From positions 992,001 through 1,056,000 of the forward strand of contig NZ_CP020469.1 of the NCBI RefSeq assembly GCF_003031405.1: DNA of 64,000 nt, written 5' to 3'. Made by a program: the position numbers and the translations under genes. This document shows positions 1 through 64,000 of this stretch, piece after piece (position 1 is the first letter of the stretch; each line of letters begins with the position of its first letter). The notes beneath the pieces were generated by a model that had not been told where the DNA came from, made no database searches, and saw only the letters and a program-made list of their open reading frames with translations. Source of the DNA: Halomonas sp. 'Soap Lake #6'. GTDB taxonomy: Bacteria > Pseudomonadota > Gammaproteobacteria > Pseudomonadales > Halomonadaceae.

Positions 1-885
1 AACCAAATGGCCCAGAACGGTTACTGTGCCCGGCACGCTCAACGTCAGCGAGAAAAGCGTCGAGCGGCCTGTCGCCCGAAACAGAAGCTTGTGCTAGGCA
101 CGGAGCGTTTTGACCTCATCGTTTATATGTTGCGGCGACGCTTGTCTCCCGAACAGATTAGCGGCAAGCTCAAGGCCATGACATTACCTGACCTAAGCGA
201 TGCCTACGTCTGCCGAGAGACGATATACACGGCTATTTATGCCCTGCCCGTTGGCCACCTGCGCAAGGAGCTGATTCACTGCTTGCGACAAGGAAAAACC
301 ACGCGTAAGCCTCGCCGTGGCGAAGTAGATCGACGTGGTCAGATCCCTGACATGGTCAGCATCCACTTACGTCCGCCCGAGGTCAGTAAGCGTGAAATGC
401 CCGGCCACTGGGAAGGCGATCTGATTAAAGGTAAGAATAACGCGTCTGCGGTAGGCACCTTGGTAGAACTTAGCAGTGGCTATCTGATCCTCGCAAAAAT
501 GGACGACGCCACCGCCACATCCGCCGTAGCAGGTTTTAGTGCCGCCCTGAACCGAATGCCGACCACCGCTCGAAAAAGCATGACCTATGATCAGGGGCGT
601 GAAATGACACACCATGCAAAAATTACTCAAGAAACCGGTGTTGCGATTTACTTTTGCGATCCCCATAGCCCCTGGCAACGGGGAGCTAATGAGAATATCA
701 ATGGCCTTATCCGTCAATATTTACCGAAAGGAACAGACCTTTCAGTACATAGCCAGGAAGAGCTGGATGCCATTGCCTTTGAGCTGAATATGCGGCCTCG
801 AAAACGCTTTGATTTTAAATGTCCGATAGAAGTGATGAGCGAGCTGATGGCCAAGTATCATGAGAGCCCATCAACCATCCAGTGA
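1..885 (+). CDS. IS30-family transposase, N-terminus outside window
   Basis: C-terminal 294 codons of an IS30-type DDE transposase; the frame is open to the window edge. Visible elements are the GHWEGDLIKG stretch with the first catalytic Asp, the YDQGREM stretch with the second Asp, and the terminal RGANENINGLIRQYLPKG stretch that carries the catalytic Glu in this family. It matches the intact copy at 2522-3538 without any change. It belongs to the mobile element and has no role in the surrounding pathway. Confidence 0.93.
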   Translation, partial: NQMAQNGYCARHAQRQREKRRAACRPKQKLVLGTERFDLIVYMLRRRLSPEQISGKLKAMTLPDLSDAYVCRETIYTAIYALPVGHLRKELIHCLRQGKTTRKPRRGEVDRRGQIPDMVSIHLRPPEVSKREMPGHWEGDLIKGKNNASAVGTLVELSSGYLILAKMDDATATSAVAGFSAALNRMPTTARKSMTYDQGREMTHHAKITQETGVAIYFCDPHSPWQRGANENINGLIRQYLPKGTDLSVHSQEELDAIAFELNMRPRKRFDFKCPIEVMSELMAKYHESPSTIQ

Positions 886-914
886 GTGTGTTGCACTCAG
901 AGTCTGCATCCGCC
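1..914 (+). mobile_element. IS30-family element, copy 1 (left part outside window)
   Basis: The right 914 bp of an IS30-family insertion sequence. It corresponds base for base, as far as I compared, to the complete copy at 2468-3567 (offset 2653), and the encoded transposase is identical. The right terminal repeat carries GTGTTGCACTCAG followed by the AGTCTGCATCCGCC end at 914. Identity to the second copy implies recent transposition. It sits directly at the 5' side of an ATP-grasp gene and probably removed that gene's start region or promoter. Confidence 0.9.
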
Positions 915-942
915 CTTAGAAAAAACCACTATTGTTGAAAAA

Positions 943-1890
943 ATGAAAAAGCAGGGTTTGGGGCCACAACTTATAGCTTTCGAAGCTGCACTTGATGAAG
1001 CTAAAGTGTCAATGCTTACGAAGTACCTATTTGTTTGTGACAAGGCTGGTAAAAAAGTACTTTTTCATGATGTTAGGGCTAGTGACTCTGCAGCAGCCAA
1101 TTCAGTAACTGAGAAGCGGCTCGTACTTCGTAAAATATTGAAGAATGCAGGCGTGAAAATCCCTAATGCCCGACATGTCCGGACTGCTAACGTAGCAGAA
1201 AAAGCAAGAAAGGGGCTAGGGAAAAGTGTAAATGTATGGTCAGTTGAGTCTGGTAATAAGAAATTATCAGAAGGTGTGACAACACAAAAGCGCTTACAGC
1301 AGGTTTTTGAACGTCATCATGCAGATGGTAAAGGAGTGCTGCTCGAAGAGCACATCTCAGGAGATAGTTTTCGTGTTCTTGTTGTAGGTTCGAAGGTAGT
1401 GGCTGTACTTGGAAAACGGCCTGCCAGCGTTACTGGCAATGGCGAATCGACGATAGAGGAGCTTGTAGAAATAAAGAATGAGAAAAGAAAGGTAAACCCA
1501 TGTTACCTTGGTAAGCTTATTAAGCTTGATAAGGTTGCACAAGCTAGAATTAAGCGAGCAGGACTAACGGCTGATAGTGTACTCCCAGACGGTCAATATT
1601 TTGAGTTAGGAAAGAACTTAGGAATTTCCTCTGGTGGTGAGTTCTTCGATGTTACGGATACTCTTCACCCAGAGGTTGAGGAAGCTGCGATTAATGCAGT
1701 TAAAGCTATACCCGGCCTAGATGTTGCTGGGGTTGATGTTGTGCAATCTAATTCTGGAGATGATGCTAGTTCTTATGTTGTTGGAGTTTGCTGTAATCCA
1801 AATATTGGTATTCATCACTTTCCTATGGAAGGCTCAGCGAGAAATGTAGCGAGAGAGATATGGGTTAATGCACTGAATGCCCTTAAGTGA
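943..1890 (+). CDS. ATP-grasp protein with degenerate active site (5' end cut by IS30)
   Basis: A protein of the GshF/cyanophycin-synthetase ATP-grasp type, about 315 residues from the first in-frame ATG. The open frame continues back to the IS30 end at 914, so a few N-terminal residues and the true start have probably been lost. Recognisable parts are VTGNGESTIEELV, the ISSGGEFFDVTD stretch, GLDVAGVDVV and the closing HHFPMEGSARNVARE. Key positions differ from the sister proteins here: the VVVKP lysine and glycine-rich loop are replaced (NVWSVESGN), and the metal-binding E-x-N before the terminal Pro reads GVCCNP. I infer a non-catalytic or strongly altered paralogue, perhaps a partner subunit of the active ligases nearby. 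No Shine-Dalgarno is clear before the chosen ATG. Base composition is AT-rich like the rest of the island. Confidence 0.7.
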   Translation: MKKQGLGPQLIAFEAALDEAKVSMLTKYLFVCDKAGKKVLFHDVRASDSAAANSVTEKRLVLRKILKNAGVKIPNARHVRTANVAEKARKGLGKSVNVWSVESGNKKLSEGVTTQKRLQQVFERHHADGKGVLLEEHISGDSFRVLVVGSKVVAVLGKRPASVTGNGESTIEELVEIKNEKRKVNPCYLGKLIKLDKVAQARIKRAGLTADSVLPDGQYFELGKNLGISSGGEFFDVTDTLHPEVEEAAINAVKAIPGLDVAGVDVVQSNSGDDASSYVVGVCCNPNIGIHHFPMEGSARNVAREIWVNALNALK

Positions 1891-2467
1891 TGAGATGTGT
1901 TTAAATATTTTTGTTCCATAAGTTGAAGTAAGAAGTGTTTTTAATGGCTAAGTGTAAAATTGGTTTTATACTTTCGTTAAAGACACTTCTTATGCTGTAG
2001 TAATTAATGGATAAAGCTTGTTTCTATAAGGTTGAAAGCCTGAGAGGTCGGGAATGAATAAAATATTCAAAGCTGAATGCTATAAGACGGTTGTTCCATT
2101 GAAGAGGCCCTTTTCTACCTCTCGGTTTACAAGTACTAAATCAACTAACTATATCATCCGGTTGGAGTGTGAGGGAGTTGTAGGGGTAGGGGAGGCTGCC
2201 GCACGTGGTTACAAATTGACGGGAGACCATAAAAAGACTTTACCAAGTGTTATAGAACAAATGCTGGAAATTACTAGAGAGAGTTATATTGATCTCTCTA
2301 GTAAAGATAAAGCCTTAGAGTCGATCAGGCTTATTCTTTCTAAGTTAGAAAAATGTGCAGCAGATAATGCCAGTGAAATTAATAAAAAGAAACCATTCAG
2401 AGGAATACTATCCGGTTTTGATATTGCCTTACTTGATTTGGCTGCGAGAGGATTAAACATTACAGTC

Positions 2468-3567
2468 CTTGGCCGCAGAAACTGAGTGCAACACCTGAGT
2501 ATTTCGCTAAGGTGTTGTCCCATGTCTTACCTCGAACTCAGCATTGAAGAACGTGCCAGCATTCAAGTGGGTCAAGCCCAAGGGATGAGCCTTCGGCATA
2601 TTGCCCAGCTCTTAGGGCGAGCTCCTTCAACCATCTCTCGTGAAATACGCCGTAACCAAATGGCCCAGAACGGTTACTGTGCCCGGCACGCTCAACGTCA
2701 GCGAGAAAAGCGTCGAGCGGCCTGTCGCCCGAAACAGAAGCTTGTGCTAGGCACGGAGCGTTTTGACCTCATCGTTTATATGTTGCGGCGACGCTTGTCT
2801 CCCGAACAGATTAGCGGCAAGCTCAAGGCCATGACATTACCTGACCTAAGCGATGCCTACGTCTGCCGAGAGACGATATACACGGCTATTTATGCCCTGC
2901 CCGTTGGCCACCTGCGCAAGGAGCTGATTCACTGCTTGCGACAAGGAAAAACCACGCGTAAGCCTCGCCGTGGCGAAGTAGATCGACGTGGTCAGATCCC
3001 TGACATGGTCAGCATCCACTTACGTCCGCCCGAGGTCAGTAAGCGTGAAATGCCCGGCCACTGGGAAGGCGATCTGATTAAAGGTAAGAATAACGCGTCT
3101 GCGGTAGGCACCTTGGTAGAACTTAGCAGTGGCTATCTGATCCTCGCAAAAATGGACGACGCCACCGCCACATCCGCCGTAGCAGGTTTTAGTGCCGCCC
3201 TGAACCGAATGCCGACCACCGCTCGAAAAAGCATGACCTATGATCAGGGGCGTGAAATGACACACCATGCAAAAATTACTCAAGAAACCGGTGTTGCGAT
3301 TTACTTTTGCGATCCCCATAGCCCCTGGCAACGGGGAGCTAATGAGAATATCAATGGCCTTATCCGTCAATATTTACCGAAAGGAACAGACCTTTCAGTA
3401 CATAGCCAGGAAGAGCTGGATGCCATTGCCTTTGAGCTGAATATGCGGCCTCGAAAACGCTTTGATTTTAAATGTCCGATAGAAGTGATGAGCGAGCTGA
3501 TGGCCAAGTATCATGAGAGCCCATCAACCATCCAGTGAGTGTGTTGCACTCAGAGTCTGCATCCGCC
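2468..3567 (+). mobile_element. Complete IS30-family insertion sequence, copy 2
   Basis: An 1100-bp element bounded by imperfect inverted repeats of about 27 bp. The inner 13 bp (CTGAGTGCAACAC and its complement) match perfectly; the outer part matches partly. A GTC target duplication is visible at 2465-2467 and 3568-3570, and removing one copy restores the host reading frame. It encodes one transposase. A second, apparently identical copy ends at 914 in the same orientation, so the two bracket 1.55 kb in composite-transposon fashion. Confidence 0.95.
2522..3538 (+). CDS. IS30-family transposase
   Basis: Cuts and joins DNA for transposition of the surrounding element. The 338-residue protein has an N-terminal helix-turn-helix (LSIEERASIQVGQAQGMS, then RHIAQLLGRAPSTISREI), which is typical of IS30 transposases, and a DDE core in the C-terminal half. 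Length fits the family. I chose the ATG of MSYLELS because homologues begin at this S-x-L-E-x-R-x-x-I region; an upstream in-frame ATG at 2486 lies close to the terminal repeat and is less likely. Confidence 0.95.
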   Translation: MSYLELSIEERASIQVGQAQGMSLRHIAQLLGRAPSTISREIRRNQMAQNGYCARHAQRQREKRRAACRPKQKLVLGTERFDLIVYMLRRRLSPEQISGKLKAMTLPDLSDAYVCRETIYTAIYALPVGHLRKELIHCLRQGKTTRKPRRGEVDRRGQIPDMVSIHLRPPEVSKREMPGHWEGDLIKGKNNASAVGTLVELSSGYLILAKMDDATATSAVAGFSAALNRMPTTARKSMTYDQGREMTHHAKITQETGVAIYFCDPHSPWQRGANENINGLIRQYLPKGTDLSVHSQEELDAIAFELNMRPRKRFDFKCPIEVMSELMAKYHESPSTIQ

Positions 3568-5742
3568 GTCTCTTCTCTTTTAGGCCAGAAAAGACAGCAT
3601 GCATATGTTTCAGCTTCCACACTTTCAGCATCAAAAAGTTCTAGTGAAATATTAGATAGACTGCGCAATCAAGCCAAAAAATTCAGTGCATTTCGCTGCA
3701 AAGGAGCTGCTGATCACACAGAAAATCTTCATAGATTAACTTTTATGAGAGAAGTTAATCAGGAGCTATCGAAAAATACGGCTTATTGGCTAGACTTGAA
3801 TGAAGCTCTTTCTCCAGAAAGTGCAGGTGAGTTTATAAAGCTTGTTGTTAGTTGGATGAAAGAAGAGAAAAATAAAAATCAGTTAATGATTTTGGAACAG
3901 CCAGTACCTAAGAAATTTGTTCGAGAACTATGTGCCCTGCAGAAACTGTGCGATGATTTATTGCCTGAGAGCCATGGCAAAATAGCTATTATGGCTGATG
4001 AGTCTCTGTGGGATTTAGAAGACTTTAAGCAGCTTATGCATTATGGTGGCTGTAGTGCTATCAATATTAAAGTTCCCAAAGTTGGTGGCCTGATTAAGGC
4101 CTTACAGCTTGGCGAGTACGTGAATAAACACTCTCCAGAGACAATGGTATATATTGGTGGCATGATTGGTACAAGCGATATAATGGGGCGGGCTATATAT
4201 AATCTATATAAATCACTTCCAAGAATTGATTTCTGTACTACTTCTCCAGCACGAAATGTAGAAAAAAACTTAGCTATCACACCTCTGGAATATACTTCAC
4301 CAGAGTCAAGTGAGATATTGCTTGGTACTGGATTTGGCTTAGGTAGTGATTTGGATTACCAAGCTATAGAAGAGTTTAAAGATAGGGGGCCTTGGGAAGT
4401 AGACGGACTCAGTGTAATTGAGAGCAATTCTTTCGATGATACTAATTATTATGATAGAGGAGAGTTGTTAGGCTTCAAACAGAAGGAACTTGATAGTCAT
4501 CTTATTGAGCGTGAGGCTTTACTGCTTGGATTAAGCACAACGAGAGCGTCTTTAACTCATTTTTCTGTTTCTCACCCTGATAGTGATAGAAAAATTACGT
4601 TTCGCTGGACAATGGCATCTGGGTTACCTAAGAGCACAAGGCTTATTTGTCAGAAAAAAGATATTGCTAAGCAGAAGTTCAAAGCGGCGGGTGCTCCTGT
4701 TGCTGAAGGAACTGTATTTGATGTAGGAACGAGTTTAAACAAGGTAGTTGAATATGTAGAATCAATTGGTTGGCCTGTAGTTGTTAAGCCAGGTGTTGGA
4801 ACTGGTGGCGTTGGCGTGGTTGCGAATATTCAGAAAGTTGAAGACTTAAAATGGGCAATAAATAACATCGAAACTAGTAAGGTTACCAATAGTAGAAATG
4901 ATGGTACGTTTATTGTTGAAAAACATGTGACTGGAATAGAATTACGTGTACTGGTTGCAGGCGGAAAAGCCCTAAGTGCTGTCGAAAGAATACAGCCTCA
5001 TATAGTTGGCGATGGGGTAAATAATATTAGCCAATTGATTAATATTAAAAATAATGCTAGATCTAAAAACCCTAACCTTTCTAATAGTAAACTGAAGAAA
5101 GGTGAAGCTACTAAGTTTGAGCTCAAGAGACAGGGTAAAACTCTTGGCTCTATTCCGGATGCTGGAGAAGTTGTTACAATAAGCCCTGTTTTTTCTATCA
5201 GCCAAGGAGCTGATAGCCGATCAGTAATTGATCTTGTTCACCCATCTGTACTTAAGGCAGCAGTGAAAGCTGTCGAGGGTGTAGAGGGACTCTATGAAAC
5301 GGGTGTAGACTTTATTCTTCAAGACTATACTCTGCCAGTAGATGGGCAGCAAGCCTGTATCTGTGAGGTTAACTACAGCCCTGCTATTTCCTCTGCACAC
5401 TTTCCAATGTATGGGCCGGCTGTAAATGTGGCTCGTGAGTTTCTGTGTTCTGTTCTAGCCCGAAAGTGGGGGAAAGATTATTCTCACCTTGAGACAAAAG
5501 TTGACACTTCTAGCGGATTGCGTATTGAAGTTGAAAATGGGTTAGATAAAGGTGAAATTCGTGAGTTGCTTCAACTTTTTTCGAAGGAAGGAGTTGACTG
5601 CCAAGTAGATAGCTATAAATTTACTACTGTTTTAACTTGCAAGGGCGAGTTTTCTAAGATAGTAACCTGTCCCTCTGTAGTATCGAAACTGATAAGTAGT
5701 ACTGAAAATGTCAGAAATGTAGCTTCCTATCTTATTGGCTAA

Positions 5743-6090
5743 AATCACCCTCAGTGCAACACCATTCTTATAGAAGAGCGGTGTTGCACCATACGATATG
5801 TTGATTCTATAAGCTATTGTTCGGGCTGCTAATATTGATTAGTCATACTTGTTATCGATTGAGTTTGGCATAGACAATGGTTTTGGCTTTTTGTGCAGAA
5901 CCATTTTATGGTGAGATCCAGAATAACAGAATGTCTAGATATTATATAGTGAGTTTGCCAAAGGCGCCCTAGACAATTATCTGTAAAAAGTGATTAAGTT
6001 TTACAACTTAAATTTTTACTGCTTTTGAGGGTAATAGTTGCAGATAGCGTCATAATATTATTGATGTAAACCTTATATAGGGGGTGTTTG
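5743..6090 (+). other. AT-rich intergenic leader with IS-end-like hairpin
   Basis: About 350 bp without a supportable gene between the interrupted fusion gene and the acylphosphatase-MmgE/PrpD gene. It holds the hairpin annotated at 5754-5789. The rest is AT-rich and probably carries the promoter of the next gene, but I cannot assign -35 and -10 boxes with confidence. Confidence 0.4.
5754..5789 (+). repeat. 10-bp perfect palindrome matching the IS30 terminal repeat core
   Basis: GTGCAACACC, a 16-bp loop, then GGTGTTGCAC. The arms equal the innermost part of the IS30 terminal repeats found at 2468 and 3567. No T-run follows, so it is a poor intrinsic terminator. It may be a relic or a preferred target, since IS30-type elements are known to insert near sequences resembling their own ends. 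Confidence 0.6.
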
Positions 6091-7803
6091 ATGGAACATG
6101 TTTCGAAGGAAGTTCTTTGTAAATATTTTATTTTTCAAGGAGCTGTCCAAGGCGTAGGCTTTAGGAAATGGGTGAAAAGAAAAGCTATTGCTCTTGGTAT
6201 TAATGGCTGGGTATCAAATTTAGAAAATGACAAAGTGCAAGGGTATTTTCAAGGTGATGAAGACAACATAGTTAAGTTGTTGAATAGTTGTGCCGCTGGG
6301 CCATCTTTGTCTAATGTTAGTGCTATTTATACTTCTGTAGTTTGTGACTTGACCTTTCAGAACTTTTCAATAAAGAAGAACTCCCATTTTCCTGAGCATG
6401 AACTTGATTTGTTAGAGCCATATGGGGACATAGATAGAGCCGCTGCTTTTTCTTTATTTCCTGCAAAACTTAAAAGAGGTCAGCGTAAAGAGATATTTAG
6501 ATATGTTCGTGCAGTCGATTATAGTGATCTTTCTAAAATAGATATAGAGCGTTCTAAGCTGTTAATTTTAGACGCGATTGGCCTTATTTGCTTAGCTTCT
6601 ACTGATCCAAGAATGGATTCAGTCCGAAAGATTGGTCTTGAACTGTCTGGTAATTTAGAAGAGGTATCTGTTCTTGGTTTAGAACGTAAGGTTTCTGCTC
6701 CTGCCGCTGCGTTCATTAATGCTGCATATATGCAGCTTCATGATTTTAATGACGGCCACAGAGAGGCAACGGCATTAGGTGGTGATCCACACCCTGGAAG
6801 ATCATTGGTGCCTTCTGCTCTTGTGGAAGCTGGGCTTTTAAAAGTAAGTGGAAAAGATTTAATTACAGCCGTTGCTATTGGTTATGATGTTGCTTCTAAA
6901 ATCAGAGGCCGTAGAGACTTAAAACCTAAACACCCGGAATATGCCTCTGCAGCTGTAAGTGCAAAGCTTAGAAATTTTTCAACCAATATGATTTCAAATG
7001 CTCTTGGCTATGCAGGTTATTTATCTGCTAGTTTGTATGGTAAAAGGGCGAGCGGCTTTCATAGCAATGTTCTTTCTAAGGGATTCCAAGCCTATAATGG
7101 GTTAATAGCAGCTCGAGTTGCTGAAGCTGGGCAGCAAGGTCCGAATATTGAATTTGACTCTACTCGTACACTGCCTTTTTTGCTGTCAGAAGCCGGATCA
7201 GGTTTTGAAGTTTCTAAAGTATATATAAAACCTTATCCAACATGTAGAATGACACATAGCCCTATAGCTGCTCTAGAACATGCCATGAACTCACTGGATG
7301 TTGGGCATACGGAAATAGAGAGTATATTAGTAAAGCAGCTACCGGCTGGTATGTATATCGCTAAAAAAAAGCCCAGGCCTGGAATTAATTATAAGCAAGC
7401 TCAGTTTAATCTTTTTTATTGCTTAGCGCGATATGCCTTTGATCGAAAGATGGGCGTTGAGCAGTTCTCAGAAGAGAAGTGTTCTGAAAAAGCATTATTT
7501 GAATTTATAGAAAAAATTGAAGTTGTTAAGGATGCTGCTCTTTCTAAAGGCTATCCACTTAAAAAGAGGTCTGCTAGCGTAGAGATAAAAACATATGACG
7601 GTCGAAGCTTCGCTTGTCAAGTAGATTTAGCCCCTGGTAGTGCTGAAGACCTTGAGGAGAGTCTCGTCGCTGAAAAATTTTATAAAAATTGTGATGGCGT
7701 TATTAGCAGTGATAACGCTAAGAATTTATATGATATGGTAATGTCGATCGAAGAAATTGAAGATGTATCATTATTTTCTGAGAAAATGAAAGATGCTTTG
7801 TGA
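6091..7803 (+). CDS. Acylphosphatase-MmgE/PrpD fusion protein
   Basis: A 570-residue, two-domain protein with no signal peptide. Residues 10-95 form an acylphosphatase: QGAVQGVGFRKW supplies the phosphate-binding Arg25 and GWVSNLEND the catalytic Asn43. Residues from about 120 to 560 form an MmgE/PrpD domain, with HDFNDGH, GDPHPGRSLVPSAL and KPYPTCRMTHSPIAA. Known MmgE/PrpD members are 2-methylcitrate dehydratase, cis-aconitate decarboxylase and iminodisuccinate epimerase, so the domain could dehydrate, decarboxylate or epimerise a carboxylic or amino acid substrate. The acylphosphatase could hydrolyse acyl-phosphate intermediates of the neighbouring ATP-grasp ligases; this is inference. I chose ATG 6091 because GGGGTG lies four bases before it. 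I know of no described protein with this architecture. Confidence 0.8.
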   Translation: MEHVSKEVLCKYFIFQGAVQGVGFRKWVKRKAIALGINGWVSNLENDKVQGYFQGDEDNIVKLLNSCAAGPSLSNVSAIYTSVVCDLTFQNFSIKKNSHFPEHELDLLEPYGDIDRAAAFSLFPAKLKRGQRKEIFRYVRAVDYSDLSKIDIERSKLLILDAIGLICLASTDPRMDSVRKIGLELSGNLEEVSVLGLERKVSAPAAAFINAAYMQLHDFNDGHREATALGGDPHPGRSLVPSALVEAGLLKVSGKDLITAVAIGYDVASKIRGRRDLKPKHPEYASAAVSAKLRNFSTNMISNALGYAGYLSASLYGKRASGFHSNVLSKGFQAYNGLIAARVAEAGQQGPNIEFDSTRTLPFLLSEAGSGFEVSKVYIKPYPTCRMTHSPIAALEHAMNSLDVGHTEIESILVKQLPAGMYIAKKKPRPGINYKQAQFNLFYCLARYAFDRKMGVEQFSEEKCSEKALFEFIEKIEVVKDAALSKGYPLKKRSASVEIKTYDGRSFACQVDLAPGSAEDLEESLVAEKFYKNCDGVISSDNAKNLYDMVMSIEEIEDVSLFSEKMKDAL

Positions 7804-8004
7804 TTACCTGATATGGTTGAGTGTTGAATCTTAGGTACTATGGTTTATAGAGTGGTTTTCAAGACTCTTCATTGAGGTGTCCTATATTTGAAGCTCTTTA
7901 GGGTATATGATCATTTATTCGGGGTGATACTGATTCTCTTTTTATGGGTTGAATTTTGATTTAATCTCTGAGATTTTAAATAAAACTTCTTGTTCGAGGG
8001 TGTT

Positions 8005-9315
8005 ATGGAAAATAATTTTGATGTTCATATTATTGGTGGTGTTCCGCGTAATCTTAAAGGCCATCAAATGATAGAGGCTGAGGCCTGGTTAATGGGGTTG
8101 TCGACTGTTCGTACTTCAGGTACAGTGTTTAACATCATACTTCCGAACGAAGATAGTATTGGATTCTCTTATTCGCGGCTTCAGAATGCTCCAAAGAAAT
8201 CGATACTTATAGCTAAAAATAAAGAAATGACTAAAGAAGTGCTAAAGTCATCTAACTTGCCTGTAGCAGAAGGGCAGGTTTTTGAATCAACACAAGTTGA
8301 TGAAGCGGTCGAATTTGCAAAAAAAATTGGCTATCCAGTAGTTGTTAAACCTATTAGTGGAAAGCAAGGTAGAGGCGTTTTTGCAAATTTACAAACTGAC
8401 AGCGAATTGAAAAAATCTTTTGTAAAGTCTAGTCAAGAAGGCTTTAAAGATTCAAGGCTAATTGTTGAAAAACACATTAAAGGAAAAGACTTTCGGGTTT
8501 TTTCTACTCGTGACCGAGTATGCTCAGTAGTTGAGCGTATTCCAGCCTTTGTTGTAGGTGATGGTATCTCCACAATTTCCGAATTAGTTGTGCAAAAAAA
8601 TGAAAGGCGAAAGTATAATCCTCGTTATTTTTCTACTCCCATTAATGAAAATAATGATCTAGACTTGTTGGCTCGTCAAGGGTATTCCGCTAATAGTATT
8701 CCAGAAAGCGGTGCTCACATTAGATTGAGTTCAACAGCAAATTTGTCGAGAGGGGGGGAAAGCCGTGAATGTATAGATGTAACACATCCATCAATACTTG
8801 AGGTTGCAAGTCTGGCCGTGCGAGCAATACCAGGTCTGGAGTATGCGGGTGTTGATATTCTCATGGAAGACCCTAGCATACCTATTGATGGGCAGGATTT
8901 CTCAATTGTTGAAATTAATAGCGCTCCAATGTTAGTCATGCATCCTTTCCCAGGTTCGGGAAAACCGCGCAATGTTCCGCGCATGATTGTTGAAGACCTG
9001 TTGATTAAAAATGGGTTTAGCGCTAACAACCCTGTAAGTGAAGATTGTGTTTTTGCAAAAATAATAGTCACAGGTACGGTTAGAAAGGTTGGCTATTTAA
9101 AATGGATTAAAGCAAAAATGGATAATCTTGAGCTGAAGGGATACGTTCGTGTTTCCAGTGACTTTGTTGAAGCATATGTAGAGGGATGCCCCCACCGTAT
9201 AAGTCTGTTAACAGCTGCTTGCTTAAAAGGTTCTGCACGCTCCCTGCCCAAAGAAGTAAAAACTTATCCAATGTTAAAACAGGATTTCGACTCAGAAGTT
9301 GCCGGTTTTGTATGA
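8005..9315 (+). CDS. ATP-grasp ligase with degenerate acylphosphatase-like C-terminus
   Basis: A 436-residue cytosolic protein. After a roughly 65-residue N-terminal segment it has a GshF/CphA-type ATP-grasp fold: VVVKP with Lys115, a glycine-rich loop, VVGDGISTISELV, NLSRGGESRECIDVTHP, GVDIL with Asp284, and the metal-binding VEINSAP (Glu303, Asn305). It should activate a carboxylate as acyl phosphate and join it to an amine. Residues 347-425 resemble acylphosphatase (VTGTVRKVGYLKW), but the Arg is Leu365 and the catalytic Asn is Val383, so hydrolysis is unlikely; a structural or binding role is my inference. The start is ATG 8005 behind GAGGG. It follows the active acylphosphatase-MmgE/PrpD gene by 200 bp in the same direction. 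Confidence 0.82.
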   Translation: MENNFDVHIIGGVPRNLKGHQMIEAEAWLMGLSTVRTSGTVFNIILPNEDSIGFSYSRLQNAPKKSILIAKNKEMTKEVLKSSNLPVAEGQVFESTQVDEAVEFAKKIGYPVVVKPISGKQGRGVFANLQTDSELKKSFVKSSQEGFKDSRLIVEKHIKGKDFRVFSTRDRVCSVVERIPAFVVGDGISTISELVVQKNERRKYNPRYFSTPINENNDLDLLARQGYSANSIPESGAHIRLSSTANLSRGGESRECIDVTHPSILEVASLAVRAIPGLEYAGVDILMEDPSIPIDGQDFSIVEINSAPMLVMHPFPGSGKPRNVPRMIVEDLLIKNGFSANNPVSEDCVFAKIIVTGTVRKVGYLKWIKAKMDNLELKGYVRVSSDFVEAYVEGCPHRISLLTAACLKGSARSLPKEVKTYPMLKQDFDSEVAGFV

Positions 9316-9571
9316 TTTTGGCTTGGTGCCTTTGTGATGAGGTAGTAAATTCGCGCGACCTGATTAGAGACACCAATATTTACTGAGAATATCACTAAGT
9401 GGCAGTATGTAAATAACTGTGATTTTCAATCCAGTTGTCCAAATAGCTGCCTCTGCAGGCTCTTTATTAGGAGCAACTTCCTGCTATTTGCCAGATACCG
9501 AGCTAGGTAAGTGACTCTGCATAAACCATCGTGTATAAGGAAAAAAAACACACAGAGAGGAATGCGGAACC

Positions 9572-10552
9572 ATGTCTCGGCGTTTACGCTTTGTTTCTTT
9601 AACACCTGACCTGCAACGTATCTTAAATGAGGCCTACCAGTACAGCGAAAAGAGAGTACTACGGAGCCGGGCTCACTAAGCCACAAGGGCCATACGATTA
9701 ACCAGATATCGCGATATGATCGGGGTTAAGCGCGATACGGAGTCGGCTTGGTTATCCCAATGGGAAGCCGATGGTAATGAGGGGCCCCGAGATAAGCCTC
9801 GTGAAGGACGCCCCCACCACTCAGCGAGAGCGAGCTTGCTGTGTTAGAGCAATGGGTTGAAGATCATCCCCATGATCTGTCCTCAATGCCAAGTTCCAGG
9901 AGCAGAGCGGTAATATTGTTAGTCAAGACACGTTGCGTAGCGCGTTAATAAAGCTATAGCTGTAAGTGGATACGTCGCTCATTGACGGCACGACGTGACG
10001 AGACAGATTTCCGCCATACACAAGAGATGATCAATGTATTGAAGGAGTGGGAGGACGATAGTGAGTGCAACCTCTATTTCTTCGATGAAGCCGTTTCTCG
10101 CAATCCTCGTCACTTCCTTATGCATGGAGCCCGATAGCAGACCCCTGGGAAGTCACCGCCTGCTCACATAGCAAGTGACTGAATGTAATAGATTTTCTTA
10201 CCAGAAAAGGTGGGTTTTTTCACCATATGATCACCGAGTCAGTCGCAACGAAGACCGTTATAGAAGAGAAGCCTTTGATAAGTTTGCGGCACATAAAGAC
10301 CCTGACGCCTTCGTCGTCGTGATACTGGATAATGCCAAAATACACCGTCCCAAGGCATTCCGACGCAAACTTATTGATTGGATGGGGAATCGTATTCACT
10401 TGGTCTATTTATCGCCTTATTCGTCGGGGCTGAACCTGATCGCAATCCTTTGGCGCGCAATCAAATACCGGTGGCTACCACTGACAGCCTGTCGCTCGTT
10501 TGATAAGCTTTGTGAAGCGGCCAAAAACATATGCAATGGTTTACGGTACTGA
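9572..10552 (+). pseudogene. IS630-family transposase remnant
   Basis: A decayed transposase. From ATG 9572 it reads MSRRLRFVSLTPDLQRIL, then a stop and frame changes. Recognisable IS630 blocks follow: GVKRDTESAWLSQWE with a helix-turn-helix, LYFFDEA, and VVILDNAKIHRPKAF. The final block reads SPYSSGLNLIAILWR; in active members this is PPYSPELNxIExxW, so the catalytic Glu is Ala. It is a dead element and evidence that this island has collected several IS types. Confidence 0.75.
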
Positions 10553-11276
10553 TCGCTCAATAGCTTTTGCATAACTACTTACCTTAAGCTTTATCAAGTG
10601 GGTGGAATAGGTCGATTGCGTCAGCGTATAGCCTACAAAATGGGACTATGTTTACTTCATCTGTGTAATGTGAAAGGCTTTTGCTAGAGCCATAAGCGAA
10701 CCTACTGAATTTCGCGAGTTGGGGCAGGATCCGCGTATCAAACCGAATAAATGGTTAATCCGTTAGAAGGCTGAGTGTTCAGCGGTACTCGAGACACCTG
10801 GCTCGTGGATGCTATACATGAACAGCCTAGTGATGGTCTGTGATATAGCCTACTACACGTTATAGACGAATTTAACTGAGAAGGCCTTAGTATCAGTTGA
10901 TACCTCGTTATTTACAGAACGGGTTATCTTTGGCGCTATACCAGATCATTGAATCGTGCAGTAAGCGGCGCTCTGTTCGCAGTTATAACGGGCTGAATAT
11001 ATCAGCGGTTAACTGTCGTTATGGATGCGTAGCCGGGGTAGTAGGCCACTTATTTAGTCTGCTTGGCAAAATTCAGCAAATTGCGTATACAAAGCGTTAC
11101 AACCGGAAGGTACGCTATGGCTAGTCAATCGCATATCTGTTCGAAAGTACTGAGGTAGTTGAGGGTTGTGCGACTCGCTCACCTCTGCACTACAAATACG
11201 AGCGCCTTAATATGGTGTTTGTAAGGATTATCTCGCAACACAAGCTGGCCAATATGGCCTTAACTCCACTTATGAC
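10553..11276. other. Decayed non-coding stretch, probably old insertion debris
   Basis: About 720 bp without a convincing gene. The longest open stretch (10897-11124, plus strand) gives a 75-residue peptide I do not recognise. Base composition is nearer to the surrounding chromosome than to the AT-rich ATP-grasp genes, and broken frames follow one another, which suggests degraded mobile DNA. I could not identify an element family. Confidence 0.4.
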
Positions 11277-11305
11277 ACCCTCTGAAAATGAGGGTATTAT
11301 CAGAG
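11277..11305 (+). promoter_or_regulatory. Two mutually exclusive small hairpins before an ATP-grasp gene
   Basis: ACCCTC (11277) pairs with GAGGGT (11290), while CTCTGA (11280) can pair with TCAGAG (11300). The two stems share bases, so only one can form. They end ten bases before the start codon at 11315, where they could affect ribosome access. The stems are short and chance cannot be excluded. Confidence 0.25.
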
Positions 11306-11314
11306 TGATATATA

Positions 11315-12280
11315 ATGGAATTTTATTCAAAAAATTTAAGTGCCCAACACTTTGCCGAGCGAGCCGTGGTTCGAGGCTTGCAGGTTAAATCTGGGAGATC
11401 TGGTAATTATTTGGTGATAAGTGATGGAAAGAAAAGGCTAAGTGTAACCAAAAGTCTGCTCGGTTGTCAGTCAACATTTACCAGGATTTTTAATAATAAA
11501 GGTGCTTCCAAGTTGTATCTTAAATCATTGGGGGCTAGTGTTCTTGATGGTAACCTTTACTTGGCTGCTGAAGCAGATCGAGCACTTGCCTATGCCGAAG
11601 CGATTGGGTTCCCAGTGGTTATAAAGCCTGATAATGAAAACAAAGGGCGAGGGGTTTATGTTAATGTTGAAAGAGAGAACTTCTATGACTTTTTTGAGTT
11701 AGTTTCTCAAAGGAACGGTTCCGCGTTCGTTGAAAAACAGTGTGACTTCACGGATGAGTATAGGCTATATTGCGTTAAGGATAAAGTTGTTGCAGCGACT
11801 CAGCGCCTTCCTGCAAATGTTACTGGGGATGGAGAGCGCTCAATAGAGGAGTTAGTCGAAGCGAAGAATTTAGAGCGAAAGAAGAGAGGGTATAACAAGT
11901 ATCCAAAAATAAAACTTGATGACGAGGTTTTTCGAGTTTTAAGTAAATCTGAATATAGTCTAAAGTCAATCCCGAATGTTGGCAAGAGAGTTTTTCTTAG
12001 ATCTACTTCTAATATCTCAACGGGGGGGGAAGGGATAGATGTGTTAGGTAAAATTCACTCGTCGTATATTAAATCTATTGAGAGTGTGATGGAGAAAACT
12101 CCCTATGCCTTCTTGGCCGGGTTTGATGTTTTTATTCGTGATGTTTTAAAGCCCGCTTCAAAAGATAATTGGTATATCTGTGAAGTAAATCGTCAGCCTG
12201 CTGTAAGAATGCATGTATACCCCTGGATCGGAGAGCCAAGATTCGTCGGTGACTTTATCATGGATGCTTATTTTGATTGA
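11315..12280 (+). CDS. ATP-grasp ligase, GshF/CphA type
   Basis: A 321-residue stand-alone ATP-grasp protein. It has a short N-terminal segment, then GFPVVIKPDNENKGRGV (ATP-binding Lys and glycine loop), FVEKQ, VTGDGERSIEELVEAKN, ISTGGEGIDVLG, AGFDVFIRD and the metal site YICEVNRQPAVRMH. All catalytic positions expected of the family are present. It should form an amide bond through an acyl-phosphate intermediate; the substrate is unknown. It lacks the C-terminal extension seen in the larger paralogues. The Shine-Dalgarno is weak (GAGTGA). It lies between IS630 debris and another ATP-grasp gene and is AT-rich like them. Confidence 0.82.
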   Translation: MEFYSKNLSAQHFAERAVVRGLQVKSGRSGNYLVISDGKKRLSVTKSLLGCQSTFTRIFNNKGASKLYLKSLGASVLDGNLYLAAEADRALAYAEAIGFPVVIKPDNENKGRGVYVNVERENFYDFFELVSQRNGSAFVEKQCDFTDEYRLYCVKDKVVAATQRLPANVTGDGERSIEELVEAKNLERKKRGYNKYPKIKLDDEVFRVLSKSEYSLKSIPNVGKRVFLRSTSNISTGGEGIDVLGKIHSSYIKSIESVMEKTPYAFLAGFDVFIRDVLKPASKDNWYICEVNRQPAVRMHVYPWIGEPRFVGDFIMDAYFD

Positions 12281-12405
12281 CTTTTCTTCGATATTTGATT
12301 TTTATTTAAAGATGCATAAAAAATAATGGCTGACATGAAATCATCGCTTCTATTGAAAATATTAGAAGATGAAAAATCTGTTGTGTTGTTGTGATAGGAG
12401 GCGTT

Positions 12406-13530
12406 ATGGGTTGTGATGTCTTATTACGTGCTAAGCTTACTCACAGTGAACTAAATTCTTTTCTCATTGAGTATGAGGCGCGAAAAATTGGTTTACATAC
12501 GTTTCGATTAAATCGTTACTATGTTAGGTGCTCGGATTCGAAGGGACGCACAGTTTTGTTTAGGCGTGCATGCGGGCCCGGGGTGAGCCGCGCAGCCTAC
12601 CAGATATGCATGAATAAGTATCAAACAAAGCGCCTGTGGGATGAAGATGGCATACCACATAATGCCTATCGGCTTCTTTCTTCAGCTGAGTACGGCAGTG
12701 CTGTTGAGTTCGCCGAAAAAAACGACTGGCAGATCGTCATAAAACCAATTAATGGAGCGGGCGGTAAAAATGTTTTTACAGGTATAAAAAACGAACAAGA
12801 TCTGTCGAAGTTTTGGAGAGTGCTTGAAAAAAAGAAAAACTCTAAGGTTAGAAATATTTTGGTTGAGCGCCGATTTATTGGTGATGATTTTCGTTTCTTT
12901 GTAGTGGCAGGTCGTGTGCAAGGGGTGTTGGAGCGTGTCCGACCCAATATTGTTGGGGATGGCCGCCGAACAGTAGGGGAGTTGATTAATGCAAAACGCC
13001 AGACTCGCCTCTTAAACCCTGACTTAGCGGCTCGGCCTATAAAGGAAGACTCTGTTGTTGAGCATCAACTGAAGGCGCATAAGGTAGACCGTGAAAGTGT
13101 GCTGCCAGAGGGTTTGAAAATTGTTCTCCGTGGAAATGCTAATATTTCAACAGGCGGTGAGCACCGGGATCGCACTGACGAAATTCCAGAAAGCATAAAA
13201 GCACTCGTCGAACGAGCTGTGGCAAGCCTTCCTAATGCTACTACAAGCGCGGTTGATGTTTTGGCCAAAGATATCACAGATGGGGTAAATCTAAATGAAG
13301 AAAGTATTGTACTGAATGAGATTGAAGCCGATGCTGCGATGTGTATGCATCATTTTCCCATGCATGGTACACCGAGAAATTTGGCACGTAGAATTTTGCT
13401 CGAGAGTTACCCAGAATTGGATGATGGATCTGTTGGCTCACCGTACTCTCACGACTTTGATGAAAATGAGAAGCTTTCGAAAGAGTTGATAAGCTGTATC
13501 AAGTCCTTTGAGCCTGGATTCATTAAATAA
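12406..13530 (+). CDS. ATP-grasp ligase-like protein, altered metal site
   Basis: A 374-residue paralogue of the neighbouring ATP-grasp proteins. Visible blocks are IVIKPINGAGGKNVF, LVERRFIGDDFRFFVV, IVGDGRRTVGELINAKR, NISTGGEHRDRTDE and the end block LNEIEADAAMCMHHFPMHG. The metal-binding E-x-N-x-x-P of active sisters is E-I-E-A-D-A, keeping the Glu but replacing the Asn, so activity may be changed. The last 35 residues are polar and unrelated to the C-terminal domain of the fusion proteins. ATG 12406 is chosen because AGGAG ends five bases upstream; an in-frame GTG at 12391 would place that site inside the gene. IS30 debris follows directly. Confidence 0.8.
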   Translation: MGCDVLLRAKLTHSELNSFLIEYEARKIGLHTFRLNRYYVRCSDSKGRTVLFRRACGPGVSRAAYQICMNKYQTKRLWDEDGIPHNAYRLLSSAEYGSAVEFAEKNDWQIVIKPINGAGGKNVFTGIKNEQDLSKFWRVLEKKKNSKVRNILVERRFIGDDFRFFVVAGRVQGVLERVRPNIVGDGRRTVGELINAKRQTRLLNPDLAARPIKEDSVVEHQLKAHKVDRESVLPEGLKIVLRGNANISTGGEHRDRTDEIPESIKALVERAVASLPNATTSAVDVLAKDITDGVNLNEESIVLNEIEADAAMCMHHFPMHGTPRNLARRILLESYPELDDGSVGSPYSHDFDENEKLSKELISCIKSFEPGFIK

Positions 13531-13668
13531 CCACAGCACTTTGGATCACACAGTAGAGGACGGAGGGCCTGCGCTGCTACCCTCTTGACTTTACCAATGG
13601 GGTTCGCCGCCGCCGCCCTACAGTCAGCGCTGCTGCACCATAATGGAGGGTGAGAGGGGGGAATTCTC

Positions 13669-14010
13669 CCGAAAAACATGGCCTACGATCAGGAGCGTGA
13701 AATGGCGCAGCATGCCAAGATCACCCAGAAAACCGGCGTTGCTATTTACTTCTGCGATCCACATAGCCCCTGAGAACGTGGGGCTAACGAAAATATCAAT
13801 GGCCTTATTCGCCAATATTTACCGAAAGGGACGGATCTCTCTGTGTAGCCAGGAAGAGCTAGACGAGACTGCCTTCGAGCTAAATATGTGCCCTCGAAAG
13901 CGCTTTGGCTTTAAATGTCCGGTAGAAGCGATAAGCTAACTGATGGCTAAGCATTATGAAAGCCCACCCACAATCTAATGAGTGTGTTGCACTCAGAGCC
14001 TGCATCCGCT
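13669..14010 (+). mobile_element. Decayed IS30-family remnant (3' part)
   Basis: Only the last third of an IS30-type element remains. It is similar but not identical to the intact copies: the transposase stretch around YDQ..REM is recognisable, a Trp codon has become a stop in HSPxERGANENI, and a frameshift precedes SQEELD. It ends with GTGTTGCACTCAGAG and CCTGCATCCGC, matching the right terminal repeat. It represents an older insertion than the two intact copies. Confidence 0.8.
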
Positions 14011-14042
14011 GGTGATTAAGCGTGACTTGGAGGGTGATCCAA

Positions 14043-14198
14043 ATGCGTGTGCTTGGTGTCTACCATTTTCTTAAAGATGACTTCTCGTTGCAGCACCTGC
14101 GCAATGTATTGGAAGATAGTGATGCTTACGCTATCTTATCCAAAGAACCTATCGCTTTCTTACTTGAACGTTGGCGTAGCACTATGAGGGAGAATTGA
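14043..14198 (+). pseudogene. Fragment of a TupA-like ATP-grasp gene
   Basis: A 51-codon open stretch whose first part (LGVYHFLKDDFSLQHLRNVLE) closely matches the intact TupA-like protein at 17299 (LGVLTAQILKDDFSLQHLRDVLE). The second part jumps to a segment similar to its ILEQLYQEMREH, so an internal deletion is likely. It is a remnant of a second tupA-like gene, meaning the unit around the enolase-ATP-grasp fusion was once flanked by tupA-like genes on both sides. Confidence 0.7.
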
Positions 14199-14308
14199 TT
14201 CGATATCGATGAGCACTTGTCATTCACTAGCGTGTAGCGAAGGCGCGTTAGCACACCTGTGTATCTTTGCCATCTTTATTATTGGGAGGGTCCTGATGTA
14301 TAAAATTG

Positions 14309-14334
14309 CTTCAGTTGGGGAACTGAAGGTTTTA
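14309..14334 (+). terminator. Possible intrinsic terminator
   Basis: CTTCAGTT, a GGGG tetraloop and AACTGAAG form an 8-bp perfect stem, followed by GTTTTAT. It lies after the tupA-like fragment and before the fusion gene at 14501. The T-run is short, so efficiency may be modest. Confidence 0.4.
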
Positions 14335-14500
14335 TAATGAGCAGGTTTTTCGTCAAGTGACTAATAATGAATCGCCAGTTAGCTGTAAAAATGGCTGAAA
14401 AGTGCATTTGATACACATGCATCAGCTAAGTCATATATAAAGAACATCTAAGACCGCTGGGAAATGTTAGTATTTAACTTGTTTTAACTTGGGTGTTTAT

Positions 14501-17143
14501 ATGTTATCAAATTTTTTGAGCTATTTTGTTGGTAAAAGTGATTCAAAAAAGACAAGTGTCCACAAGATTTTCAAAGCCGAATGCTATAAAGCTGTTGTTC
14601 CGTTAATAACTCCATTTTCTACTTCTCGTTTTACAAGCACAAAGTCTACAAATTACATTGTCAGGCTCGAGTGTGATGGTTTTGTTGGCATAGGTGAGGC
14701 CGCTGCTCGGGGGCCTAAGCTTACAGGCGATCATAAAAAGTATAACTCAGGCATTATTGAAAAGATGCTCGATATAGTTAGTGAAAGCACTATCGACTTC
14801 AATGATAAAGAGTCTGCGTTAACTTCAATCAAAGCCATTTGTTCAGAGTTAGAGGCTTGTGCTGTAGAAAATGCTAGGAAGGTTAATGAAAACAAGCCGT
14901 TTAGAGGAATTCTTTCGGGCTTTGATATTGCTCTGCTGGATTTGACTGCTAAAAAGCTAGGTATAACTGTATCGTCTTTATTGGGAGAAAAAAGAGAGCG
15001 TACTTATGTCTCTGCTTCCACGCTTTCAGCATCCAAAGGTGCTGCGGAAATTATTGATAGATTACGTAGTCAGGCACAAAAGTTTGATGCGTTTCGCTGT
15101 AAAGGCGCAGCAGACCATGCTGAAAACCTTGATAGGTTAGACGGCATGAGAAGTGTTAACAAAGAGCTATCAAAGAATACATCTTACTGGCTGGATTTGA
15201 ATGAAGCCCTTTCACTTGAAAGTGCAGTCGAGTTTATACATTTAATTGTTGACTGGATGAGCAAGGAGGATAATGAAAAGCAGTTAATGATTATTGAGCA
15301 GCCTGTTCCTAAGAAGTATGTGAAAGAGCTATGTGCTCTACAGCAACTGTGTGATGATTTGCTGCCACTGAAACATGGCAGAATCGCTATTATGGCAGAT
15401 GAGTCATTATGGGATTTGGATGATTTTAAACACCTAATGAGTCATGGCGGCTGTAAAGCAATTAATATAAAAATACCTAAGGCTGGTGGTTTAATTAAAG
15501 CTTTGGAGCTTGGGGAGTATGTTGAGAAAAACTCGCCGGATACCATGGTATATATAGGTGGTATGATTGGTACCAGCGATATGATGGGCAGGGCTATTTA
15601 CAACCTTTATAAAGCACTTCCTAGAATTGATTTTTGCACAACATCGCCTGCTGCAAACGTTGAAAAAAATCTTGCAAAAAATCCACTTCGCTATGCTTCT
15701 GCTTCAACAAATGAAATTCTTCTGGGAGGTGGCTCGGGTTTAGGGTCTGACTTGGACTATAAAGCAATAGAGAAATATAAAGAAGATGTGATTCCAAGAG
15801 GAGAGGATGTTTCTTTCACTCTACCACTAGTTTTTGATAATTCACTGAATATTTACGAGAACAAAGAGCTTCTCGGCTTTATTCCTAGAGAACTTGATAA
15901 TCACCTAATTGAGCGTGAAGCACTGCTGCTTGGGCTTAATTCAGTTCGTTCTACATCAACTAAATTCTCAGTTTTCGAAGCTGATAATATAGCCACCTTT
16001 TCCTGGACTATGCCGTTAGGTCTTCCTAAAGAAACAAGGCTTGTATGTAAGGAAAAAGCGGTTACCAAAGAGTTGTTTAGGTCAGCAGGTGCCCCTGTAG
16101 CAGAGGGTAGGTCATATAGTATTAATGATGATAGGGCTGAAATTGTTGCCTATGCAGAAAAGTTGGGTTGGCCTGTGGTTGTTAAGCCAGGAGTAGGAAC
16201 CGGTGGTGTTGGTGTAACTGCAAATATCACCAACACTGAAGAGTTATTATGGGCAATAGAGCAACTGTCTGAAAATAAACTGGCTAGCGACAGAAATAAT
16301 GGCACCTTAATATTAGAAAAGCACATCGCTGGTAAAGAGCTTCGAATTTTAGTCGCTGGTGGTAAGGCGATTAGTGCAGTAGAAAGAATTCAACCGCATG
16401 TTACTGGCGATGGAAAACATAATGTTTCGGTGCTGATTGATCATAAGAACTACTTAAGGGCTAAGAACCCAAATCTTTCTAATAGTAAATTAAAGAAGGG
16501 GGATGCTGCTAAATTCCAGCTAAACCGGCAGGGAATGACTTTTGAATCAGTTCCTGGGGCTGGTAAGGTTATAACGCTTAGCCCTGTGTTTTCAATTAGC
16601 CAAGGGGCAGATAGCCGTTCAGTCATCGACTCTATTCATGGTTCGGTACTAGCTGCAGCAGTTAAAGCTACCAGTGGTGTTGAGGGATTACATGAGGCTG
16701 GTGTAGATTTAATTCTTGAGGACTACACTAAACCGATTGAAGGGCAGCAAGCATGTGTTTGTGAAGTCAATACAAGCCCCGCGATCTCATCCGCTCACTT
16801 TCCTATGTATGGCAAACCGGTCAACGTAGCGCGTGAGTTTTTATGCTCTGTGTTGCACAGAAAGTGGGGAGAGAATTACTCCCATATTGACACAGCGCTT
16901 GAGAATTCTAGCTATACGGGTATTTTTATCGAGGTCGAGGGTGAGTTAGACCATCACCAGCACACCTACATTCTTCGTGAACTGGAAGCGGAAGGGGTTG
17001 AGTGTGAAATTAAACGCTACCGATTCGTAACTGCTTTATCTTGTAAAGGGGACTTGTCTAAAATTCTGACTCTCCCATCTTTGATTTCAATGTTAATCAG
17101 CAGTAGCAGTGATGTTAGAAAAGTCACGTCATTTCTTTTTTAA
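14501..17143 (+). CDS. Dipeptide-epimerase-like/ATP-grasp ligase fusion protein
   Basis: An intact 880-residue fusion, paralogue of the gene broken by IS30. Residues 20-430 are an enolase-superfamily barrel with the full set expected of dipeptide epimerases: R199-x-K201, metal ligands D232, E266 and D300, K324 opposite, and D417-x-D419 in SDLD, which in Ala-Glu epimerases binds the peptide amino end. Residues 455-790 are a GshF/CphA-type ATP-grasp ligase (Lys562 in VVVKPGVGTGG, VTGDGK, Asp736, Glu755 and Asn757 in CEVNTSP). Residues 805-880 form a small alpha/beta domain of unknown role. The likely reaction is ligation of two amino acids or peptide extension, plus inversion of one alpha carbon; the substrate is unknown. 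ATG 14501 follows GGGTG by five bases. Confidence 0.85.
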   Translation: MLSNFLSYFVGKSDSKKTSVHKIFKAECYKAVVPLITPFSTSRFTSTKSTNYIVRLECDGFVGIGEAAARGPKLTGDHKKYNSGIIEKMLDIVSESTIDFNDKESALTSIKAICSELEACAVENARKVNENKPFRGILSGFDIALLDLTAKKLGITVSSLLGEKRERTYVSASTLSASKGAAEIIDRLRSQAQKFDAFRCKGAADHAENLDRLDGMRSVNKELSKNTSYWLDLNEALSLESAVEFIHLIVDWMSKEDNEKQLMIIEQPVPKKYVKELCALQQLCDDLLPLKHGRIAIMADESLWDLDDFKHLMSHGGCKAINIKIPKAGGLIKALELGEYVEKNSPDTMVYIGGMIGTSDMMGRAIYNLYKALPRIDFCTTSPAANVEKNLAKNPLRYASASTNEILLGGGSGLGSDLDYKAIEKYKEDVIPRGEDVSFTLPLVFDNSLNIYENKELLGFIPRELDNHLIEREALLLGLNSVRSTSTKFSVFEADNIATFSWTMPLGLPKETRLVCKEKAVTKELFRSAGAPVAEGRSYSINDDRAEIVAYAEKLGWPVVVKPGVGTGGVGVTANITNTEELLWAIEQLSENKLASDRNNGTLILEKHIAGKELRILVAGGKAISAVERIQPHVTGDGKHNVSVLIDHKNYLRAKNPNLSNSKLKKGDAAKFQLNRQGMTFESVPGAGKVITLSPVFSISQGADSRSVIDSIHGSVLAAAVKATSGVEGLHEAGVDLILEDYTKPIEGQQACVCEVNTSPAISSAHFPMYGKPVNVAREFLCSVLHRKWGENYSHIDTALENSSYTGIFIEVEGELDHHQHTYILRELEAEGVECEIKRYRFVTALSCKGDLSKILTLPSLISMLISSSSDVRKVTSFLF

Positions 17144-17220
17144 GTAATTGCTCGCGAAATAATGTGACTGCCGCAGCTGTTTTTTTCATTTTATCGCCGT
17201 ATCGTCAATCATTTGCCTGT

Positions 17221-17232
17221 GCCGGTAGCGAC
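17221..17232 (+). promoter_or_regulatory. ops-like element (RfaH recruitment site candidate)
   Basis: GCCGGTAGCGAC matches the E. coli ops sequence GGCGGTAGCGTG at 9 of 12 positions, including the central CGGTAGCG. It lies about 67 bp before the tupA-like gene that opens a long polysaccharide operon, where an ops site would be expected in the leader. An RfaH gene is present at 51551-52087. Experimental support is lacking. Confidence 0.45.
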
Positions 17233-17298
17233 CATCATTTGATTGCTGCTGCTTATGCCTGTGTTGCACAATTAGGTGGCCTTCTTAGAGTTGTTTAA

Positions 17299-18198
17299 AT
17301 GACCACGTCACTTTTCCCTTCGTTTCATGATTTTCTTTTGCAGCCAGAGCAGTTGGCTTGGGTCCAGGCCTCTCACCCTGCCCGTAAAGGCACGCTGCCA
17401 GTGCCACCGTCCTTTCGTGTAACCATGGATGCGCTGGTTCGTCGCTATCAGCGTGAAGAGCAGCAGCCAGGGGTTAGCAGCTTCTCGGAGCTGGCGGGGG
17501 ATCGCGTGTGGGTAGCCGGCCAAATGCAAGCACTGGGTGTACTTACGGCACAAATCCTTAAGGATGACTTTTCCTTACAGCATTTACGCGATGTACTGGA
17601 AGGCATAGATGCGTGTGTGATTAAACCCAAAGAGGCCCATAGTTCCCGTGGGGTACTCTCGCTCAAGCGGGTAGATGAGATAACGTTTGATTGTTTGCAG
17701 CTACGCTGCCGTTTACGTTTGGTAGATATTCTCGAACAGCTCTATCAGGAAATGCGTGAGCATCAGTTTCCTAACCACTGGCAGCTTGAAGAGCTGCTTT
17801 TGCCTCCTTCTGGTTTGTTACGTCCAGTCGATGATTTCAAATTCTATGCGTTCCGTGGGCGCATAGGTTTAATTTTGCAGGTAGCCCGCCAGCCCGAGGG
17901 GCAGTATTATCGCTGGTATGATCGTGACTGGCATCCGGTTACAACGGGCAAGTATGAAGAAGCAATAGATGCGGCGTTATTGCCACCACGCAACCCAGAT
18001 GCATTGCTAAAAATGGCGGAGCAGGTTTCAGCCGCATTGCCTACGCCTTTTTGCCGGGTGGATTTATACGAAGCCCGCCAGGGGCCGGTGTTGGGTGAGT
18101 TAACACCGGTACCGGGTACGTATCACTCCTTTGGTGAACAGGCAGACCTTTATCTAGGAGCGATGTTTGAGCTAGATGCGAGTTTGGCTATCCCTTAA
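17299..18198 (+). CDS. TupA-like ATP-grasp protein
   Basis: A 299-residue protein resembling the TupA-like ATP-grasp family (teichuronopeptide synthesis protein of alkaliphilic Bacillus), usually found in surface polymer clusters. Visible elements are DACVIKPKEAHSSRG (ATP-binding Lys), FKFYAFRGRIGLILQV, FCRVDLYEA (metal-binding Asp) and LGELTPVPGTYHSFG (metal-binding Glu in the family's G-E-x-T-x-x-P-G pattern). It probably links an amino acid or similar amine to a sugar or carrier; the exact reaction is unproven. It opens the glycosyltransferase operon and lies behind an ops-like site. Base composition is GC-richer than the preceding ATP-grasp genes. A broken relative lies at 14043. Confidence 0.78.
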   Translation: MTTSLFPSFHDFLLQPEQLAWVQASHPARKGTLPVPPSFRVTMDALVRRYQREEQQPGVSSFSELAGDRVWVAGQMQALGVLTAQILKDDFSLQHLRDVLEGIDACVIKPKEAHSSRGVLSLKRVDEITFDCLQLRCRLRLVDILEQLYQEMREHQFPNHWQLEELLLPPSGLLRPVDDFKFYAFRGRIGLILQVARQPEGQYYRWYDRDWHPVTTGKYEEAIDAALLPPRNPDALLKMAEQVSAALPTPFCRVDLYEARQGPVLGELTPVPGTYHSFGEQADLYLGAMFELDASLAIP

Positions 18199-18296
18199 GC
18201 TGAGGCCAGACCAGTTAATAGCATTCGTAATGTGTACTGTTGTCAGTTGCCGAAGACCATTACCTTCAGCGTTCTTTGTAATTATCCAAGGTGTAG

Positions 18297-20297
18297 TTGA
18301 GCTTATTAGTGGCTATTATTTCTTTTTTGAAAGCGCTTTACCCGCTGGCCAATGCAAAAGAGCGCAGCGATATACGTTTGCTAGCCCAGCACGGCGAATT
18401 CGTGCGGGGCTACTATCAGCCGCAAATGCCTGCTTGGCAGCGCTGGCTGTGGGTAAGGCCTGAACTGCACTTTCTACGCTTGGGATGGCGGGCGGGGCTA
18501 ACCCCTAGCCCTAGGTTTGATTCCCGGTGGTACACCAGCCGCTATGGTGATGTGGGGCGGGCTAAGGTTAACCCGCTGCTGCACTTTCTGCGCTATGGCA
18601 TACATGAAGGGCGTTTGCCTTCTGCTAATGGGCATATCAGCGATTTTCCTCTGCTCCAGGGCCAAGCGGTTTGGTTGCACCACCAGGCATGGCATGGCCA
18701 TGCGGGGGCTGCTATTCCTGAACTGCAGGCGTTGGCAGCCCAGGGGCAGCCTGCGGCGCTGTGGTATTTAGCTAGCTGGTACTATGGGCAGTCGCGTTAT
18801 GAACAGGCACTGGCATATTTGCAAACACTGGCTGAAGATGATGCAGGGCCGTATAAGCGGGTGGTTCCCCAGGCGTTACTGAAGTGTTATGTGCGCTTGG
18901 GTAAGCAGGCTGGCCTTGACGAGCTACGCGATCATCAGCACTTTTCTGCCAAGGGGTTTGATGAGGCGATGCTGCAATTAGCATCGGTCAACTTACCTCT
19001 GGAGCAGCGCTTAGCACCGCTTAACCAGTGGTTTGCCAAGCGTAAATTGGTACCGTTACTGCCGGTGGAGTCGAGAAGTGGCTTGGGGCGGTTAAAAACA
19101 CGCCGGGTGCGTGCCAAGGTGCGCAGGCGTATGCCGCTGGTGTCAGTAGTGGTGCCTGCATATAACGCCGCAGCCACGATCAATACAGCGTTGAGGTCGC
19201 TGCTGGCCCAGAGCTGGCCCAATATTGAAATCATAGTGGTAGATGATGCCAGTACCGATGGGACGGTCAAACGTGTAGAGAAAAGAGCACGTTTGGAATC
19301 TAAACTTAGGCTGATCCGGCATGAGAAAAACAAAGGTGCTTATAGCGCTAGAAACACGGGTATAAAAGCCGCTAAGGGCGCTTTTGTTACCGTGCATGAC
19401 AGTGATGATTGGTCGCATCCACAAAAAATTGAGCGCCAGGTATTGGCGCTTATTCAACATGCCAAGGTGATGGCTACCCAGTCGTTTTGGGTGCGGGTAG
19501 ACGAGCACTTACAGCCGCTGGGGCCATGGCATTTATGTGCTGACTGGCTGGAGCCTAACCCGGCATCTGTCATGGTTCGTCGAGAGGTATTCGATACCTT
19601 GGGGCTGTGGGATGAGGTAGCAGTAGCGGCGGATAACGAATTTGTAGAGCGCCTTCAAAAGCATTATGGCACTGAGGCATTGCGGAAAGTGGCTGCCGAT
19701 GTGCCCTTGGCATTTTCGTTAGTACAGGCTGCCTCATTAACCCAGCGCAAAACGACCCACGTGCGCACCATTCACTGCGGTGTGCGGCATTTATATCATC
19801 AGGCCGCGTCGTGGTGGCGGGAACGGCAAGTGGTGCCGGTAATGTCTAACCAAAGCGAACGGCGGCTTTTCCCGACGCCTTTGGGTAACCACCCGCAGCC
19901 CTGTATGCACTACGATATTGCTATCGTGGCGGATGTTTCTGCGCGCAATCCAGAACTGCTGCAGTTGTTGAATACGCTACTGCGGCTTCGCCAGGAAGGC
20001 TACCGTGTTGTGGTTTGCCCCTGGAGCAGGCCAGATGATTTTAATACCCGTTGGCTGGCGGATGACATGTGGGAGCTATGCCACGAAGAAGGCATAGCTG
20101 TTGCCCATGGCGGTATCAAACTGCGCTGTGGCGAAGTGCGTGTACAAACGCTTGCGCCCTCGGTTAGCTGGCCAGATAGTGTGCCGCAGTTAATGTCGCG
20201 TGAAGGGGTGCGCGATCTAACAGGTAAGCCACTACCCGCTGCGCAAACAGAATTATTAACTGCGTATCTGGCTGGTGGTGGTCGAGTGGTGTTATGA
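18297..20297 (+). CDS. Family 2 glycosyltransferase with N- and C-terminal extensions
   Basis: A 666-residue cytosolic or membrane-associated glycosyltransferase. Residues 75-105 contain FDSRWYTSRYGDV and NPLLHFLRYGIHEGR, a small repeat common in exopolysaccharide glycosyltransferases. The GT-A domain at about 280-480 has PLVSVVVPAYNAA, VVDDASTDGT and VTVHDSDDW (metal-binding D-x-D). The last 150 residues are a separate alpha/beta segment without a clear match. The start is probably TTG 18297 preceded by AAGGTG; GTG 18309 is the alternative. Its stop overlaps the next gene by ATGA, so the two are translationally coupled. The donor and acceptor sugars cannot be told from sequence. Confidence 0.85.
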   Translation: MSLLVAIISFLKALYPLANAKERSDIRLLAQHGEFVRGYYQPQMPAWQRWLWVRPELHFLRLGWRAGLTPSPRFDSRWYTSRYGDVGRAKVNPLLHFLRYGIHEGRLPSANGHISDFPLLQGQAVWLHHQAWHGHAGAAIPELQALAAQGQPAALWYLASWYYGQSRYEQALAYLQTLAEDDAGPYKRVVPQALLKCYVRLGKQAGLDELRDHQHFSAKGFDEAMLQLASVNLPLEQRLAPLNQWFAKRKLVPLLPVESRSGLGRLKTRRVRAKVRRRMPLVSVVVPAYNAAATINTALRSLLAQSWPNIEIIVVDDASTDGTVKRVEKRARLESKLRLIRHEKNKGAYSARNTGIKAAKGAFVTVHDSDDWSHPQKIERQVLALIQHAKVMATQSFWVRVDEHLQPLGPWHLCADWLEPNPASVMVRREVFDTLGLWDEVAVAADNEFVERLQKHYGTEALRKVAADVPLAFSLVQAASLTQRKTTHVRTIHCGVRHLYHQAASWWRERQVVPVMSNQSERRLFPTPLGNHPQPCMHYDIAIVADVSARNPELLQLLNTLLRLRQEGYRVVVCPWSRPDDFNTRWLADDMWELCHEEGIAVAHGGIKLRCGEVRVQTLAPSVSWPDSVPQLMSREGVRDLTGKPLPAAQTELLTAYLAGGGRVVL

Positions 20298-21949
20298 CGG
20301 TATGGCGGGCGTTTAAAAGCCTGGGGTGGATGCAGCACAAGAAGGGGTGGCGGCAGTATGGCTGGCGTTACCCCTTTTTGTTTTGGGCAGTAGCACGCTT
20401 GTTCAATAAGTCGTGGTATTTGCTGCGCTATCCGGATGTAGCCGCTGCGAAGGGGAACGCCTTCGCCCACTGTCTGTTATACGGCCTTGGTGAGGGCCGT
20501 GAGCTATCTCCGCGTATTAGCATCAGCGGTTATGGTTACCGTTATGGTGGCAATAAATTGTGGGAGCCTGCCCAGGCGGTTATTCATTATTGGTGGTGGG
20601 GGCGTTGGCGAGGGTTAAGCCCAATGCCCTGTTTTCCCGGCAGTGGTGCGCAAGCAGCACTGAATGGGCAGCCTTGTTTAGCAGTATTTGCTCACACGGT
20701 TAACCCGCGGTTATATGGTGCAGAACGTAGCTTGTTAGATGCGCTGCGTACTCTTGAGAAGCTAGGTGTTGCCACTGTGGTGGTAGTGCCTAACGCTAGT
20801 AACCCAGGCTATTTAGCCACGTTGCAACGCGTTAGCCGTGCGGTATATGTCATCCCTTATGGTTGGTGGCAAGAGGGCGAGGCTGATGACTCCAGCACGC
20901 TAACGGCGATACAGGCGCTGCTTGAAGCCACTGGCGCTAATGCTGTGTATGTGAATACGCTAACACTTCAAGCGCCTTCGGTTGCGGCTAGGCAGCTAGG
21001 CTTGCCCGTGTTAACACACGTTCGCGAGCTACCCGCGCATGACCCAGGCCTTTGCCAAGCGTTAAATAGTTCGGCTGAGGGTGTAGTAGCCCATGCTGTT
21101 GCCCATTCAGACCTTTTGATTGTGAACTCTCAATGTACTGCCGAGGCGTTCCAGCACCGGGGCGTGCCGGTTGCAGTGGTACCCAATATGATAGATATGC
21201 ATGTTTGGCAGGCGGTGCCTGCTTTACAGCTGGATGTGCAACGGCCGCTGCGGGTTGGGTTACTGGGAAGCTTGATTCATAAAAAAGGGCTTGTAGACTT
21301 TGCCGCCCTTGCAGATGCCTTGGCACGCAAGGGCGTTGCGGTAGAGTGTTGTTTATATGGGGCAAGTACCCCGGATTTAGAAGCTTTACTGCATCAGCGT
21401 CTTGGAGAAGGTCTTAAAAAGGGCCTTGAAGAGGGTCTTAAAGAAGATCTTAAAGAAGATCTTAAAGAGGGTAAGAAAGGTCATTTAATTCATAAAGGCT
21501 ATGCGGAAGACCCGCAGGATGCGCTGGCGAACCTGGATATTGTGGTGAACCTCTCTCACTTTCAGGAGTCTTTTGGCCGTACTGTATTAGAGGCGATGGC
21601 TGCTGGAAGACCCGTGGTGGCCTATGATTGGGGTGCACTGCCTGAACTTGTAGCGCATGGCAAAACAGGATTTTTAGCCCCTAAGGGGGATGTGCAGCGC
21701 GTAGCCCAGTGGGTTGAAGCACTGGCAGTGGAGCCTAAATTGCTCGTTACTATGGGGCATGCTGGCCGCCAGCGTGCCAATGCGCTGTTTAGTGCCAAGG
21801 CGCACCAGGTAGCGATGGCACAGGCGTTAAGCTATCTATTTCCTGTGGCCACGGTAGAAGCCGAGCCGCAAAGCGATGTTTCGGTTAGTAACGATTTAAC
21901 GATGACTAGTAGTGACTATCAGCACAAGACTGATAGACAAAACGATTAG
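20294..21949 (+). CDS. Family 4 glycosyltransferase
   Basis: A 551-residue GT-B type enzyme. An N-terminal segment with NKSWYLLRYPDVA resembles that of the upstream glycosyltransferase. The GT4 fold follows: HTVNPRLYGAERSLLDAL, HVRELPAHDPGL, LRVGLLGSLIHKKGLVDFA, and the donor-binding block FQESFGRTVLEAMAAGRPVVAYDWGALPELV. Between the two Rossmann halves is an insert of a 4-residue repeat (LKED type) coded by a 12-bp tandem repeat at 21410-21470. It starts by ATGA overlap with the previous gene and overlaps the next open frame. It probably adds a hexose to the surface polymer. Confidence 0.88.
   Translation: MTVWRAFKSLGWMQHKKGWRQYGWRYPFLFWAVARLFNKSWYLLRYPDVAAAKGNAFAHCLLYGLGEGRELSPRISISGYGYRYGGNKLWEPAQAVIHYWWWGRWRGLSPMPCFPGSGAQAALNGQPCLAVFAHTVNPRLYGAERSLLDALRTLEKLGVATVVVVPNASNPGYLATLQRVSRAVYVIPYGWWQEGEADDSSTLTAIQALLEATGANAVYVNTLTLQAPSVAARQLGLPVLTHVRELPAHDPGLCQALNSSAEGVVAHAVAHSDLLIVNSQCTAEAFQHRGVPVAVVPNMIDMHVWQAVPALQLDVQRPLRVGLLGSLIHKKGLVDFAALADALARKGVAVECCLYGASTPDLEALLHQRLGEGLKKGLEEGLKEDLKEDLKEGKKGHLIHKGYAEDPQDALANLDIVVNLSHFQESFGRTVLEAMAAGRPVVAYDWGALPELVAHGKTGFLAPKGDVQRVAQWVEALAVEPKLLVTMGHAGRQRANALFSAKAHQVAMAQALSYLFPVATVEAEPQSDVSVSNDLTMTSSDYQHKTDRQND
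21410..21470 (+). repeat. In-frame 12-bp tandem repeat in GT4 gene
   Basis: Units of the GATCTTAAAGAA type, about five imperfect copies, code for (G/D)LKE repeats inside the GT4 protein. The period is a multiple of three, so copy-number changes keep the frame. Confidence 0.8.
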
Positions 21950-24440
21950 CAACGACTGGGAGTTAAGGACTATTTCAACGTCGAATATGCTGCCCCGGTT
22001 AGGTGTTGCGGCGGTAATTAAAAATGAATTGGATGCACTGCAAGAGTGGGTTGCTTTCCATTTGGCCGTAGGTGTTGAGCATTTTGTTATTGCAGATACT
22101 GGCAGCAGCGATGGTTCTTATGCTTATTTACGTGAACTCTCACGCCTTGGCCTAGTGACATTAGTGCATCCCTATGGCGGTGATTATGGGGCCAGCGAAC
22201 CTTTCGCTTACCGTTCTTTATTGGCAGCTTGCCCCGCGTACCTGGATATTGTCGCTTTCATTGATGCGGATGAGTTTTTGCTACCGCTGGATGAGGACAG
22301 CGATTCTCAGGATGGCGATGCTCAGAGCAGTGATTCTCAGAGCAGCGATTCTCAGAGCAGTGATTCTCAGAGCAGTGATTCTCAGAGCAGTGATTCTCAG
22401 AGCAGCGGTTTTCAGAGCGGGCCTGATAAAACGCTACCAGAGAATGGGTTACGCACTTGGCTTGGTAAGATATTCAGTGACCCGGATGTGAGTGCTCTGG
22501 CGCTTAATTCTGCATGCTTTGGCTCCTCCGGGGAACGCTTTCGTGGCGATGGCTTGGTGATTGAACGCTTTACCCAGCGCTCTTACAGTAAATTCCGCTA
22601 TAACCGTCTTTATAAAAGTGTGGTTAGGCCTTCGCGGGTTAGCCACTTTGAGAACGAGCGCCATGCGGTGCTAACAGCGGGCCGCTACGTTAATAGCAAA
22701 GGTGCACCACTGCAACTGGCCAAGGAGCAGCCTGGCGTAAGCCGTCGGGTGTGTTGGCAGGGCGCTCGCATTAATCATTATGCGGTAAAATCAGTGGAAG
22801 AGTTTGTGCTTGGGCAGGTATTGCATCGTATTGATAGTACCTGGAATAGTACTTGGAATGGTACTTGGAATAGTACTGGGACGGCCACCCACGGTGAGGC
22901 TTACTTCTCTCGTTTTGACCGAAATGGGCGTGAGTGTAATGCCGCTCAGGCATGGGCTGGCCGTGTTCACCAGCAGTCACTTTCGTTACCTAGTAGCAGT
23001 GCATTTGCCATCCCTTTTAATGCGCCTCGGCAGGCTCGGTGGCGTAAAACGCTGGCGTCTTCCTTATCCTGGTGGCGGCGCGTACGCCATGCACCGCTGC
23101 GCTCTCAAACTGCTCCTCTGGAGCCGCCCATTACGGCCTGGAAGCGAACATGGCCCCAGCAATCGCGGGTAATACTTACCCAGCGTGGCGTGCTGCTTCA
23201 GGCAAGTTTGAGTGTTGAAGGGTTATCGGTAGCGAAAGAGAACGTGAAGCTCGCCTGTACCTGGCAAGCAGGTGTGGAGTGTGTGTTTCCTGCTAACCAC
23301 TTTGGTGACGATGGCAGTGGCTGTCTTGATAATGCCGTTCACTTTCGTGTTGAACTGCCGATTCGCTCGGGAAATGTAAGGCTTGCTGCCGTGTTGTTTA
23401 CTGATGCTGGGGAGCAGCGTATTCCGCTAGAGCGTTTAACGCTTATGCCCGATGCATCAGCACAGGAACTTCAAGCAAGCGCGCTGATTGGTAAACAGGG
23501 CTGGCTGTTTCTTGATCAAGATACCAACTTGAGCCTGTATCAGTACCTTGGCTATATGTCGCTAGACCAGAAGGCTATCGCCCAATGGACTACTTATGCC
23601 GAGCAGTTGGTGGCGCTTACCCATCAGGTGAATGCGAAAGTATTGATGGTGGCTGCCCCCAGTAAGGAGCGGGTGATGAGCCACTACCACCCTTATCCTA
23701 TGGGGGCTGTTTCACCGGCTGATCAAGTTGTCGCGGCGTTACCTGATGGCTTTTGTTTGTACCCTGAAGCATTGCTGAAGCAGATGGGCGATGACGCCTA
23801 CCATGTAACGGATACCCACTGGACACAGCAAGGCGCTATGCACGTTACGTGCGAAGTGGTGCGCCGGTTAGGGTTGGTAACGTTAGAAGAGGCGGAGCGC
23901 TGGTTCGCTGAAGACCAGTATAAAGTTGTGCGCTTACGTGGGGATCTGGGAAATAAGCTGAACCCTGTACGTATGGCCGCTACACAGCGCTTAAGCTCGT
24001 TTGACCACCGGCAGCTGAAACGCTACGACAATGGCCTGGCCAATTTTGGGCGGGTAATAGTGTGGGAAAATAGCGATGCTTTGCTTGACCAGTGCTGCTT
24101 AGTGATGGGTGCCTCTTCAAGCTATATGATGTTTCCGTTTTTAGTGCGCATTTTCAGCCGTGTGGTATTTGTACATAGCGCCGGTAATGTTGATGTGTCG
24201 CTGGTTCATTCTGTCGCTGCCCAGGTAGTGTTAGTACAGACGAATGCGCGCTTTATGGTAGAGGCGCCGAAAGTCACGTGGTCTTTGCAAGATACCATTC
24301 TTGAAAAAACAGAAGGCGTAAGCATGGAAGAACATACCGCCGCGTTTGCTGAACGCATACCTGCTAGTCAGGCTAAATTAGCGGGATGGGGGATGGAAAA
24401 ATGGAATGATTGTCTTCCTGCAGGGTGGTTTAACGCGTGA
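21912..24440 (+). CDS. GT92-like glycosyltransferase fused to AlgX/AlgJ-like SGNH domain
   Basis: An 842-residue, two-part protein. The N-terminal part (about residues 28-330) resembles GT92/DUF23 or GT2-like transferases: VIKNELDALQEWVAFHL, HFVIADTGSSDGSY and FIDADEFLLP with D-x-D. It contains a DSQSS repeat insert at 22311-22420 and a WNST repeat at 22840-22880. The C-terminal part (about 520-830) resembles AlgX/AlgJ-type polysaccharide O-acetylation proteins: LIGKQGWLFLDQD, VMVAAPSKERV and VTDTHWTQQGA. The expected G-D-S-F block reads MGASSSYM, so the nucleophile context is altered. There is no signal peptide, unlike periplasmic AlgX/J. The listed start overlaps the previous gene by 38 bp; ATG 21987 is a plausible alternative. 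Confidence 0.75.
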   Translation: MTISTRLIDKTISNDWELRTISTSNMLPRLGVAAVIKNELDALQEWVAFHLAVGVEHFVIADTGSSDGSYAYLRELSRLGLVTLVHPYGGDYGASEPFAYRSLLAACPAYLDIVAFIDADEFLLPLDEDSDSQDGDAQSSDSQSSDSQSSDSQSSDSQSSDSQSSGFQSGPDKTLPENGLRTWLGKIFSDPDVSALALNSACFGSSGERFRGDGLVIERFTQRSYSKFRYNRLYKSVVRPSRVSHFENERHAVLTAGRYVNSKGAPLQLAKEQPGVSRRVCWQGARINHYAVKSVEEFVLGQVLHRIDSTWNSTWNGTWNSTGTATHGEAYFSRFDRNGRECNAAQAWAGRVHQQSLSLPSSSAFAIPFNAPRQARWRKTLASSLSWWRRVRHAPLRSQTAPLEPPITAWKRTWPQQSRVILTQRGVLLQASLSVEGLSVAKENVKLACTWQAGVECVFPANHFGDDGSGCLDNAVHFRVELPIRSGNVRLAAVLFTDAGEQRIPLERLTLMPDASAQELQASALIGKQGWLFLDQDTNLSLYQYLGYMSLDQKAIAQWTTYAEQLVALTHQVNAKVLMVAAPSKERVMSHYHPYPMGAVSPADQVVAALPDGFCLYPEALLKQMGDDAYHVTDTHWTQQGAMHVTCEVVRRLGLVTLEEAERWFAEDQYKVVRLRGDLGNKLNPVRMAATQRLSSFDHRQLKRYDNGLANFGRVIVWENSDALLDQCCLVMGASSSYMMFPFLVRIFSRVVFVHSAGNVDVSLVHSVAAQVVLVQTNARFMVEAPKVTWSLQDTILEKTEGVSMEEHTAAFAERIPASQAKLAGWGMEKWNDCLPAGWFNA
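22311..22420 (+). repeat. In-frame 15-bp minisatellite (DSQSS)
   Basis: About seven copies of GATTCTCAGAGCAGT or close variants encode a D-S-Q-S-S stretch inserted between the acidic D-x-D loop and the rest of the glycosyltransferase domain. It is nearly perfect at the DNA level and is likely to vary in length between strains. Confidence 0.85.
22840..22880 (+). repeat. In-frame 12-bp repeat (WNST)
   Basis: Three to four copies of TGGAATAGTACT-type units encode W-N-S-T repeats in the same gene as the DSQSS repeat. Frame is kept whatever the copy number. Confidence 0.75.
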
Positions 24441-26650
24441 CGATAACAGCCAATATGCAAGTGGTGCTAGGTACGCTGACGTTTCAGCAAGTGCTTGAGC
24501 CTAAAGATAATGTGGTATGGGACGCCTATCACCACCGCTGGGAAGCTCTCGACGAGTCGATGGAGTTTACCACCCAGCGCAATGTCTATTTACCCGGCTG
24601 GTATATGATTGAACTGATGGTAGACCGTTCGGTGACCACAGTAGCAGCCAGCTTTCGCTTTGAAGCGGGGCGCAGAACCTTCAATATTGATATGCCCTTA
24701 CGGGTTGGCAAGTTAAGTAAGCGGCTGGTGCATGTGCCTTGGGGAGTAAAGCGCATCGCCTTCAGGCCGATGAACGCGAAGGGGCACTTTTCAATACCGC
24801 ATTTCCGTCTTGTATGGGTAACGCCAGCATTTGCGCGCGACCGTTTACTGCAGCGTTTGATTAATATTCATCAGGATTATCGCGATATCACCCAAAAAGA
24901 GGCGGCTGGTATTATCCGTGAACGCGCCCGAGAGCGGGGAGAGTCGTGGCGTAGAACGGTGATTCGTGAATATGAGTCTACCTATATCAGCTTATGTTCA
25001 CGTCGCAACTACCGGCTTTGGGTGCGTAAGTTTGAAGACAAACCCGATGCCGCAAAGATCAGTGCGAACATTCAAACGCGCCAGCTAGATCTCGTCGGTA
25101 TGTACTACTTTTACATTCCTGTCGCGGGTTTCCATACCGCTGATGCTCTCGATAGCACCATCGCTAGTCTTCAGGATCAACCGCTTGGCAATTGGAAAGT
25201 GGTCTTACTGCCTGCACCAGACTGCACGACGGGTGTGCAGCAGCATATTGATGCACTGGTTACAAAAGACCCGCGTATCAGCGTATCTGATACCCAGTCT
25301 GAACCTTATACAGCAGCACTTTCTGCATCTACGTGGGTGTCTGTTTTATGCCCTGGTGACAGGCTTTCAGCGCAGGCGCTTTACTCATTGGCGGGCAGTG
25401 CGGATGCCGAGTTAATTTATAGCGACGAAGATGAGTTAGACACAGATGGCATGCGTCACTCGCCGCTTTTTAAACCTCAATGGAACCCGGATTTACTACT
25501 TTCCCAGCCGTATGTTGGTTGTGCAATATGGGTTCGCGGGGATAAATTGCCGCAGCTAATGCCTGCTGGTGGCTTACCTTGCGCCAGTTCCGTAGGTAAT
25601 TGGCAGGCTAAGCTGGCGCTAAATGCATTGGCCACTGGCGTTGAGAAAATTGAGCATATTGGCCGCATACTCTTCCACCGGGTATCTCCGTTTACGCTCT
25701 CACCGGCTGACGATTACGCTGCACTGGTACGTTTGAGCCTGAATGAGCAAAACCTCTCTGCTCACGTTGAAAAGGGGCGTGTGGCCAACTCTGCCCGGGT
25801 TATGTGGCCAGTACCTACACCTCAGCCATTGGTGAGTTTGTTGGTGCCTACCCGCGATGGTGTCGAAATACTTAAGCCATGTGTGGACGCTATCTTAGAG
25901 AGAACCGACTACCGGCACTTCGAATTATTGATTTTAGATAACCAGTCCAGTTGCTCTAAAACGTTAGCCTATATGGCCGAAGTGGAGAAGCGGGACAGCA
26001 GAGTAAAAGTACTGCGCTGGAACCACGATTTTAATTACTCGGCAATCAACAATTTTGGTGCCAAGCACTCTAAAGGCGACATCATCGGCCTGATTAATAA
26101 TGATGTCGAGCCTATCGATGGCGAATGGTTAACAGAAATGGTCAGTCAGGCATCCCGGCCGGAAGTGGGCTGTGTAGGGGCGAAGCTCTATTACCCCAAT
26201 GGGACCATTCAGCATGGTGGCGTTGTATTAGGAGTAGGCGGTGTGGCAGGGCATGCACATCGCTTTTTCCAGCATAACGAGGAAGGTTATGCAGGGCGTT
26301 TACAGCTTGTGCAAAACCTAACGGCCGTGACGGCAGCCTGCCTGCTACTTCGCCGGGAGGTATTTGAAAAAGTGGGCGGTCTTAACGAACCAGACCTCGC
26401 CGTTGCTTACAACGATGTAGATCTGTGCTTAAAGGTGCATGAGCTGGGGCTACGTAATCTCTGGACCCCCTACGCTGAACTCTACCACCATGAGTCTATT
26501 TCACGCGGGGCTGATGATACGCCCAAAAAACGTGCCCGTGCTTTGAAAGAAGCACGTTATATGCGCAAGCAGTGGGGGCCGTTGCTGGATAAAGACCCGG
26601 CCTATAACCCTAACCTAACCTTAGCGCACGAGGACTTCTCACTGAGGTGA
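24437..26650 (+). CDS. Family 2 glycosyltransferase, large two-module form
   Basis: A 737-residue protein. Residues 1-130 form a beta-rich N-terminal domain. A first GT-A-like module (about 215-440) contains YFYIPVAGFHTADALDSTIASL and IYSDEDEL. A second, more typical module (about 460-720) contains PLVSLLVPTRDGVEILKPC, ELLILDNQSS, IGLINNDVEPI (metal-binding N-D-x-E variant of D-x-D) and AYNDVDLCLKV. This layout is common in O-antigen and capsule rhamnosyltransferase-like proteins. It starts at GTG overlapping the previous stop (GTGA), so it is coupled. Which sugar it transfers is unknown. Confidence 0.86.
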   Translation: MTITANMQVVLGTLTFQQVLEPKDNVVWDAYHHRWEALDESMEFTTQRNVYLPGWYMIELMVDRSVTTVAASFRFEAGRRTFNIDMPLRVGKLSKRLVHVPWGVKRIAFRPMNAKGHFSIPHFRLVWVTPAFARDRLLQRLINIHQDYRDITQKEAAGIIRERARERGESWRRTVIREYESTYISLCSRRNYRLWVRKFEDKPDAAKISANIQTRQLDLVGMYYFYIPVAGFHTADALDSTIASLQDQPLGNWKVVLLPAPDCTTGVQQHIDALVTKDPRISVSDTQSEPYTAALSASTWVSVLCPGDRLSAQALYSLAGSADAELIYSDEDELDTDGMRHSPLFKPQWNPDLLLSQPYVGCAIWVRGDKLPQLMPAGGLPCASSVGNWQAKLALNALATGVEKIEHIGRILFHRVSPFTLSPADDYAALVRLSLNEQNLSAHVEKGRVANSARVMWPVPTPQPLVSLLVPTRDGVEILKPCVDAILERTDYRHFELLILDNQSSCSKTLAYMAEVEKRDSRVKVLRWNHDFNYSAINNFGAKHSKGDIIGLINNDVEPIDGEWLTEMVSQASRPEVGCVGAKLYYPNGTIQHGGVVLGVGGVAGHAHRFFQHNEEGYAGRLQLVQNLTAVTAACLLLRREVFEKVGGLNEPDLAVAYNDVDLCLKVHELGLRNLWTPYAELYHHESISRGADDTPKKRARALKEARYMRKQWGPLLDKDPAYNPNLTLAHEDFSLR

Positions 26651-26939
26651 TAAGGAAGGAGGCGACATAAAAAGAGGGGGCAGTGCTATTACCAAGTTAT
26701 TGGCGCGACTACAAAAATGATGCCAGTACAAAAGCCTGAACCCAACCAATAAGTGCAGTACCTACGGCTTTAGCATTCCTGAGTAGTATCCCGGCAACAC
26801 CTGGGCCTGTTTCGTTATCCCATGCTCTGCACCTTTATGTTCGGCAAAGCAGGGGTAGCGCTATTGGCCCTTATGCCTTTGCTGTATGGCCCACCGTGCT
26901 GCAGTTATTTTACAAGCCAGGAAGTGAAGGAGCATTCCA

Positions 26940-28013
26940 TTGAGCATGATTGAGCGGAAGATACCGCGAAAACGCCAGCACCGGTGGGTAATGTTGCGAG
27001 ACCGTGCCTACCCAACAGAAGATATCTATTTTTTAGTTTCAGCAGCACCAGAGTTAAAGAAGCTAGGTATTGAGGTTGATGAGGTCCAAACACGTAGCCA
27101 CTGGTTTCCATGGCGGTACACCAGAGCTTTGCCAGCCATGTTTGAAGAAGCGAATGTACTGGTTTGCCGGTCGCTACCTACCGTATGGATGAAATGGTTA
27201 GCTCGTAATAAACATAAGCTGGGCCACATTGTTTATTTGATTGACGATAACGTAAAGGCAGCGGTGCACGACAAGACACTGCCAGATTCTTATCGTCGAC
27301 GTATGAAGGATGTGGTGCATTATCAACCAGCTATATTGGCGCTAACCGATGAAGTGGTGGCTTCCAGCCAGCAGCTGGCTGATACGCTAAAGACGCAGCA
27401 TTCAAAGGTTTCAGTGTTAACGCCGCCTTTGCTAGCGTCTTTACCTGGCTTTGCGCATTTTGACGCACCGCCATCTAGCAAAACGCCCTGGATGGTTGGC
27501 TTCTATGGCACACGTGCCCATGTGGCGGATTTAGAACATATCGCGCCGGCGATGGTTGATCTTCATCATCAACGTAAAGATGTCGCTTTTGAAATTATGC
27601 TAGGGCAGTACACACCCAAGGCCCTCAGCTCGCTGGCGCGCTGTTATACGCCTGCGCCGCTGCCCTGGAATGCCTTCCGTGAATACCAGTGCCAGCAACG
27701 CATCCATATTGGTTTGGCGCCGCTGTGGCCAACAGAGTTTAACGCCGGAAAATCGTACATTAAGTTTCTGGATATTGCGGCCATGGGCGGGGTGGGTATT
27801 TTTAGCAACCGCTACCCATACAATGAGGTCGTTGAGCACGGCGTTGATGGCATGCTCGCGAATGATGACCCCAACGACTGGCTACAGTGTATGAAAACCT
27901 TGCTGAATAACCCTGCCCAAACCCTCTCCATGGCAAAAAACGCAGCCAAAAAAGCCGCCTCTATTGGCCATCACCAGCACGCATTCGATTTTTGGCGAGC
28001 GCGAACCAGCTAA
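26940..28013 (+). CDS. Glycosyltransferase, GT4-like
   Basis: A 357-residue GT-B type protein. N-terminal half: VYLIDDNVKAAV, VVASSQQLADTL. C-terminal half: WMVGFYGTRAHVADLEHIAPAM, HIGLAPLWPTEFNAGKSYIKFLDIAAMGGVGIFSN and YNEVVEHGVDGMLAND, which resembles the nucleotide-sugar binding part of GT4 enzymes. The start may be TTG 26940, seven bases after AAGGAG, or ATG 26946. It is the last gene before the terminator at 28068 and closes the tupA-glycosyltransferase operon. The 290-bp gap before it (26651-26939) shows no gene. Confidence 0.82.
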   Translation: MSMIERKIPRKRQHRWVMLRDRAYPTEDIYFLVSAAPELKKLGIEVDEVQTRSHWFPWRYTRALPAMFEEANVLVCRSLPTVWMKWLARNKHKLGHIVYLIDDNVKAAVHDKTLPDSYRRRMKDVVHYQPAILALTDEVVASSQQLADTLKTQHSKVSVLTPPLLASLPGFAHFDAPPSSKTPWMVGFYGTRAHVADLEHIAPAMVDLHHQRKDVAFEIMLGQYTPKALSSLARCYTPAPLPWNAFREYQCQQRIHIGLAPLWPTEFNAGKSYIKFLDIAAMGGVGIFSNRYPYNEVVEHGVDGMLANDDPNDWLQCMKTLLNNPAQTLSMAKNAAKKAASIGHHQHAFDFWRARTS

Positions 28014-28067
28014 AATCATTGCTAAGTTTATGCTTCACTGGCTTGCTAATTCACTGGTTTGAATAAG

Positions 28068-28096
28068 AACCGGCTCCACAAGAGCCGGTTTTTTTT
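28068..28096 (+). terminator. Strong intrinsic terminator
   Basis: AACCGGCTC, loop CACAA, GAGCCGGTT, then a run of eight T. The 9-bp GC-rich perfect stem with U-tract is a textbook Rho-independent terminator closing the glycosyltransferase operon. Confidence 0.9.
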
Positions 28097-28129
28097 GGCT
28101 CATTTATGGCGAAGAGAAGGGGATACGGC

Positions 28130-28303
28130 ATTGTCAGGTTACCCCATTCAGGAATGACGGCTGTGGTGAGTCGTGAGATGCCCCGACCTTCGTCATTCCC
28201 GCATGCCCTTAGCGGGAATCCATGTTGACTTGGGTTTTCGGGCTGCTGCAGGCCAAGGTCAAGGTGGATTCCCGATAACCCCACTCGGGAATGACAGTGC
28301 GGT
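28130..28303. repeat. Inverted GTCATTCCC-type intergenic repeat
   Basis: Copies of GTCATTCCCGC, GCGGGAATCCA, TGGATTCCCG and CGGGAATGAC in alternating orientation, able to fold into a long hairpin. This type of small repeat is common between genes in proteobacteria. No coding frame is credible here. Confidence 0.65.
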
Positions 28304-28406
28304 GATTAGCTGGTTCAGATAATTTAGGGCACGACAGCGAGACACTTTTTTCTTCACTAATATCGTTGATTTTCCGTGGTGAACCGCATTGAGATGCACT
28401 ATATTC

Positions 28407-28435
28407 TTGAGATCTCGATTATTACTGGGTAGGAT
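28407..28435 (+). promoter_or_regulatory. Candidate sigma-70 promoter for the aldolase-kdsB operon
   Basis: TTGAGA, a 17-bp spacer, TAGGAT. It is the best-spaced box pair I see in the 600-bp gap before the aldolase gene and would give a leader of about 260 nt. A weaker pair (TTGTCA, 17 bp, TATCTG) lies at 28639-28667. Confidence 0.35.
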
Positions 28436-28524
28436 CATAATGCTAAAGCTTTAAAAAGAAGGGCATGAACGGATTTTGAACTGAAAAGGCTGGCATAGAT
28501 CAGCAAGAAAGACCTAATAAAAAT

Positions 28525-28588
28525 TATACAGTACTAAATAGTGCTCGTATGGTACTTATACAGTACCTATGTAGCGTTTATACGGTAC
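28525..28588 (+). promoter_or_regulatory. Helically phased TATACAGTAC box array
   Basis: Three boxes TATACAGTAC (28525), TATACAGTAC (28557) and TATACGGTAC (28579), plus a partial TATGGTAC (28548). The GTAC cores start at 28531, 28552, 28563 and 28585, spaced 21, 11 and 22 bp, that is, about two, one and two DNA turns. This looks like a multi-site operator in front of the aldolase-kdsB operon. The binding protein is unknown. Confidence 0.5.
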
Positions 28589-28701
28589 ACGCCAAAAGCT
28601 CACCTCGTAACAAAAGCTAACACTATCAGGTGCTTAGCTTGTCATGTATTAGTTTACTAAATATCTGCTTAGCAGAGTAAACATGATAAGGGGTGTGAGA
28701 A

Positions 28702-30375
28702 ATGATGAACCAAAATGAATGCCAGGATCTGGTGGTTCTAGATTGTACTTTCCGTGATGGCGGTTACTACAATAATTGGGACTACTCCACTGAGTTGGCA
28801 AACCGCTATCTACAAGTAATGTCAGACTCTGGTATAGACTATGTAGAACTTGGCTTTCGGGCACTGGAATCTAGCTCTTTCGAAGGCCCTTACGCCTACA
28901 CACCGGATTCCTGGATCAAGCGCCTCGACGTTCCCCGCGATCTGAAGATCGGTGTAATGTGTAATGCGAAGGATCTTCTAAAGTACGGAAATCCAAAGGA
29001 AACTGTTTCCCAGCTATTTTGTAAAGCTGAAGACTCTCCCGTCACATTGGTTCGTGTTGCTGCTCACTTCAATGAAGTTGATAACTGCGGCGAAATCATG
29101 GAAGAGCTGCATAAACTAGGCTATGTCACTGGCTTTAATTTAATGCAATCCAGTGGTCGCAGCCGTGATGAACTAATCAAAAAGGCCGAAATTGCAGCTG
29201 CTTGGCCCATTGACTCCCTCTATTTTGCCGACTCCCTTGGCAACATGTTGCCCGACGATATCAGCTTTATCGTGAGTGCACTGCGTGAAGCCTGGAAAGG
29301 TCCTATGGGCTTCCATGCGCATGACAATATGGGCATGGGGCTGGTTAATGCACTGGCCGCTATTAAAGAAGGTGTAACGTGGATTGATGGTACGGTAACG
29401 GGCATGGGGCGTGGTGCTGGTAACGTACGCATGGAGTACCTGTTACTGGAGCTATCTAAGCAAGGAATACGTGAAACCGAGCTTGATGCACTGATGAGCC
29501 TGGTCATTGAAGAGTTTGAGCCAGTGCAACGGGAGTGTGGCTGGGGCCCAAGTATTTACTACCACCTTTCCGCGACCTATGGTGTTCACCCAACCTATGT
29601 TCAGGAAATGCTATCCGATGAGCGCTACAAGCCTGTTGCTATTGTCAAAGCACTGAAGCGTCTAGGTGCAGCGGGTGCCAGCGGGTTCTCACGGGATCGT
29701 TTAAAAGATGTAACTGAAAGCGAGCCACTAGTGAGTGTTGGCACGTGGGATGCCACAGGTTGGCTAGAAGGTCGCGATGTGCTGTTGGTAGGGCCAGGCG
29801 AAGAGGTTAAAAATCACCTGGAAGCGCTTGAGTACTTTATTGAAAAGAAAAACCCTTACGTTATCTGTATCAATATCAACCCCTGGATTCCCAGCCACTT
29901 AATCGACTCATGGGCGGCGTGTAACCCTGATCGCCTGATGCTGGATAAAGAGTTTTATGCCAAAAATCAGGGGCTGCTGTTAGCACCAAACGCACTGCTT
30001 CAGTATGTAGATAAAGACACCTGGAACCACTGGACAATTCAAGACTACGGCGTCAGCGTAGAAAGTGGTGAATTGAAGGTGATGGCTGAGAATGCGACCA
30101 TTCCCCATGCGCTTTCAGCAATTTATGCCATCGCTGCAGTCAATGCTGGTGGTGCCTCTAATCTTTATCTTGCTGGCTTTGATGGCTACACAAGTGAAGA
30201 TCCTCGTCATAAACAGATGGAAAACGCACTAGGCTTATATAATGAGCAGTCTGGTGTCCTGCCGTTAACCTCAATTACTCCTACTAGTCTCTCTATCGCT
30301 ACCGTTTCTCCCTTCTCTGAAGCTGTGTATCAGGGTGTGGAGAAAGAGGTCTTTGCCCAAAGAATGTCCGCTTAA
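28702..30375 (+). CDS. DRE-TIM aldolase-like protein with C-terminal extension
   Basis: A 557-residue protein. Residues 10-290 resemble the 4-hydroxy-2-oxovalerate aldolase/HMG-CoA lyase superfamily: DCTFRDGGYYNNWDY (catalytic Arg and metal-binding Asp), ELGFRA, GFHAHDNMGMG (H-x-H metal site) and IDGTVTGMGRGAGN. Residues 340-550 form a Rossmann-like extension (LLVGPGEEVKNHLEALEYF) seen in aldolase-like proteins of lipopolysaccharide and capsule clusters. With kdsB next, I infer that it adds pyruvate to an aldehyde to give a 3-deoxy-2-keto acid. Start is ATG 28702 behind AAGGGG. It is the first gene of the operon. Confidence 0.78.
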   Translation: MMNQNECQDLVVLDCTFRDGGYYNNWDYSTELANRYLQVMSDSGIDYVELGFRALESSSFEGPYAYTPDSWIKRLDVPRDLKIGVMCNAKDLLKYGNPKETVSQLFCKAEDSPVTLVRVAAHFNEVDNCGEIMEELHKLGYVTGFNLMQSSGRSRDELIKKAEIAAAWPIDSLYFADSLGNMLPDDISFIVSALREAWKGPMGFHAHDNMGMGLVNALAAIKEGVTWIDGTVTGMGRGAGNVRMEYLLLELSKQGIRETELDALMSLVIEEFEPVQRECGWGPSIYYHLSATYGVHPTYVQEMLSDERYKPVAIVKALKRLGAAGASGFSRDRLKDVTESEPLVSVGTWDATGWLEGRDVLLVGPGEEVKNHLEALEYFIEKKNPYVICININPWIPSHLIDSWAACNPDRLMLDKEFYAKNQGLLLAPNALLQYVDKDTWNHWTIQDYGVSVESGELKVMAENATIPHALSAIYAIAAVNAGGASNLYLAGFDGYTSEDPRHKQMENALGLYNEQSGVLPLTSITPTSLSIATVSPFSEAVYQGVEKEVFAQRMSA

Positions 30376-30448
30376 TATCAGGCGATGTAGTAAGTGCGCA
30401 TGCAGATACTGCATGCGCAATTTATTTAATTTGGAGCAAATGATCGAT

Positions 30449-31171
30449 ATGAAGACCCTTATTCTAATACCTGCACGCTATGCATCCACACGTTACCCAG
30501 GTAAGCCATTGGTAGACATTGCAGGTAAAAGCCTGCTCAAGCGGGTTTGGGAGCGCTGCGTTCCTGTGTTGGGGAAAGAAAAAGTATATGTAGCAACAGA
30601 TGACCAGCGGATTATTGACCACTGTGAAGAGCATGGAATGCAGTGGGTAATGACCCCGGATACCTGTCTGACGGGTACTGATCGCTTAGCGGCAGCAGCC
30701 GAAAAGCTAGAGGCAGACCTCTATATTAATGTGCAGGGTGATGAGCCAATGATTCACCCTGATGATATTAAGAAAGTGATTGATCTAGCAGAAAAAACGC
30801 CTGGTGAAGTGCTCAATGCCTACTGTGCCATTGACACTGAGCAGGATTACAATAGTAGGACCGTACCAAAGGTGGTCTTTCGGCCCGATGGTCGCCTTTT
30901 GTATATGAGCCGCGCTCCTATTCCTGGTACGAAAACCGCTAATTTTGTGCGTGCTAATAAGCAAGTTTGTATTTATGCATTTCCACCGCAGGCACTACGC
31001 GACTACGCTTCTAAAGAGCAAAAAACTCCTTTAGAGGAATTGGAGGACATAGAAATTCTGCGTTTTTTAGAGCTTGGGTATGAAGTTAGGATGGTGCCAG
31101 TTTCTGGTAGCTCCATTGCAGTAGATACTCCAGAAGATGTAGAGCGTGTGCTTAAGGCGCTAGAAGCTTAA
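30449..31171 (+). CDS. kdsB: 3-deoxy-manno-octulosonate cytidylyltransferase
   Basis: Transfers CMP from CTP to Kdo or a related ulosonic acid, in the cytosol. The 240-residue protein opens with LILIPARYASTRYPGKPL and continues with YVATDDQRI, TGTDRLAAAAEKL, YINVQGDEPMI, VNAYCAID-like NAYCAIDT and HIGIYAF-like VCIYAF blocks, all KdsB hallmarks; length is close to the usual 245-255. The open frame extends upstream, but homologues begin at MKTL. GGAG lies 12 bases before this ATG, and ATG 30440 (three bases after GGAG) is less likely. In this operon it may serve capsule synthesis rather than lipid A-core Kdo. Confidence 0.93.
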   Translation: MKTLILIPARYASTRYPGKPLVDIAGKSLLKRVWERCVPVLGKEKVYVATDDQRIIDHCEEHGMQWVMTPDTCLTGTDRLAAAAEKLEADLYINVQGDEPMIHPDDIKKVIDLAEKTPGEVLNAYCAIDTEQDYNSRTVPKVVFRPDGRLLYMSRAPIPGTKTANFVRANKQVCIYAFPPQALRDYASKEQKTPLEELEDIEILRFLELGYEVRMVPVSGSSIAVDTPEDVERVLKALEA

Positions 31172-31205
31172 ACATTGATTGAAATAAGCCCCAGCGGATG
31201 GCGAG

Positions 31206-33488
31206 ATGACCCAATACAAGCTAAATACACCGATTAAATCATTTAATACTTATGTATTTGATTGCGATGGCGTTTTATTAGATTCCAATCGCGTCAAAAC
31301 GGAAGCCTTTTATCACGCAGCGCTTCCCTATGGAGAGCCAGCAGCACAGGCCTTCACGGAATATCATAAAGCCAATGGTGGTATTTCCAGACAGAAAAAG
31401 TTCGAACACTTCTTCCTGAATATTCTGAATCTCTCTGCACTGCCAGAAGATAAGTACCAAAAAGCGCTTAATGATTATGGTAAGTTGACAGCCGAAGGGC
31501 TTGTTCGCTGTGAGGTATTACCCGGCGTACTTGAGTTTTTAACAAGCCTTCCAGCCCAAGCTAAAAAATTTGTTGTCTCCGGTGGGGCACAGGATGAGGT
31601 TCGTTGGGTACTTGAAGCTAAAGGGTTAGCAAAGTTTTTTGACGGCATCTACGGTAATCCTGTTGATAAATTGACGTTAGTTAAAAAGCTGGACTTAAAA
31701 GACAGCGATTACCCCGGCATCTTCTTTGGTGATGCCCGCTATGATCATGAAGTAGCCAAGGCTAATGACCTCGACTTCATTTTCCTCTCTGCAGTTAGTG
31801 ATTTTGATAGCTGGGAAGAGTATGTTGAAAGCCACAACCTTCAAACATTTGAAAGTTTTACCTCGCTAAGTCTCGCTGCTCAAATAGCTGAACAAAAGGC
31901 ATTGCTTGAGAAAGAGCAAGCTGAGTCTGAATCACCTCCAGAGATAGTTGAGAAAAAGCGGAAGGCTTACTTTTTTGGATTTCCGTTTTCAACAGAGCGA
32001 AAGTCTACCTTTACAGGCGGCCATACTATTGGGCCTGGGGTTGTGGGTAAACTCATTGAAGAAAATAACTCATCAGCTATTTTATTTACATCGTCTGCTA
32101 GCCACTATGTTAACTGGGATTCCGTAAACAGTGTAAACCAAAGAGTTGCATTCTGGGATACAGCTGCTGATAGTGTTGCTGGGATTTCAGAGACAGAAAT
32201 ACAAGAATATTACTCTGTATTACCTACAGTTCAGGAAATGATTGAGCGGAATCAGCTAGCCAGAAAGAAAGTTTTTTTTGATCCCAGTCATCAAATAAGT
32301 AGTAGTGTAAGAAAAATTGCAATCAATAAAATAGCCTTTTGGGTTGAATGTGTAAAAAGTGATAATATAGCCTTTTATATAAATTCTAACGTACCACACT
32401 TAGCAGATGATTATGCATGCTACTGTGTGTGTAAAGCTAATAATATACCAACGGCTTTTCCATACCGTATGCCAATAGTCCCGGGTGTTTCGGCACGACT
32501 TTACATTCCTGAGTCATTGTATAATCATGATGAGGTTTATACGCGGGATGGAGAGTTGATTAGCTATAGCCGAGATGAAGATTACGGTAATGAGCTGCCG
32601 AGCGACTTGGAACTAATTTATAAGGAAGTAGTGTTAGGCGATTTTACACTCGGTAGTTTATCTAAAGAGGTATTGTTTAGAAAAGGTGGGCAGTCGCCAA
32701 AGCAATATACACCACCAGAAAAATCTAAGGCTTTGGTAGAGAATGTAAAGGATAATTTAATAAATAAAAAATCATTGTTTGATTTTCTATACGTTAGACA
32801 AGCATACAGAACTAAACAAAGTAATAAAAAAGAGTATAGTAAACTCTGTATTAGCGAAATACCTGATTCACCCTTCGTTTATTTTGCGCTACACATGCAG
32901 CCTGAAGCTAGTTCGTCCCCCCTGGGTGGTTTTTTTGCTGACCAGCTTCGCGCCATCAGGTTTATTTCGGATAATTTACCAAAAGGTTGGAAGTTATTAG
33001 TAAAGGAGCATCCGCATCAAAAATTAGAAGAGCGGCCTGTGAATTTTTATAGTGACATTATGAAATCCACTAATGTTAACTTGATTAGCATGAAATATTC
33101 CTCAGATCAACTACAAGAAAAATCAAATGCTATCGCTACTCTCACTGGTACGGCTGCGTTTGAAGCTTGGCTAAAGGGGAAGCCAGCTTTGGTATTAGGA
33201 AATATTATATACCAAAGTGCCCCTGGGATTTATAAAATTAGATCGACTAGCGATATTAAATGTGCATTTGAAAAATTGACATCAGGGGTGCTTCATAGCA
33301 AAGATGATATTTGGCATTATCTTTCTTTCTTGGGTTTAGCCTCATTTTTTGCGCACTTGGATGCTTATATTGATCCTAGTATACCCACCTATGAGTTAGA
33401 CTTGGATGAAAATGAGAAAGAAATTGGGTATCGATTATCAACCGCTATTAAGGCCCAGGCTAAAAAGTTAGAAGAGGTGACTCTGTGA
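31206..33488 (+). CDS. HAD phosphatase fused to capsule (KpsC/S-like) transferase domain
   Basis: A 760-residue, two-domain protein. Residues 10-230 are a HAD phosphatase: VFDCDGVLLDSN (nucleophile Asp), VVSGGAQDEV (motif II Ser-like) and GIFFGDARYDHEVA (motif IV). Residues 255-750 resemble capsule polysaccharide synthesis proteins that act as CMP-Kdo dependent transferases: PEASSSPLGGFFADQLRAI, WKLLVKEHPHQ and ATLTGTAAFEAWLKGKPALV. I infer dephosphorylation of a ulosonate 8/9-phosphate and transfer of the activated sugar within one polypeptide. It follows kdsB by 34 bp and its stop overlaps the next start (GTGA). The second half is AT-rich. Confidence 0.78.
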   Translation: MTQYKLNTPIKSFNTYVFDCDGVLLDSNRVKTEAFYHAALPYGEPAAQAFTEYHKANGGISRQKKFEHFFLNILNLSALPEDKYQKALNDYGKLTAEGLVRCEVLPGVLEFLTSLPAQAKKFVVSGGAQDEVRWVLEAKGLAKFFDGIYGNPVDKLTLVKKLDLKDSDYPGIFFGDARYDHEVAKANDLDFIFLSAVSDFDSWEEYVESHNLQTFESFTSLSLAAQIAEQKALLEKEQAESESPPEIVEKKRKAYFFGFPFSTERKSTFTGGHTIGPGVVGKLIEENNSSAILFTSSASHYVNWDSVNSVNQRVAFWDTAADSVAGISETEIQEYYSVLPTVQEMIERNQLARKKVFFDPSHQISSSVRKIAINKIAFWVECVKSDNIAFYINSNVPHLADDYACYCVCKANNIPTAFPYRMPIVPGVSARLYIPESLYNHDEVYTRDGELISYSRDEDYGNELPSDLELIYKEVVLGDFTLGSLSKEVLFRKGGQSPKQYTPPEKSKALVENVKDNLINKKSLFDFLYVRQAYRTKQSNKKEYSKLCISEIPDSPFVYFALHMQPEASSSPLGGFFADQLRAIRFISDNLPKGWKLLVKEHPHQKLEERPVNFYSDIMKSTNVNLISMKYSSDQLQEKSNAIATLTGTAAFEAWLKGKPALVLGNIIYQSAPGIYKIRSTSDIKCAFEKLTSGVLHSKDDIWHYLSFLGLASFFAHLDAYIDPSIPTYELDLDENEKEIGYRLSTAIKAQAKKLEEVTL

Positions 33489-34375
33489 ATAACGCCGATA
33501 ATACTTCTTTATCAGAAGCTCCTGATGCGGTTTTTATCTGTAATTCTCCTCTACATGTTTATAATGCTTTACAGGCAGCACATCATTGGGGTCTAGATAC
33601 AGCTAAGTGTGTTCTTGTCTTTAAAATAATTACAGATAAAATACAGCTCGACTCTACTTTAGAGACATTGGTTAAGTGGAAAGAGGTGATAAGGATAGAT
33701 CCATTTCCTGTTCCACCACGTTTAAAAGCAAAAGGAAACAAGAAAAGATACTTGCAGTATAAGTTTTTTCGAGAGTGGCAGCGTAAGTTAGACTTTGCTA
33801 AAGGTGTTCAGTTTGTCTTTCTTTGCCACAATCGCCAAGTAGATAACAGGGTAATAGCTAGTTACTTAGATGCAAGAGAGTTAATTTGGTTAGAAGACGG
33901 CACGCTTTCTTATTTTTTGTGGCAAGAGGAGAGGGTGTTTACTCCTGAAGTTCGGGAACGTCGCTCCAAGGCAGCTGCCAAAAAAGCAGCCGCTGGTAAG
34001 AAGCCGGCTGTGGCTAATAAGGCTACAGCTAAGAAACCAGTAGTGGCTAACAAAACTACAGCTAATAAACCTGCCGTAGCTAACAAGGCTGCAGCTAAGA
34101 AATCTGCTGTAACCAAGAAGGCAGTAGCATCTAAAAAAACAGCTGCTGCTAAAAAGCCGGTTGCTAAAGCTAGTGCATCTACCGCAACTATCAAAAAGTC
34201 CGGAACTGCTAAACCTGCTTCAAGAAAGGCTATAAATAAAAATTCTTCTACTAAAGGAGTATCAAGAAAGTCACTAGGCTCTAAAGCTTCCGAAGGAAGG
34301 AAAGTTGGTGCTAGAGCGGTAGCTGGAAGAAAAGCCCCCGCAAAAGCTAAAGTGAACCCATCAAGAAAACGTTAA
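33485..34375 (+). CDS. N-terminal half of a polysialyltransferase-like enzyme with Lys/Ala-rich tail
   Basis: A 296-residue protein. Residues 1-150 resemble the first half of capsule polysialyltransferase/GT52-like enzymes: AVFICNSPLHVYNALQAA, a lysine-rich middle, VFLCHNRQVDN and LIWLEDGTLSYF. At about residue 155 it changes to a repetitive Ala/Lys/Val/Thr stretch (AKKPA, ANKTT, AVANK types) running to the end, resembling histone H1 or AlgP-like tails and very basic. The matching second half of the enzyme is at the start of the next gene. It starts at GTG overlapping the previous stop, with GAGGTGA upstream. It may pair with the next protein as a split enzyme, or be inactive. Confidence 0.65.
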   Translation: MNNADNTSLSEAPDAVFICNSPLHVYNALQAAHHWGLDTAKCVLVFKIITDKIQLDSTLETLVKWKEVIRIDPFPVPPRLKAKGNKKRYLQYKFFREWQRKLDFAKGVQFVFLCHNRQVDNRVIASYLDARELIWLEDGTLSYFLWQEERVFTPEVRERRSKAAAKKAAAGKKPAVANKATAKKPVVANKTTANKPAVANKAAAKKSAVTKKAVASKKTAAAKKPVAKASASTATIKKSGTAKPASRKAINKNSSTKGVSRKSLGSKASEGRKVGARAVAGRKAPAKAKVNPSRKR

Positions 34376-34409
34376 AAATTAACATTTCTTCCTAAAATTT
34401 GGTGATGCT

Positions 34410-36146
34410 ATGACGCTTGGTGTAAAAAAATTATATCGTAGAGCTTATAATCATTTATGGCACAGGAAGGTGCTGAAAAACCACGTAAACCTTCCTGAAA
34501 GCCAAAGCATATTTACTGTTTATGACTTGTTTCCAGTCAACGGTGTTAAGGTTGTCCATAATAGTCAGCCATTACTAAAAGAGGCTTTGCTCGCAAAGCC
34601 ATCTGATAGTAATCTTATTCATTTTCTAGGAGCTCCTTTCGTTGAGCGTGACCGGTTAAAAGAGTTTCAGTATCTTAATTGGCTTAAAGGTATCCGGCAT
34701 CAATTTCCCCAAGACGCTGACTTTATCTACTTACTTCACCCCAGAGAAAGTGATGCGTTTGGCCAAAAGATAAAGAAAAATATAGGTGTGGAAGTCAAAC
34801 GGTTTGGTCTGCCTTATGAGCTAGAGCTAATGCGTATGGAAGTAAAGCCAACTGTCATTGCCAGTTGGTTTTGTACTGCGTTAGATAATTTGTCTGAAGC
34901 AAATGTAGATCAGATTAAATTGCTAAGCTTTAAGCTGCCACCATTTAGTAAGCTACGCTTAAAACCAAACCAAAAACCAATTTTTGATGCAGCGGAAGAC
35001 TTTTATCGTCGCCACAGCACGCCTGATAGCAAAGTTGAGGTATGTGAAATACCCTCATTACCTCAGCCGGTTGTCCCTGTTGTTATTGAAGATCCGCAAA
35101 AAGAGCTTGCAAGGCTAGTAAAGGTAGGTGGGCCTCTCTTGCGTGTGGTGCGGTTACATCCTATTGAACATGCAGGTGCTGCTTCGCCATTTGTGATGCT
35201 TAATCCAAAAGAAACTATCGCAATGGGGTTAAGACGCCTGCTTGGCGAGTACTATGGTATCTCCCCAAATTTGAGCCAATTGCCAGATGGCGTACTATCC
35301 TTTATGGATATTACCGATGATGTGTTACAAGTACGCCAAAATTTTGCGGGCAAGACACTAAAGCGCACAGCATTAACGTTTAACATCGCAGTTGATGGTG
35401 AAAAGTTAATTAAATTCCTATCAGCAGAAAATACGTTTGTCTATACAAGTGAGGAAACTAAACCTGCACTTGGTGCTACCTCTACGTATGGACAAATGCT
35501 AGTACCGAAACCAGTGCCGGGAGCAGAAGTAGCAGCAACTGATGAGGAGCCGAAGCCAACGCTCGCGGATCTATGCACTGCTATACCTGAATGTGAACAG
35601 GTTTTCATGCCGAGATCGAATCTGTCTGGTAATGCCTTTAAGTACCTGGATACCCACACTATTAACTATAGTAAACCGCATCCTTTTGTTTTTTCAATCA
35701 AGATTAGTTTGGTAATTGAGGATGGCGAAGGTAGGGTGCTTATGGCTGAAAGGCGCTCTTTCCCATCGCGTAACCAGTTTGATTTACCTTCCATGCGCGT
35801 TGCTCCTGGCCTTACCCTAGATAGTGCTTTTAGTAAACTAACGAAGGACCTACTTGGTTCTGAGATGTTGCGTCTTCAAGCTCAACCTATTGTAGGCTTT
35901 GAGCAATTGATTTCTTATCCTGAACCTCACAGGAAAGACGAATATATCCTAAATTTCGTCTATAAAATTGATGTCCCTAATAAGTATTTTGTATCCATGA
36001 AAACGACCGCAGAGCTTACTAAACATACGTGGTGGGAGGCTACTACGATTAAAAACATGCCAGTGCCTATTATTAGTACTAACGCTCTAATGGCTCTTGA
36101 TTTTTATGCTGATCACACAGCTAATCGTCGTTCCGTAGAGTTATAA
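34410..36146 (+). CDS. C-terminal half of polysialyltransferase-like enzyme with Nudix-like domain
   Basis: A 578-residue protein. Residues 70-190 match the second half of polysialyltransferase-like enzymes: LIHFLGAPFVERDRL, FIYLLHPRESDAFG, FGLPYELELM and PTVIASWFCTALDNL. Residues 210-400 are unassigned. Residues 420-575 are a Nudix-fold domain closest in pattern to GDP-mannose mannosyl hydrolase (VLMAERRSFPSRNQFDLPS, then LDSAFSKLTKDLLGSE), but the acidic Nudix box is largely absent, so hydrolysis is doubtful. It starts 34 bp after the gene with the N-terminal half. The two together look like one glycosyltransferase broken by a repeat insertion, with extra domains added. Confidence 0.62.
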   Translation: MTLGVKKLYRRAYNHLWHRKVLKNHVNLPESQSIFTVYDLFPVNGVKVVHNSQPLLKEALLAKPSDSNLIHFLGAPFVERDRLKEFQYLNWLKGIRHQFPQDADFIYLLHPRESDAFGQKIKKNIGVEVKRFGLPYELELMRMEVKPTVIASWFCTALDNLSEANVDQIKLLSFKLPPFSKLRLKPNQKPIFDAAEDFYRRHSTPDSKVEVCEIPSLPQPVVPVVIEDPQKELARLVKVGGPLLRVVRLHPIEHAGAASPFVMLNPKETIAMGLRRLLGEYYGISPNLSQLPDGVLSFMDITDDVLQVRQNFAGKTLKRTALTFNIAVDGEKLIKFLSAENTFVYTSEETKPALGATSTYGQMLVPKPVPGAEVAATDEEPKPTLADLCTAIPECEQVFMPRSNLSGNAFKYLDTHTINYSKPHPFVFSIKISLVIEDGEGRVLMAERRSFPSRNQFDLPSMRVAPGLTLDSAFSKLTKDLLGSEMLRLQAQPIVGFEQLISYPEPHRKDEYILNFVYKIDVPNKYFVSMKTTAELTKHTWWEATTIKNMPVPIISTNALMALDFYADHTANRRSVEL

Positions 36147-36149
36147 TTG

Positions 36150-37514
36150 ATGCTGGCTGAGCACTATGCAGCGGTTGCAATTGATCAACTTAAGGGGGGT
36201 AAGCGAAAGCTTGCCCTTACTTACCTGAAATTAGCGTGTCTGCAGCCAAACGTTACTGATTATATATATCTACTCCGTATAGAGGCGGAAGTGTGGGAGA
36301 AAGAATGGCTTTCTGCACTTAACTATATAGATATGGTGCGGCCAGCTAAATTATCGACTAGCGAGAAATGCCGTTACTATTGGGCATGTGCGCGATTATT
36401 TAACGCCTTGGGGAAAAAACGTAGTGCTTTAGCCTATTTCAACATGGCTATGGAGGCGAGGGACTCTGAGCAGTGGAAAAGAATGATGCGGGAGTTGCGG
36501 GATGTACTGCCTTTGGCCGGTCGTGTGACTAAGCAGTTTTCTTTTCCCGGCGGGTTTGCAAACAGGGGGTGCATTCTTCATGTAGCCAATAAGAAGACTG
36601 AGTTTATTACTAAGTTCTACAAGGAGAGTGATAACTATATCCGTGAAGCATTTTTTTATGAACATTGTGCTCCTTTCATCTCATCCACCTTTGTTTTAAG
36701 ACCGGTTTATTTTTCTGGCCATAAAAGTCCATTTAAAGCAATTTGCTTGCCTTATATAAGCCAGGGTGAGACTAGTGTTGAACCTATTGAAGTTATCCCG
36801 CATGACGAAGTTTTAGAATTAGTAGAGCGTTTAGGTAACGCTGATTTTTATGCTGATAAATTAATTGATAATGAGTTTGATGGCTATGGGATTGAAGGTG
36901 GCGGCAGGTTTTCTGCCATTGAGATATCCGGTATTAAAATAGATAAATTTCGGGTTCCGGCTTTGCCTCTTTCATTAGGGCGCAATATGGTGAACCTAAG
37001 AAATGTTCTCTTTAATGCATATGGATCTACATCTTATAAACATCTTCGATTGATGCTTGTTTTCTCCTTGAGAAGGGTGAAATATCTTCGTAATATTTCG
37101 GCTTCATCAAAGCAATATGCGCTAGATATAGGTTTTTTCTTCTTAAAGAGAAATCCTTTTAATAAGGTGTTGGGTGATAACACACTGGATGGTGGTCTTT
37201 GTCATACTGATCTTAAAGCAGATAATGTTATTCTTTCGAGTGACGGGGAGTTTTTTATCATTGATTGGGGGAATTTGTCTTTTGGTCCTTTGGGATATGA
37301 TATTGCGACTTTTGTATCTGAAGCAAATTTGAAATACTCTGACGTTCAGTTTTTCTTACATGATCGATTTCCATTTTCTGAACGTAATAAGTTTTTTACA
37401 TGGTGGGCCTGTTATTTTCATTGCCTTAGAAATTTAGAAAAACAAAAAGAGAATCGTGTTGGCGAGGCTTTGTTATTTTTAAGAAACAATATTATGTCTA
37501 TTGATAACTGGTAG
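36150..37514 (+). CDS. APH/choline-kinase-like phosphotransferase
   Basis: A 454-residue protein. The first 115 residues are helical and TPR-like (EHYAAVAIDQLKGGKRKLAL, LNALGKKRSALAYFNMA). The rest is a small-molecule kinase fold of the aminoglycoside phosphotransferase type: TEFITKFYKESD (ATP Lys), LCHTDLKADNVIL (catalytic loop with H-T-D-L and Asn) and FIIDWGNLSFGPLGYDIA (metal-binding Asp). It may phosphorylate a sugar, lipid or amino alcohol for the surface polymer. The frame opens at TTG 36147 directly after the previous stop, but ATG 36150 is preferred. It is the fifth or sixth gene of the aldolase-kdsB operon. Confidence 0.75.
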   Translation: MLAEHYAAVAIDQLKGGKRKLALTYLKLACLQPNVTDYIYLLRIEAEVWEKEWLSALNYIDMVRPAKLSTSEKCRYYWACARLFNALGKKRSALAYFNMAMEARDSEQWKRMMRELRDVLPLAGRVTKQFSFPGGFANRGCILHVANKKTEFITKFYKESDNYIREAFFYEHCAPFISSTFVLRPVYFSGHKSPFKAICLPYISQGETSVEPIEVIPHDEVLELVERLGNADFYADKLIDNEFDGYGIEGGGRFSAIEISGIKIDKFRVPALPLSLGRNMVNLRNVLFNAYGSTSYKHLRLMLVFSLRRVKYLRNISASSKQYALDIGFFFLKRNPFNKVLGDNTLDGGLCHTDLKADNVILSSDGEFFIIDWGNLSFGPLGYDIATFVSEANLKYSDVQFFLHDRFPFSERNKFFTWWACYFHCLRNLEKQKENRVGEALLFLRNNIMSIDNW

Positions 37515-37522
37515 AGGAATAA

Positions 37523-38746
37523 GTGATTTTAAAAATTATCTTTTTGCCAATGCAGCTTTTTATTTTTTGTGCCTCCTATTGCCGGGGTCGTTTTTCTCTG
37601 AGCAATCGCTTGGATACATTTTCACTTTTTCTCATGCAGCAATCCTTTCCTTGGATTAAAGGAATATTTGCCTACCGCTTGTTCGAGAAGAAGAAGTTTA
37701 AAGAAGTACTTTTGCTATATCGTCAAGGTGATTTGAAGAATTCGTCAGGCTTGTTTCTTCTTTCTATCGCATTATCTCGGCGAGCAACTGGAAAAGTGAA
37801 TGACAGAACCATAGGTCTTCTAGTAGCAGCTGCTGAAAGGGGGGCGAAATTACTAAAGAATTACTATCTCTTTAAGTTAATTTCGACGCTGCGAGAAACC
37901 CGCAGAATGACAGCTTCTGAGTTGCGTACCTTTGACTCTGAAATGGCTTCGGCTGGTCTGTTGTATAAGAATTTTTATTACCGTGCTTGTTTGGAATTGG
38001 CCTCTGAATTCTTACAGCAAGATAAAGTAGACGAGGCTAAAAAGTGGTATCAAATTGGCCGTTTATCTCCAGGAGCTTCCGCTAGCTATCTAGCGCTAAC
38101 CCATTATTTTGATCCATCGTCTGCGCATAGTGAAGTTGATCGATTAGTCTCTCCAGGGATAAGTTTAATAGATATTGTCAAAATGTCGGAGGGGTCAATA
38201 TGCGTAGTGGGGAATTCCCCTAGTGTTATTGGTGCTAATGTAGGTGAGTGGATTGATGCTCAACGCGTTGTGATCAGGTTTAATAATTACTCTTTAGGGC
38301 CTGAGTTTATAGATGACATTGGCTCCAAAACGGATGTTTGGGTACGAATGCTTCCGACACCATTGATTGACCGCACGTTGCAACCAGGCGTCAGCTTAGT
38401 TGTTTTTACCGGGCCTAATTCTATCTACCGTTCCATACCGAAGTGGCCAGAGGTAATTGAGATTTCTTCTCAGGTAGAATCTACAGATTTTTTTGATGAA
38501 AAATTATTTTTTGAGCTGCAATCCATGATTGGTTCTCCACCTTCATCTGGCTTGATGACTTGCTATACTATTTATCGAGTTCTAGGTTACTTCCCTAAAA
38601 ATAGTATGATTGGCTTGAGTATCGATGGAAACGTAGAGGAGGAGGGCGTTTACCACTACTCTGATCCAATGGCTTTTGCTGCTCCCCGCCATAATTGGAA
38701 AAAAGAGGCCGCTGTTTATAAGAAGCTTCTGCTAGGTGTACTTTGA
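37523..38746 (+). CDS. GT29 sialyltransferase-like protein
   Basis: A 407-residue protein. Residues 1-220 are helical with TPR-like units (DKVDEAKKWYQIGRLSPGA). Residues 228-405 resemble family 29 sialyltransferases: ICVVGNSPSVIGANVGEWID, VVIRFNNY, IGSKTDVWVRM, and PPSSGLMTCYTIYRVL near the donor site, ending in YHYSDPMAFAAPRHNW. GT29 enzymes use CMP-sialic acid, and bacterial members occur in surface glycan loci. With kdsB upstream it may use CMP-Kdo or a similar CMP-ulosonate; this is inference. The start is GTG 37523, four bases after GAGG. It is the last gene of the operon. Confidence 0.72.
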   Translation: MILKIIFLPMQLFIFCASYCRGRFSLSNRLDTFSLFLMQQSFPWIKGIFAYRLFEKKKFKEVLLLYRQGDLKNSSGLFLLSIALSRRATGKVNDRTIGLLVAAAERGAKLLKNYYLFKLISTLRETRRMTASELRTFDSEMASAGLLYKNFYYRACLELASEFLQQDKVDEAKKWYQIGRLSPGASASYLALTHYFDPSSAHSEVDRLVSPGISLIDIVKMSEGSICVVGNSPSVIGANVGEWIDAQRVVIRFNNYSLGPEFIDDIGSKTDVWVRMLPTPLIDRTLQPGVSLVVFTGPNSIYRSIPKWPEVIEISSQVESTDFFDEKLFFELQSMIGSPPSSGLMTCYTIYRVLGYFPKNSMIGLSIDGNVEEEGVYHYSDPMAFAAPRHNWKKEAAVYKKLLLGVL

Positions 38747-38906
38747 TGTTTTATCTGATTTTTCACTCTTTTTTACTAGTTGTTTCTCAGGGGTTACACT
38801 GATAAATTAAAATTAGTTTTGGGGTGGATTATATTGCGTTTCATGTGATACGGCGTTCCTTATGATAAGGCGGTTTGGTCACCCTGGTGTCTGCATAATC
38901 CCAATG

Positions 38907-39070
38907 GCAGGGGCTATGTTGCAGGGGCTATTGTCGCAGGGTCTATGCTGCAGGGGCTATGTCGCAGGGTCTTTTGTTGCAGGGGCTATGCTGCAGAGGC
39001 TATGTCGCAGGGTCTTTTGTTGCAGGGGCTATGTTGTCAGGGACTATGTTGACAGGCGCAACGTTGACAG
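38907..39070 (+). repeat. 14-15 bp intergenic minisatellite
   Basis: About eleven imperfect copies of CAGGGGCTATGTTG and variants (CAGGGTCTATGCTG, CAGGGTCTTTTGTTG), ending in diverged units. It lies between the GT29 gene and the phosphoglucomutase gene. An open frame across it (38862-39140) only translates the repeat and is not a credible gene. There are no spacers, so it is not a CRISPR array. Confidence 0.85.
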
Positions 39071-39223
39071 AATCTATTCTGGGCCGGGAGGTGTAGTTTA
39101 CCGGTCGGACTGTTATTTTTGCTATGCTCTAATATGGTAGATGAAAGTAGCCAAGTTAGGGTGTTAATGAAAAGTGTTAACGAAAGTTAAATCAGTTTTT
39201 TTAAAAGGCTAAGGTGCTCTAGT

Positions 39224-40849
39224 ATGGATAGCCCTGTTATTGGCAGCTCTGTTATGGAAAACACAATGATTGCGAATATCATAAAACTCTTTTTTGATGA
39301 GATCCCTGATGCCAAAGTGGTGAAAGAGCGCGTGACGTTCGGCACCTCTGGGCATCGGGGCCGTGCAACGGAGCGCACCTTTAACGCTGCACATATTATT
39401 GCAATTACTCAAGCGGTGGTGGACTACCGCATTGAAGCGGGCTACCAAGGGCCGATGTTTCTTGGTTACGATACCCACGCACTCTCAAAGCCCGCCTGGG
39501 AATGTGCATTGCGTGTGTTGGCTACTAATAAAGTTCAGGTGCTTATCGAGAAAGATCGAGGCATCACAGCAACGCCGCTCGTTAGCCATGCGATTTTGCA
39601 GCACAACCATCTTCCTGGGGCCGCCTTAGCCGATGGCTTGATTATTACCCCTTCTCATAACCCTCCTGAAGATGGTGGTATTAAGTACAACCTTTCCCAC
39701 GGTGGCCCCGCCGATACTGAAACAACAAAGTGGATTGAGTTACGCGCTAATGCTTACTTGCTGCGCCAGCTGCGTGATATTTCCTTGGTGCCATTAGAGC
39801 AGGCCTTGGCGGACGCTAAGGAGTACGATTTTACTGCCCGCTATGTCGCTCAGTTGGGCAATGTCGTCGATATGGCCGCTATTCAGAAAGCCAACCTTAC
39901 TCTTGGGGTAGATCCCATGGGGGGCACAGCTCTACCAGTATGGCAGGCAGTGGTGGCAGAGTATGGCCTCAATCTTGAAGTGGTTAATACATCGGTCGAT
40001 GCTCGCTTCAACTTTATGCCGCCTGATCACGATGGCAAAATTCGTATGGATTGCTCTAGTGCCGATGCGATGGCAAATCTGCTGAAGATTAAAGACCGCT
40101 TCGATATCGCTTTTGGCAACGATCCAGACGCCGATCGTCATGGCATTGTTGACGCCAACGGGCTAATGAACCCGAACCATTTTTTAGCGGTATGCGTGGA
40201 TTACCTTATTAGCCACCGGCCTAAGTGGGCGAGCACGCTTAAGATCGGCAAGACGCTGGTGTCGTCTTCTATGATTGACCGCGTCGTGGCTTCCCATCAG
40301 CGTGAACTGTATGAGGTGCCGGTTGGCTTTAAGTGGTTTGTAGATGGTTTATATGATGGCTGGCTTGCCTTTGGCGGAGAAGAGAGCGCGGGGGCTAGCC
40401 TACTGACTCGTGATGGTCAGGCGTGGTCGACGGACAAGGATGGTATTGCGCTTTGTTTATTAGCCGCAGAGATCACTGCGGTTACTGGTAAAACACCGAG
40501 CGAGTATTACCGCTCGTTAACCGAGAAATTCGGCGAGCCCTTCTATAAGCGCGTGGATACAGCGTGCACTGCCGAAGAGAAGGCCGCATTTAAAAAGCTA
40601 AGCGCCGAAAGTATTACTGAAACCACCTTAGCTGGAGACTCCATTACTGCTGTATTAGTGAACGCTCCTGGCAACGGTGCCGCCATTGGCGGTCTGAAAG
40701 TCACTACCGAAAACGGCTGGTTTGCCGCCCGCCCCAGTGGCACTGAATCACTCTACAAGGTGTATGCAGAAAGCTTTAAAGGCTCACAGCACCTGGATGA
40801 ACTCATTGAAAGCGCCACCACACTGCTTTCCAGCGTCTTAAAAAGCTAG
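39224..40849 (+). CDS. pgm: Phosphoglucomutase (alpha-D-glucose specific)
   Basis: Interconverts glucose-1-phosphate and glucose-6-phosphate in the cytosol and feeds GalU, encoded 0.7 kb downstream. The 541-residue protein has TFGTSGHRGR, LIITPSHNPPEDGG with the phosphoserine, the metal loop FGNDPDADRHG, GFKWFVDGLYDGWLAFGGEESAGAS and the phosphate-binding ARPSGTESLYKVYAESF. Length fits the bacterial Pgm family. ATG 39224 is preceded by AAGGTG at a good distance. Base composition is clearly GC-richer than the preceding operon, so this marks the return to typical chromosomal sequence. Confidence 0.95.
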   Translation: MDSPVIGSSVMENTMIANIIKLFFDEIPDAKVVKERVTFGTSGHRGRATERTFNAAHIIAITQAVVDYRIEAGYQGPMFLGYDTHALSKPAWECALRVLATNKVQVLIEKDRGITATPLVSHAILQHNHLPGAALADGLIITPSHNPPEDGGIKYNLSHGGPADTETTKWIELRANAYLLRQLRDISLVPLEQALADAKEYDFTARYVAQLGNVVDMAAIQKANLTLGVDPMGGTALPVWQAVVAEYGLNLEVVNTSVDARFNFMPPDHDGKIRMDCSSADAMANLLKIKDRFDIAFGNDPDADRHGIVDANGLMNPNHFLAVCVDYLISHRPKWASTLKIGKTLVSSSMIDRVVASHQRELYEVPVGFKWFVDGLYDGWLAFGGEESAGASLLTRDGQAWSTDKDGIALCLLAAEITAVTGKTPSEYYRSLTEKFGEPFYKRVDTACTAEEKAAFKKLSAESITETTLAGDSITAVLVNAPGNGAAIGGLKVTTENGWFAARPSGTESLYKVYAESFKGSQHLDELIESATTLLSSVLKS

Positions 40850-40880
40850 CCGATAACGCACCCGCCCAGCTCCACGCGGA

Positions 40881-41352
40881 GTAGCGCGGGGAGTTCCCGC
40901 GATGGTGCCTAGGCATAGCGGGGTGGCTCCATCACCCAACGCGGGTGCCTCATACGCTCGTCCCTCGCGAGATTCGTTACACCGCGCTACAGGTCTGTGG
41001 TGTTTGATTATTGGTTTTGTAGCGCGTGGTAAGCCTACGGCGCACCCGCGGAGGTGCCTAGGCGCAGCAGGGTGGCTCCGTCACCCATCGCGGGTGCCTC
41101 ATACGCTCGTCCCTCGCGAGATTCGTTACACCGCGCTACAGGTCTGTGGTGATTTGATTATTGGGGTTGTAGCGCGTGGTAAGCCTACGGCGCACCCGCG
41201 GAGGTGCCTAGGCATAGCAGGGTGGTTCCATCATCCATCGCGGGTGCCTCAACGCTCGTTCCTCGCGAGATTCGTTACACCGCGCTACAGGTCTGTGGTG
41301 ATTTGCTTATTGGGTTGTAGCGCGTGGTAAGCCTACGGCGCACCCGCGATGG
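40881..41352. repeat. REP-like hairpin array, three full copies and one half
   Basis: Direct copies starting with GTAGCGCG at 40881, 41019, 41169 and 41317, each about 110-120 bp and separated by a short GGTCTGTGGTG...ATTGG linker, with a period of 138-150 bp. Full copies end in CGCGCTAC at 40990, 41139 and 41288; the last is cut after its left arm. Each copy can fold: left arm GTAGCGCG...CACCCGCG pairs with CGCGGGTG...CGCGCTAC. Open frames through it are artefacts. Related copies occur at 42424 and 51117. Confidence 0.85.
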
Positions 41353-41522
41353 CAGTTTGCTTGGGCGCAAGGCTTGCCGGGATGCTGTTGGCGTTGGAAC
41401 GTTCGACTCAATTACCTGCTTATTTGTTATATCATTCGGTATACCGTTTGCTTTCAGTTTAGAGTGGATTTGCTCTTTATCTTTTCTCCCTTTGGAGAGC
41501 AATGCTCAGTAAAAGGACGTCA

Positions 41523-42380
41523 ATGATGACCCAAGTGCGCAAAGCGATTATTCCTGTGGCCGGTTTCGGCACACGCCTGCTACCCATCAGCAAAGCGATT
41601 CCCAAGGAAATGGTACCCGTTGTGGATCGCCCGCTTATTCAGCATGTGGTGGAAGAAGCGCTGGCAGCGGGTATTAATGAAATCATTCTGGTGACCCGAG
41701 CGGGCAAATCGGCCATTGAAGACCATTTCGATGCTCACTTTGAACTTGAGCATTCGCTGGCCAGTAAAGGCAAGAATGCGTTGCTGGAAACACTTTCATC
41801 TATCTCTCCGAAACAGCTTAAAGTCACCAGCGTTCGCCAGCCCAATGCAAAAGGCCTCGGGCATGCGATTTTCTGTGCGGCACACCTGCTGGATAAAGAT
41901 GAGCCGTTTGCAGTTATTCTTCCAGACGTGCTGGTAAAACCCCAGTTAGGCAGCAGTGCTTGTGACCTGGGCAGTATGGTGGAGCGTTGGAGTGCCAATG
42001 ATGCTTCGCAAATTATGGTAGAAGCAGTGCCCCAGGAAGAGGTCTATCGTTACGGTATTGTGGACTGTGATGAACCCGCTGCTGGTGAGAGTGCTGATAT
42101 GCGCGGGGTGGTAGAAAAGCCGAAGCCAGAAGATGCGCCTTCGCGTCTTTCTGTTATTGGCCGCTATGTGTTGCCCTATCGCATTATGGAGTTATTGCGT
42201 GATCAGCCGCCGGGCGCTGGCAACGAGATCCAGCTAACCGATGCTATTGACCGTTTAATGCAGGAGGGTAAAACCGTACAAGCCTTCCGCATGCGTGGCC
42301 GTACCTTTGATTGCGGACATATTGAAGGCTGGCTGAAAGCTAACACCACGCTTGCCCGAGAAGCGGGCTACGAGGTGTAA
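41523..42380 (+). CDS. galU: UTP-glucose-1-phosphate uridylyltransferase
   Basis: Makes UDP-glucose from UTP and glucose-1-phosphate, the central donor for surface polysaccharides. The 285-residue protein shows VRKAIIPVAGFGTRLLPISKAIPKEMVPVVDRPLIQHVVEEA, in which FGTR..P.TK.IPKEM is the nucleotide-binding signature (here SKAIPKEM), then QPNAKGLGHAI, VILPDVLV, and GVVEKPKPEDAPS. ATG 41523 or ATG 41526 both follow AAGGA; an upstream in-frame ATG at 41502 would include the Shine-Dalgarno. It is flanked on both sides by REP-like hairpins and functions with pgm upstream. Confidence 0.96.
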   Translation: MMTQVRKAIIPVAGFGTRLLPISKAIPKEMVPVVDRPLIQHVVEEALAAGINEIILVTRAGKSAIEDHFDAHFELEHSLASKGKNALLETLSSISPKQLKVTSVRQPNAKGLGHAIFCAAHLLDKDEPFAVILPDVLVKPQLGSSACDLGSMVERWSANDASQIMVEAVPQEEVYRYGIVDCDEPAAGESADMRGVVEKPKPEDAPSRLSVIGRYVLPYRIMELLRDQPPGAGNEIQLTDAIDRLMQEGKTVQAFRMRGRTFDCGHIEGWLKANTTLAREAGYEV

Positions 42381-42423
42381 GGCCAACCTCATAAAGATCG
42401 TATAACTTGATGCTAACGGTTTT

Positions 42424-42543
42424 GTAGCGCGGGTAAGCCTAAGGCGCACCCGCGATGGTGCCTAGGCACAGCAGGGTGGTTCGGTCACCCATCGCGGATG
42501 CCTCATACGCTCGTCCCTCGCGAGATTCGCTACACCGCGCTAC
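42424..42543. repeat. Single REP-like hairpin unit
   Basis: One copy of the GTAGCGCG...CGCGCTAC repeat between galU and cysQ. Its arms can pair over most of their length, so it may act as a transcript end or mRNA-stabilising structure behind galU. Confidence 0.8.
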
Positions 42544-42581
42544 GGTACGTTCAATAGATAGCTTCATTAAGCAGAGGTGGT

Positions 42582-43343
42582 ATGCAAGCCTTACTAGAAC
42601 AGGTACTCGACATTGCGTACGAAGCTGGCGATGCCATAATGGACGTCTACGTAAAAGGCTTTAGCGTCGAGTTCAAAGACGATAACAGCCCGGTCACTGA
42701 TGCAGACCAAGCCGCCCATGAGGTGATTATGCGCGGCTTACAGTCACTTTCCATTCAGCTACCGATTCTTTCCGAAGAAGATGCCGAAGGCTTTACCGGG
42801 GTTGATGACGATGGCCGGTATTGGCTGGTAGATCCACTTGATGGTACGAAGGAATTTATCAAGCGAAATGATGAATTCACCGTCAATATTGCGCTAATCG
42901 AAAACGGTAGGCCTGTACTTGGTGTGGTTACTGCCCCCGCGTTAAAGGTGGCATATATCGCAGCGGAAGGGGTGGGGGCTTTCAAAATAGATGCTACTGG
43001 TCAGCGCCAAGCTATCCGGGTAGTAGGTAAACCTGACAAAGAGACCACTTGGCGTGTGATGGGTAGTCGCTCACATCCTCATCCGGCTTTAGCTGCTTGG
43101 TTAAATAAGTTAGGCAAGCATAACGTTACTCCCATGGGCAGCTCTTTAAAGTGCTGTTTAATTGCTGAGGGCAAAGCCGATGTATACCCCCGCCTAGGCC
43201 CTACCAGCTTATGGGACACCTCCGCTGCGCATGCTGTAATACTGCAGGCGGGCGGTCGTGTTGAAAGCCTGGAAGGCGAGCCACTGAGCTACGCTAACCC
43301 TAGAGAAACGCTCAATCCCTCTTTCATTGCTTGGGGACATTGA
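42582..43343 (+). CDS. cysQ: 3'(2'),5'-bisphosphate nucleotidase
   Basis: Hydrolyses 3'-phosphoadenosine 5'-phosphate to AMP, relieving a by-product of sulfate activation and transfer. The 253-residue inositol monophosphatase-family protein has DNSPVTDADQAAHEVI, LPILSEEDAEGF (metal Glu), YWLVDPLDGTKEFIKRNDEFTVNIALIE (the D-P-L-D-G-T-K-E-F signature) and LWDTSAAHAVILQAGG. Length fits CysQ. ATG is preceded by AGAGGTGG. It converges on the Csu pilus operon with a short gap. Confidence 0.95.
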   Translation: MQALLEQVLDIAYEAGDAIMDVYVKGFSVEFKDDNSPVTDADQAAHEVIMRGLQSLSIQLPILSEEDAEGFTGVDDDGRYWLVDPLDGTKEFIKRNDEFTVNIALIENGRPVLGVVTAPALKVAYIAAEGVGAFKIDATGQRQAIRVVGKPDKETTWRVMGSRSHPHPALAAWLNKLGKHNVTPMGSSLKCCLIAEGKADVYPRLGPTSLWDTSAAHAVILQAGGRVESLEGEPLSYANPRETLNPSFIAWGH

Positions 43344-43365
43344 CCGTCGCGGGGGTACCTGTGGG

Positions 43366-44394
43366 CTAGAAAATGACATCGACCACGATTACGTCTGTAT
43401 AGGTGCCTGATGGTGGTGTGGTTTGTCCTGGGAGAATCTCACCTCTGTAGGTGAAGCCTTGGCCGGTTACGCCGCTTGGTGTGCCGGGGTTGGTGTCGGC
43501 AGTGGCAGATGTGCGTCGTTCGCTGCCAGTATTGCCCCAGCGCTCGTTACCGGTTGGGCCTTTGTAGAGCTGATACTCCAAGTAGTTGCCATTATTCTCC
43601 ATGCGCCGGATGCTCGCGGCAGGCTGTTGGCCATCACTTAACCCCACCGAGAAGTCGCTACCTTTGGTACAGGTAATATCGATGGTTTGTGTCACTGGGT
43701 CGAAGCCAGCCACAAGCGGAGCACTGCCGAAGTCCAGGTCGGGGGACTGAATGGCACAGTCTGGGGTAACCGCCATGCTGAGGTTGACTGTGCTGACCCC
43801 CGAGCCAGTGCGGAAACTGAGGCATGCGAGTACGCCTAGATTGCAGATGCGCCAGTTCCAATTGATGGTTAGGGTGTCAGTATATGTACCGGCTGCCACA
43901 TTAGAGGTGGTTAGGGTGCGAAACTCCATGGGGATATTGACGCTCTGACCGCCGACCAGACCGAGTAAGTCAATCAGTACGGGGTTGAAATAGTTATAGG
44001 TTGTGTTGAGAAAGATCTCCTCGTTCGCTGCGGCCAGGGCGAATATACGGTAAGAAATAGTATCGCCACTGGCGGCATTAAACAGTGCCCCTTGGTTAGC
44101 ACTGGCAAGCGTAGCGCGGATCCATTGGTTGGATACCACAGCTAGCCCGAGTACAGCCCCTTGGCAGACAGCACCTGCGTTGGGTTGGGCAGAAGTGGTT
44201 TGGGGTGTGCTGGCGATCGCGAATGAGCTGGCGCTTGCAAAGGTGGCGTTGACGCTGGGGCTGATCGTGCACGACCAAGCAGCAGGGCTGATGCATAACA
44301 AGAACAGTAGCATGGCCCCAATTGACCAGCTTCGGCGATTCCTGCGCCGTGCCGTGGGTGGCTGTGGCATATGATGGGGTTCCCCTATAGGCAT
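43366..44394 (-). CDS. csuE: Spore coat U domain tip subunit of Csu-type pilus
   Basis: A 342-residue secreted pilus protein with two spore coat U (SCPU) domains, as in CsuE tip adhesins. A signal peptide with a basic start and hydrophobic core (IGAMLLFLLCISPAAWS) precedes the mature part, which begins with Cys. Domain 1 covers roughly 35-190 and domain 2 roughly 195-342 (CAIQSPDLDFGSAPLV, ending in SGTYTDVIVVDVIF). It is donated by the chaperone to the usher and should sit at the pilus tip. The listed start overlaps the usher gene by 10 bp; an ATG at 44370 just before the basic stretch is also possible. It is the last gene of the operon. Confidence 0.85.
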   Translation of the reverse strand: MPIGEPHHMPQPPTARRRNRRSWSIGAMLLFLLCISPAAWSCTISPSVNATFASASSFAIASTPQTTSAQPNAGAVCQGAVLGLAVVSNQWIRATLASANQGALFNAASGDTISYRIFALAAANEEIFLNTTYNYFNPVLIDLLGLVGGQSVNIPMEFRTLTTSNVAAGTYTDTLTINWNWRICNLGVLACLSFRTGSGVSTVNLSMAVTPDCAIQSPDLDFGSAPLVAGFDPVTQTIDITCTKGSDFSVGLSDGQQPAASIRRMENNGNYLEYQLYKGPTGNERWGNTGSERRTSATADTNPGTPSGVTGQGFTYRGEILPGQTTPPSGTYTDVIVVDVIF

Positions 44395-46751
44395 GATTGA
44401 GGCCCTAACTGCTGAACATCATTGATGTGGGTATCGAGAGATAGGGTTAGCGCACACTTGCTGCCATTGGGAAGCGTTACTTGGAGTTGATTATCACTCT
44501 CCAGGCCTTCAAGGTAGGTAAGGCCGTCCCAACCCACCAAGGATGTTGCACCATTATCAGCGATAATCTGAGAGCCTAATGGCAGCGGCTCGCCATGACT
44601 ATCCACGATTTCCAGCGTTGCCGCCACTATGCGTTCAACAGGGAAGCGCAGCAGGTACCCGCTACCGGCATTTACCGCGACGCGCTGCTCTATTGTTGGA
44701 ACGCTCAGGTTAGCGGGAAGTATCAGAGGGTCGATCTCATATTTACCAGCGTAGTAGGCGCGTGCCCAGGGAACTAGCAGGTGGCCGCTGTCACGGGTAT
44801 GGCCAACCAGTTGGTTCTCGTAGCGAACCGGTATGTCGGCTTGGCCATCGGTGCTCACTACAACAAACCCATCGCGTATGTAGTTGGTAGCGAACCACTG
44901 GTTATCCATGCGTACTAGTGAGCCTCTGGCATTGGCAAAGCGTACGTCATCGCTTCCAGTGCCGAAGATACCTCCACGCAATTCAGTGGAGACGCCACGC
45001 CAGGCAACTTCGGCTTGGCGGTAGTCGCTATCCGTATCACGGTGCTCATAGGCTAAGTTCCATCCCCAGCCTCCCTGGAGTGGGGGGCTATGGGCATATT
45101 GGGTTCTAGTGCTGACCTCTCCGTCGTTGTTTCGCCGCATGCTGGTGCTTAGTGTGCCGGGGCGGTTAGTCAGCGGTAGTGTGATCTGAGCCAGGGTATT
45201 CCAGCCGCCGCCTCCCACTTCTTGGTTAGCCGATAGTGAGAGATGCATACGTTCCCATAGGGGACGGTTATAAGACAGGTTGAACAGCCGTGTACGGCTG
45301 TCATCTCCGGTCTTGATATCGAAGTAGCCGCCAGCCAGCGATCCCATTTGGCCGAGGCTGAGGCCAGCAGTGAGTTGAGTAACCTCACGCTGTGTTTTTT
45401 CGCTTGAAGTGCTATGTAGGCTGCGGGAAAGGTCAGTGAAATCCGCTTGTTCTATCTGGTGGCGCAGGCCCATGTTGAAGCGGCGGCTTCGGTAACGATA
45501 CCCTGCTGTGTATGCCTCTCCTGTGGCGCCTTCGCTGTGGCTTTGGCGGTAGGCTGTCTCCAGGGTGCCTAGCCGCCATAAGCCGAAAGCACCACCCGCA
45601 CCCACTGTAGTTAGGTCGTTGCTGGCTTCGCTCTGCAACTCCATCGTGAAGTTATTGTTGATGCCGCGTCGGTAGCTGCCGGTGGCCGCTGCTCCGCCAT
45701 AGTCAAAATCACGTTGGCCGAAGTTACGCCGTAGGGCGCCAGTGCTGATGCTGAAGCTGCTTAAACCGGGTTGCAGTAGCTCGCTGGAAACGTAGAACGG
45801 TAGGCTGGTTGATACCCGTCGTCCTTGGCTGTCAGTGGTCACTATCATGGCTGTACCCGCGCCGGTAACCATCGGCATATTGGTGACAGTGAAGGGGCCG
45901 GGCGTTAATTCCATCGAGGATTGTCGTGAGCCATCGATGAATAGGTCCAGGGTAGTGGGCACTGCGGCCTCGCCGGAAAATTCGGGCAGCGGGTGGGTGA
46001 TTAAGTCGGGACGCAGGGCGAAGTTACGGGAGACCTGAATGCCGCCGAGGCGTACTGCGTTAGTCCAGCCCAGTGGCCGCGTGATAACGTCTCCGGCGGC
46101 GTATTGGATCATTCGTTCTTGATCAGCATATTCCCAGCGGGTGTCGAAACGTCGGTAGCCTTCGGTTAGTCCGCTATCGCCAGTCAATACCTCGCGGTAA
46201 ATGCCCGAAGTGCTTAGCGTCCCAGCAGCGCCGAAGAGGCGTGCTTCATGCCCTAAACTAGCCAAGGTGGCGCCGTGCTGTGTATCGCTGATGTAGGCGT
46301 CGTAGTTGAGCAACGCGCCTGGGCTAGTGTGTAGTGTGAGTGTGTCGTTTGGGCGTGTGTTGGTGTGAAACTGATGAGGTAACCAGCTGGGCGGCACCTC
46401 AATATAGAGCCGTTGGCTGGGGCTGTGGTAACGAGCCTCCAGGCCATTTAACTGGCTGAGGTTAGTGCTCTCTTGGCTGTTAAGGTGTTCGCTGGGCAGC
46501 CCAATTTCAAGTAGCACCTCACGCTTGATGAACAGCTCGCCGTCTTGTTGTGTAACTTGTTCGATACGTTGGGTGGAGCGCTGATTAACGATTATCTCTA
46601 AATGGAGTTCCCATACCGCTGCAGAGGCGCCGGCGCGTGGCGGCGGCGGCAGTGTCTGGCCAACAGCAGGCATAGCCACTGCCATCAGGAGTAAGGCGCA
46701 GCAGCTTGAAGTAAGCCATGTGTAGAGGTGCCAGCAGAAACGTTTGGGCAT
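44385..46751 (-). CDS. csuD: Csu-type outer membrane usher
   Basis: A 788-residue outer membrane pore that assembles and secretes pilus subunits. It has a signal peptide (LLLMAVAMPAVGQ), an N-terminal chaperone-subunit binding domain (LEIIVNQRSTQRI, FIKREVLLEIGLP), a long beta-barrel with aromatic-rich strands, a plug-like insert near SFPSTLDLFIDGSRQS-type sequence (VPTTLDLFIDGSRQSSMEL) and C-terminal domains ending in a Cys pair (KCALTL, QSCL). Length fits ushers of the archaic CsuD group. It is followed by the tip subunit gene with a short overlap and preceded by the chaperone gene with an 8-bp gap. Confidence 0.9.
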   Translation of the reverse strand: MPKRFCWHLYTWLTSSCCALLLMAVAMPAVGQTLPPPPRAGASAAVWELHLEIIVNQRSTQRIEQVTQQDGELFIKREVLLEIGLPSEHLNSQESTNLSQLNGLEARYHSPSQRLYIEVPPSWLPHQFHTNTRPNDTLTLHTSPGALLNYDAYISDTQHGATLASLGHEARLFGAAGTLSTSGIYREVLTGDSGLTEGYRRFDTRWEYADQERMIQYAAGDVITRPLGWTNAVRLGGIQVSRNFALRPDLITHPLPEFSGEAAVPTTLDLFIDGSRQSSMELTPGPFTVTNMPMVTGAGTAMIVTTDSQGRRVSTSLPFYVSSELLQPGLSSFSISTGALRRNFGQRDFDYGGAAATGSYRRGINNNFTMELQSEASNDLTTVGAGGAFGLWRLGTLETAYRQSHSEGATGEAYTAGYRYRSRRFNMGLRHQIEQADFTDLSRSLHSTSSEKTQREVTQLTAGLSLGQMGSLAGGYFDIKTGDDSRTRLFNLSYNRPLWERMHLSLSANQEVGGGGWNTLAQITLPLTNRPGTLSTSMRRNNDGEVSTRTQYAHSPPLQGGWGWNLAYEHRDTDSDYRQAEVAWRGVSTELRGGIFGTGSDDVRFANARGSLVRMDNQWFATNYIRDGFVVVSTDGQADIPVRYENQLVGHTRDSGHLLVPWARAYYAGKYEIDPLILPANLSVPTIEQRVAVNAGSGYLLRFPVERIVAATLEIVDSHGEPLPLGSQIIADNGATSLVGWDGLTYLEGLESDNQLQVTLPNGSKCALTLSLDTHINDVQQLGPQSCL

Positions 46752-46759
46752 GCCAGAAC

Positions 46760-47521
46760 CTACTCGGGCGAAATACGGTGGCCGACTCCTGAGACGTGCG
46801 CGCGAAGCTCACCTGTCGGCCTGAGGCCTTGAGGTAGCGGCCAGCGTCGCACTTGGCCGGGAAGCACATAGCCAAGCAGTCCTTCCGTAATTTCGGTACG
46901 TTGTCCTGATTGTTCGAAGGCCACTTGGCTAAGGCGGACATGATGCTGGCCGGCGTTACGTATCTCTAGTTGTGATTGCCCTCCCTGTTGAGCGAGTCTC
47001 CAGGTGAGCCCTGGGTAAGGTGCGCCGCTATTGGCTAAGCGTTCTGGTGGGGACGCTCCCTGGCCATAAACGAACAGCGGTAAAGAGTAGCGCATTTGTA
47101 AGCGTACAGCGGCGCGGGGTGTCTCTGGAACCCTGTCGTTAGCTGCCAAGGCTGGTATTTCGTCAACGATAATGCGATAGGCTTGTTCTTGGCCTGCGGG
47201 AGGTGGAGCTTGGCGAATCAGGCGTACCATCTGCTGTTCACCCGGCGCGATAGCCATCATAGGGGGGCTGCCAACCAGGGCTTGCTGAGGTTGATAGTGG
47301 TCATTCCCTCCTTCCTGAGACCAGGCAAATATGCGTAGTTGCATGTTGACTGTTTCGCGGCCTCTATTTTCCAGCCATAGTGCAGTGGCCTGCTGGTGGC
47401 TTTCGATGACGGGATAAATAGGCCAAATTAACAGTGAGTTGGCCGTTGCAGTAAGGGGAGCCATAAGCACGCCCAGCAGTGCGAAGATGCCTAAAGTGTG
47501 ACCGTAGCGAATTGCTAACAT
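46760..47521 (-). CDS. csuC: Csu-type periplasmic pilus chaperone
   Basis: A 253-residue chaperone of the FimC/PapD superfamily, archaic branch. A signal peptide (GIFALLGVLMAPLTATA) precedes the first immunoglobulin-like domain: LLIWPIYPVIESHQQATALWLENRG, MAIAPGEQQMVRLIR and YRIIVDEIPAL, in which the Arg of the V-R-L-I-R edge is typical. It caps pilus subunits in the periplasm by donor strand complementation and hands them to the usher encoded next. Spacing in the operon is tight. Confidence 0.92.
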   Translation of the reverse strand: MLAIRYGHTLGIFALLGVLMAPLTATANSLLIWPIYPVIESHQQATALWLENRGRETVNMQLRIFAWSQEGGNDHYQPQQALVGSPPMMAIAPGEQQMVRLIRQAPPPAGQEQAYRIIVDEIPALAANDRVPETPRAAVRLQMRYSLPLFVYGQGASPPERLANSGAPYPGLTWRLAQQGGQSQLEIRNAGQHHVRLSQVAFEQSGQRTEITEGLLGYVLPGQVRRWPLPQGLRPTGELRAHVSGVGHRISPE

Positions 47522-47562
47522 GGGTATTCTCCTTAATTAGACGCGTCCAAGTCGCTGCGATG

Positions 47563-48084
47563 TCACCACTCCAGCGTTAGCACTAGCTCGTCGCTATAGC
47601 TCCCTGCAGGCAGATTGCCCGGCAGAGTCAGGCTGCCCCAGATTGGTAGGGGGATGTTGTCGGGAGTTGTGGTGGTGTCTATGGTAATTGGCTGGTCAAT
47701 GCCAATAGGGTTAGCTAAGCCTGCATCTCGATAGAGTTGATAGGTTAGTGTCTCGCTTCCATCATTCCGTTTGAGTTGTCGCCCCGCATTTGGTTGTAGT
47801 CCTCCATCAATGCTCATGCTCAATGGGATTCCTGGTGTGCAGCTGAGCGTAAAAGACCCTGAGGAGAGCAGCGCTACATTACGTGTCTCTTGAGACAGCG
47901 CCGACGCAGTGCCAAAAGCTAGGCTACCCAGCATGCCAACCTGGGCTCCATCAGCAGGAATGCCATGATTGACAAGACAGCCTGGCGTGATGGTCGCCGA
48001 CACCATGAAAGTGTCAGTGGGGGATGCCTGAGCAATCCCCACTACCACCATCATTGGGCCGACGAGTCGTAAGCCCCAAGTCAT
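47563..48084 (-). CDS. Spore coat U domain pilus subunit (CsuA/CsuB-like)
   Basis: A 173-residue secreted subunit with one SCPU domain. It has a signal peptide (LVGPMMVVVGIAQA), then FMVSATITPGCLVN with the first conserved Cys, GSLAFGTASALS, FTLSCTPGIPLSMSIDGGLQ with the second Cys, LTYQLYRDAG and the end block GNLPAGSYSDELVLTLEW. It is a minor structural subunit. It follows the major subunit gene by 8 bp and lies before the chaperone gene. Two related subunit genes in a row are usual for csu operons. Confidence 0.88.
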   Translation of the reverse strand: MTWGLRLVGPMMVVVGIAQASPTDTFMVSATITPGCLVNHGIPADGAQVGMLGSLAFGTASALSQETRNVALLSSGSFTLSCTPGIPLSMSIDGGLQPNAGRQLKRNDGSETLTYQLYRDAGLANPIGIDQPITIDTTTTPDNIPLPIWGSLTLPGNLPAGSYSDELVLTLEW

Positions 48085-48092
48085 TCGAGAAG

Positions 48093-48635
48093 CTACCAGG
48101 TCAGCTCAACTTGTAACGTGTCTTCGTAGGTTCCGGCAGGCAGGTTGCCTGGGTTCCCGAAGGCGCGTCCATAGAGGGCAATTGTCTGTGGGTCGTTGGA
48201 GAATTCGTCCAGCACGATGTCGCCGTTAATATCTAGCACATCCGTGCGAGTTTCATCTGTGTAGAGGGTGTAGCCGATGTAGGACGTTGTATCAGTGCTC
48301 TGCATAGCATGAATGGCCGGGGAAACTTCGCCATCATGCAGCCCGCTGAGTAGCGTGAAGGTAGGAATAACGCCAGGCGAGCAGAGCACCGTGATACCAC
48401 CGGCACCTGCAACCTGAGCATCAGCCTGGTCGAACAGTGCAGAATGAGAACCGAATGCCAAGCTACCAAAGTCGACTGCAGATCCCTCTTCGCCATCAAT
48501 AGAGCAGGCGGATTCGAGGGTGATCGAGGCGTCAATGGTGCCGCTGACCTGGGCTTGCACCAAGCTTGGTGTGAAGGCAAAAGCACCCATCACGAGACTA
48601 AAGCCAGTAATGCGAGAGCATTTAGAGAAAAGCAT
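48093..48635 (-). CDS. Spore coat U domain major pilus subunit (CsuA/B-like)
   Basis: A 180-residue secreted subunit and first gene of the operon, so probably the main pilin. A signal peptide (LVMGAFAFTPSLVQAQ) is followed by SGTIDASITLESACSID, VDFGSLAFGSHSALF, ITVLCSPGVIPTFTLL, YIGYTLYTDETR and the end block GNLPAGTYEDTLQVELTW. I prefer the second in-frame ATG, with TGGGGT upstream; the first ATG at 48647 has no Shine-Dalgarno. Confidence 0.88.
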   Translation of the reverse strand: MLFSKCSRITGFSLVMGAFAFTPSLVQAQVSGTIDASITLESACSIDGEEGSAVDFGSLAFGSHSALFDQADAQVAGAGGITVLCSPGVIPTFTLLSGLHDGEVSPAIHAMQSTDTTSYIGYTLYTDETRTDVLDINGDIVLDEFSNDPQTIALYGRAFGNPGNLPAGTYEDTLQVELTW

Positions 48636-48673
48636 AGTAAACCCCATTAAGAGAGATTAATTGCTTAAAGGTG

Positions 48674-48706
48674 TGTCCTGTAAAGCCTAGAGATATGTCC
48701 TATAAA
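48674..48706. promoter_or_regulatory. Direct repeat upstream of the csu operon
   Basis: TGTCCTGTAAA at 48674 and TGTCCTATAAA at 48696, exactly 22 bp apart, or about two helical turns, so on the same face of the DNA. They lie 40-70 bp before the first pilus gene (minus strand) and could bind a regulator. Confidence 0.35.
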
Positions 48707-50542
<1,836 letters not shown>

Positions 50543-50582
50543 TCGCTTTTATAAGTTAATCCGTATATAGTGGCTGGGCATA

Positions 50583-50612
50583 GTCCTTCCCTTATAGGGG
50601 AGGGCTTTTTTT
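50583..50612 (+). terminator. Intrinsic terminator after gdhA
   Basis: A 9-bp stem with two G-T wobbles (GTCCTTCCC with GGGGAGGGC), loop TTATA and a run of seven T. It separates gdhA from rnk. Confidence 0.8.
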
Positions 50613-50651
50613 GTTGGTGTGTTTTTTTACTGCTTTCTGAGGAGAGTAAGA

Positions 50652-51065
50652 ATGGGGCAGCGTCCTCCAATTATCATTAACCGTCTTGATGCCGAACGGC
50701 TTCAGCGCCTGATCGATAATGCCGCTGAGAAAGACTTAATGGTGGCTGAGTTGCTTGAAGAGGAATTGATGCGTGGTGAAGTGCTTGATCCTCAGGATAT
50801 CCCTGAGGATGTAGTGAGCATGAATAGCCAGATTCGATTTACTGATTTAACCCGAGAGCGCCAGATGATTCGCACGCTGGTGTACCCCCACGCGCTTGAT
50901 AGTGTTGAGGATGGTATCTCGGTGATGGCACCTATTGGTGCGGCGTTAATCGGCCTGAGAATAGGCGATGTGATTGAGTGGCCACTGCCGAATAACACCG
51001 AAGTTCGCTTGCGTGTCGATGCGATTTTTTGGCAGCCCGAGCGCGAGCAGCAATTTCACCGATAG
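50652..51065 (+). CDS. rnk: Regulator of nucleoside diphosphate kinase
   Basis: A 137-residue GreA/GreB-related protein that binds RNA polymerase and influences nucleoside diphosphate kinase levels in gammaproteobacteria. It has PPIIINRLDAERLQRLID, an N-terminal short coiled coil, and the C-terminal FKBP-like domain with VTLVYP-type strand (MIRTLVYPHALDS), ISVMAPIGAALIGLRIGDVIEWPLP. ATG 50652 is chosen because GAGGAG lies nine bases before it. It is followed by REP-like repeats and by the convergent rfaH gene. Confidence 0.88.
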   Translation: MGQRPPIIINRLDAERLQRLIDNAAEKDLMVAELLEEELMRGEVLDPQDIPEDVVSMNSQIRFTDLTRERQMIRTLVYPHALDSVEDGISVMAPIGAALIGLRIGDVIEWPLPNNTEVRLRVDAIFWQPEREQQFHR

Positions 51066-51116
51066 GTCGCCTGAGCATTTCAAACCCACACCGGGTTTAT
51101 ATACCAGGCGGCTTCG

Positions 51117-51533
51117 TTCATCGCGGGTGCCTCGCATTTGTTCGTTCCTCTCACAAAGCTCGTTACACCGCGCTACAAGTATGCGTTTGGTTTGATTATT
51201 GGTTTTGTAGCGCGTGGTAAGCCTACGGCGCACCCGCGATGGGGGCTTGGTGTGGTCGGGTGGCTGGTTCATCGCGGGTGCCTCATACGCTCGTTCCTCG
51301 CGAGATTCGTTACACCGCGCTACGGGTCTGTGGTGGTTTGATTATTGGTTTTGTAGCGCGTGGTAAGCCTACGGCGCACCCGCGATGGGGCTCGATATGG
51401 CCGGGTGGCTGGTTCATCGCGGGTGCCTCATACGCTCGTTCCTCGCGAGATTCGTTACACCGCGCTACAGGTCTGTGGTGATTTGATTATTGGCTTTGTA
51501 GCGCGTGGTAAGCCTACGGCGCACCCGCGATGG
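51117..51533. repeat. REP-like hairpin array between rnk and rfaH
   Basis: A partial right arm ends at 51176. Full units start with GTAGCGCG at 51207 and 51353, and a left half begins at 51499. It is the same repeat family as at 40881 and 42424, with the same period of about 146 bp. It lies between convergent genes and may terminate both transcripts. Confidence 0.85.
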
Positions 51534-51550
51534 TGGCGCGGGTGCGGTAC

Positions 51551-52087
51551 TTACCCTTCGCGTTTTTGTAGGCTGCTGACGGGGAGTTCTATATCTTGCG
51601 GGCGTTGGAGCACGCTAAGCAGGACGATGGCGCGCTCTTCACCTTTACAGCGTTTGAAGACGGCCTCTAAATCTTTGAAGGGGCCTTCAGTGATTGTCAC
51701 TTTCTCCCCTGCGCAGAAGTAGCTGTGGCTACCTTCCTGATGATGAGGCTGTGCGAGCAAGGTTTCAACCAGCGCGTCAGGCACTGCAACGGGGGTGTTG
51801 CCGAAGGTCAGTAGGCGCAGCACACCACGGGTTGAGCGAATCGGCCGCCAGTTACTGACTATTTGATCCAAACGGATAAACAGGTAGTAAGGGAAGAGTG
51901 GCTCGATAATGGTGGTGAGTTTTCCCTGGCGCTTGCGTTTGACACCCAGCACCGGATGGAATACTTCGTACCCCTGGTTGGCGAGGTGCTCAGCGGCGCG
52001 GAAGGACTCGCCGCCTTTGCATTGAATTACGTACCAGCAGGGTTGCGTGCTCTCTGTGTACTTTGTCCCTTGCATAGTCTCTTGCAT
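51551..52087 (-). CDS. rfaH: Transcription antitermination protein RfaH
   Basis: A 178-residue NusG-family specialised elongation factor that in enterobacteria binds RNA polymerase at ops sites and permits full transcription of long surface-polymer operons. The N-terminal NGN domain shows CWYVIQCKGGESFRAAEHL, GYEVFHPVL, EPLFPYYLFIRLD and WRPIRSTRGVLRLLTFG; the C-terminal KOW region has AGEKVTITEGPFKDLEAVF and IVLLSVLQR. ATG 52087 lies just downstream of the alpha-oxoamine synthase stop, with AGAGG as Shine-Dalgarno, so it is the distal gene of the capsule-lipid operon. Chromosomal rfaH genes often stand apart, so this placement is notable. An ops-like site lies at 17221. Confidence 0.92.
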   Translation of the reverse strand: MQETMQGTKYTESTQPCWYVIQCKGGESFRAAEHLANQGYEVFHPVLGVKRKRQGKLTTIIEPLFPYYLFIRLDQIVSNWRPIRSTRGVLRLLTFGNTPVAVPDALVETLLAQPHHQEGSHSYFCAGEKVTITEGPFKDLEAVFKRCKGEERAIVLLSVLQRPQDIELPVSSLQKREG

Positions 52088-52092
52088 AGCCA

Positions 52093-53427
52093 CTACCTCT
52101 GGGCATTGGCGAGCAGGGTAACTAGCACGTCTAGAGTTTTGTCGATATGCGCCTGGGTATGTTCGCAGGAGAGGAAGAAGCGGAGTCGAGCACTTTTTTC
52201 TGGGACGGCTGGATAGAGAATGGGCTGCACGTTGATATGCTGCTCAAACAGCGCGTGGGAAAGGTGCGCTGCAAGGGGAGAACTACCCACAATGACGGGT
52301 ACCACTGCCGAGCCTATGCTGTGTCCAGTATCCAAGCCACGGGCTTGAGCCTGCTGCAAGAAATAGTGGGAAATCGTTTGCAACTGAGTAACCCGTTCCG
52401 GCTCTTGCTGCATTAGCTCCAGCACTTTCAGCGAAGGTGCAGCCACCTGGGCGGGCATACCAACGCTGTACAAAAAGCCGGGTGCGAAGTAACGCAGTGT
52501 TTCGACGAGTGCCTTATTGCCTGCGATATAGCCGCCGCATCCTGAGAGCGTTTTGCTCATGGTGCCCATCCAGATATCTACATCGGTTGGGTTGATCGCA
52601 AAGTGCTCCCGCAGCCCTAATCCGGTTGCTCCCATTACACCAAACGAATGTGCTTCATCCACCATTAGCCACGCTTGATGGCGCTGCTTTAACGCAATAA
52701 AGCGGGGCAGGTCGGGGATGTCACCATCCATGCTGTAAAGCCCCTCAATCACCACCAACACCCGTTCAAACTGGTGTCGATGACGACTTAGCAGAGCATC
52801 TAACGCATCGGGGTCGTTATGGCTAAACGACATCCGTTTAGCGCCAGAGAGCTGGGCGCCTACCAGTGAGCTGTTGTGAATGTACTCATCATGGAGTACC
52901 AGGTCTTTAGGACCGAGCAAGTAGCCAAGGGTAGAGACGTTAGTGGCGTGGCCGCTAACGAAGGCGACGGCGTCTTCCACGCCATAGGCATTGGCGATGG
53001 CCTGTTCTAGCTCGCCATGGATTGGCCGTTCGCCAGACACAACGCGGCTGGCAGAAACAGAGGTGCCGTAATGCGCTGCCGCATCGCAAGCGGCTTGAAC
53101 AACACGTGGGTCACCGGAGTAACCCAGGTAGTTGTAGCTAGCGAAGTTGATGCAGGTGTTGCCTTGAATAATGCTGGTCGCACCGGCAAGGCCTTCGTGT
53201 ACCTTGAAGAATGGGTCTACCAGTCCCAGCTGTTCGGCACCCTGGCGCATCATTGCAAGCTGCTGATAGCCAGGGTGAGCATCGAACCGGGTGAAGCGCT
53301 CGGGTACTGTACGAGTTGCATCTACCCCATTGATAGCTGGGGTGGCTGGACTGGTGGCGCGTGGGGTAGGTCGTTTACGGGCCTGTTCCAGCAGTTGTCG
53401 TTTCAGTTCGGAGCGCTTGACGGTCAT
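52093..53427 (-). CDS. Alpha-oxoamine synthase (RkpG-like)
   Basis: A 444-residue PLP enzyme of the 8-amino-7-oxononanoate synthase, 2-amino-3-ketobutyrate CoA ligase and serine palmitoyltransferase family. Visible are NFASYNYLGYSGDPRV, GTSVSASRVVSGERPIHGELE, VVIEGLYSMDGDIPDL, MVDEAHSFGVMG (cofactor Asp and His) and MGTMSKTLSGCGGYIAG with the Schiff-base Lys. An extra N-terminal 50 residues are polar and Ala/Pro-rich. It probably condenses an amino acid with the acyl chain held on the PKS ACP, releasing CO2, to give an amino ketone lipid; the same gene pair occurs in the Sinorhizobium rkp-1 region. It starts with 4-bp overlap to the PKS gene. Confidence 0.88.
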   Translation of the reverse strand: MTVKRSELKRQLLEQARKRPTPRATSPATPAINGVDATRTVPERFTRFDAHPGYQQLAMMRQGAEQLGLVDPFFKVHEGLAGATSIIQGNTCINFASYNYLGYSGDPRVVQAACDAAAHYGTSVSASRVVSGERPIHGELEQAIANAYGVEDAVAFVSGHATNVSTLGYLLGPKDLVLHDEYIHNSSLVGAQLSGAKRMSFSHNDPDALDALLSRHRHQFERVLVVIEGLYSMDGDIPDLPRFIALKQRHQAWLMVDEAHSFGVMGATGLGLREHFAINPTDVDIWMGTMSKTLSGCGGYIAGNKALVETLRYFAPGFLYSVGMPAQVAAPSLKVLELMQQEPERVTQLQTISHYFLQQAQARGLDTGHSIGSAVVPVIVGSSPLAAHLSHALFEQHINVQPILYPAVPEKSARLRFFLSCEHTQAHIDKTLDVLVTLLANAQR

Positions 53428-56400
53428 GGTGTCTCGGTCGCAGGTGTTGAAGTCGGCTCATTAGTAATCGTATCCGCCCCGTGGCGAGCGGCCAGAGAGG
53501 CTAACGCATCTTGTGGCGCTTCTTCAACATCATCGTCGTGCTGATGCAGTTTTTGTATCAGCACTCCTGCGAGTTTATCCAGGGTAGATGCTTCGCTAAG
53601 CACCATCACGGGCACCTGGACACCTAACCTGTTTTCAATAGCCGTCATGAGCTCTACACCCATCAGTGAATCGAAGCCCATATCGTAAACCGAACGGTTA
53701 ACGTCGATCTTCTCTTCATCGATCAGCAGAATGCTGGCCAGCTCGGTGCGTAGCAAGTCAGTCACGGTGCTATGCAGCTCTTCCGGGGAGAGATCGGCAA
53801 GCAGTGCGCTGATATCGCTATCGTTGTCGGTACTGCCGTCTTCATCGCTGGCGCGGGCAATTTCCATAAATCGCGGCGCGTTGGCGGTGGGCAGGAAGCG
53901 GGCTAATGCACCCCACTCTAGCTCCAGCACACCAAGGCTGGGGCCAGGGGTAACCAACATCTGTTCAAGCACCTTGAGGGCGTCGTCGGAGCGCAGGGCA
54001 GAACCGCCCAGGCGTTCTTGTAGAGCATCCCGTGTGCGGGTGTTACGTGCTAAGAAGCCAACATCTTCAATTGCACCCCAGCGTATGCAGGTGGCGGGTA
54101 AGCCCTCTGCGCGGCGGCGAGCAGCAAAAGCTTCTAGCCAGTGGTTAGCGGCGACGTAGTTGGCTTGGCCTGGGTTGCCAAAAAGCGTGGTAGCTGAGGA
54201 GTACAGGATAAAGAAGTCCAGCTCAGTATCACGGCTAAGGGCATCCAGGTGGCGTGCACCCTCGATTTTCGGCGCCAGTACGTTCTGAATACGCTCGGCA
54301 TCTAGATTGCGAATCAAACCATCATCAATCACTGTAGCGGCGTGTACGATCCCGCGTAACGGGGAAAGCTCGCGCTGGGCACGCTCCATTACCTTGGCCA
54401 AGGCATCGCGGTCAGTAATGTCACAGGCTGCTGCCAGCACGTTGACACCCTGGGCTTCAAAGGCTGTGATGGCTGCTTGGGCCTCTTCGCTGGCGGGGCC
54501 ACTGCGGCTAAGCAGAATCAGCTGTCGGGCGCCTTTGCTCACTAACCATTGAGCCGTTTTTAGGCCAAAGCCGCCAAGGCCTCCGGTGACCAGATAGCTG
54601 GCCTCGGCGGGCAGTGTTAGGGCATCGGTACCGAGTGACTCGTTACTGGGCGGTGCAATCGGCTGTTCGTAGGTCACTACTACTTTGCCGATCTGTCGCG
54701 CCTGCTGCATATAGCGGAAGGCGTCGATGACCTGGCTATGGCTGAAGGCGGTAAATGGCAGTGGGCTGAGAGTGCCGTCGTTAAACAGCGCCATCATTTC
54801 ACTAAATAAACGCTGGGTGAGCGCAGGCTGCACCTTCATCAGCTGGTCGGAGTCGATGCCGAAGTAGCTGAGATTGTTGCGGAATGGGCGCAGGCCAATA
54901 TGGGTGTTTTCGTAGAAGTCACGCTTGCCCAGTTCTAAAAAACGTCCAAACGGACGCAAGGCACGTAAGTTCTGGTTGATTGCTTCACCCGCTAGGGAGT
55001 TCAGCACGATATCCACGCCTTCGCCTTGAGTATCCTGCAGAATCTCTTCGGCAAAGGTGAGCGAGCGGGAGTCGTAGATGTGCGCGACACCCATCAAGCG
55101 TAAAAAGTCACGCTTCTCTTCCGAGCCTACGGTGGCGTATATCTCTGCCCCCATCCACTGGGCAATCTGCAGGGCGGCAATACCCACGCCACCTGCGGCA
55201 CCATGGATCAACACTTTCTCACCGGGCTCAAGGCGCGCTAGGTGCTTCAGCGCGTAGTACACGGTAAAGAAGGTGGTTGGGATGGTGGCAGCAGCAGCAT
55301 AGCTAACACCTTCTGGCAGCGGTGCTACGGCGTGCTGGCTGGCAATCAATCGGTCGCTGAAGCTGGCAGGCCCAAAGCCCACCACCGCTTGGCCTGGTGC
55401 AACATGCTTAACATTGGCACCTACCGCGACTACCTCACCCGAGAATTCAAGCCCGAGAGTGGGGCCGGCAAAGCCGTTTTCAATCGCTTCATCGGATAGC
55501 AGGCCAAGGGTATACATCACATCGCGGAAGTTAAGGCCGGTGGCCTTAACGCGAATCTCGACTTCATCCGCGCTTAGGGTCGGCAACTGACGCGGCCGCC
55601 ACTGTAGCTGGCGCAGTTGGCCCGGTAGGGCGAAGCCAAGGGTCATCGCCTGCCGCGGTGCAGCTTCCTGCGCTTGTAGCGGATGCGGTGCAGGCAAGGT
55701 GCGTAGCCGGGTAGCTAAACGCGTGCCTTCTTGGGTGATCACCAGCTCGTTTTCGCTATCCGGCGCCGCAATAGAGGCAGCAAGGGCTGCTATTGCTGCT
55801 GTGCTGGGGGCTACCGGTAGGTCGATTAGCGTAACGAGATGGCCAACTGCTTCGTTGGCCAGCGAGCGACCAAAGCCCCATAGCGCGGCGTCGTCACCGG
55901 TATGCGACTCTTGGGTAGGCAGCCAGAGTGTGACGCGGCTGCCTTGTCCTTCAAGACCACTAGCTTCCAACGCCAGCGACCACTGTTGTGCATTGTGGCA
56001 GCGTTGGGTTTGGGCTGTCGTGGTTGTAGCCCCTAGGCCGCGCAAGTCAACGATGTTAAGTGCTGCAGAGTTGAGCGCTTCAGGTGTCTCGCTCGTTTCA
56101 TCAAGTGCTTCGCTCAGTAGCACCTGCGGGGCTGCATCGCTAATCCGCAACCATACGTTGGTGCTGCTCGATATATCAGTGCTGCTAGATACATCGGTGC
56201 TGCTAGATATATCAGTGCTGCCAGATGCATTAGTGCTGTCAGACACATTAGCACTGCTAGACAGTTTGGCGAGCTGCTCGGCAAGCTGTGTTGCCAGTGC
56301 TTCTTGCTCATGCCCTGCAACAATAAGGTGGTGCGCCGCTGGCTGCGTTAGCGTCGGTTGCTCATCGGCATTGATAACCTGAGCGTGGAGCAGGTATGCG

Positions 56401-59400
56401 CCTATATCGCCCTCTTCCAGCGCGATAGGCGGCGATACGCTGAAGCCTTGGTTATTCAGCCAGTCGCTGAGCGTGCTTTGCTCCAGGGCATTTTGATCGA
56501 TACCTGGGGTTGCCAATAGATCATCCAGCCAACGGCTTGGCGAGATGCCGACCACCATAATCTGAGCGCCGGGCGCAAGCAGTGTGGGTAGGGCTTCAAT
56601 TAGCTGCCGAGTACGTTCGGGCTGAGTCACGTCCACGCTGATAAACGCAAGCTGGGCTTTCTCTGCATTCGTGAGCGTGGGCGGTGTTTCTTCCAGCGGC
56701 TGGACATCTATCAGCGGGAAGCGCTCTTGTAACTGCTCTGCTTGATGGCGTGCAGTATCGCTGGTAGTGATGGCACGGTAGTGGTGCGTGTCATTAGCAA
56801 TATCGTGTGCGTTGGCAAGCTGCTCTAGCAGACGCTGGCCGAGCGCGGGCGCGCAAGGGCCTGCTTCAAGCAGTTGCAGGCGTTGCCCTTTAGGCTGCGT
56901 GGCAAGGGTAGCTTCTATCAGCGCGCCTAGCTCGGTAGCCAATACTTGCCAGCCACTTTCGCCAATCAGTACACGGTTAATGCCTGATAAATACTCGCTA
57001 GTGATCCCCAGGCTTTCAAGCTCAGCGCTGCCGTTGGCAAGCAACTCGCGATGCAGGCCGAGGCGGCCCACTAGGTGAATAGGCGCGAAGTAGTCGGGGT
57101 AGTCTTGTACTAACAACTGCCAGATGGTTTCTGGAGCTAGCTGTTCGTCGTCACCCTCTACGCCTTCTCTTGCTACTGCATAGCCGTGCAGGGCAAAGGC
57201 TTCGCTAAGGCTATCGAGTAGGGGGGCTACTTCCTGGGCATAGCGCTGGTCGGTGCCTGAGGCATAGGCACTGCTTAGCCCTGCCAAGCGGCTTAGTGCC
57301 TCGGCAGGTAGCGTCATGGTGGCAGCATTAAGCGGTGCGGGGGTTAGCTCCACATCCAAATAGCTGAAGTGCTGGTGATGTGCGCGGTTCAGGCGAATAG
57401 CCTTAAAGCGCGTTTCACTGAGCACTGCCACGGCGTTACCAGCGGCGTCGAATAGCTCGAAATCAGCGGTGAACGAGTGGGGCGCACGCTTGCCCATTAC
57501 GGCACGTGCCAGCACGGGAGCTCCGGCTTCAGTATTGACCTGAATACGGCCAACACGCACCGGTACAAAGGCTAGCTGGGCAGAAAAGTCGCTTTGCTTG
57601 GCCAGCAGCGGGATAAACAGCTGGAAGGCGCTATCTAGAATGCCAGGATGGACGTGGAGCGTACTCAGTTGGGCTTGTACATCGTCAGACAGGCATATTT
57701 CACCAACGATACTGTCGCCTTCAATCCAGCCACGGCTGATGGCTTGGAACGCCGGTCCGTAATGTAGTCCAATGCGCTCTGCCATTTGCAGATGCTCAGC
57801 CAGCGTGTAGTCAGGGGCTCGGCTGGGCAGCGTAGGGGCTTGGCGGTTGAGTAAGAATCCACGGCTTTCGCGCATGCGGCGAGCCACGGTATTTAGCTGC
57901 CACTCGCTGCCGCTTGCTGGCTCTCTGGAGAGAATGGTCAGACGGCCATCATCCGGGTTGAGCGTAAGGCGCATGGTACGGCCATTGGGGCCATCCAGCA
58001 GCAGTGGGGCACGAATCTCTAGCTCTTCAATATCCAGCAGCGGCGTATCTTTCTGCTGTAGCGCGGCGGCTAGGGCGAGCTCTACAAACCCTGCGCCAGG
58101 AAAGACGGCGCCTTCGCCAACAACGTGGTCGGCAAGCCATGGCTGGCGCTTGGTGTCTAGCTGGCTTTCCCAGGTGTTATCTTGTTGCGCTATTGGATAG
58201 CCAAGCAGCGGGTGCTGGTAATTTCGCGCTAGCAGGCCTTGGCCATCGTTAGTGCCTTGCACCCAGTGATGGGCGCGCTGCCACGCGTAGCGGGGTAGTA
58301 GCACGCGCTGTCCTTCCACCGGAAAGAAGCGACGGCTATCCATACTGAGACCGCTAAGCAGCAGTTGGCTTAGGCAGCGGTTAAGCCCTTCGCTACCGGG
58401 TTTGTGGCGCTCAATAGTACCCAATACCAACCCACTACGCTCTTGCTGGCGTAGGGACTCATTTAGGTAACGACGCAAAATAGGATGGGCGCCGACTTCC
58501 ACAAATACATTGAAGCCTTGCTCAATCAGCGCGATTGCTGCGTTATCGAACAGCACCGGCTCGCGGATGTTGAGCCACCAGTAGTGGGCGCCTAGTGTGG
58601 TGCCTTCGCTGACTGCTCCGGTTACGGTAGATACATAGGGTATCTGAGTGGCCTGGGGAGTAATGTCCGCCAAAACAGCCACTATGTCAGCTTGGATGCT
58701 GTCCATGGCGGGGCTATGGAAAGCGTAATCCAGCGGTAGCCGCTTAGCGAAAATATCTTGGGTGCTGAGTGCAGCTTCAAGCTTGCTTAGCTGATCTCGG
58801 TCGCCCGCTAAGGTGATGCCCTTCGGACTATTAATGCCGGCGAGACTCACCTTGTTGAATTCGGGTTTTTCAAGCCATGGTGCAACTTCTTCCGCGCTCA
58901 TGGCAACTGCGCTCATTTCGCCCAGGCCACGGGTTTTACCCTGGTAGAAACTGCGGTAGTAGATAACTTTGACAGCATCTTCCAGGCTAAGGGCGCCAGA
59001 CGCCCAGGCGGCCGCGACTTCACCAACACTATGGCCGAAAACCGCTGCCGGGGTGATGCCTTGGGCTTTTAGCCACTCCGTTAGCGCAACCTGCAAGGCG
59101 AATAGCGCAGGCTGGGCGATTTCGGTGCGTACAAAACGCCCCTCAGCACCCTCTTGTTGATTGCGCCCTGCTAGCTCGGCGCGCAGGGAGAAATCACCGT
59201 ATTGCTGGAAAAGTGCATCAACACGATCAATTGCGTCACTAAAAACAGCGTCGCTCTCAAGCAAGTCGTGGCCCATGGTTTCCCATTGGCAACCATTGCC
59301 ATCGTAGACAAAGACTGGCCCGCGCGGATTAGCTAACCGCTCAAGCGCTGTTACCTGGCTCTCTTCACCCTCTGCAAATTGGCTTAAGGCCTCTGCTGCT

Positions 59401-60884
59401 TCCGCTTGTGTTTGAGCAAAACAGAGTGCGCCGTATGCATGTTGCTCCCGGTGATGAAACAGGGTGTGAGCGATGTCGTAAAAAGATTGCCCGCTGTCAC
59501 GCAGGTGGGCAGCAAGAGCGCGGGCATTTTCGGCCAGTGCTTCTTGGCTGCGAGCGCTAAACCGAATAGGCAGGGCTTCGGTAGGCGTATGGCTCGGTGC
59601 TGCTGGTTTTTCTGGGGCGCTTTCTAAAATGACATGGGCGTTTGCGCCGCCAAAGCCAAAAGAGTTAACACCGATCACCAAGCGACCCTGTGGCTTAAGC
59701 GGGTGGGCTTTCGTCACAACGCTGATGTTCCACTCATCAAACTTGATGCGTGAGTTAAGCTTGCGGATGCCGATGGTGGCGGGCACTTCGCGGTGTTGCA
59801 GGCTATATATCGCCTTCGCGAGCCCAGCGACGCCTGAGGCGGTTTCTAGGTGGCCAAGGTTACTTTTTATCGAGCCAATGAGTAGCGGCGTTTTGCGGTG
59901 TTTGCCGAGCGCTTCCCCAATGGCGTGGGTCTCGATTGGGTCGCCAACCGCGGTGCCGGTGCCATGGGCTTCCAGGTAGTCAATTTCATCCGGTGAGATG
60001 CCAGCCTGATCGTAGGCCCGGCGCATTAAGTCAACCTGAGCGCTGGGGTTGGGCACCGTTAAACCAGACTTATGACCGTCGGTATTGACAGCAGAACCTG
60101 CTACCACCGCCAGGATATTGTCTCCATCGGCAACAGCTAGGTCGTAATCTTTGAGCAGGAATAGCCCAGCACCTTCTGAGCGCACGTAGCCATTGCCAGC
60201 TTCATCAAATACCTGGCATCGCCCGGTGGGCGACAGCATGCTGGCTTTGGAGAAAATAATAAAGCCGTAAGGGTGCAGGTGAAGGCTAATTCCTCCCGCC
60301 AGTGCCATGGTGGTTTCGCCGCTACGAATGGATTGGCAGGCTTGGTGAAACGCCACCATTGAGGACGAACAGGCGGTGTCCAGCGACATGCTGGGGCCGT
60401 GGAAATCGAACACGTAAGAGAGGCGGTTTGAGGCAATACTTGAGGTATTACCCGTGGCAGTGGAGGCGTCAATTGCCCCCATGTCGTCAGCTATGCGGTA
60501 GGAGTAATCAAGGCTGGCGATGCCTACAAAAACACCGCACTGACTGCCGCGTAGGGTGCTGGGCACAATGCCCGCGCTTTCCATAGCTTCCCAGGCAAGC
60601 TCCAGCAACATGCGTTGTTGCGGGTCCATATTTGCCGCTTCGCGGGGCGAAATCCCGAAAAACGCTGCGTCAAACCCGCTAATATCACCCAAGCTGCCAG
60701 CGGCAAAGGTTACGCTGGTACCTGGATGGCGTTTGTCAGGATGCAAGAATGCATCGTGACTCCAACGATCAGGAGCCACTTGGGTGACGAGGTCTTTTTC
60801 GGCTTGCAGGTCCTGCCAGAACGTTTCAGGGGTGGTGCCGGGGAAACGATGGGCGGCGCCGATAATGGCAACGCGTTTAGTCAT
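53424..60884 (-). CDS. Highly reducing type I polyketide synthase (RkpA-like)
   Basis: A 2486-residue, single-module PKS. Order: ketosynthase (Cys172 in DTACSSS, His307 in EAHGTGT, His345 in SNLGHLE), acyltransferase (Ser619 in GHSVGE, specificity motif YAFH), dehydratase at about 900-1180 (DHVVGEGAVFPGAG, LDSAFQ), a methyltransferase-like region with a degraded SAM site (LLEAGPCAPALG), enoyl reductase at about 1680-1990 (GLNFRDVMYTLGLL, HGAAGGVGIAALQIA), ketoreductase at about 2030-2290 (TGGLGGFG, YSSATTLFGNPGQANY) and ACP (Ser2406 in GFDSL). It has no thioesterase; release is probably by the alpha-oxoamine synthase encoded next. It likely makes a saturated chain for a capsule lipid. A serine/threonine-rich tandem repeat lies before the enoyl reductase. 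Confidence 0.92.
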   Translation of the reverse strand: MTKRVAIIGAAHRFPGTTPETFWQDLQAEKDLVTQVAPDRWSHDAFLHPDKRHPGTSVTFAAGSLGDISGFDAAFFGISPREAANMDPQQRMLLELAWEAMESAGIVPSTLRGSQCGVFVGIASLDYSYRIADDMGAIDASTATGNTSSIASNRLSYVFDFHGPSMSLDTACSSSMVAFHQACQSIRSGETTMALAGGISLHLHPYGFIIFSKASMLSPTGRCQVFDEAGNGYVRSEGAGLFLLKDYDLAVADGDNILAVVAGSAVNTDGHKSGLTVPNPSAQVDLMRRAYDQAGISPDEIDYLEAHGTGTAVGDPIETHAIGEALGKHRKTPLLIGSIKSNLGHLETASGVAGLAKAIYSLQHREVPATIGIRKLNSRIKFDEWNISVVTKAHPLKPQGRLVIGVNSFGFGGANAHVILESAPEKPAAPSHTPTEALPIRFSARSQEALAENARALAAHLRDSGQSFYDIAHTLFHHREQHAYGALCFAQTQAEAAEALSQFAEGEESQVTALERLANPRGPVFVYDGNGCQWETMGHDLLESDAVFSDAIDRVDALFQQYGDFSLRAELAGRNQQEGAEGRFVRTEIAQPALFALQVALTEWLKAQGITPAAVFGHSVGEVAAAWASGALSLEDAVKVIYYRSFYQGKTRGLGEMSAVAMSAEEVAPWLEKPEFNKVSLAGINSPKGITLAGDRDQLSKLEAALSTQDIFAKRLPLDYAFHSPAMDSIQADIVAVLADITPQATQIPYVSTVTGAVSEGTTLGAHYWWLNIREPVLFDNAAIALIEQGFNVFVEVGAHPILRRYLNESLRQQERSGLVLGTIERHKPGSEGLNRCLSQLLLSGLSMDSRRFFPVEGQRVLLPRYAWQRAHHWVQGTNDGQGLLARNYQHPLLGYPIAQQDNTWESQLDTKRQPWLADHVVGEGAVFPGAGFVELALAAALQQKDTPLLDIEELEIRAPLLLDGPNGRTMRLTLNPDDGRLTILSREPASGSEWQLNTVARRMRESRGFLLNRQAPTLPSRAPDYTLAEHLQMAERIGLHYGPAFQAISRGWIEGDSIVGEICLSDDVQAQLSTLHVHPGILDSAFQLFIPLLAKQSDFSAQLAFVPVRVGRIQVNTEAGAPVLARAVMGKRAPHSFTADFELFDAAGNAVAVLSETRFKAIRLNRAHHQHFSYLDVELTPAPLNAATMTLPAEALSRLAGLSSAYASGTDQRYAQEVAPLLDSLSEAFALHGYAVAREGVEGDDEQLAPETIWQLLVQDYPDYFAPIHLVGRLGLHRELLANGSAELESLGITSEYLSGINRVLIGESGWQVLATELGALIEATLATQPKGQRLQLLEAGPCAPALGQRLLEQLANAHDIANDTHHYRAITTSDTARHQAEQLQERFPLIDVQPLEETPPTLTNAEKAQLAFISVDVTQPERTRQLIEALPTLLAPGAQIMVVGISPSRWLDDLLATPGIDQNALEQSTLSDWLNNQGFSVSPPIALEEGDIGAYLLHAQVINADEQPTLTQPAAHHLIVAGHEQEALATQLAEQLAKLSSSANVSDSTNASGSTDISSSTDVSSSTDISSSTNVWLRISDAAPQVLLSEALDETSETPEALNSAALNIVDLRGLGATTTTAQTQRCHNAQQWSLALEASGLEGQGSRVTLWLPTQESHTGDDAALWGFGRSLANEAVGHLVTLIDLPVAPSTAAIAALAASIAAPDSENELVITQEGTRLATRLRTLPAPHPLQAQEAAPRQAMTLGFALPGQLRQLQWRPRQLPTLSADEVEIRVKATGLNFRDVMYTLGLLSDEAIENGFAGPTLGLEFSGEVVAVGANVKHVAPGQAVVGFGPASFSDRLIASQHAVAPLPEGVSYAAAATIPTTFFTVYYALKHLARLEPGEKVLIHGAAGGVGIAALQIAQWMGAEIYATVGSEEKRDFLRLMGVAHIYDSRSLTFAEEILQDTQGEGVDIVLNSLAGEAINQNLRALRPFGRFLELGKRDFYENTHIGLRPFRNNLSYFGIDSDQLMKVQPALTQRLFSEMMALFNDGTLSPLPFTAFSHSQVIDAFRYMQQARQIGKVVVTYEQPIAPPSNESLGTDALTLPAEASYLVTGGLGGFGLKTAQWLVSKGARQLILLSRSGPASEEAQAAITAFEAQGVNVLAAACDITDRDALAKVMERAQRELSPLRGIVHAATVIDDGLIRNLDAERIQNVLAPKIEGARHLDALSRDTELDFFILYSSATTLFGNPGQANYVAANHWLEAFAARRRAEGLPATCIRWGAIEDVGFLARNTRTRDALQERLGGSALRSDDALKVLEQMLVTPGPSLGVLELEWGALARFLPTANAPRFMEIARASDEDGSTDNDSDISALLADLSPEELHSTVTDLLRTELASILLIDEEKIDVNRSVYDMGFDSLMGVELMTAIENRLGVQVPVMVLSEASTLDKLAGVLIQKLHQHDDDVEEAPQDALASLAARHGADTITNEPTSTPATETP
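56155..56270 (-). repeat. In-frame 18-bp repeat in PKS linker
   Basis: About six imperfect 18-bp units (plus-strand CAGTGCTGCTAGATATAT type) encode S-S-S-T-D-I/V repeats between the methyltransferase-like and enoyl reductase regions. The period keeps the frame. Confidence 0.8.
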
Positions 60885-62533
60885 TCTTGCTCCTGAGGTT
60901 CTGGTTCTGCCTTGATCACATCGTTACTTATATCGCGTCCAAACACTTGTTTAAATAGCTGAACGCCAAGTTCGTTTGCTGCTAATCCTTGCGGCTTACG
61001 CTCGCTAGGCAATCGTTCAGTTGATCGCGTTTGCACGTCGGTTGACCATATCATGTACGGAGTGCTGCCAGCAGGGGGCGAATAATGCCTGTAGGCGGCG
61101 GGTAATATCGGCACATGGTCACCGTACCAACCTAAAAGCCCTTGCCTAGATGCTGAGTTTAGCGCTGTTTTAACGCTGGCTAGCATTTGATCAGCCTCAC
61201 CTAAATGGCGTAGGTAGACGGCTAGATCACGTACATGTTCAGATAGCGGCCAAGTTGCGTTAGGCAGTGTAGCGGCTAAATGCCTCTGCTCTGGGGCTTC
61301 CAGATGCAGCGGGCCGTGATTTTCCATGGTGATAACAAATACAAACAGTGGCCTATTATCTCCATCTTCAAGCAGGCGTCCAACCTTTCGTGCTACAGCG
61401 AGGTCACTAATGTATTGCCCATGATTATCTTGATTGTCGAATTCGCTAATATCAATGAATAGATCAAAGCCAAGTTTTGGGATAACTCGGTCGCGTAAAT
61501 AAAATGTAGCGGGGTAAGGGTGAATGCACACGGTGCGATAGCCTTGCGCTTTAAAAGCGCTGGCAACATTAGGCAGCGGATGGCGCGCAAGGGTGCGATA
61601 AGGGTTGAATTGACGCGCTCCCCAGGCGGCAGGTGAAACCCCCGTGAGCACGGCACACTCGGTGCGTACCGTGTTAGCGCCCCAGGCGGGAACGTCTAAA
61701 TCGCCGTACTGAATGGCCTCATCACGAGTGGCGTCAAAGTGGTGCAGTAGCGTTGAGGCGACCTCAGGACACCAAGGGCGCGGGTCGAAAAAGGACTCGC
61801 TCTGAACCAGGACAACATTAGGCAGGGCATTGTTAGGTAGGGCATTGTTAGGCTGCTCTGCTGCTGCCTCATGTGCCGCTTGTTCCTCCACCATGCCGTA
61901 AAAAGGGGAGTCGGCCGGTGCAGGAGGTGAAGAACGCATTAGCGCAACGCCGTACGCCCATAGGCTGCTAAACAGCCCTAAGTGATGTAAATCGGCAGCC
62001 GGAATTAGGCTAACTGGCGGCGATTGGTATAACCCAACCCATACCAGCAGGGCGCCTAGTGCTGCTATGGTCAGCGTTTTTAACAAAAACGTATGGCTTT
62101 CCCATAGGTTAAGCAGAGAGGCCTCGAAGTAAATAAAGCCGCCAATCGCAATAGCACCTGCTGTGCTGGCGGCAATGGCCAGCCCGATACCAAAAAATGG
62201 CACATAGAGACGTGGGTGCAAAATAGCGTCCCAGAAGTACTCAAAGTCGTGGCAAATAAAGGGTTCGTTTAAAGTGCGCGACTTGGTATTGCTGGACTGC
62301 ACAATGACCAGCTGCAGCGAAAGAATAAAGACAATGGCAAACCAGGGGCGCTGCAATAGCAGAGTGAGCACACCAAACAGCAGCAGCCAGCTACCCAGGT
62401 GAATGGTGTTGGCAGCCATTGGCCGTTGCCAGAAAGGTTGTGGGCGCGGGCTGAGCAGCGCTTCACATAGCAAGCTGCCCAGCAGGCCTACCGCTAGGGG
62501 CGCCATTAGAGCAAGCGTAAGAGAAGCCTGCAT
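60881..62533 (-). CDS. Membrane sulfatase-family protein (RkpI-like)
   Basis: A 550-residue inner membrane protein with about five transmembrane segments in the first 200 residues (LALMAPLAVGLLGSLL, WLLLFGVLTLLL, FFGIGLAIAASTAGAIAIGG, TLTIAALGALLVWVGL), followed by a periplasmic alkaline-phosphatase/sulfatase-fold domain of the LTA-synthase type: VVLVQSESFFDPRPW (nucleophile position Ser-x-Ser), TECAVLTGVSP, MENHGPLHL and WYGDHVPIL (metal-binding D-H). It may transfer or remove a phosphate-linked head group. An 18-bp in-frame repeat at about 61820-61860 encodes NNALP units. It overlaps the PKS gene by 4 bp and follows the SDR gene with a 1-bp gap. Confidence 0.85.
   Translation of the reverse strand: MQASLTLALMAPLAVGLLGSLLCEALLSPRPQPFWQRPMAANTIHLGSWLLLFGVLTLLLQRPWFAIVFILSLQLVIVQSSNTKSRTLNEPFICHDFEYFWDAILHPRLYVPFFGIGLAIAASTAGAIAIGGFIYFEASLLNLWESHTFLLKTLTIAALGALLVWVGLYQSPPVSLIPAADLHHLGLFSSLWAYGVALMRSSPPAPADSPFYGMVEEQAAHEAAAEQPNNALPNNALPNVVLVQSESFFDPRPWCPEVASTLLHHFDATRDEAIQYGDLDVPAWGANTVRTECAVLTGVSPAAWGARQFNPYRTLARHPLPNVASAFKAQGYRTVCIHPYPATFYLRDRVIPKLGFDLFIDISEFDNQDNHGQYISDLAVARKVGRLLEDGDNRPLFVFVITMENHGPLHLEAPEQRHLAATLPNATWPLSEHVRDLAVYLRHLGEADQMLASVKTALNSASRQGLLGWYGDHVPILPAAYRHYSPPAGSTPYMIWSTDVQTRSTERLPSERKPQGLAANELGVQLFKQVFGRDISNDVIKAEPEPQEQE
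61818..61860 (-). repeat. In-frame 18-bp repeat in the sulfatase gene
   Basis: Two to three copies of a GGGCATTGTTAGGTAG-type unit (plus strand) encode the NNALPN repeat in the linker between membrane and catalytic parts. Frame is kept. Confidence 0.7.
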
Positions 62534-62534
62534 G

Positions 62535-63365
62535 CTAGCTCCCCCCTGATGGATGAAAACCCAAACGCTTTACTAGCCATTGGGATATACCTGCTGGCAG
62601 AACTGCAAGCCACCATGTGCCGAAATTTAGCGGGAAAGGAAAGCTCACCCTGGCGCGATTCGCGCTGATGCCGTGGGTAATGGCTTTGGCAGCGCGCTCT
62701 GGTGGCCACTCCCACGGTTTGGGGCCAGGCATGGCATTGCACATGGGGGAGCTAACATAGCCCGGCATGACGACCGTGACGCCAATGCCATGGGGGGCCA
62801 GTAATCCGCGTAGACCTTCGCCATAGGCCTTGATACCGGCTTTGCTGGCGCTATAGCTTGGCGTGGCAGGCAAACCGTACCAGCCCGCTAAGGAGCTAAT
62901 AAATACCAGTTGACCGCTACCCCGTACCTGCATGGCGGGCACCAGATGCTGAGCCATCGCAATAGGGGTTTTTAGATTGATATCCAGCAGTGCTTGAACG
63001 TCATCCCATGGTTCTAGCACGCTATCGCTGGTGGGATGTGCGTTTTTGCCAGCGTTAGCGATGACGATATCCGGCACTTGCTCAGCACAGAGCATGGTTA
63101 GCCATTTTTTGAGTTCTATATCGTCAGTTAAGTCAATGGATGATGGCGTTACCTGCGCGCCCCTGGCGCGGCACTCAGTGGCGATATTTTCCAGTGCTTG
63201 CGGTTGGCGACCGTGCAGTACAAGGTGTGTGTTCGGCGTGGCGTAAACCTTTGCCAGTGCACCGCCAATGGCCCCCGTGGCGCCGGTAATCAATACGCAG
63301 CGCCGTTGGCTCGCACTGGCGGCGACATGCGTAGCTGACGTGTTTGATGGTGTACCAGCGCTCAA
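62535..63365 (-). CDS. Short-chain dehydrogenase/reductase (RkpH-like)
   Basis: A 276-residue SDR: VLITGATGAIGGALAKVY (cofactor glycine motif), DIVIANAGKN, FISSLAGWYGLPATPSYSASKAGIKAYGEGL (catalytic Ser, Tyr and Lys) and VMPGYVSSPM. Residues 240-276 form a hydrophobic C-terminal stretch (FGTWWLAVLPAGISQWLVKRLGF) that could associate with the membrane. It probably reduces the keto group made by the alpha-oxoamine synthase, as 3-ketosphinganine reductase does in sphingolipid synthesis; this is inference from context. It overlaps the capsule gene upstream by 4 bp. Confidence 0.87.
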   Translation of the reverse strand: MSAGTPSNTSATHVAASASQRRCVLITGATGAIGGALAKVYATPNTHLVLHGRQPQALENIATECRARGAQVTPSSIDLTDDIELKKWLTMLCAEQVPDIVIANAGKNAHPTSDSVLEPWDDVQALLDINLKTPIAMAQHLVPAMQVRGSGQLVFISSLAGWYGLPATPSYSASKAGIKAYGEGLRGLLAPHGIGVTVVMPGYVSSPMCNAMPGPKPWEWPPERAAKAITHGISANRARVSFPFPLNFGTWWLAVLPAGISQWLVKRLGFHPSGGS

Positions 63366-64000
63366 AGCAGTTTCTCCAAGGGAGAGGGACAGGCTTCAAG
63401 TATACGCGCTGCGTTGTCTACTGCTAAATCGATGCCAGGCTGGCAGTAGAAGCCACCGTTAATTTGTGCCGTATGCATGACGGTGTTGCGAAAATAGCCA
63501 AACAACGTTTGATTTGGCGGTGGGGGTTGCTGCCAAAACTCTTCCAGGGGCCCTTCATACGTCAGGCCTGCCAAGTTATAGATTGGGTCGCTAAGTGCAT
63601 AAGTGGGGCACTGCTTCTCCAGTGAGACAATGCCCACTGTGCTGTTAACCGTAACGGTACCGGTTGCATGCTGAATGAGAGGGTTTAGATCACCCGACTC
63701 TAAATACACGATTCGCCCTTCAAGGCCATAAAAGCTGGCCAGCCGCTGGATGATTTTTGGGTAGTTTACTAACCCCATATCCAGTGGGTGGTTTTTAATG
63801 CACAGCAGAGCATCGCCAGGGGCGTGCTGGGCAAAGGAGCCCATGACGTGATCCATAACTTCTTCCATATTGTCATAGGGAGAGTGATCACGAATTTGTG
63901 CATCGGTATTGAGCTGTAGTGGCAGCATAAAATAGGATTTGCCACTCTCAATTAAGGACTGTATGCGCTTGGCATCACGCCTTTTCCACTGCTTGAGTAG
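63362..64000 (-). CDS. KpsS/RkpJ-like capsule polysaccharide protein, N-terminus outside window
   Basis: The C-terminal 212 residues are visible and the frame is open to the window edge (upstream residues read LLKQWKRRDAKRIQSLIESG). Family signs are YFMLPLQLNTDAQIRDHS, VMGSFAQHAPGDALLCIKNHPLD, ITVNSTVG-like VTVNSTVGIVSLEKQCPTYAL and YNLAGLTYEGPLEEFW, typical of KpsS-type transferases that add Kdo to the lipid anchor of group 2 capsules. It is the first visible gene of the operon and overlaps the SDR gene by 4 bp. Confidence 0.88.
   Translation of the reverse strand, partial: LLKQWKRRDAKRIQSLIESGKSYFMLPLQLNTDAQIRDHSPYDNMEEVMDHVMGSFAQHAPGDALLCIKNHPLDMGLVNYPKIIQRLASFYGLEGRIVYLESGDLNPLIQHATGTVTVNSTVGIVSLEKQCPTYALSDPIYNLAGLTYEGPLEEFWQQPPPPNQTLFGYFRNTVMHTAQINGGFYCQPGIDLAVDNAARILEACPSPLEKLL

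Follow-up and report, generated by a model that had tools for sequence, protein, structure and literature searches.

Gene content and IS30 insertions

The window, a 64,000-nucleotide stretch of Halomonas sp. 'Soap Lake #6' DNA, carries between positions 886 and 17143 a set of genes for ATP-grasp proteins, several of them fused to enolase or acylphosphatase (AcP) domains, together with an AcP-MmgE/PrpD fusion, and this set is followed by a TupA-like gene and glycosyltransferase genes; all window features given below lie on the forward strand. Six CphA/GshF-type ATP-grasp domains, starting at window positions 919, 4471, 8014, 11315, 12409 and 15875, are recognized by Pfam and NCBIfam in agreement. 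The six ATP-grasp proteins in 16 kb counted in an earlier interpretation of the letters alone (hereafter the sequence-only reading) are thus confirmed as domains, but two of the genes are interrupted by IS30 and the protein at 886 is catalytically degenerate.

Identical-block comparison revealed two identical copies of an IS30-type element, each 1100 bp long and flanked by 3-bp direct repeats. Copy 1, which starts 185 bases before the window and occupies 1–914 in it, lies within the 886 gene, breaking it off at roughly codon 9; the bases 5' of this copy (L009) translate by eye to MFTESSSLD, and the 886 orthologues start with MFTEASSLD. Copy 2 (2468–3567) splits one enolase-ATP-grasp gene into halves at 2054–2485 and 3535–5742. 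Other debris includes a transposase fragment (10175–10552; DDE_3 by Pfam), an IS30-like transposase remnant (13672–13975, pieces at 86% and 70% amino acid identity), and the remnant of a second TupA-like gene (14028–14147, 42 aa, 60% identity).

ATP-grasp domains

The nearest named sequence relatives of the six domains are cyanophycin synthetase, GshF and CphA2. For all six, the best NCBIfam match is cyanophycin synthetase, and because the scores reach 161–249 bits against cut-offs of 850–877, these domains are, as judged from sequence, relatives of cyanophycin synthetases rather than cyanophycin synthetases themselves. That identity was rejected on these scores and because the window proteins are devoid of the Mur-type domain, being fused to enolase or acylphosphatase domains instead.

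The degenerate ATP-grasp-like protein (886–1890, Pfam/NCBIfam), whose open reading frame starts inside the end of the IS, has neither the lysine that we take to bind ATP nor the E-x-N motif that presumably binds Mg, and its two orthologues, of 333 aa in genomes G203 and G256, are equally so. The remaining CphA-like proteins assigned by Pfam and NCBIfam include one with a C-terminal acylphosphatase-like domain (7990–9315), one with a relative in G063 at 56% identity (11315–12280), and one in which Glu replaces Asn at the second metal-site position, giving E-x-E in place of E-x-N (12391–13530). The frame is uninterrupted in four of the six genes, and these four retain the lysine and the first carboxylate. 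Because one gene is split and another is both interrupted by IS30 and stripped of its catalytic residues, not all six ligases can function in this strain, and a reading as six working ligases was rejected on the same grounds. Upstream, beyond the window, the set continues with two further ATP-grasp proteins, one of them divergent, and two ATPgrasp_ST proteins. Adenylation, condensation and carrier domains of non-ribosomal peptide synthetases (NRPS) are absent from the cassette proteins scanned, and an NRPS identity was rejected for this reason. PADLOC models gave no match in six proteins, leaving a defence role unsupported by those models.

Enolase, acylphosphatase and MmgE/PrpD domains

Two enolase-ATP-grasp fusions had been claimed from the sequence; Pfam finds the domains of both, but only one gene is whole. 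In the split gene, the 5' part (2054–2485) encodes MR_MLE_N, and the 3' part (3535–5742), whose first 11 codons belong to IS30, encodes MR_MLE_C and an ATP-grasp domain, with 66% identity to the intact paralogue. The latter (14489–17143; Pfam and structure model) holds MR_MLE_N and MR_MLE_C, a CphA-like ATP-grasp domain and, at about residues 805–884 of the model, an acylphosphatase-like fold. Its enolase part shares with the dipeptide epimerases of the MLE subgroup the fold, the metal ligands D/E/D and the acid/base lysines on strands 2 and 6, which we take to be the catalytic residues of those enzymes, and differs from them in having Arg as the first residue of the KxK motif and in being fused to a ligase. 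These lysines and metal ligands are retained in all 12 enolase-ATP-grasp relatives checked, including the window's own split copy. In dipeptide epimerases, a D-x-D motif on strand 8 holds the substrate ammonium; here strand 8 reads D381-x-C383, and none of the alignments listed carries a dipeptide epimerase through that strand. Among PDB sequences, the enolase part matches 3r0k, a putative dipeptide epimerase, most closely (E 2.3e-15). The fold is equally compatible with N-acylamino acid racemases and dipeptide epimerases, and fold and family scores do not discriminate among dipeptide epimerase, N-acylamino acid racemase and cycloisomerase. The dN/dS of the 14489 gene against Vreelandella nigrificans is 0.145 (one pair).

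With the enolase-ATP-grasp fusion as query, matches at E 1e-30 appeared in 55 of 275 Halomonadaceae genomes, mostly through the ATP-grasp part alone. A scan of genome contigs, which relied on two short patterns and hence under-counts, many core relatives being absent from it, gave four loci; in one of them, L079 (27% identity), the open reading frame shows an ordinary enolase-family gene. In viral contigs scanned with the enolase-ATP-grasp alignment, 30 stretches fit a pattern and none is a true relative. Plasmid records contain no near DNA match to 4000–17200; partial protein matches occur in 61 of them, none reaching 80% coverage, and the 10 listed comprise eight cyanophycin synthetases and two dipeptide epimerases.

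Both fusions involving acylphosphatase that the sequence-only reading had placed in this set, ATP-grasp-AcP and AcP-MmgE/PrpD, are borne out by Pfam. At 6088–7803, an N-terminal AcP domain (E 2.6e-20) precedes MmgE_PrpD_N (E 3e-34) and MmgE_PrpD_C (E 2.6e-26), with the superfamily fold present, and at 7990–9315 the AcP domain is C-terminal (E 1.7e-8). The Arg/Asn pair, presumably catalytic in acylphosphatase, is kept in the 6088–7803 AcP and missing in those of 7990–9315 and the upstream core protein. Aligned by HMMER with cis-aconitate decarboxylase, the MmgE/PrpD domain keeps Asp93, and Thr97, His103, Lys207 and His277 are replaced by Gly, Ala, Asn and Cys386; as these five are the residues we take to be catalytic and four of them differ, this identity was rejected. 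The MmgE/PrpD query matched 18 of the 275 family genomes at E 1e-20, of which only two (G000 and G222) have the fused type, the remaining matches being at 25–30% to the MmgE/PrpD part.

A capsule locus with a variable middle

Downstream of the set lie a TupA-like ATP-grasp gene (17299–18198; PF14305, E 8.8e-25) and a GT2-type glycosyltransferase gene (18297–20297), both conserved in 9/9 loci, and a glycosyltransferase gene of group 1/GT4 type (20294–21949), conserved in 8/9. The locus also encodes Poly_export, an ABC-2 membrane protein, an ABC ATPase, a UDP-sugar dehydrogenase (L009:6025-7227, assigned to family level as UDP-glucose/GDP-mannose dehydrogenase and a possible source of UDP-glucuronate), nucleotide-sugar genes, CTP_transf_3 and Capsule_synth. 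The ATP-grasp set occupies the variable central part of a capsule locus of the ABC-transporter type. Across all nine loci the order is two flanking proteins, the core ATP-grasp-AcP protein, variable genes, TupA and a glycosyltransferase, the core in G063 having been placed by core-protein search because open reading frame picking there took the other strand. The suggested link to a surface polymer is strengthened by this constancy and by a Campylobacter TupA-like enzyme that reportedly forms an amide on glucuronic acid of the capsule (PMC11800379).

TupA was found in 9/275 Halomonadaceae genomes at E < 1e-140, a tenth match at 1.2e-22 being left out, and the core protein in the same nine (threshold 1e-50; weakest best match 2.3e-100). 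Their co-occurrence has p = 4.6e-17 on the assumption of independent genomes, which these, from three genera, are not. The dN/dS of TupA against V. nigrificans is 0.041 (one pair). Co-occurrence of the two fusions in other genomes had been proposed as a check, and V. nigrificans carries ATP-grasp-ATP-grasp-AcP-MmgE/PrpD as one chain adjoining an enolase-ATP-grasp protein. Because the set co-occurs in other genomes, the arrangement in the window is more than chance.

Between core and TupA, the modules vary among ATP-grasp, AcP, active or dead enolase, MmgE/PrpD (in only two of the nine cassette loci), Mur ligase, PGA_cap, Ddl-like ligase and carboxypeptidase (S11 peptidase), and they are often fused, as in Mur ligase-enolase-AcP and PGA_cap-ATP-grasp. 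Each locus has 4 to 8 ATP-grasp domains of this type, double matches within one open reading frame being merged in G203 and G256. PGA_cap occurs in 5/8 and Mur ligase in 4/8 sister loci, and neither model matches in the window locus. In G272, PGA_cap is a separate protein; elsewhere it mostly shares a chain with an ATP-grasp, AcP or enolase domain. Related sets are present in 3 of 396 Actinomycetota genomes, one of the three being the chosen centre. On one G653 contig, an ABC ATPase, ATPgrasp_ST, a core protein at 48% identity, a 401-type ATP-grasp at 28% and a PGA_cap-ATP-grasp fusion form a single run, and a relative of the enolase-ATP-grasp protein adjoins it. Core relatives in this phylum often bear an enolase domain, which is not counted as an epimerase because the strand-2 lysine is lost in 6/6 checked. 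Host names of relatives hint at a possible link to alkaliphily or salinity.

Relation to known systems

Full-text searches of an open-licence library turned up no description of this gene set, in line with the sequence-only reading, which recognised no such cluster. Iyer and colleagues reportedly predicted, in 2009, ATP-grasp amidoligase neighbourhoods for capsule and teichuronopeptide ligases, which may touch parts of the set. Teichuronopeptide biosynthesis in alkaliphilic Bacillus resembles the cassette in its TupA-like ATP-grasp, UDP-sugar dehydrogenase and peptide-on-glycan logic, whereas the cassette combines enolase and acylphosphatase fusions with several CphA-like ligases and an ABC capsule exporter in a Gram-negative host. 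Capsule amidation in Campylobacter jejuni (the Cj1438 TupA-like amidoligase) likewise pairs a TupA-like ATP-grasp with a glycosyltransferase within a capsule locus; to our knowledge, it yields amides of small amines, and a ligase array and an epimerase are absent. The PGA_cap and Mur-ligase modules of sister loci recall the poly-gamma-glutamate capsule systems (CapBCA/PgsBCA), but both are absent from the window locus and in sister loci are mostly fused to other domains. As described in a 2026 Nat Commun report on a penicillin route (PMC13338154), ATP-grasp ligation by TabS followed by enolase-type epimerisation by the Thermotoga maritima dipeptide epimerase works, a man-made pairing of stand-alone enzymes where the window has a natural fusion.

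A proposed route to a surface peptide

Taken together, these features partly support the earlier interpretation, and we consider it fairly probable that the cassette, itself exchangeable, uses ATP-grasp ligases in place of ribosomes to assemble a peptide in which some residues are epimerised and which becomes attached to the capsular glycan; the peptide product and both isomerase reactions are what we infer. ATP-grasp enzymes activate carboxylates as acyl phosphates and form amide bonds. By this family chemistry, each CphA/GshF-type unit would convert a carboxylate to an acyl phosphate and then form one amide bond. Because its catalytic residues are intact and it is fused to an ATP-grasp domain, the enolase placed ahead may bring about inversion at the alpha carbon of the residue that the ligase adds. 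MmgE/PrpD, which is fused to acylphosphatase and in a relative to ATP-grasp as well, and is thereby tied to the set, could act on an acidic residue in a second alpha-proton reaction, either an epimerisation or a dehydration. AcP domains with intact active sites would probably remove wrongly activated acyl phosphates, and the degenerate ones may be structural or binding units. The ATPgrasp_ST and TupA ligases would attach the peptide to a sugar, probably at a uronic acid carboxylate, as the TupA-like enzyme of Campylobacter suggests, and the product would leave the cell through the ABC capsule exporter.

An alternative scheme, in which no peptide chain forms, each ATP-grasp couples just one amino acid or amine to the carboxylate of a sugar, and the enolase is a racemase for amino acids in N-acylated or amide-linked form, would fit the nearby UDP-sugar dehydrogenase, an enolase fold equally suited to N-acylamino acid racemases, and the glucuronic acid amide reportedly made by the C. 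jejuni TupA-like ATP-grasp (PMC11800379). It is nevertheless unlikely: the 4–8 ATP-grasp domains per locus, together with Mur ligase, PGA_cap, Ddl and carboxypeptidase in sister loci, suggest that chains are built and trimmed. Decidedly unlikely is a polyamide capsule, in which these ligases would produce a homopolymer resembling polyglutamate or cyanophycin and epimerases would make it a D/L mixture. PGA_cap in five of the eight sister loci speaks for it, as do two sources, one describing TupA as part of teichuronopeptide, a polyglutamate-polyglucuronate held to aid internal-pH control in alkaliphiles (PMC8153356), and a review that calls the B. halodurans polyglutamate ligase unidentified and suggests an ATP-grasp as a possibility (PMC3815933); yet a homopolymer needs no array of differing ligases, and PGA_cap and Mur-ligase models find nothing in the window locus. 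That the ligases instead make something soluble, a peptide natural product or an osmolyte, with the genes in a capsule locus by coincidence, is likewise improbable. The ligase family does include, by NCBIfam names, enzymes of cyanophycin, glutathione and N-acetylglutaminylglutamine, but the constant flanks, with TupA and a glycosyltransferase present in 9/9 loci, and the ATPgrasp_ST and ABC ATPase adjoining the set in Actinomycetota, argue against coincidence.

Within the proposed peptide-on-capsule route, a more specific scheme can be offered tentatively, as a possibility we consider less likely than not: enolase, ATP-grasp and acylphosphatase would form an elongation module that epimerises, condenses and edits, a counterpart to modular peptide synthetases, in which active and dead enolases mark the inverted residues, MmgE/PrpD, Mur-ligase and CapA units serve as alternative modules, and cassettes exchanged between fixed flanks would, in two phyla or more, bring variety to a capsule that carries peptides. 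If the proposed route holds, bacteria would possess an alternative to NRPS for setting peptide order and chirality by modular enzymes at the cell surface, the naturally fused ligase-epimerase proteins would serve directly as tools for D-residue peptides, and the TupA connection could point towards the ligase of teichuronopeptide synthesis. In that main proposal, module swapping between the fixed flanks would produce strain-specific, serotype-like surface peptides, and the changeable cassette is a testable cause of capsule diversity; in this strain, one putative epimerising ligase of the cassette has been lost to IS30.

Gene content and surroundings of the cassette

The window (992001-1056000 of contig C1) belongs to the single-contig, 4.8-Mb genome of Halomonas sp. 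'Soap Lake #6' (G000), and within 886-17143 six ATP-grasp domains of the CphA/GshF type were detected by a purpose-built model as well as by Pfam and NCBIfam. The genes there encode an ATP-grasp-type protein (886-1890), a first enolase-ATP-grasp protein split in two (2054-2485 and 3535-5742), an acylphosphatase (AcP) and MmgE/PrpD protein (6088-7803), an ATP-grasp and AcP protein (7990-9315), two ATP-grasp proteins (11315-12280 and 12391-13530), and an enolase-ATP-grasp protein with a terminal acylphosphatase-like fold (14489-17143), the fold being assigned from strand and helix order in a structural model. This cassette constitutes a real, conserved and changeable set of ligases in capsule loci, lying between a core protein and a TupA-like ATP-grasp (17299-18198).

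The DNA upstream of the window (L009) carries genes for Poly_export, an ABC-2 membrane protein and an ABC ATPase, besides a UDP-sugar dehydrogenase gene and genes of nucleotide-sugar metabolism. It also encodes two proteins of the ATPgrasp_ST family, the core (634 aa, ATP-grasp with AcP) and a divergent ATP-grasp of 401 aa. Downstream of the cassette come TupA and glycosyltransferases, as well as one CTP_transf_3 protein and one with a match to Capsule_synth; the whole resembles an ABC-transporter-type capsule locus. GC is 0.38-0.46 over the first 18 kb of the window; of the 16 two-kb blocks that make up its second half, 11 have 0.53-0.58. Because the capsule locus is low in GC elsewhere too (28-40 kb of the window), the values of the first 18 kb fit horizontal gain, short of proof.

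Three further regions were judged by eye. The ORF at 21912-24440 is glycosyltransferase-like and carries a repeated Ser-Asp-Ser-Gln stretch, possibly length-variable; minus-strand ORFs at 43366-48647 resemble a chaperone-usher fimbrial operon; and a 2486-aa minus-strand ORF (52093-60884), by its translation alone, resembles a type I polyketide synthase, accompanied by a 444-aa aminotransferase-like ORF recognized in the same way.

Insertion damage, a pseudoenzyme and selection

Two identical IS30 copies of 1100 bp, each flanked by 3-bp direct repeats, occupy -185 to 914 and 2468 to 3567. The first interrupts the 886 gene about nine codons in (the part preceding the insertion was read by eye as MFTESSSLD, orthologues starting MFTEASSLD), and the second splits the first enolase-ATP-grasp gene. 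The stretch 13672-14147 holds what is left of an IS30-like gene and of another TupA. In the 886 protein neither the lysine typical of ATP-grasp enzymes nor the E-x-N metal site is kept, and the same losses are found in its orthologues (51% identity) in genomes G203 and G256, so that it is predicted to be a conserved non-catalytic ATP-grasp relative, a maintained pseudoenzyme. Compared with Vreelandella nigrificans, the 14489 gene has a dN/dS of 0.145 and TupA one of 0.041, each from a single gene pair.

Conservation and module mix in Halomonadaceae

Strong TupA matches (E < 1e-140) were found in 9 of 275 family genomes, a tenth match of E 1.2e-22 being left out of the count, and the core is present in the same nine (weakest best match 2.3e-100), which span three genera. 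In all nine loci the order is two flanking proteins, core, variable genes, TupA and glycosyltransferase, the position of the G063 core being taken from the separate core search. In four loci a dead enolase, its catalytic lysines lost, separates the core from the two flanking proteins. In seven (all except Soap Lake #6 and V. nigrificans) one extra ATP-grasp gene lies between TupA and the glycosyltransferase; in Halomonas sp. 328 this gene is the enolase-ATP-grasp.

AcP occurs in 9/9 loci, PGA_cap in 5/9, Mur ligase in 4/9 and MmgE/PrpD of the fused type in 2/9 (Soap Lake #6 and V. nigrificans). An enolase with intact catalytic residues is present in 4/9 (these two, Halomonas sp. 328 and G203) and a stand-alone dead one in 4/9 (V. 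nigrificans, G108, G073 and G063, the last under the module-census threshold). ATP-grasp domains number 4 to 8 per locus, double matches inside one ORF of G203 and G256 being merged. Domain scans also detected an S11 peptidase in G203 (partial) and G256, and a Ddl-like protein in G203, whose G256 partner was assigned by homology. Since the mix is identical in G108 and G073 and nearly so in G203 and G256, the nine loci are not nine independent designs.

Fused chains comprise ATP-grasp-ATP-grasp-AcP-MmgE/PrpD (a single 1386-aa chain) and PGA_cap-ATP-grasp in V. nigrificans, Mur ligase-enolase-AcP in G203, peptidase-Mur ligase-AcP in G256 and partly G203, ATP-grasp-PGA_cap-Mur ligase in G073 (homology group shared with G108), and ATP-grasp-PGA_cap-ATP-grasp in G063. 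Fusions of this sort link every module directly to the ligases. The pairing in other strains of enolase-ATP-grasp P0013 with AcP-MmgE P0030, both assigned to Halomonas sp. AOP42-D1-22 (longest contig 76,171 bases), and likewise of P0015 with P0032 (5,526 bases), agrees with module linkage, each pair being putatively from one genome by equal length of the longest contig.

Relatives beyond the family

Among 7998 candidates scored, 308 core relatives were obtained at E < 1e-3. In the best 120 of these, an AcP-like domain is present in 120, both AcP catalytic motifs in 77 (counted with a stringent pattern, which overlooks some) and enolase domain PF13378 in 36 (precomputed Pfam column); 18 of the 19 organism-named rows are Actinomycetota, with Nesterenkonia, Phytoactinopolyspora, Natronosporangium, Haloechinothrix and others represented. 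The enolase of actinobacterial core relatives has lost the strand-2 lysine in 6/6 checked and the strand-6 lysine in 5/6, and both are kept in 12/12 relatives of the window's enolase-ATP-grasp. The dead enolase just 5' of the family cores (L060:2385-3779, L068:5021-6409 and partners) matches the dead enolase that cores of actinobacteria carry in fused form.

The core-type query P0095 gave strong matches in 3 of 396 Actinomycetota genomes, including Ilumatobacter, the centre of that set, picked because it carries the genes. In Ilumatobacter five consecutive enolase-ATP-grasp-AcP units form a row, with catalytic residues intact in the one checked and ATPgrasp_ST and an ABC ATPase nearby. A single gene run of G653 comprises an ABC ATPase, ATPgrasp_ST, the core, an ATP-grasp and PGA_cap-ATP-grasp, adjoined by an enolase-ATP-grasp relative whose enolase Pfam missed, and G619 has parts of the set on two short contigs. 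With related sets in these three genomes, the module association therefore spans phyla, yet is rare. Directly 5' of the Ilumatobacter row is a PLP-dependent decarboxylase gene (L078:4208-5824), possibly an amino-acid supply step.

Proposed mechanism

Gene content, fusions, kept and lost catalytic residues, fixed flanks and selection are direct observations. In passages of the respective sources, amide formation by ATP-grasp ligases is described as running via acyl phosphates (PMC13338154), linked ligases of this kind as often working in succession (PMC4431377), and capsule glucuronic acid as amidated by a TupA-like ATP-grasp (PMC11800379). The ATP-grasp ligases would build a peptide stepwise, the enolase would invert the residue being ligated, MmgE/PrpD may perform a second alpha-proton reaction, AcP would clear wrong acyl phosphates, and TupA and ATPgrasp_ST would carry out attachment. 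As a passage of one review notes that isomerisation activity is commonly absent from amide ligases (PMC3815933), an epimerase fused to the ligase would supply it. The best-supported product is a peptide on a glycan with some inverted residues, and the cassette might possibly embody a new modular principle.

A second ligase protein in the genome

On the minus strand at G000:C1:19857-25217 of the source genome (L010:4857-10217), a 1786-aa protein combines three ATP-grasp domains, one of the YheC/D type and two CphA-like, with an acylphosphatase whose catalytic motifs were seen by eye; by its domains it is a second ligase megaprotein, remote from the capsule locus. Its neighbours, judged by eye, are ABC-transporter and HlyD-type ORFs.
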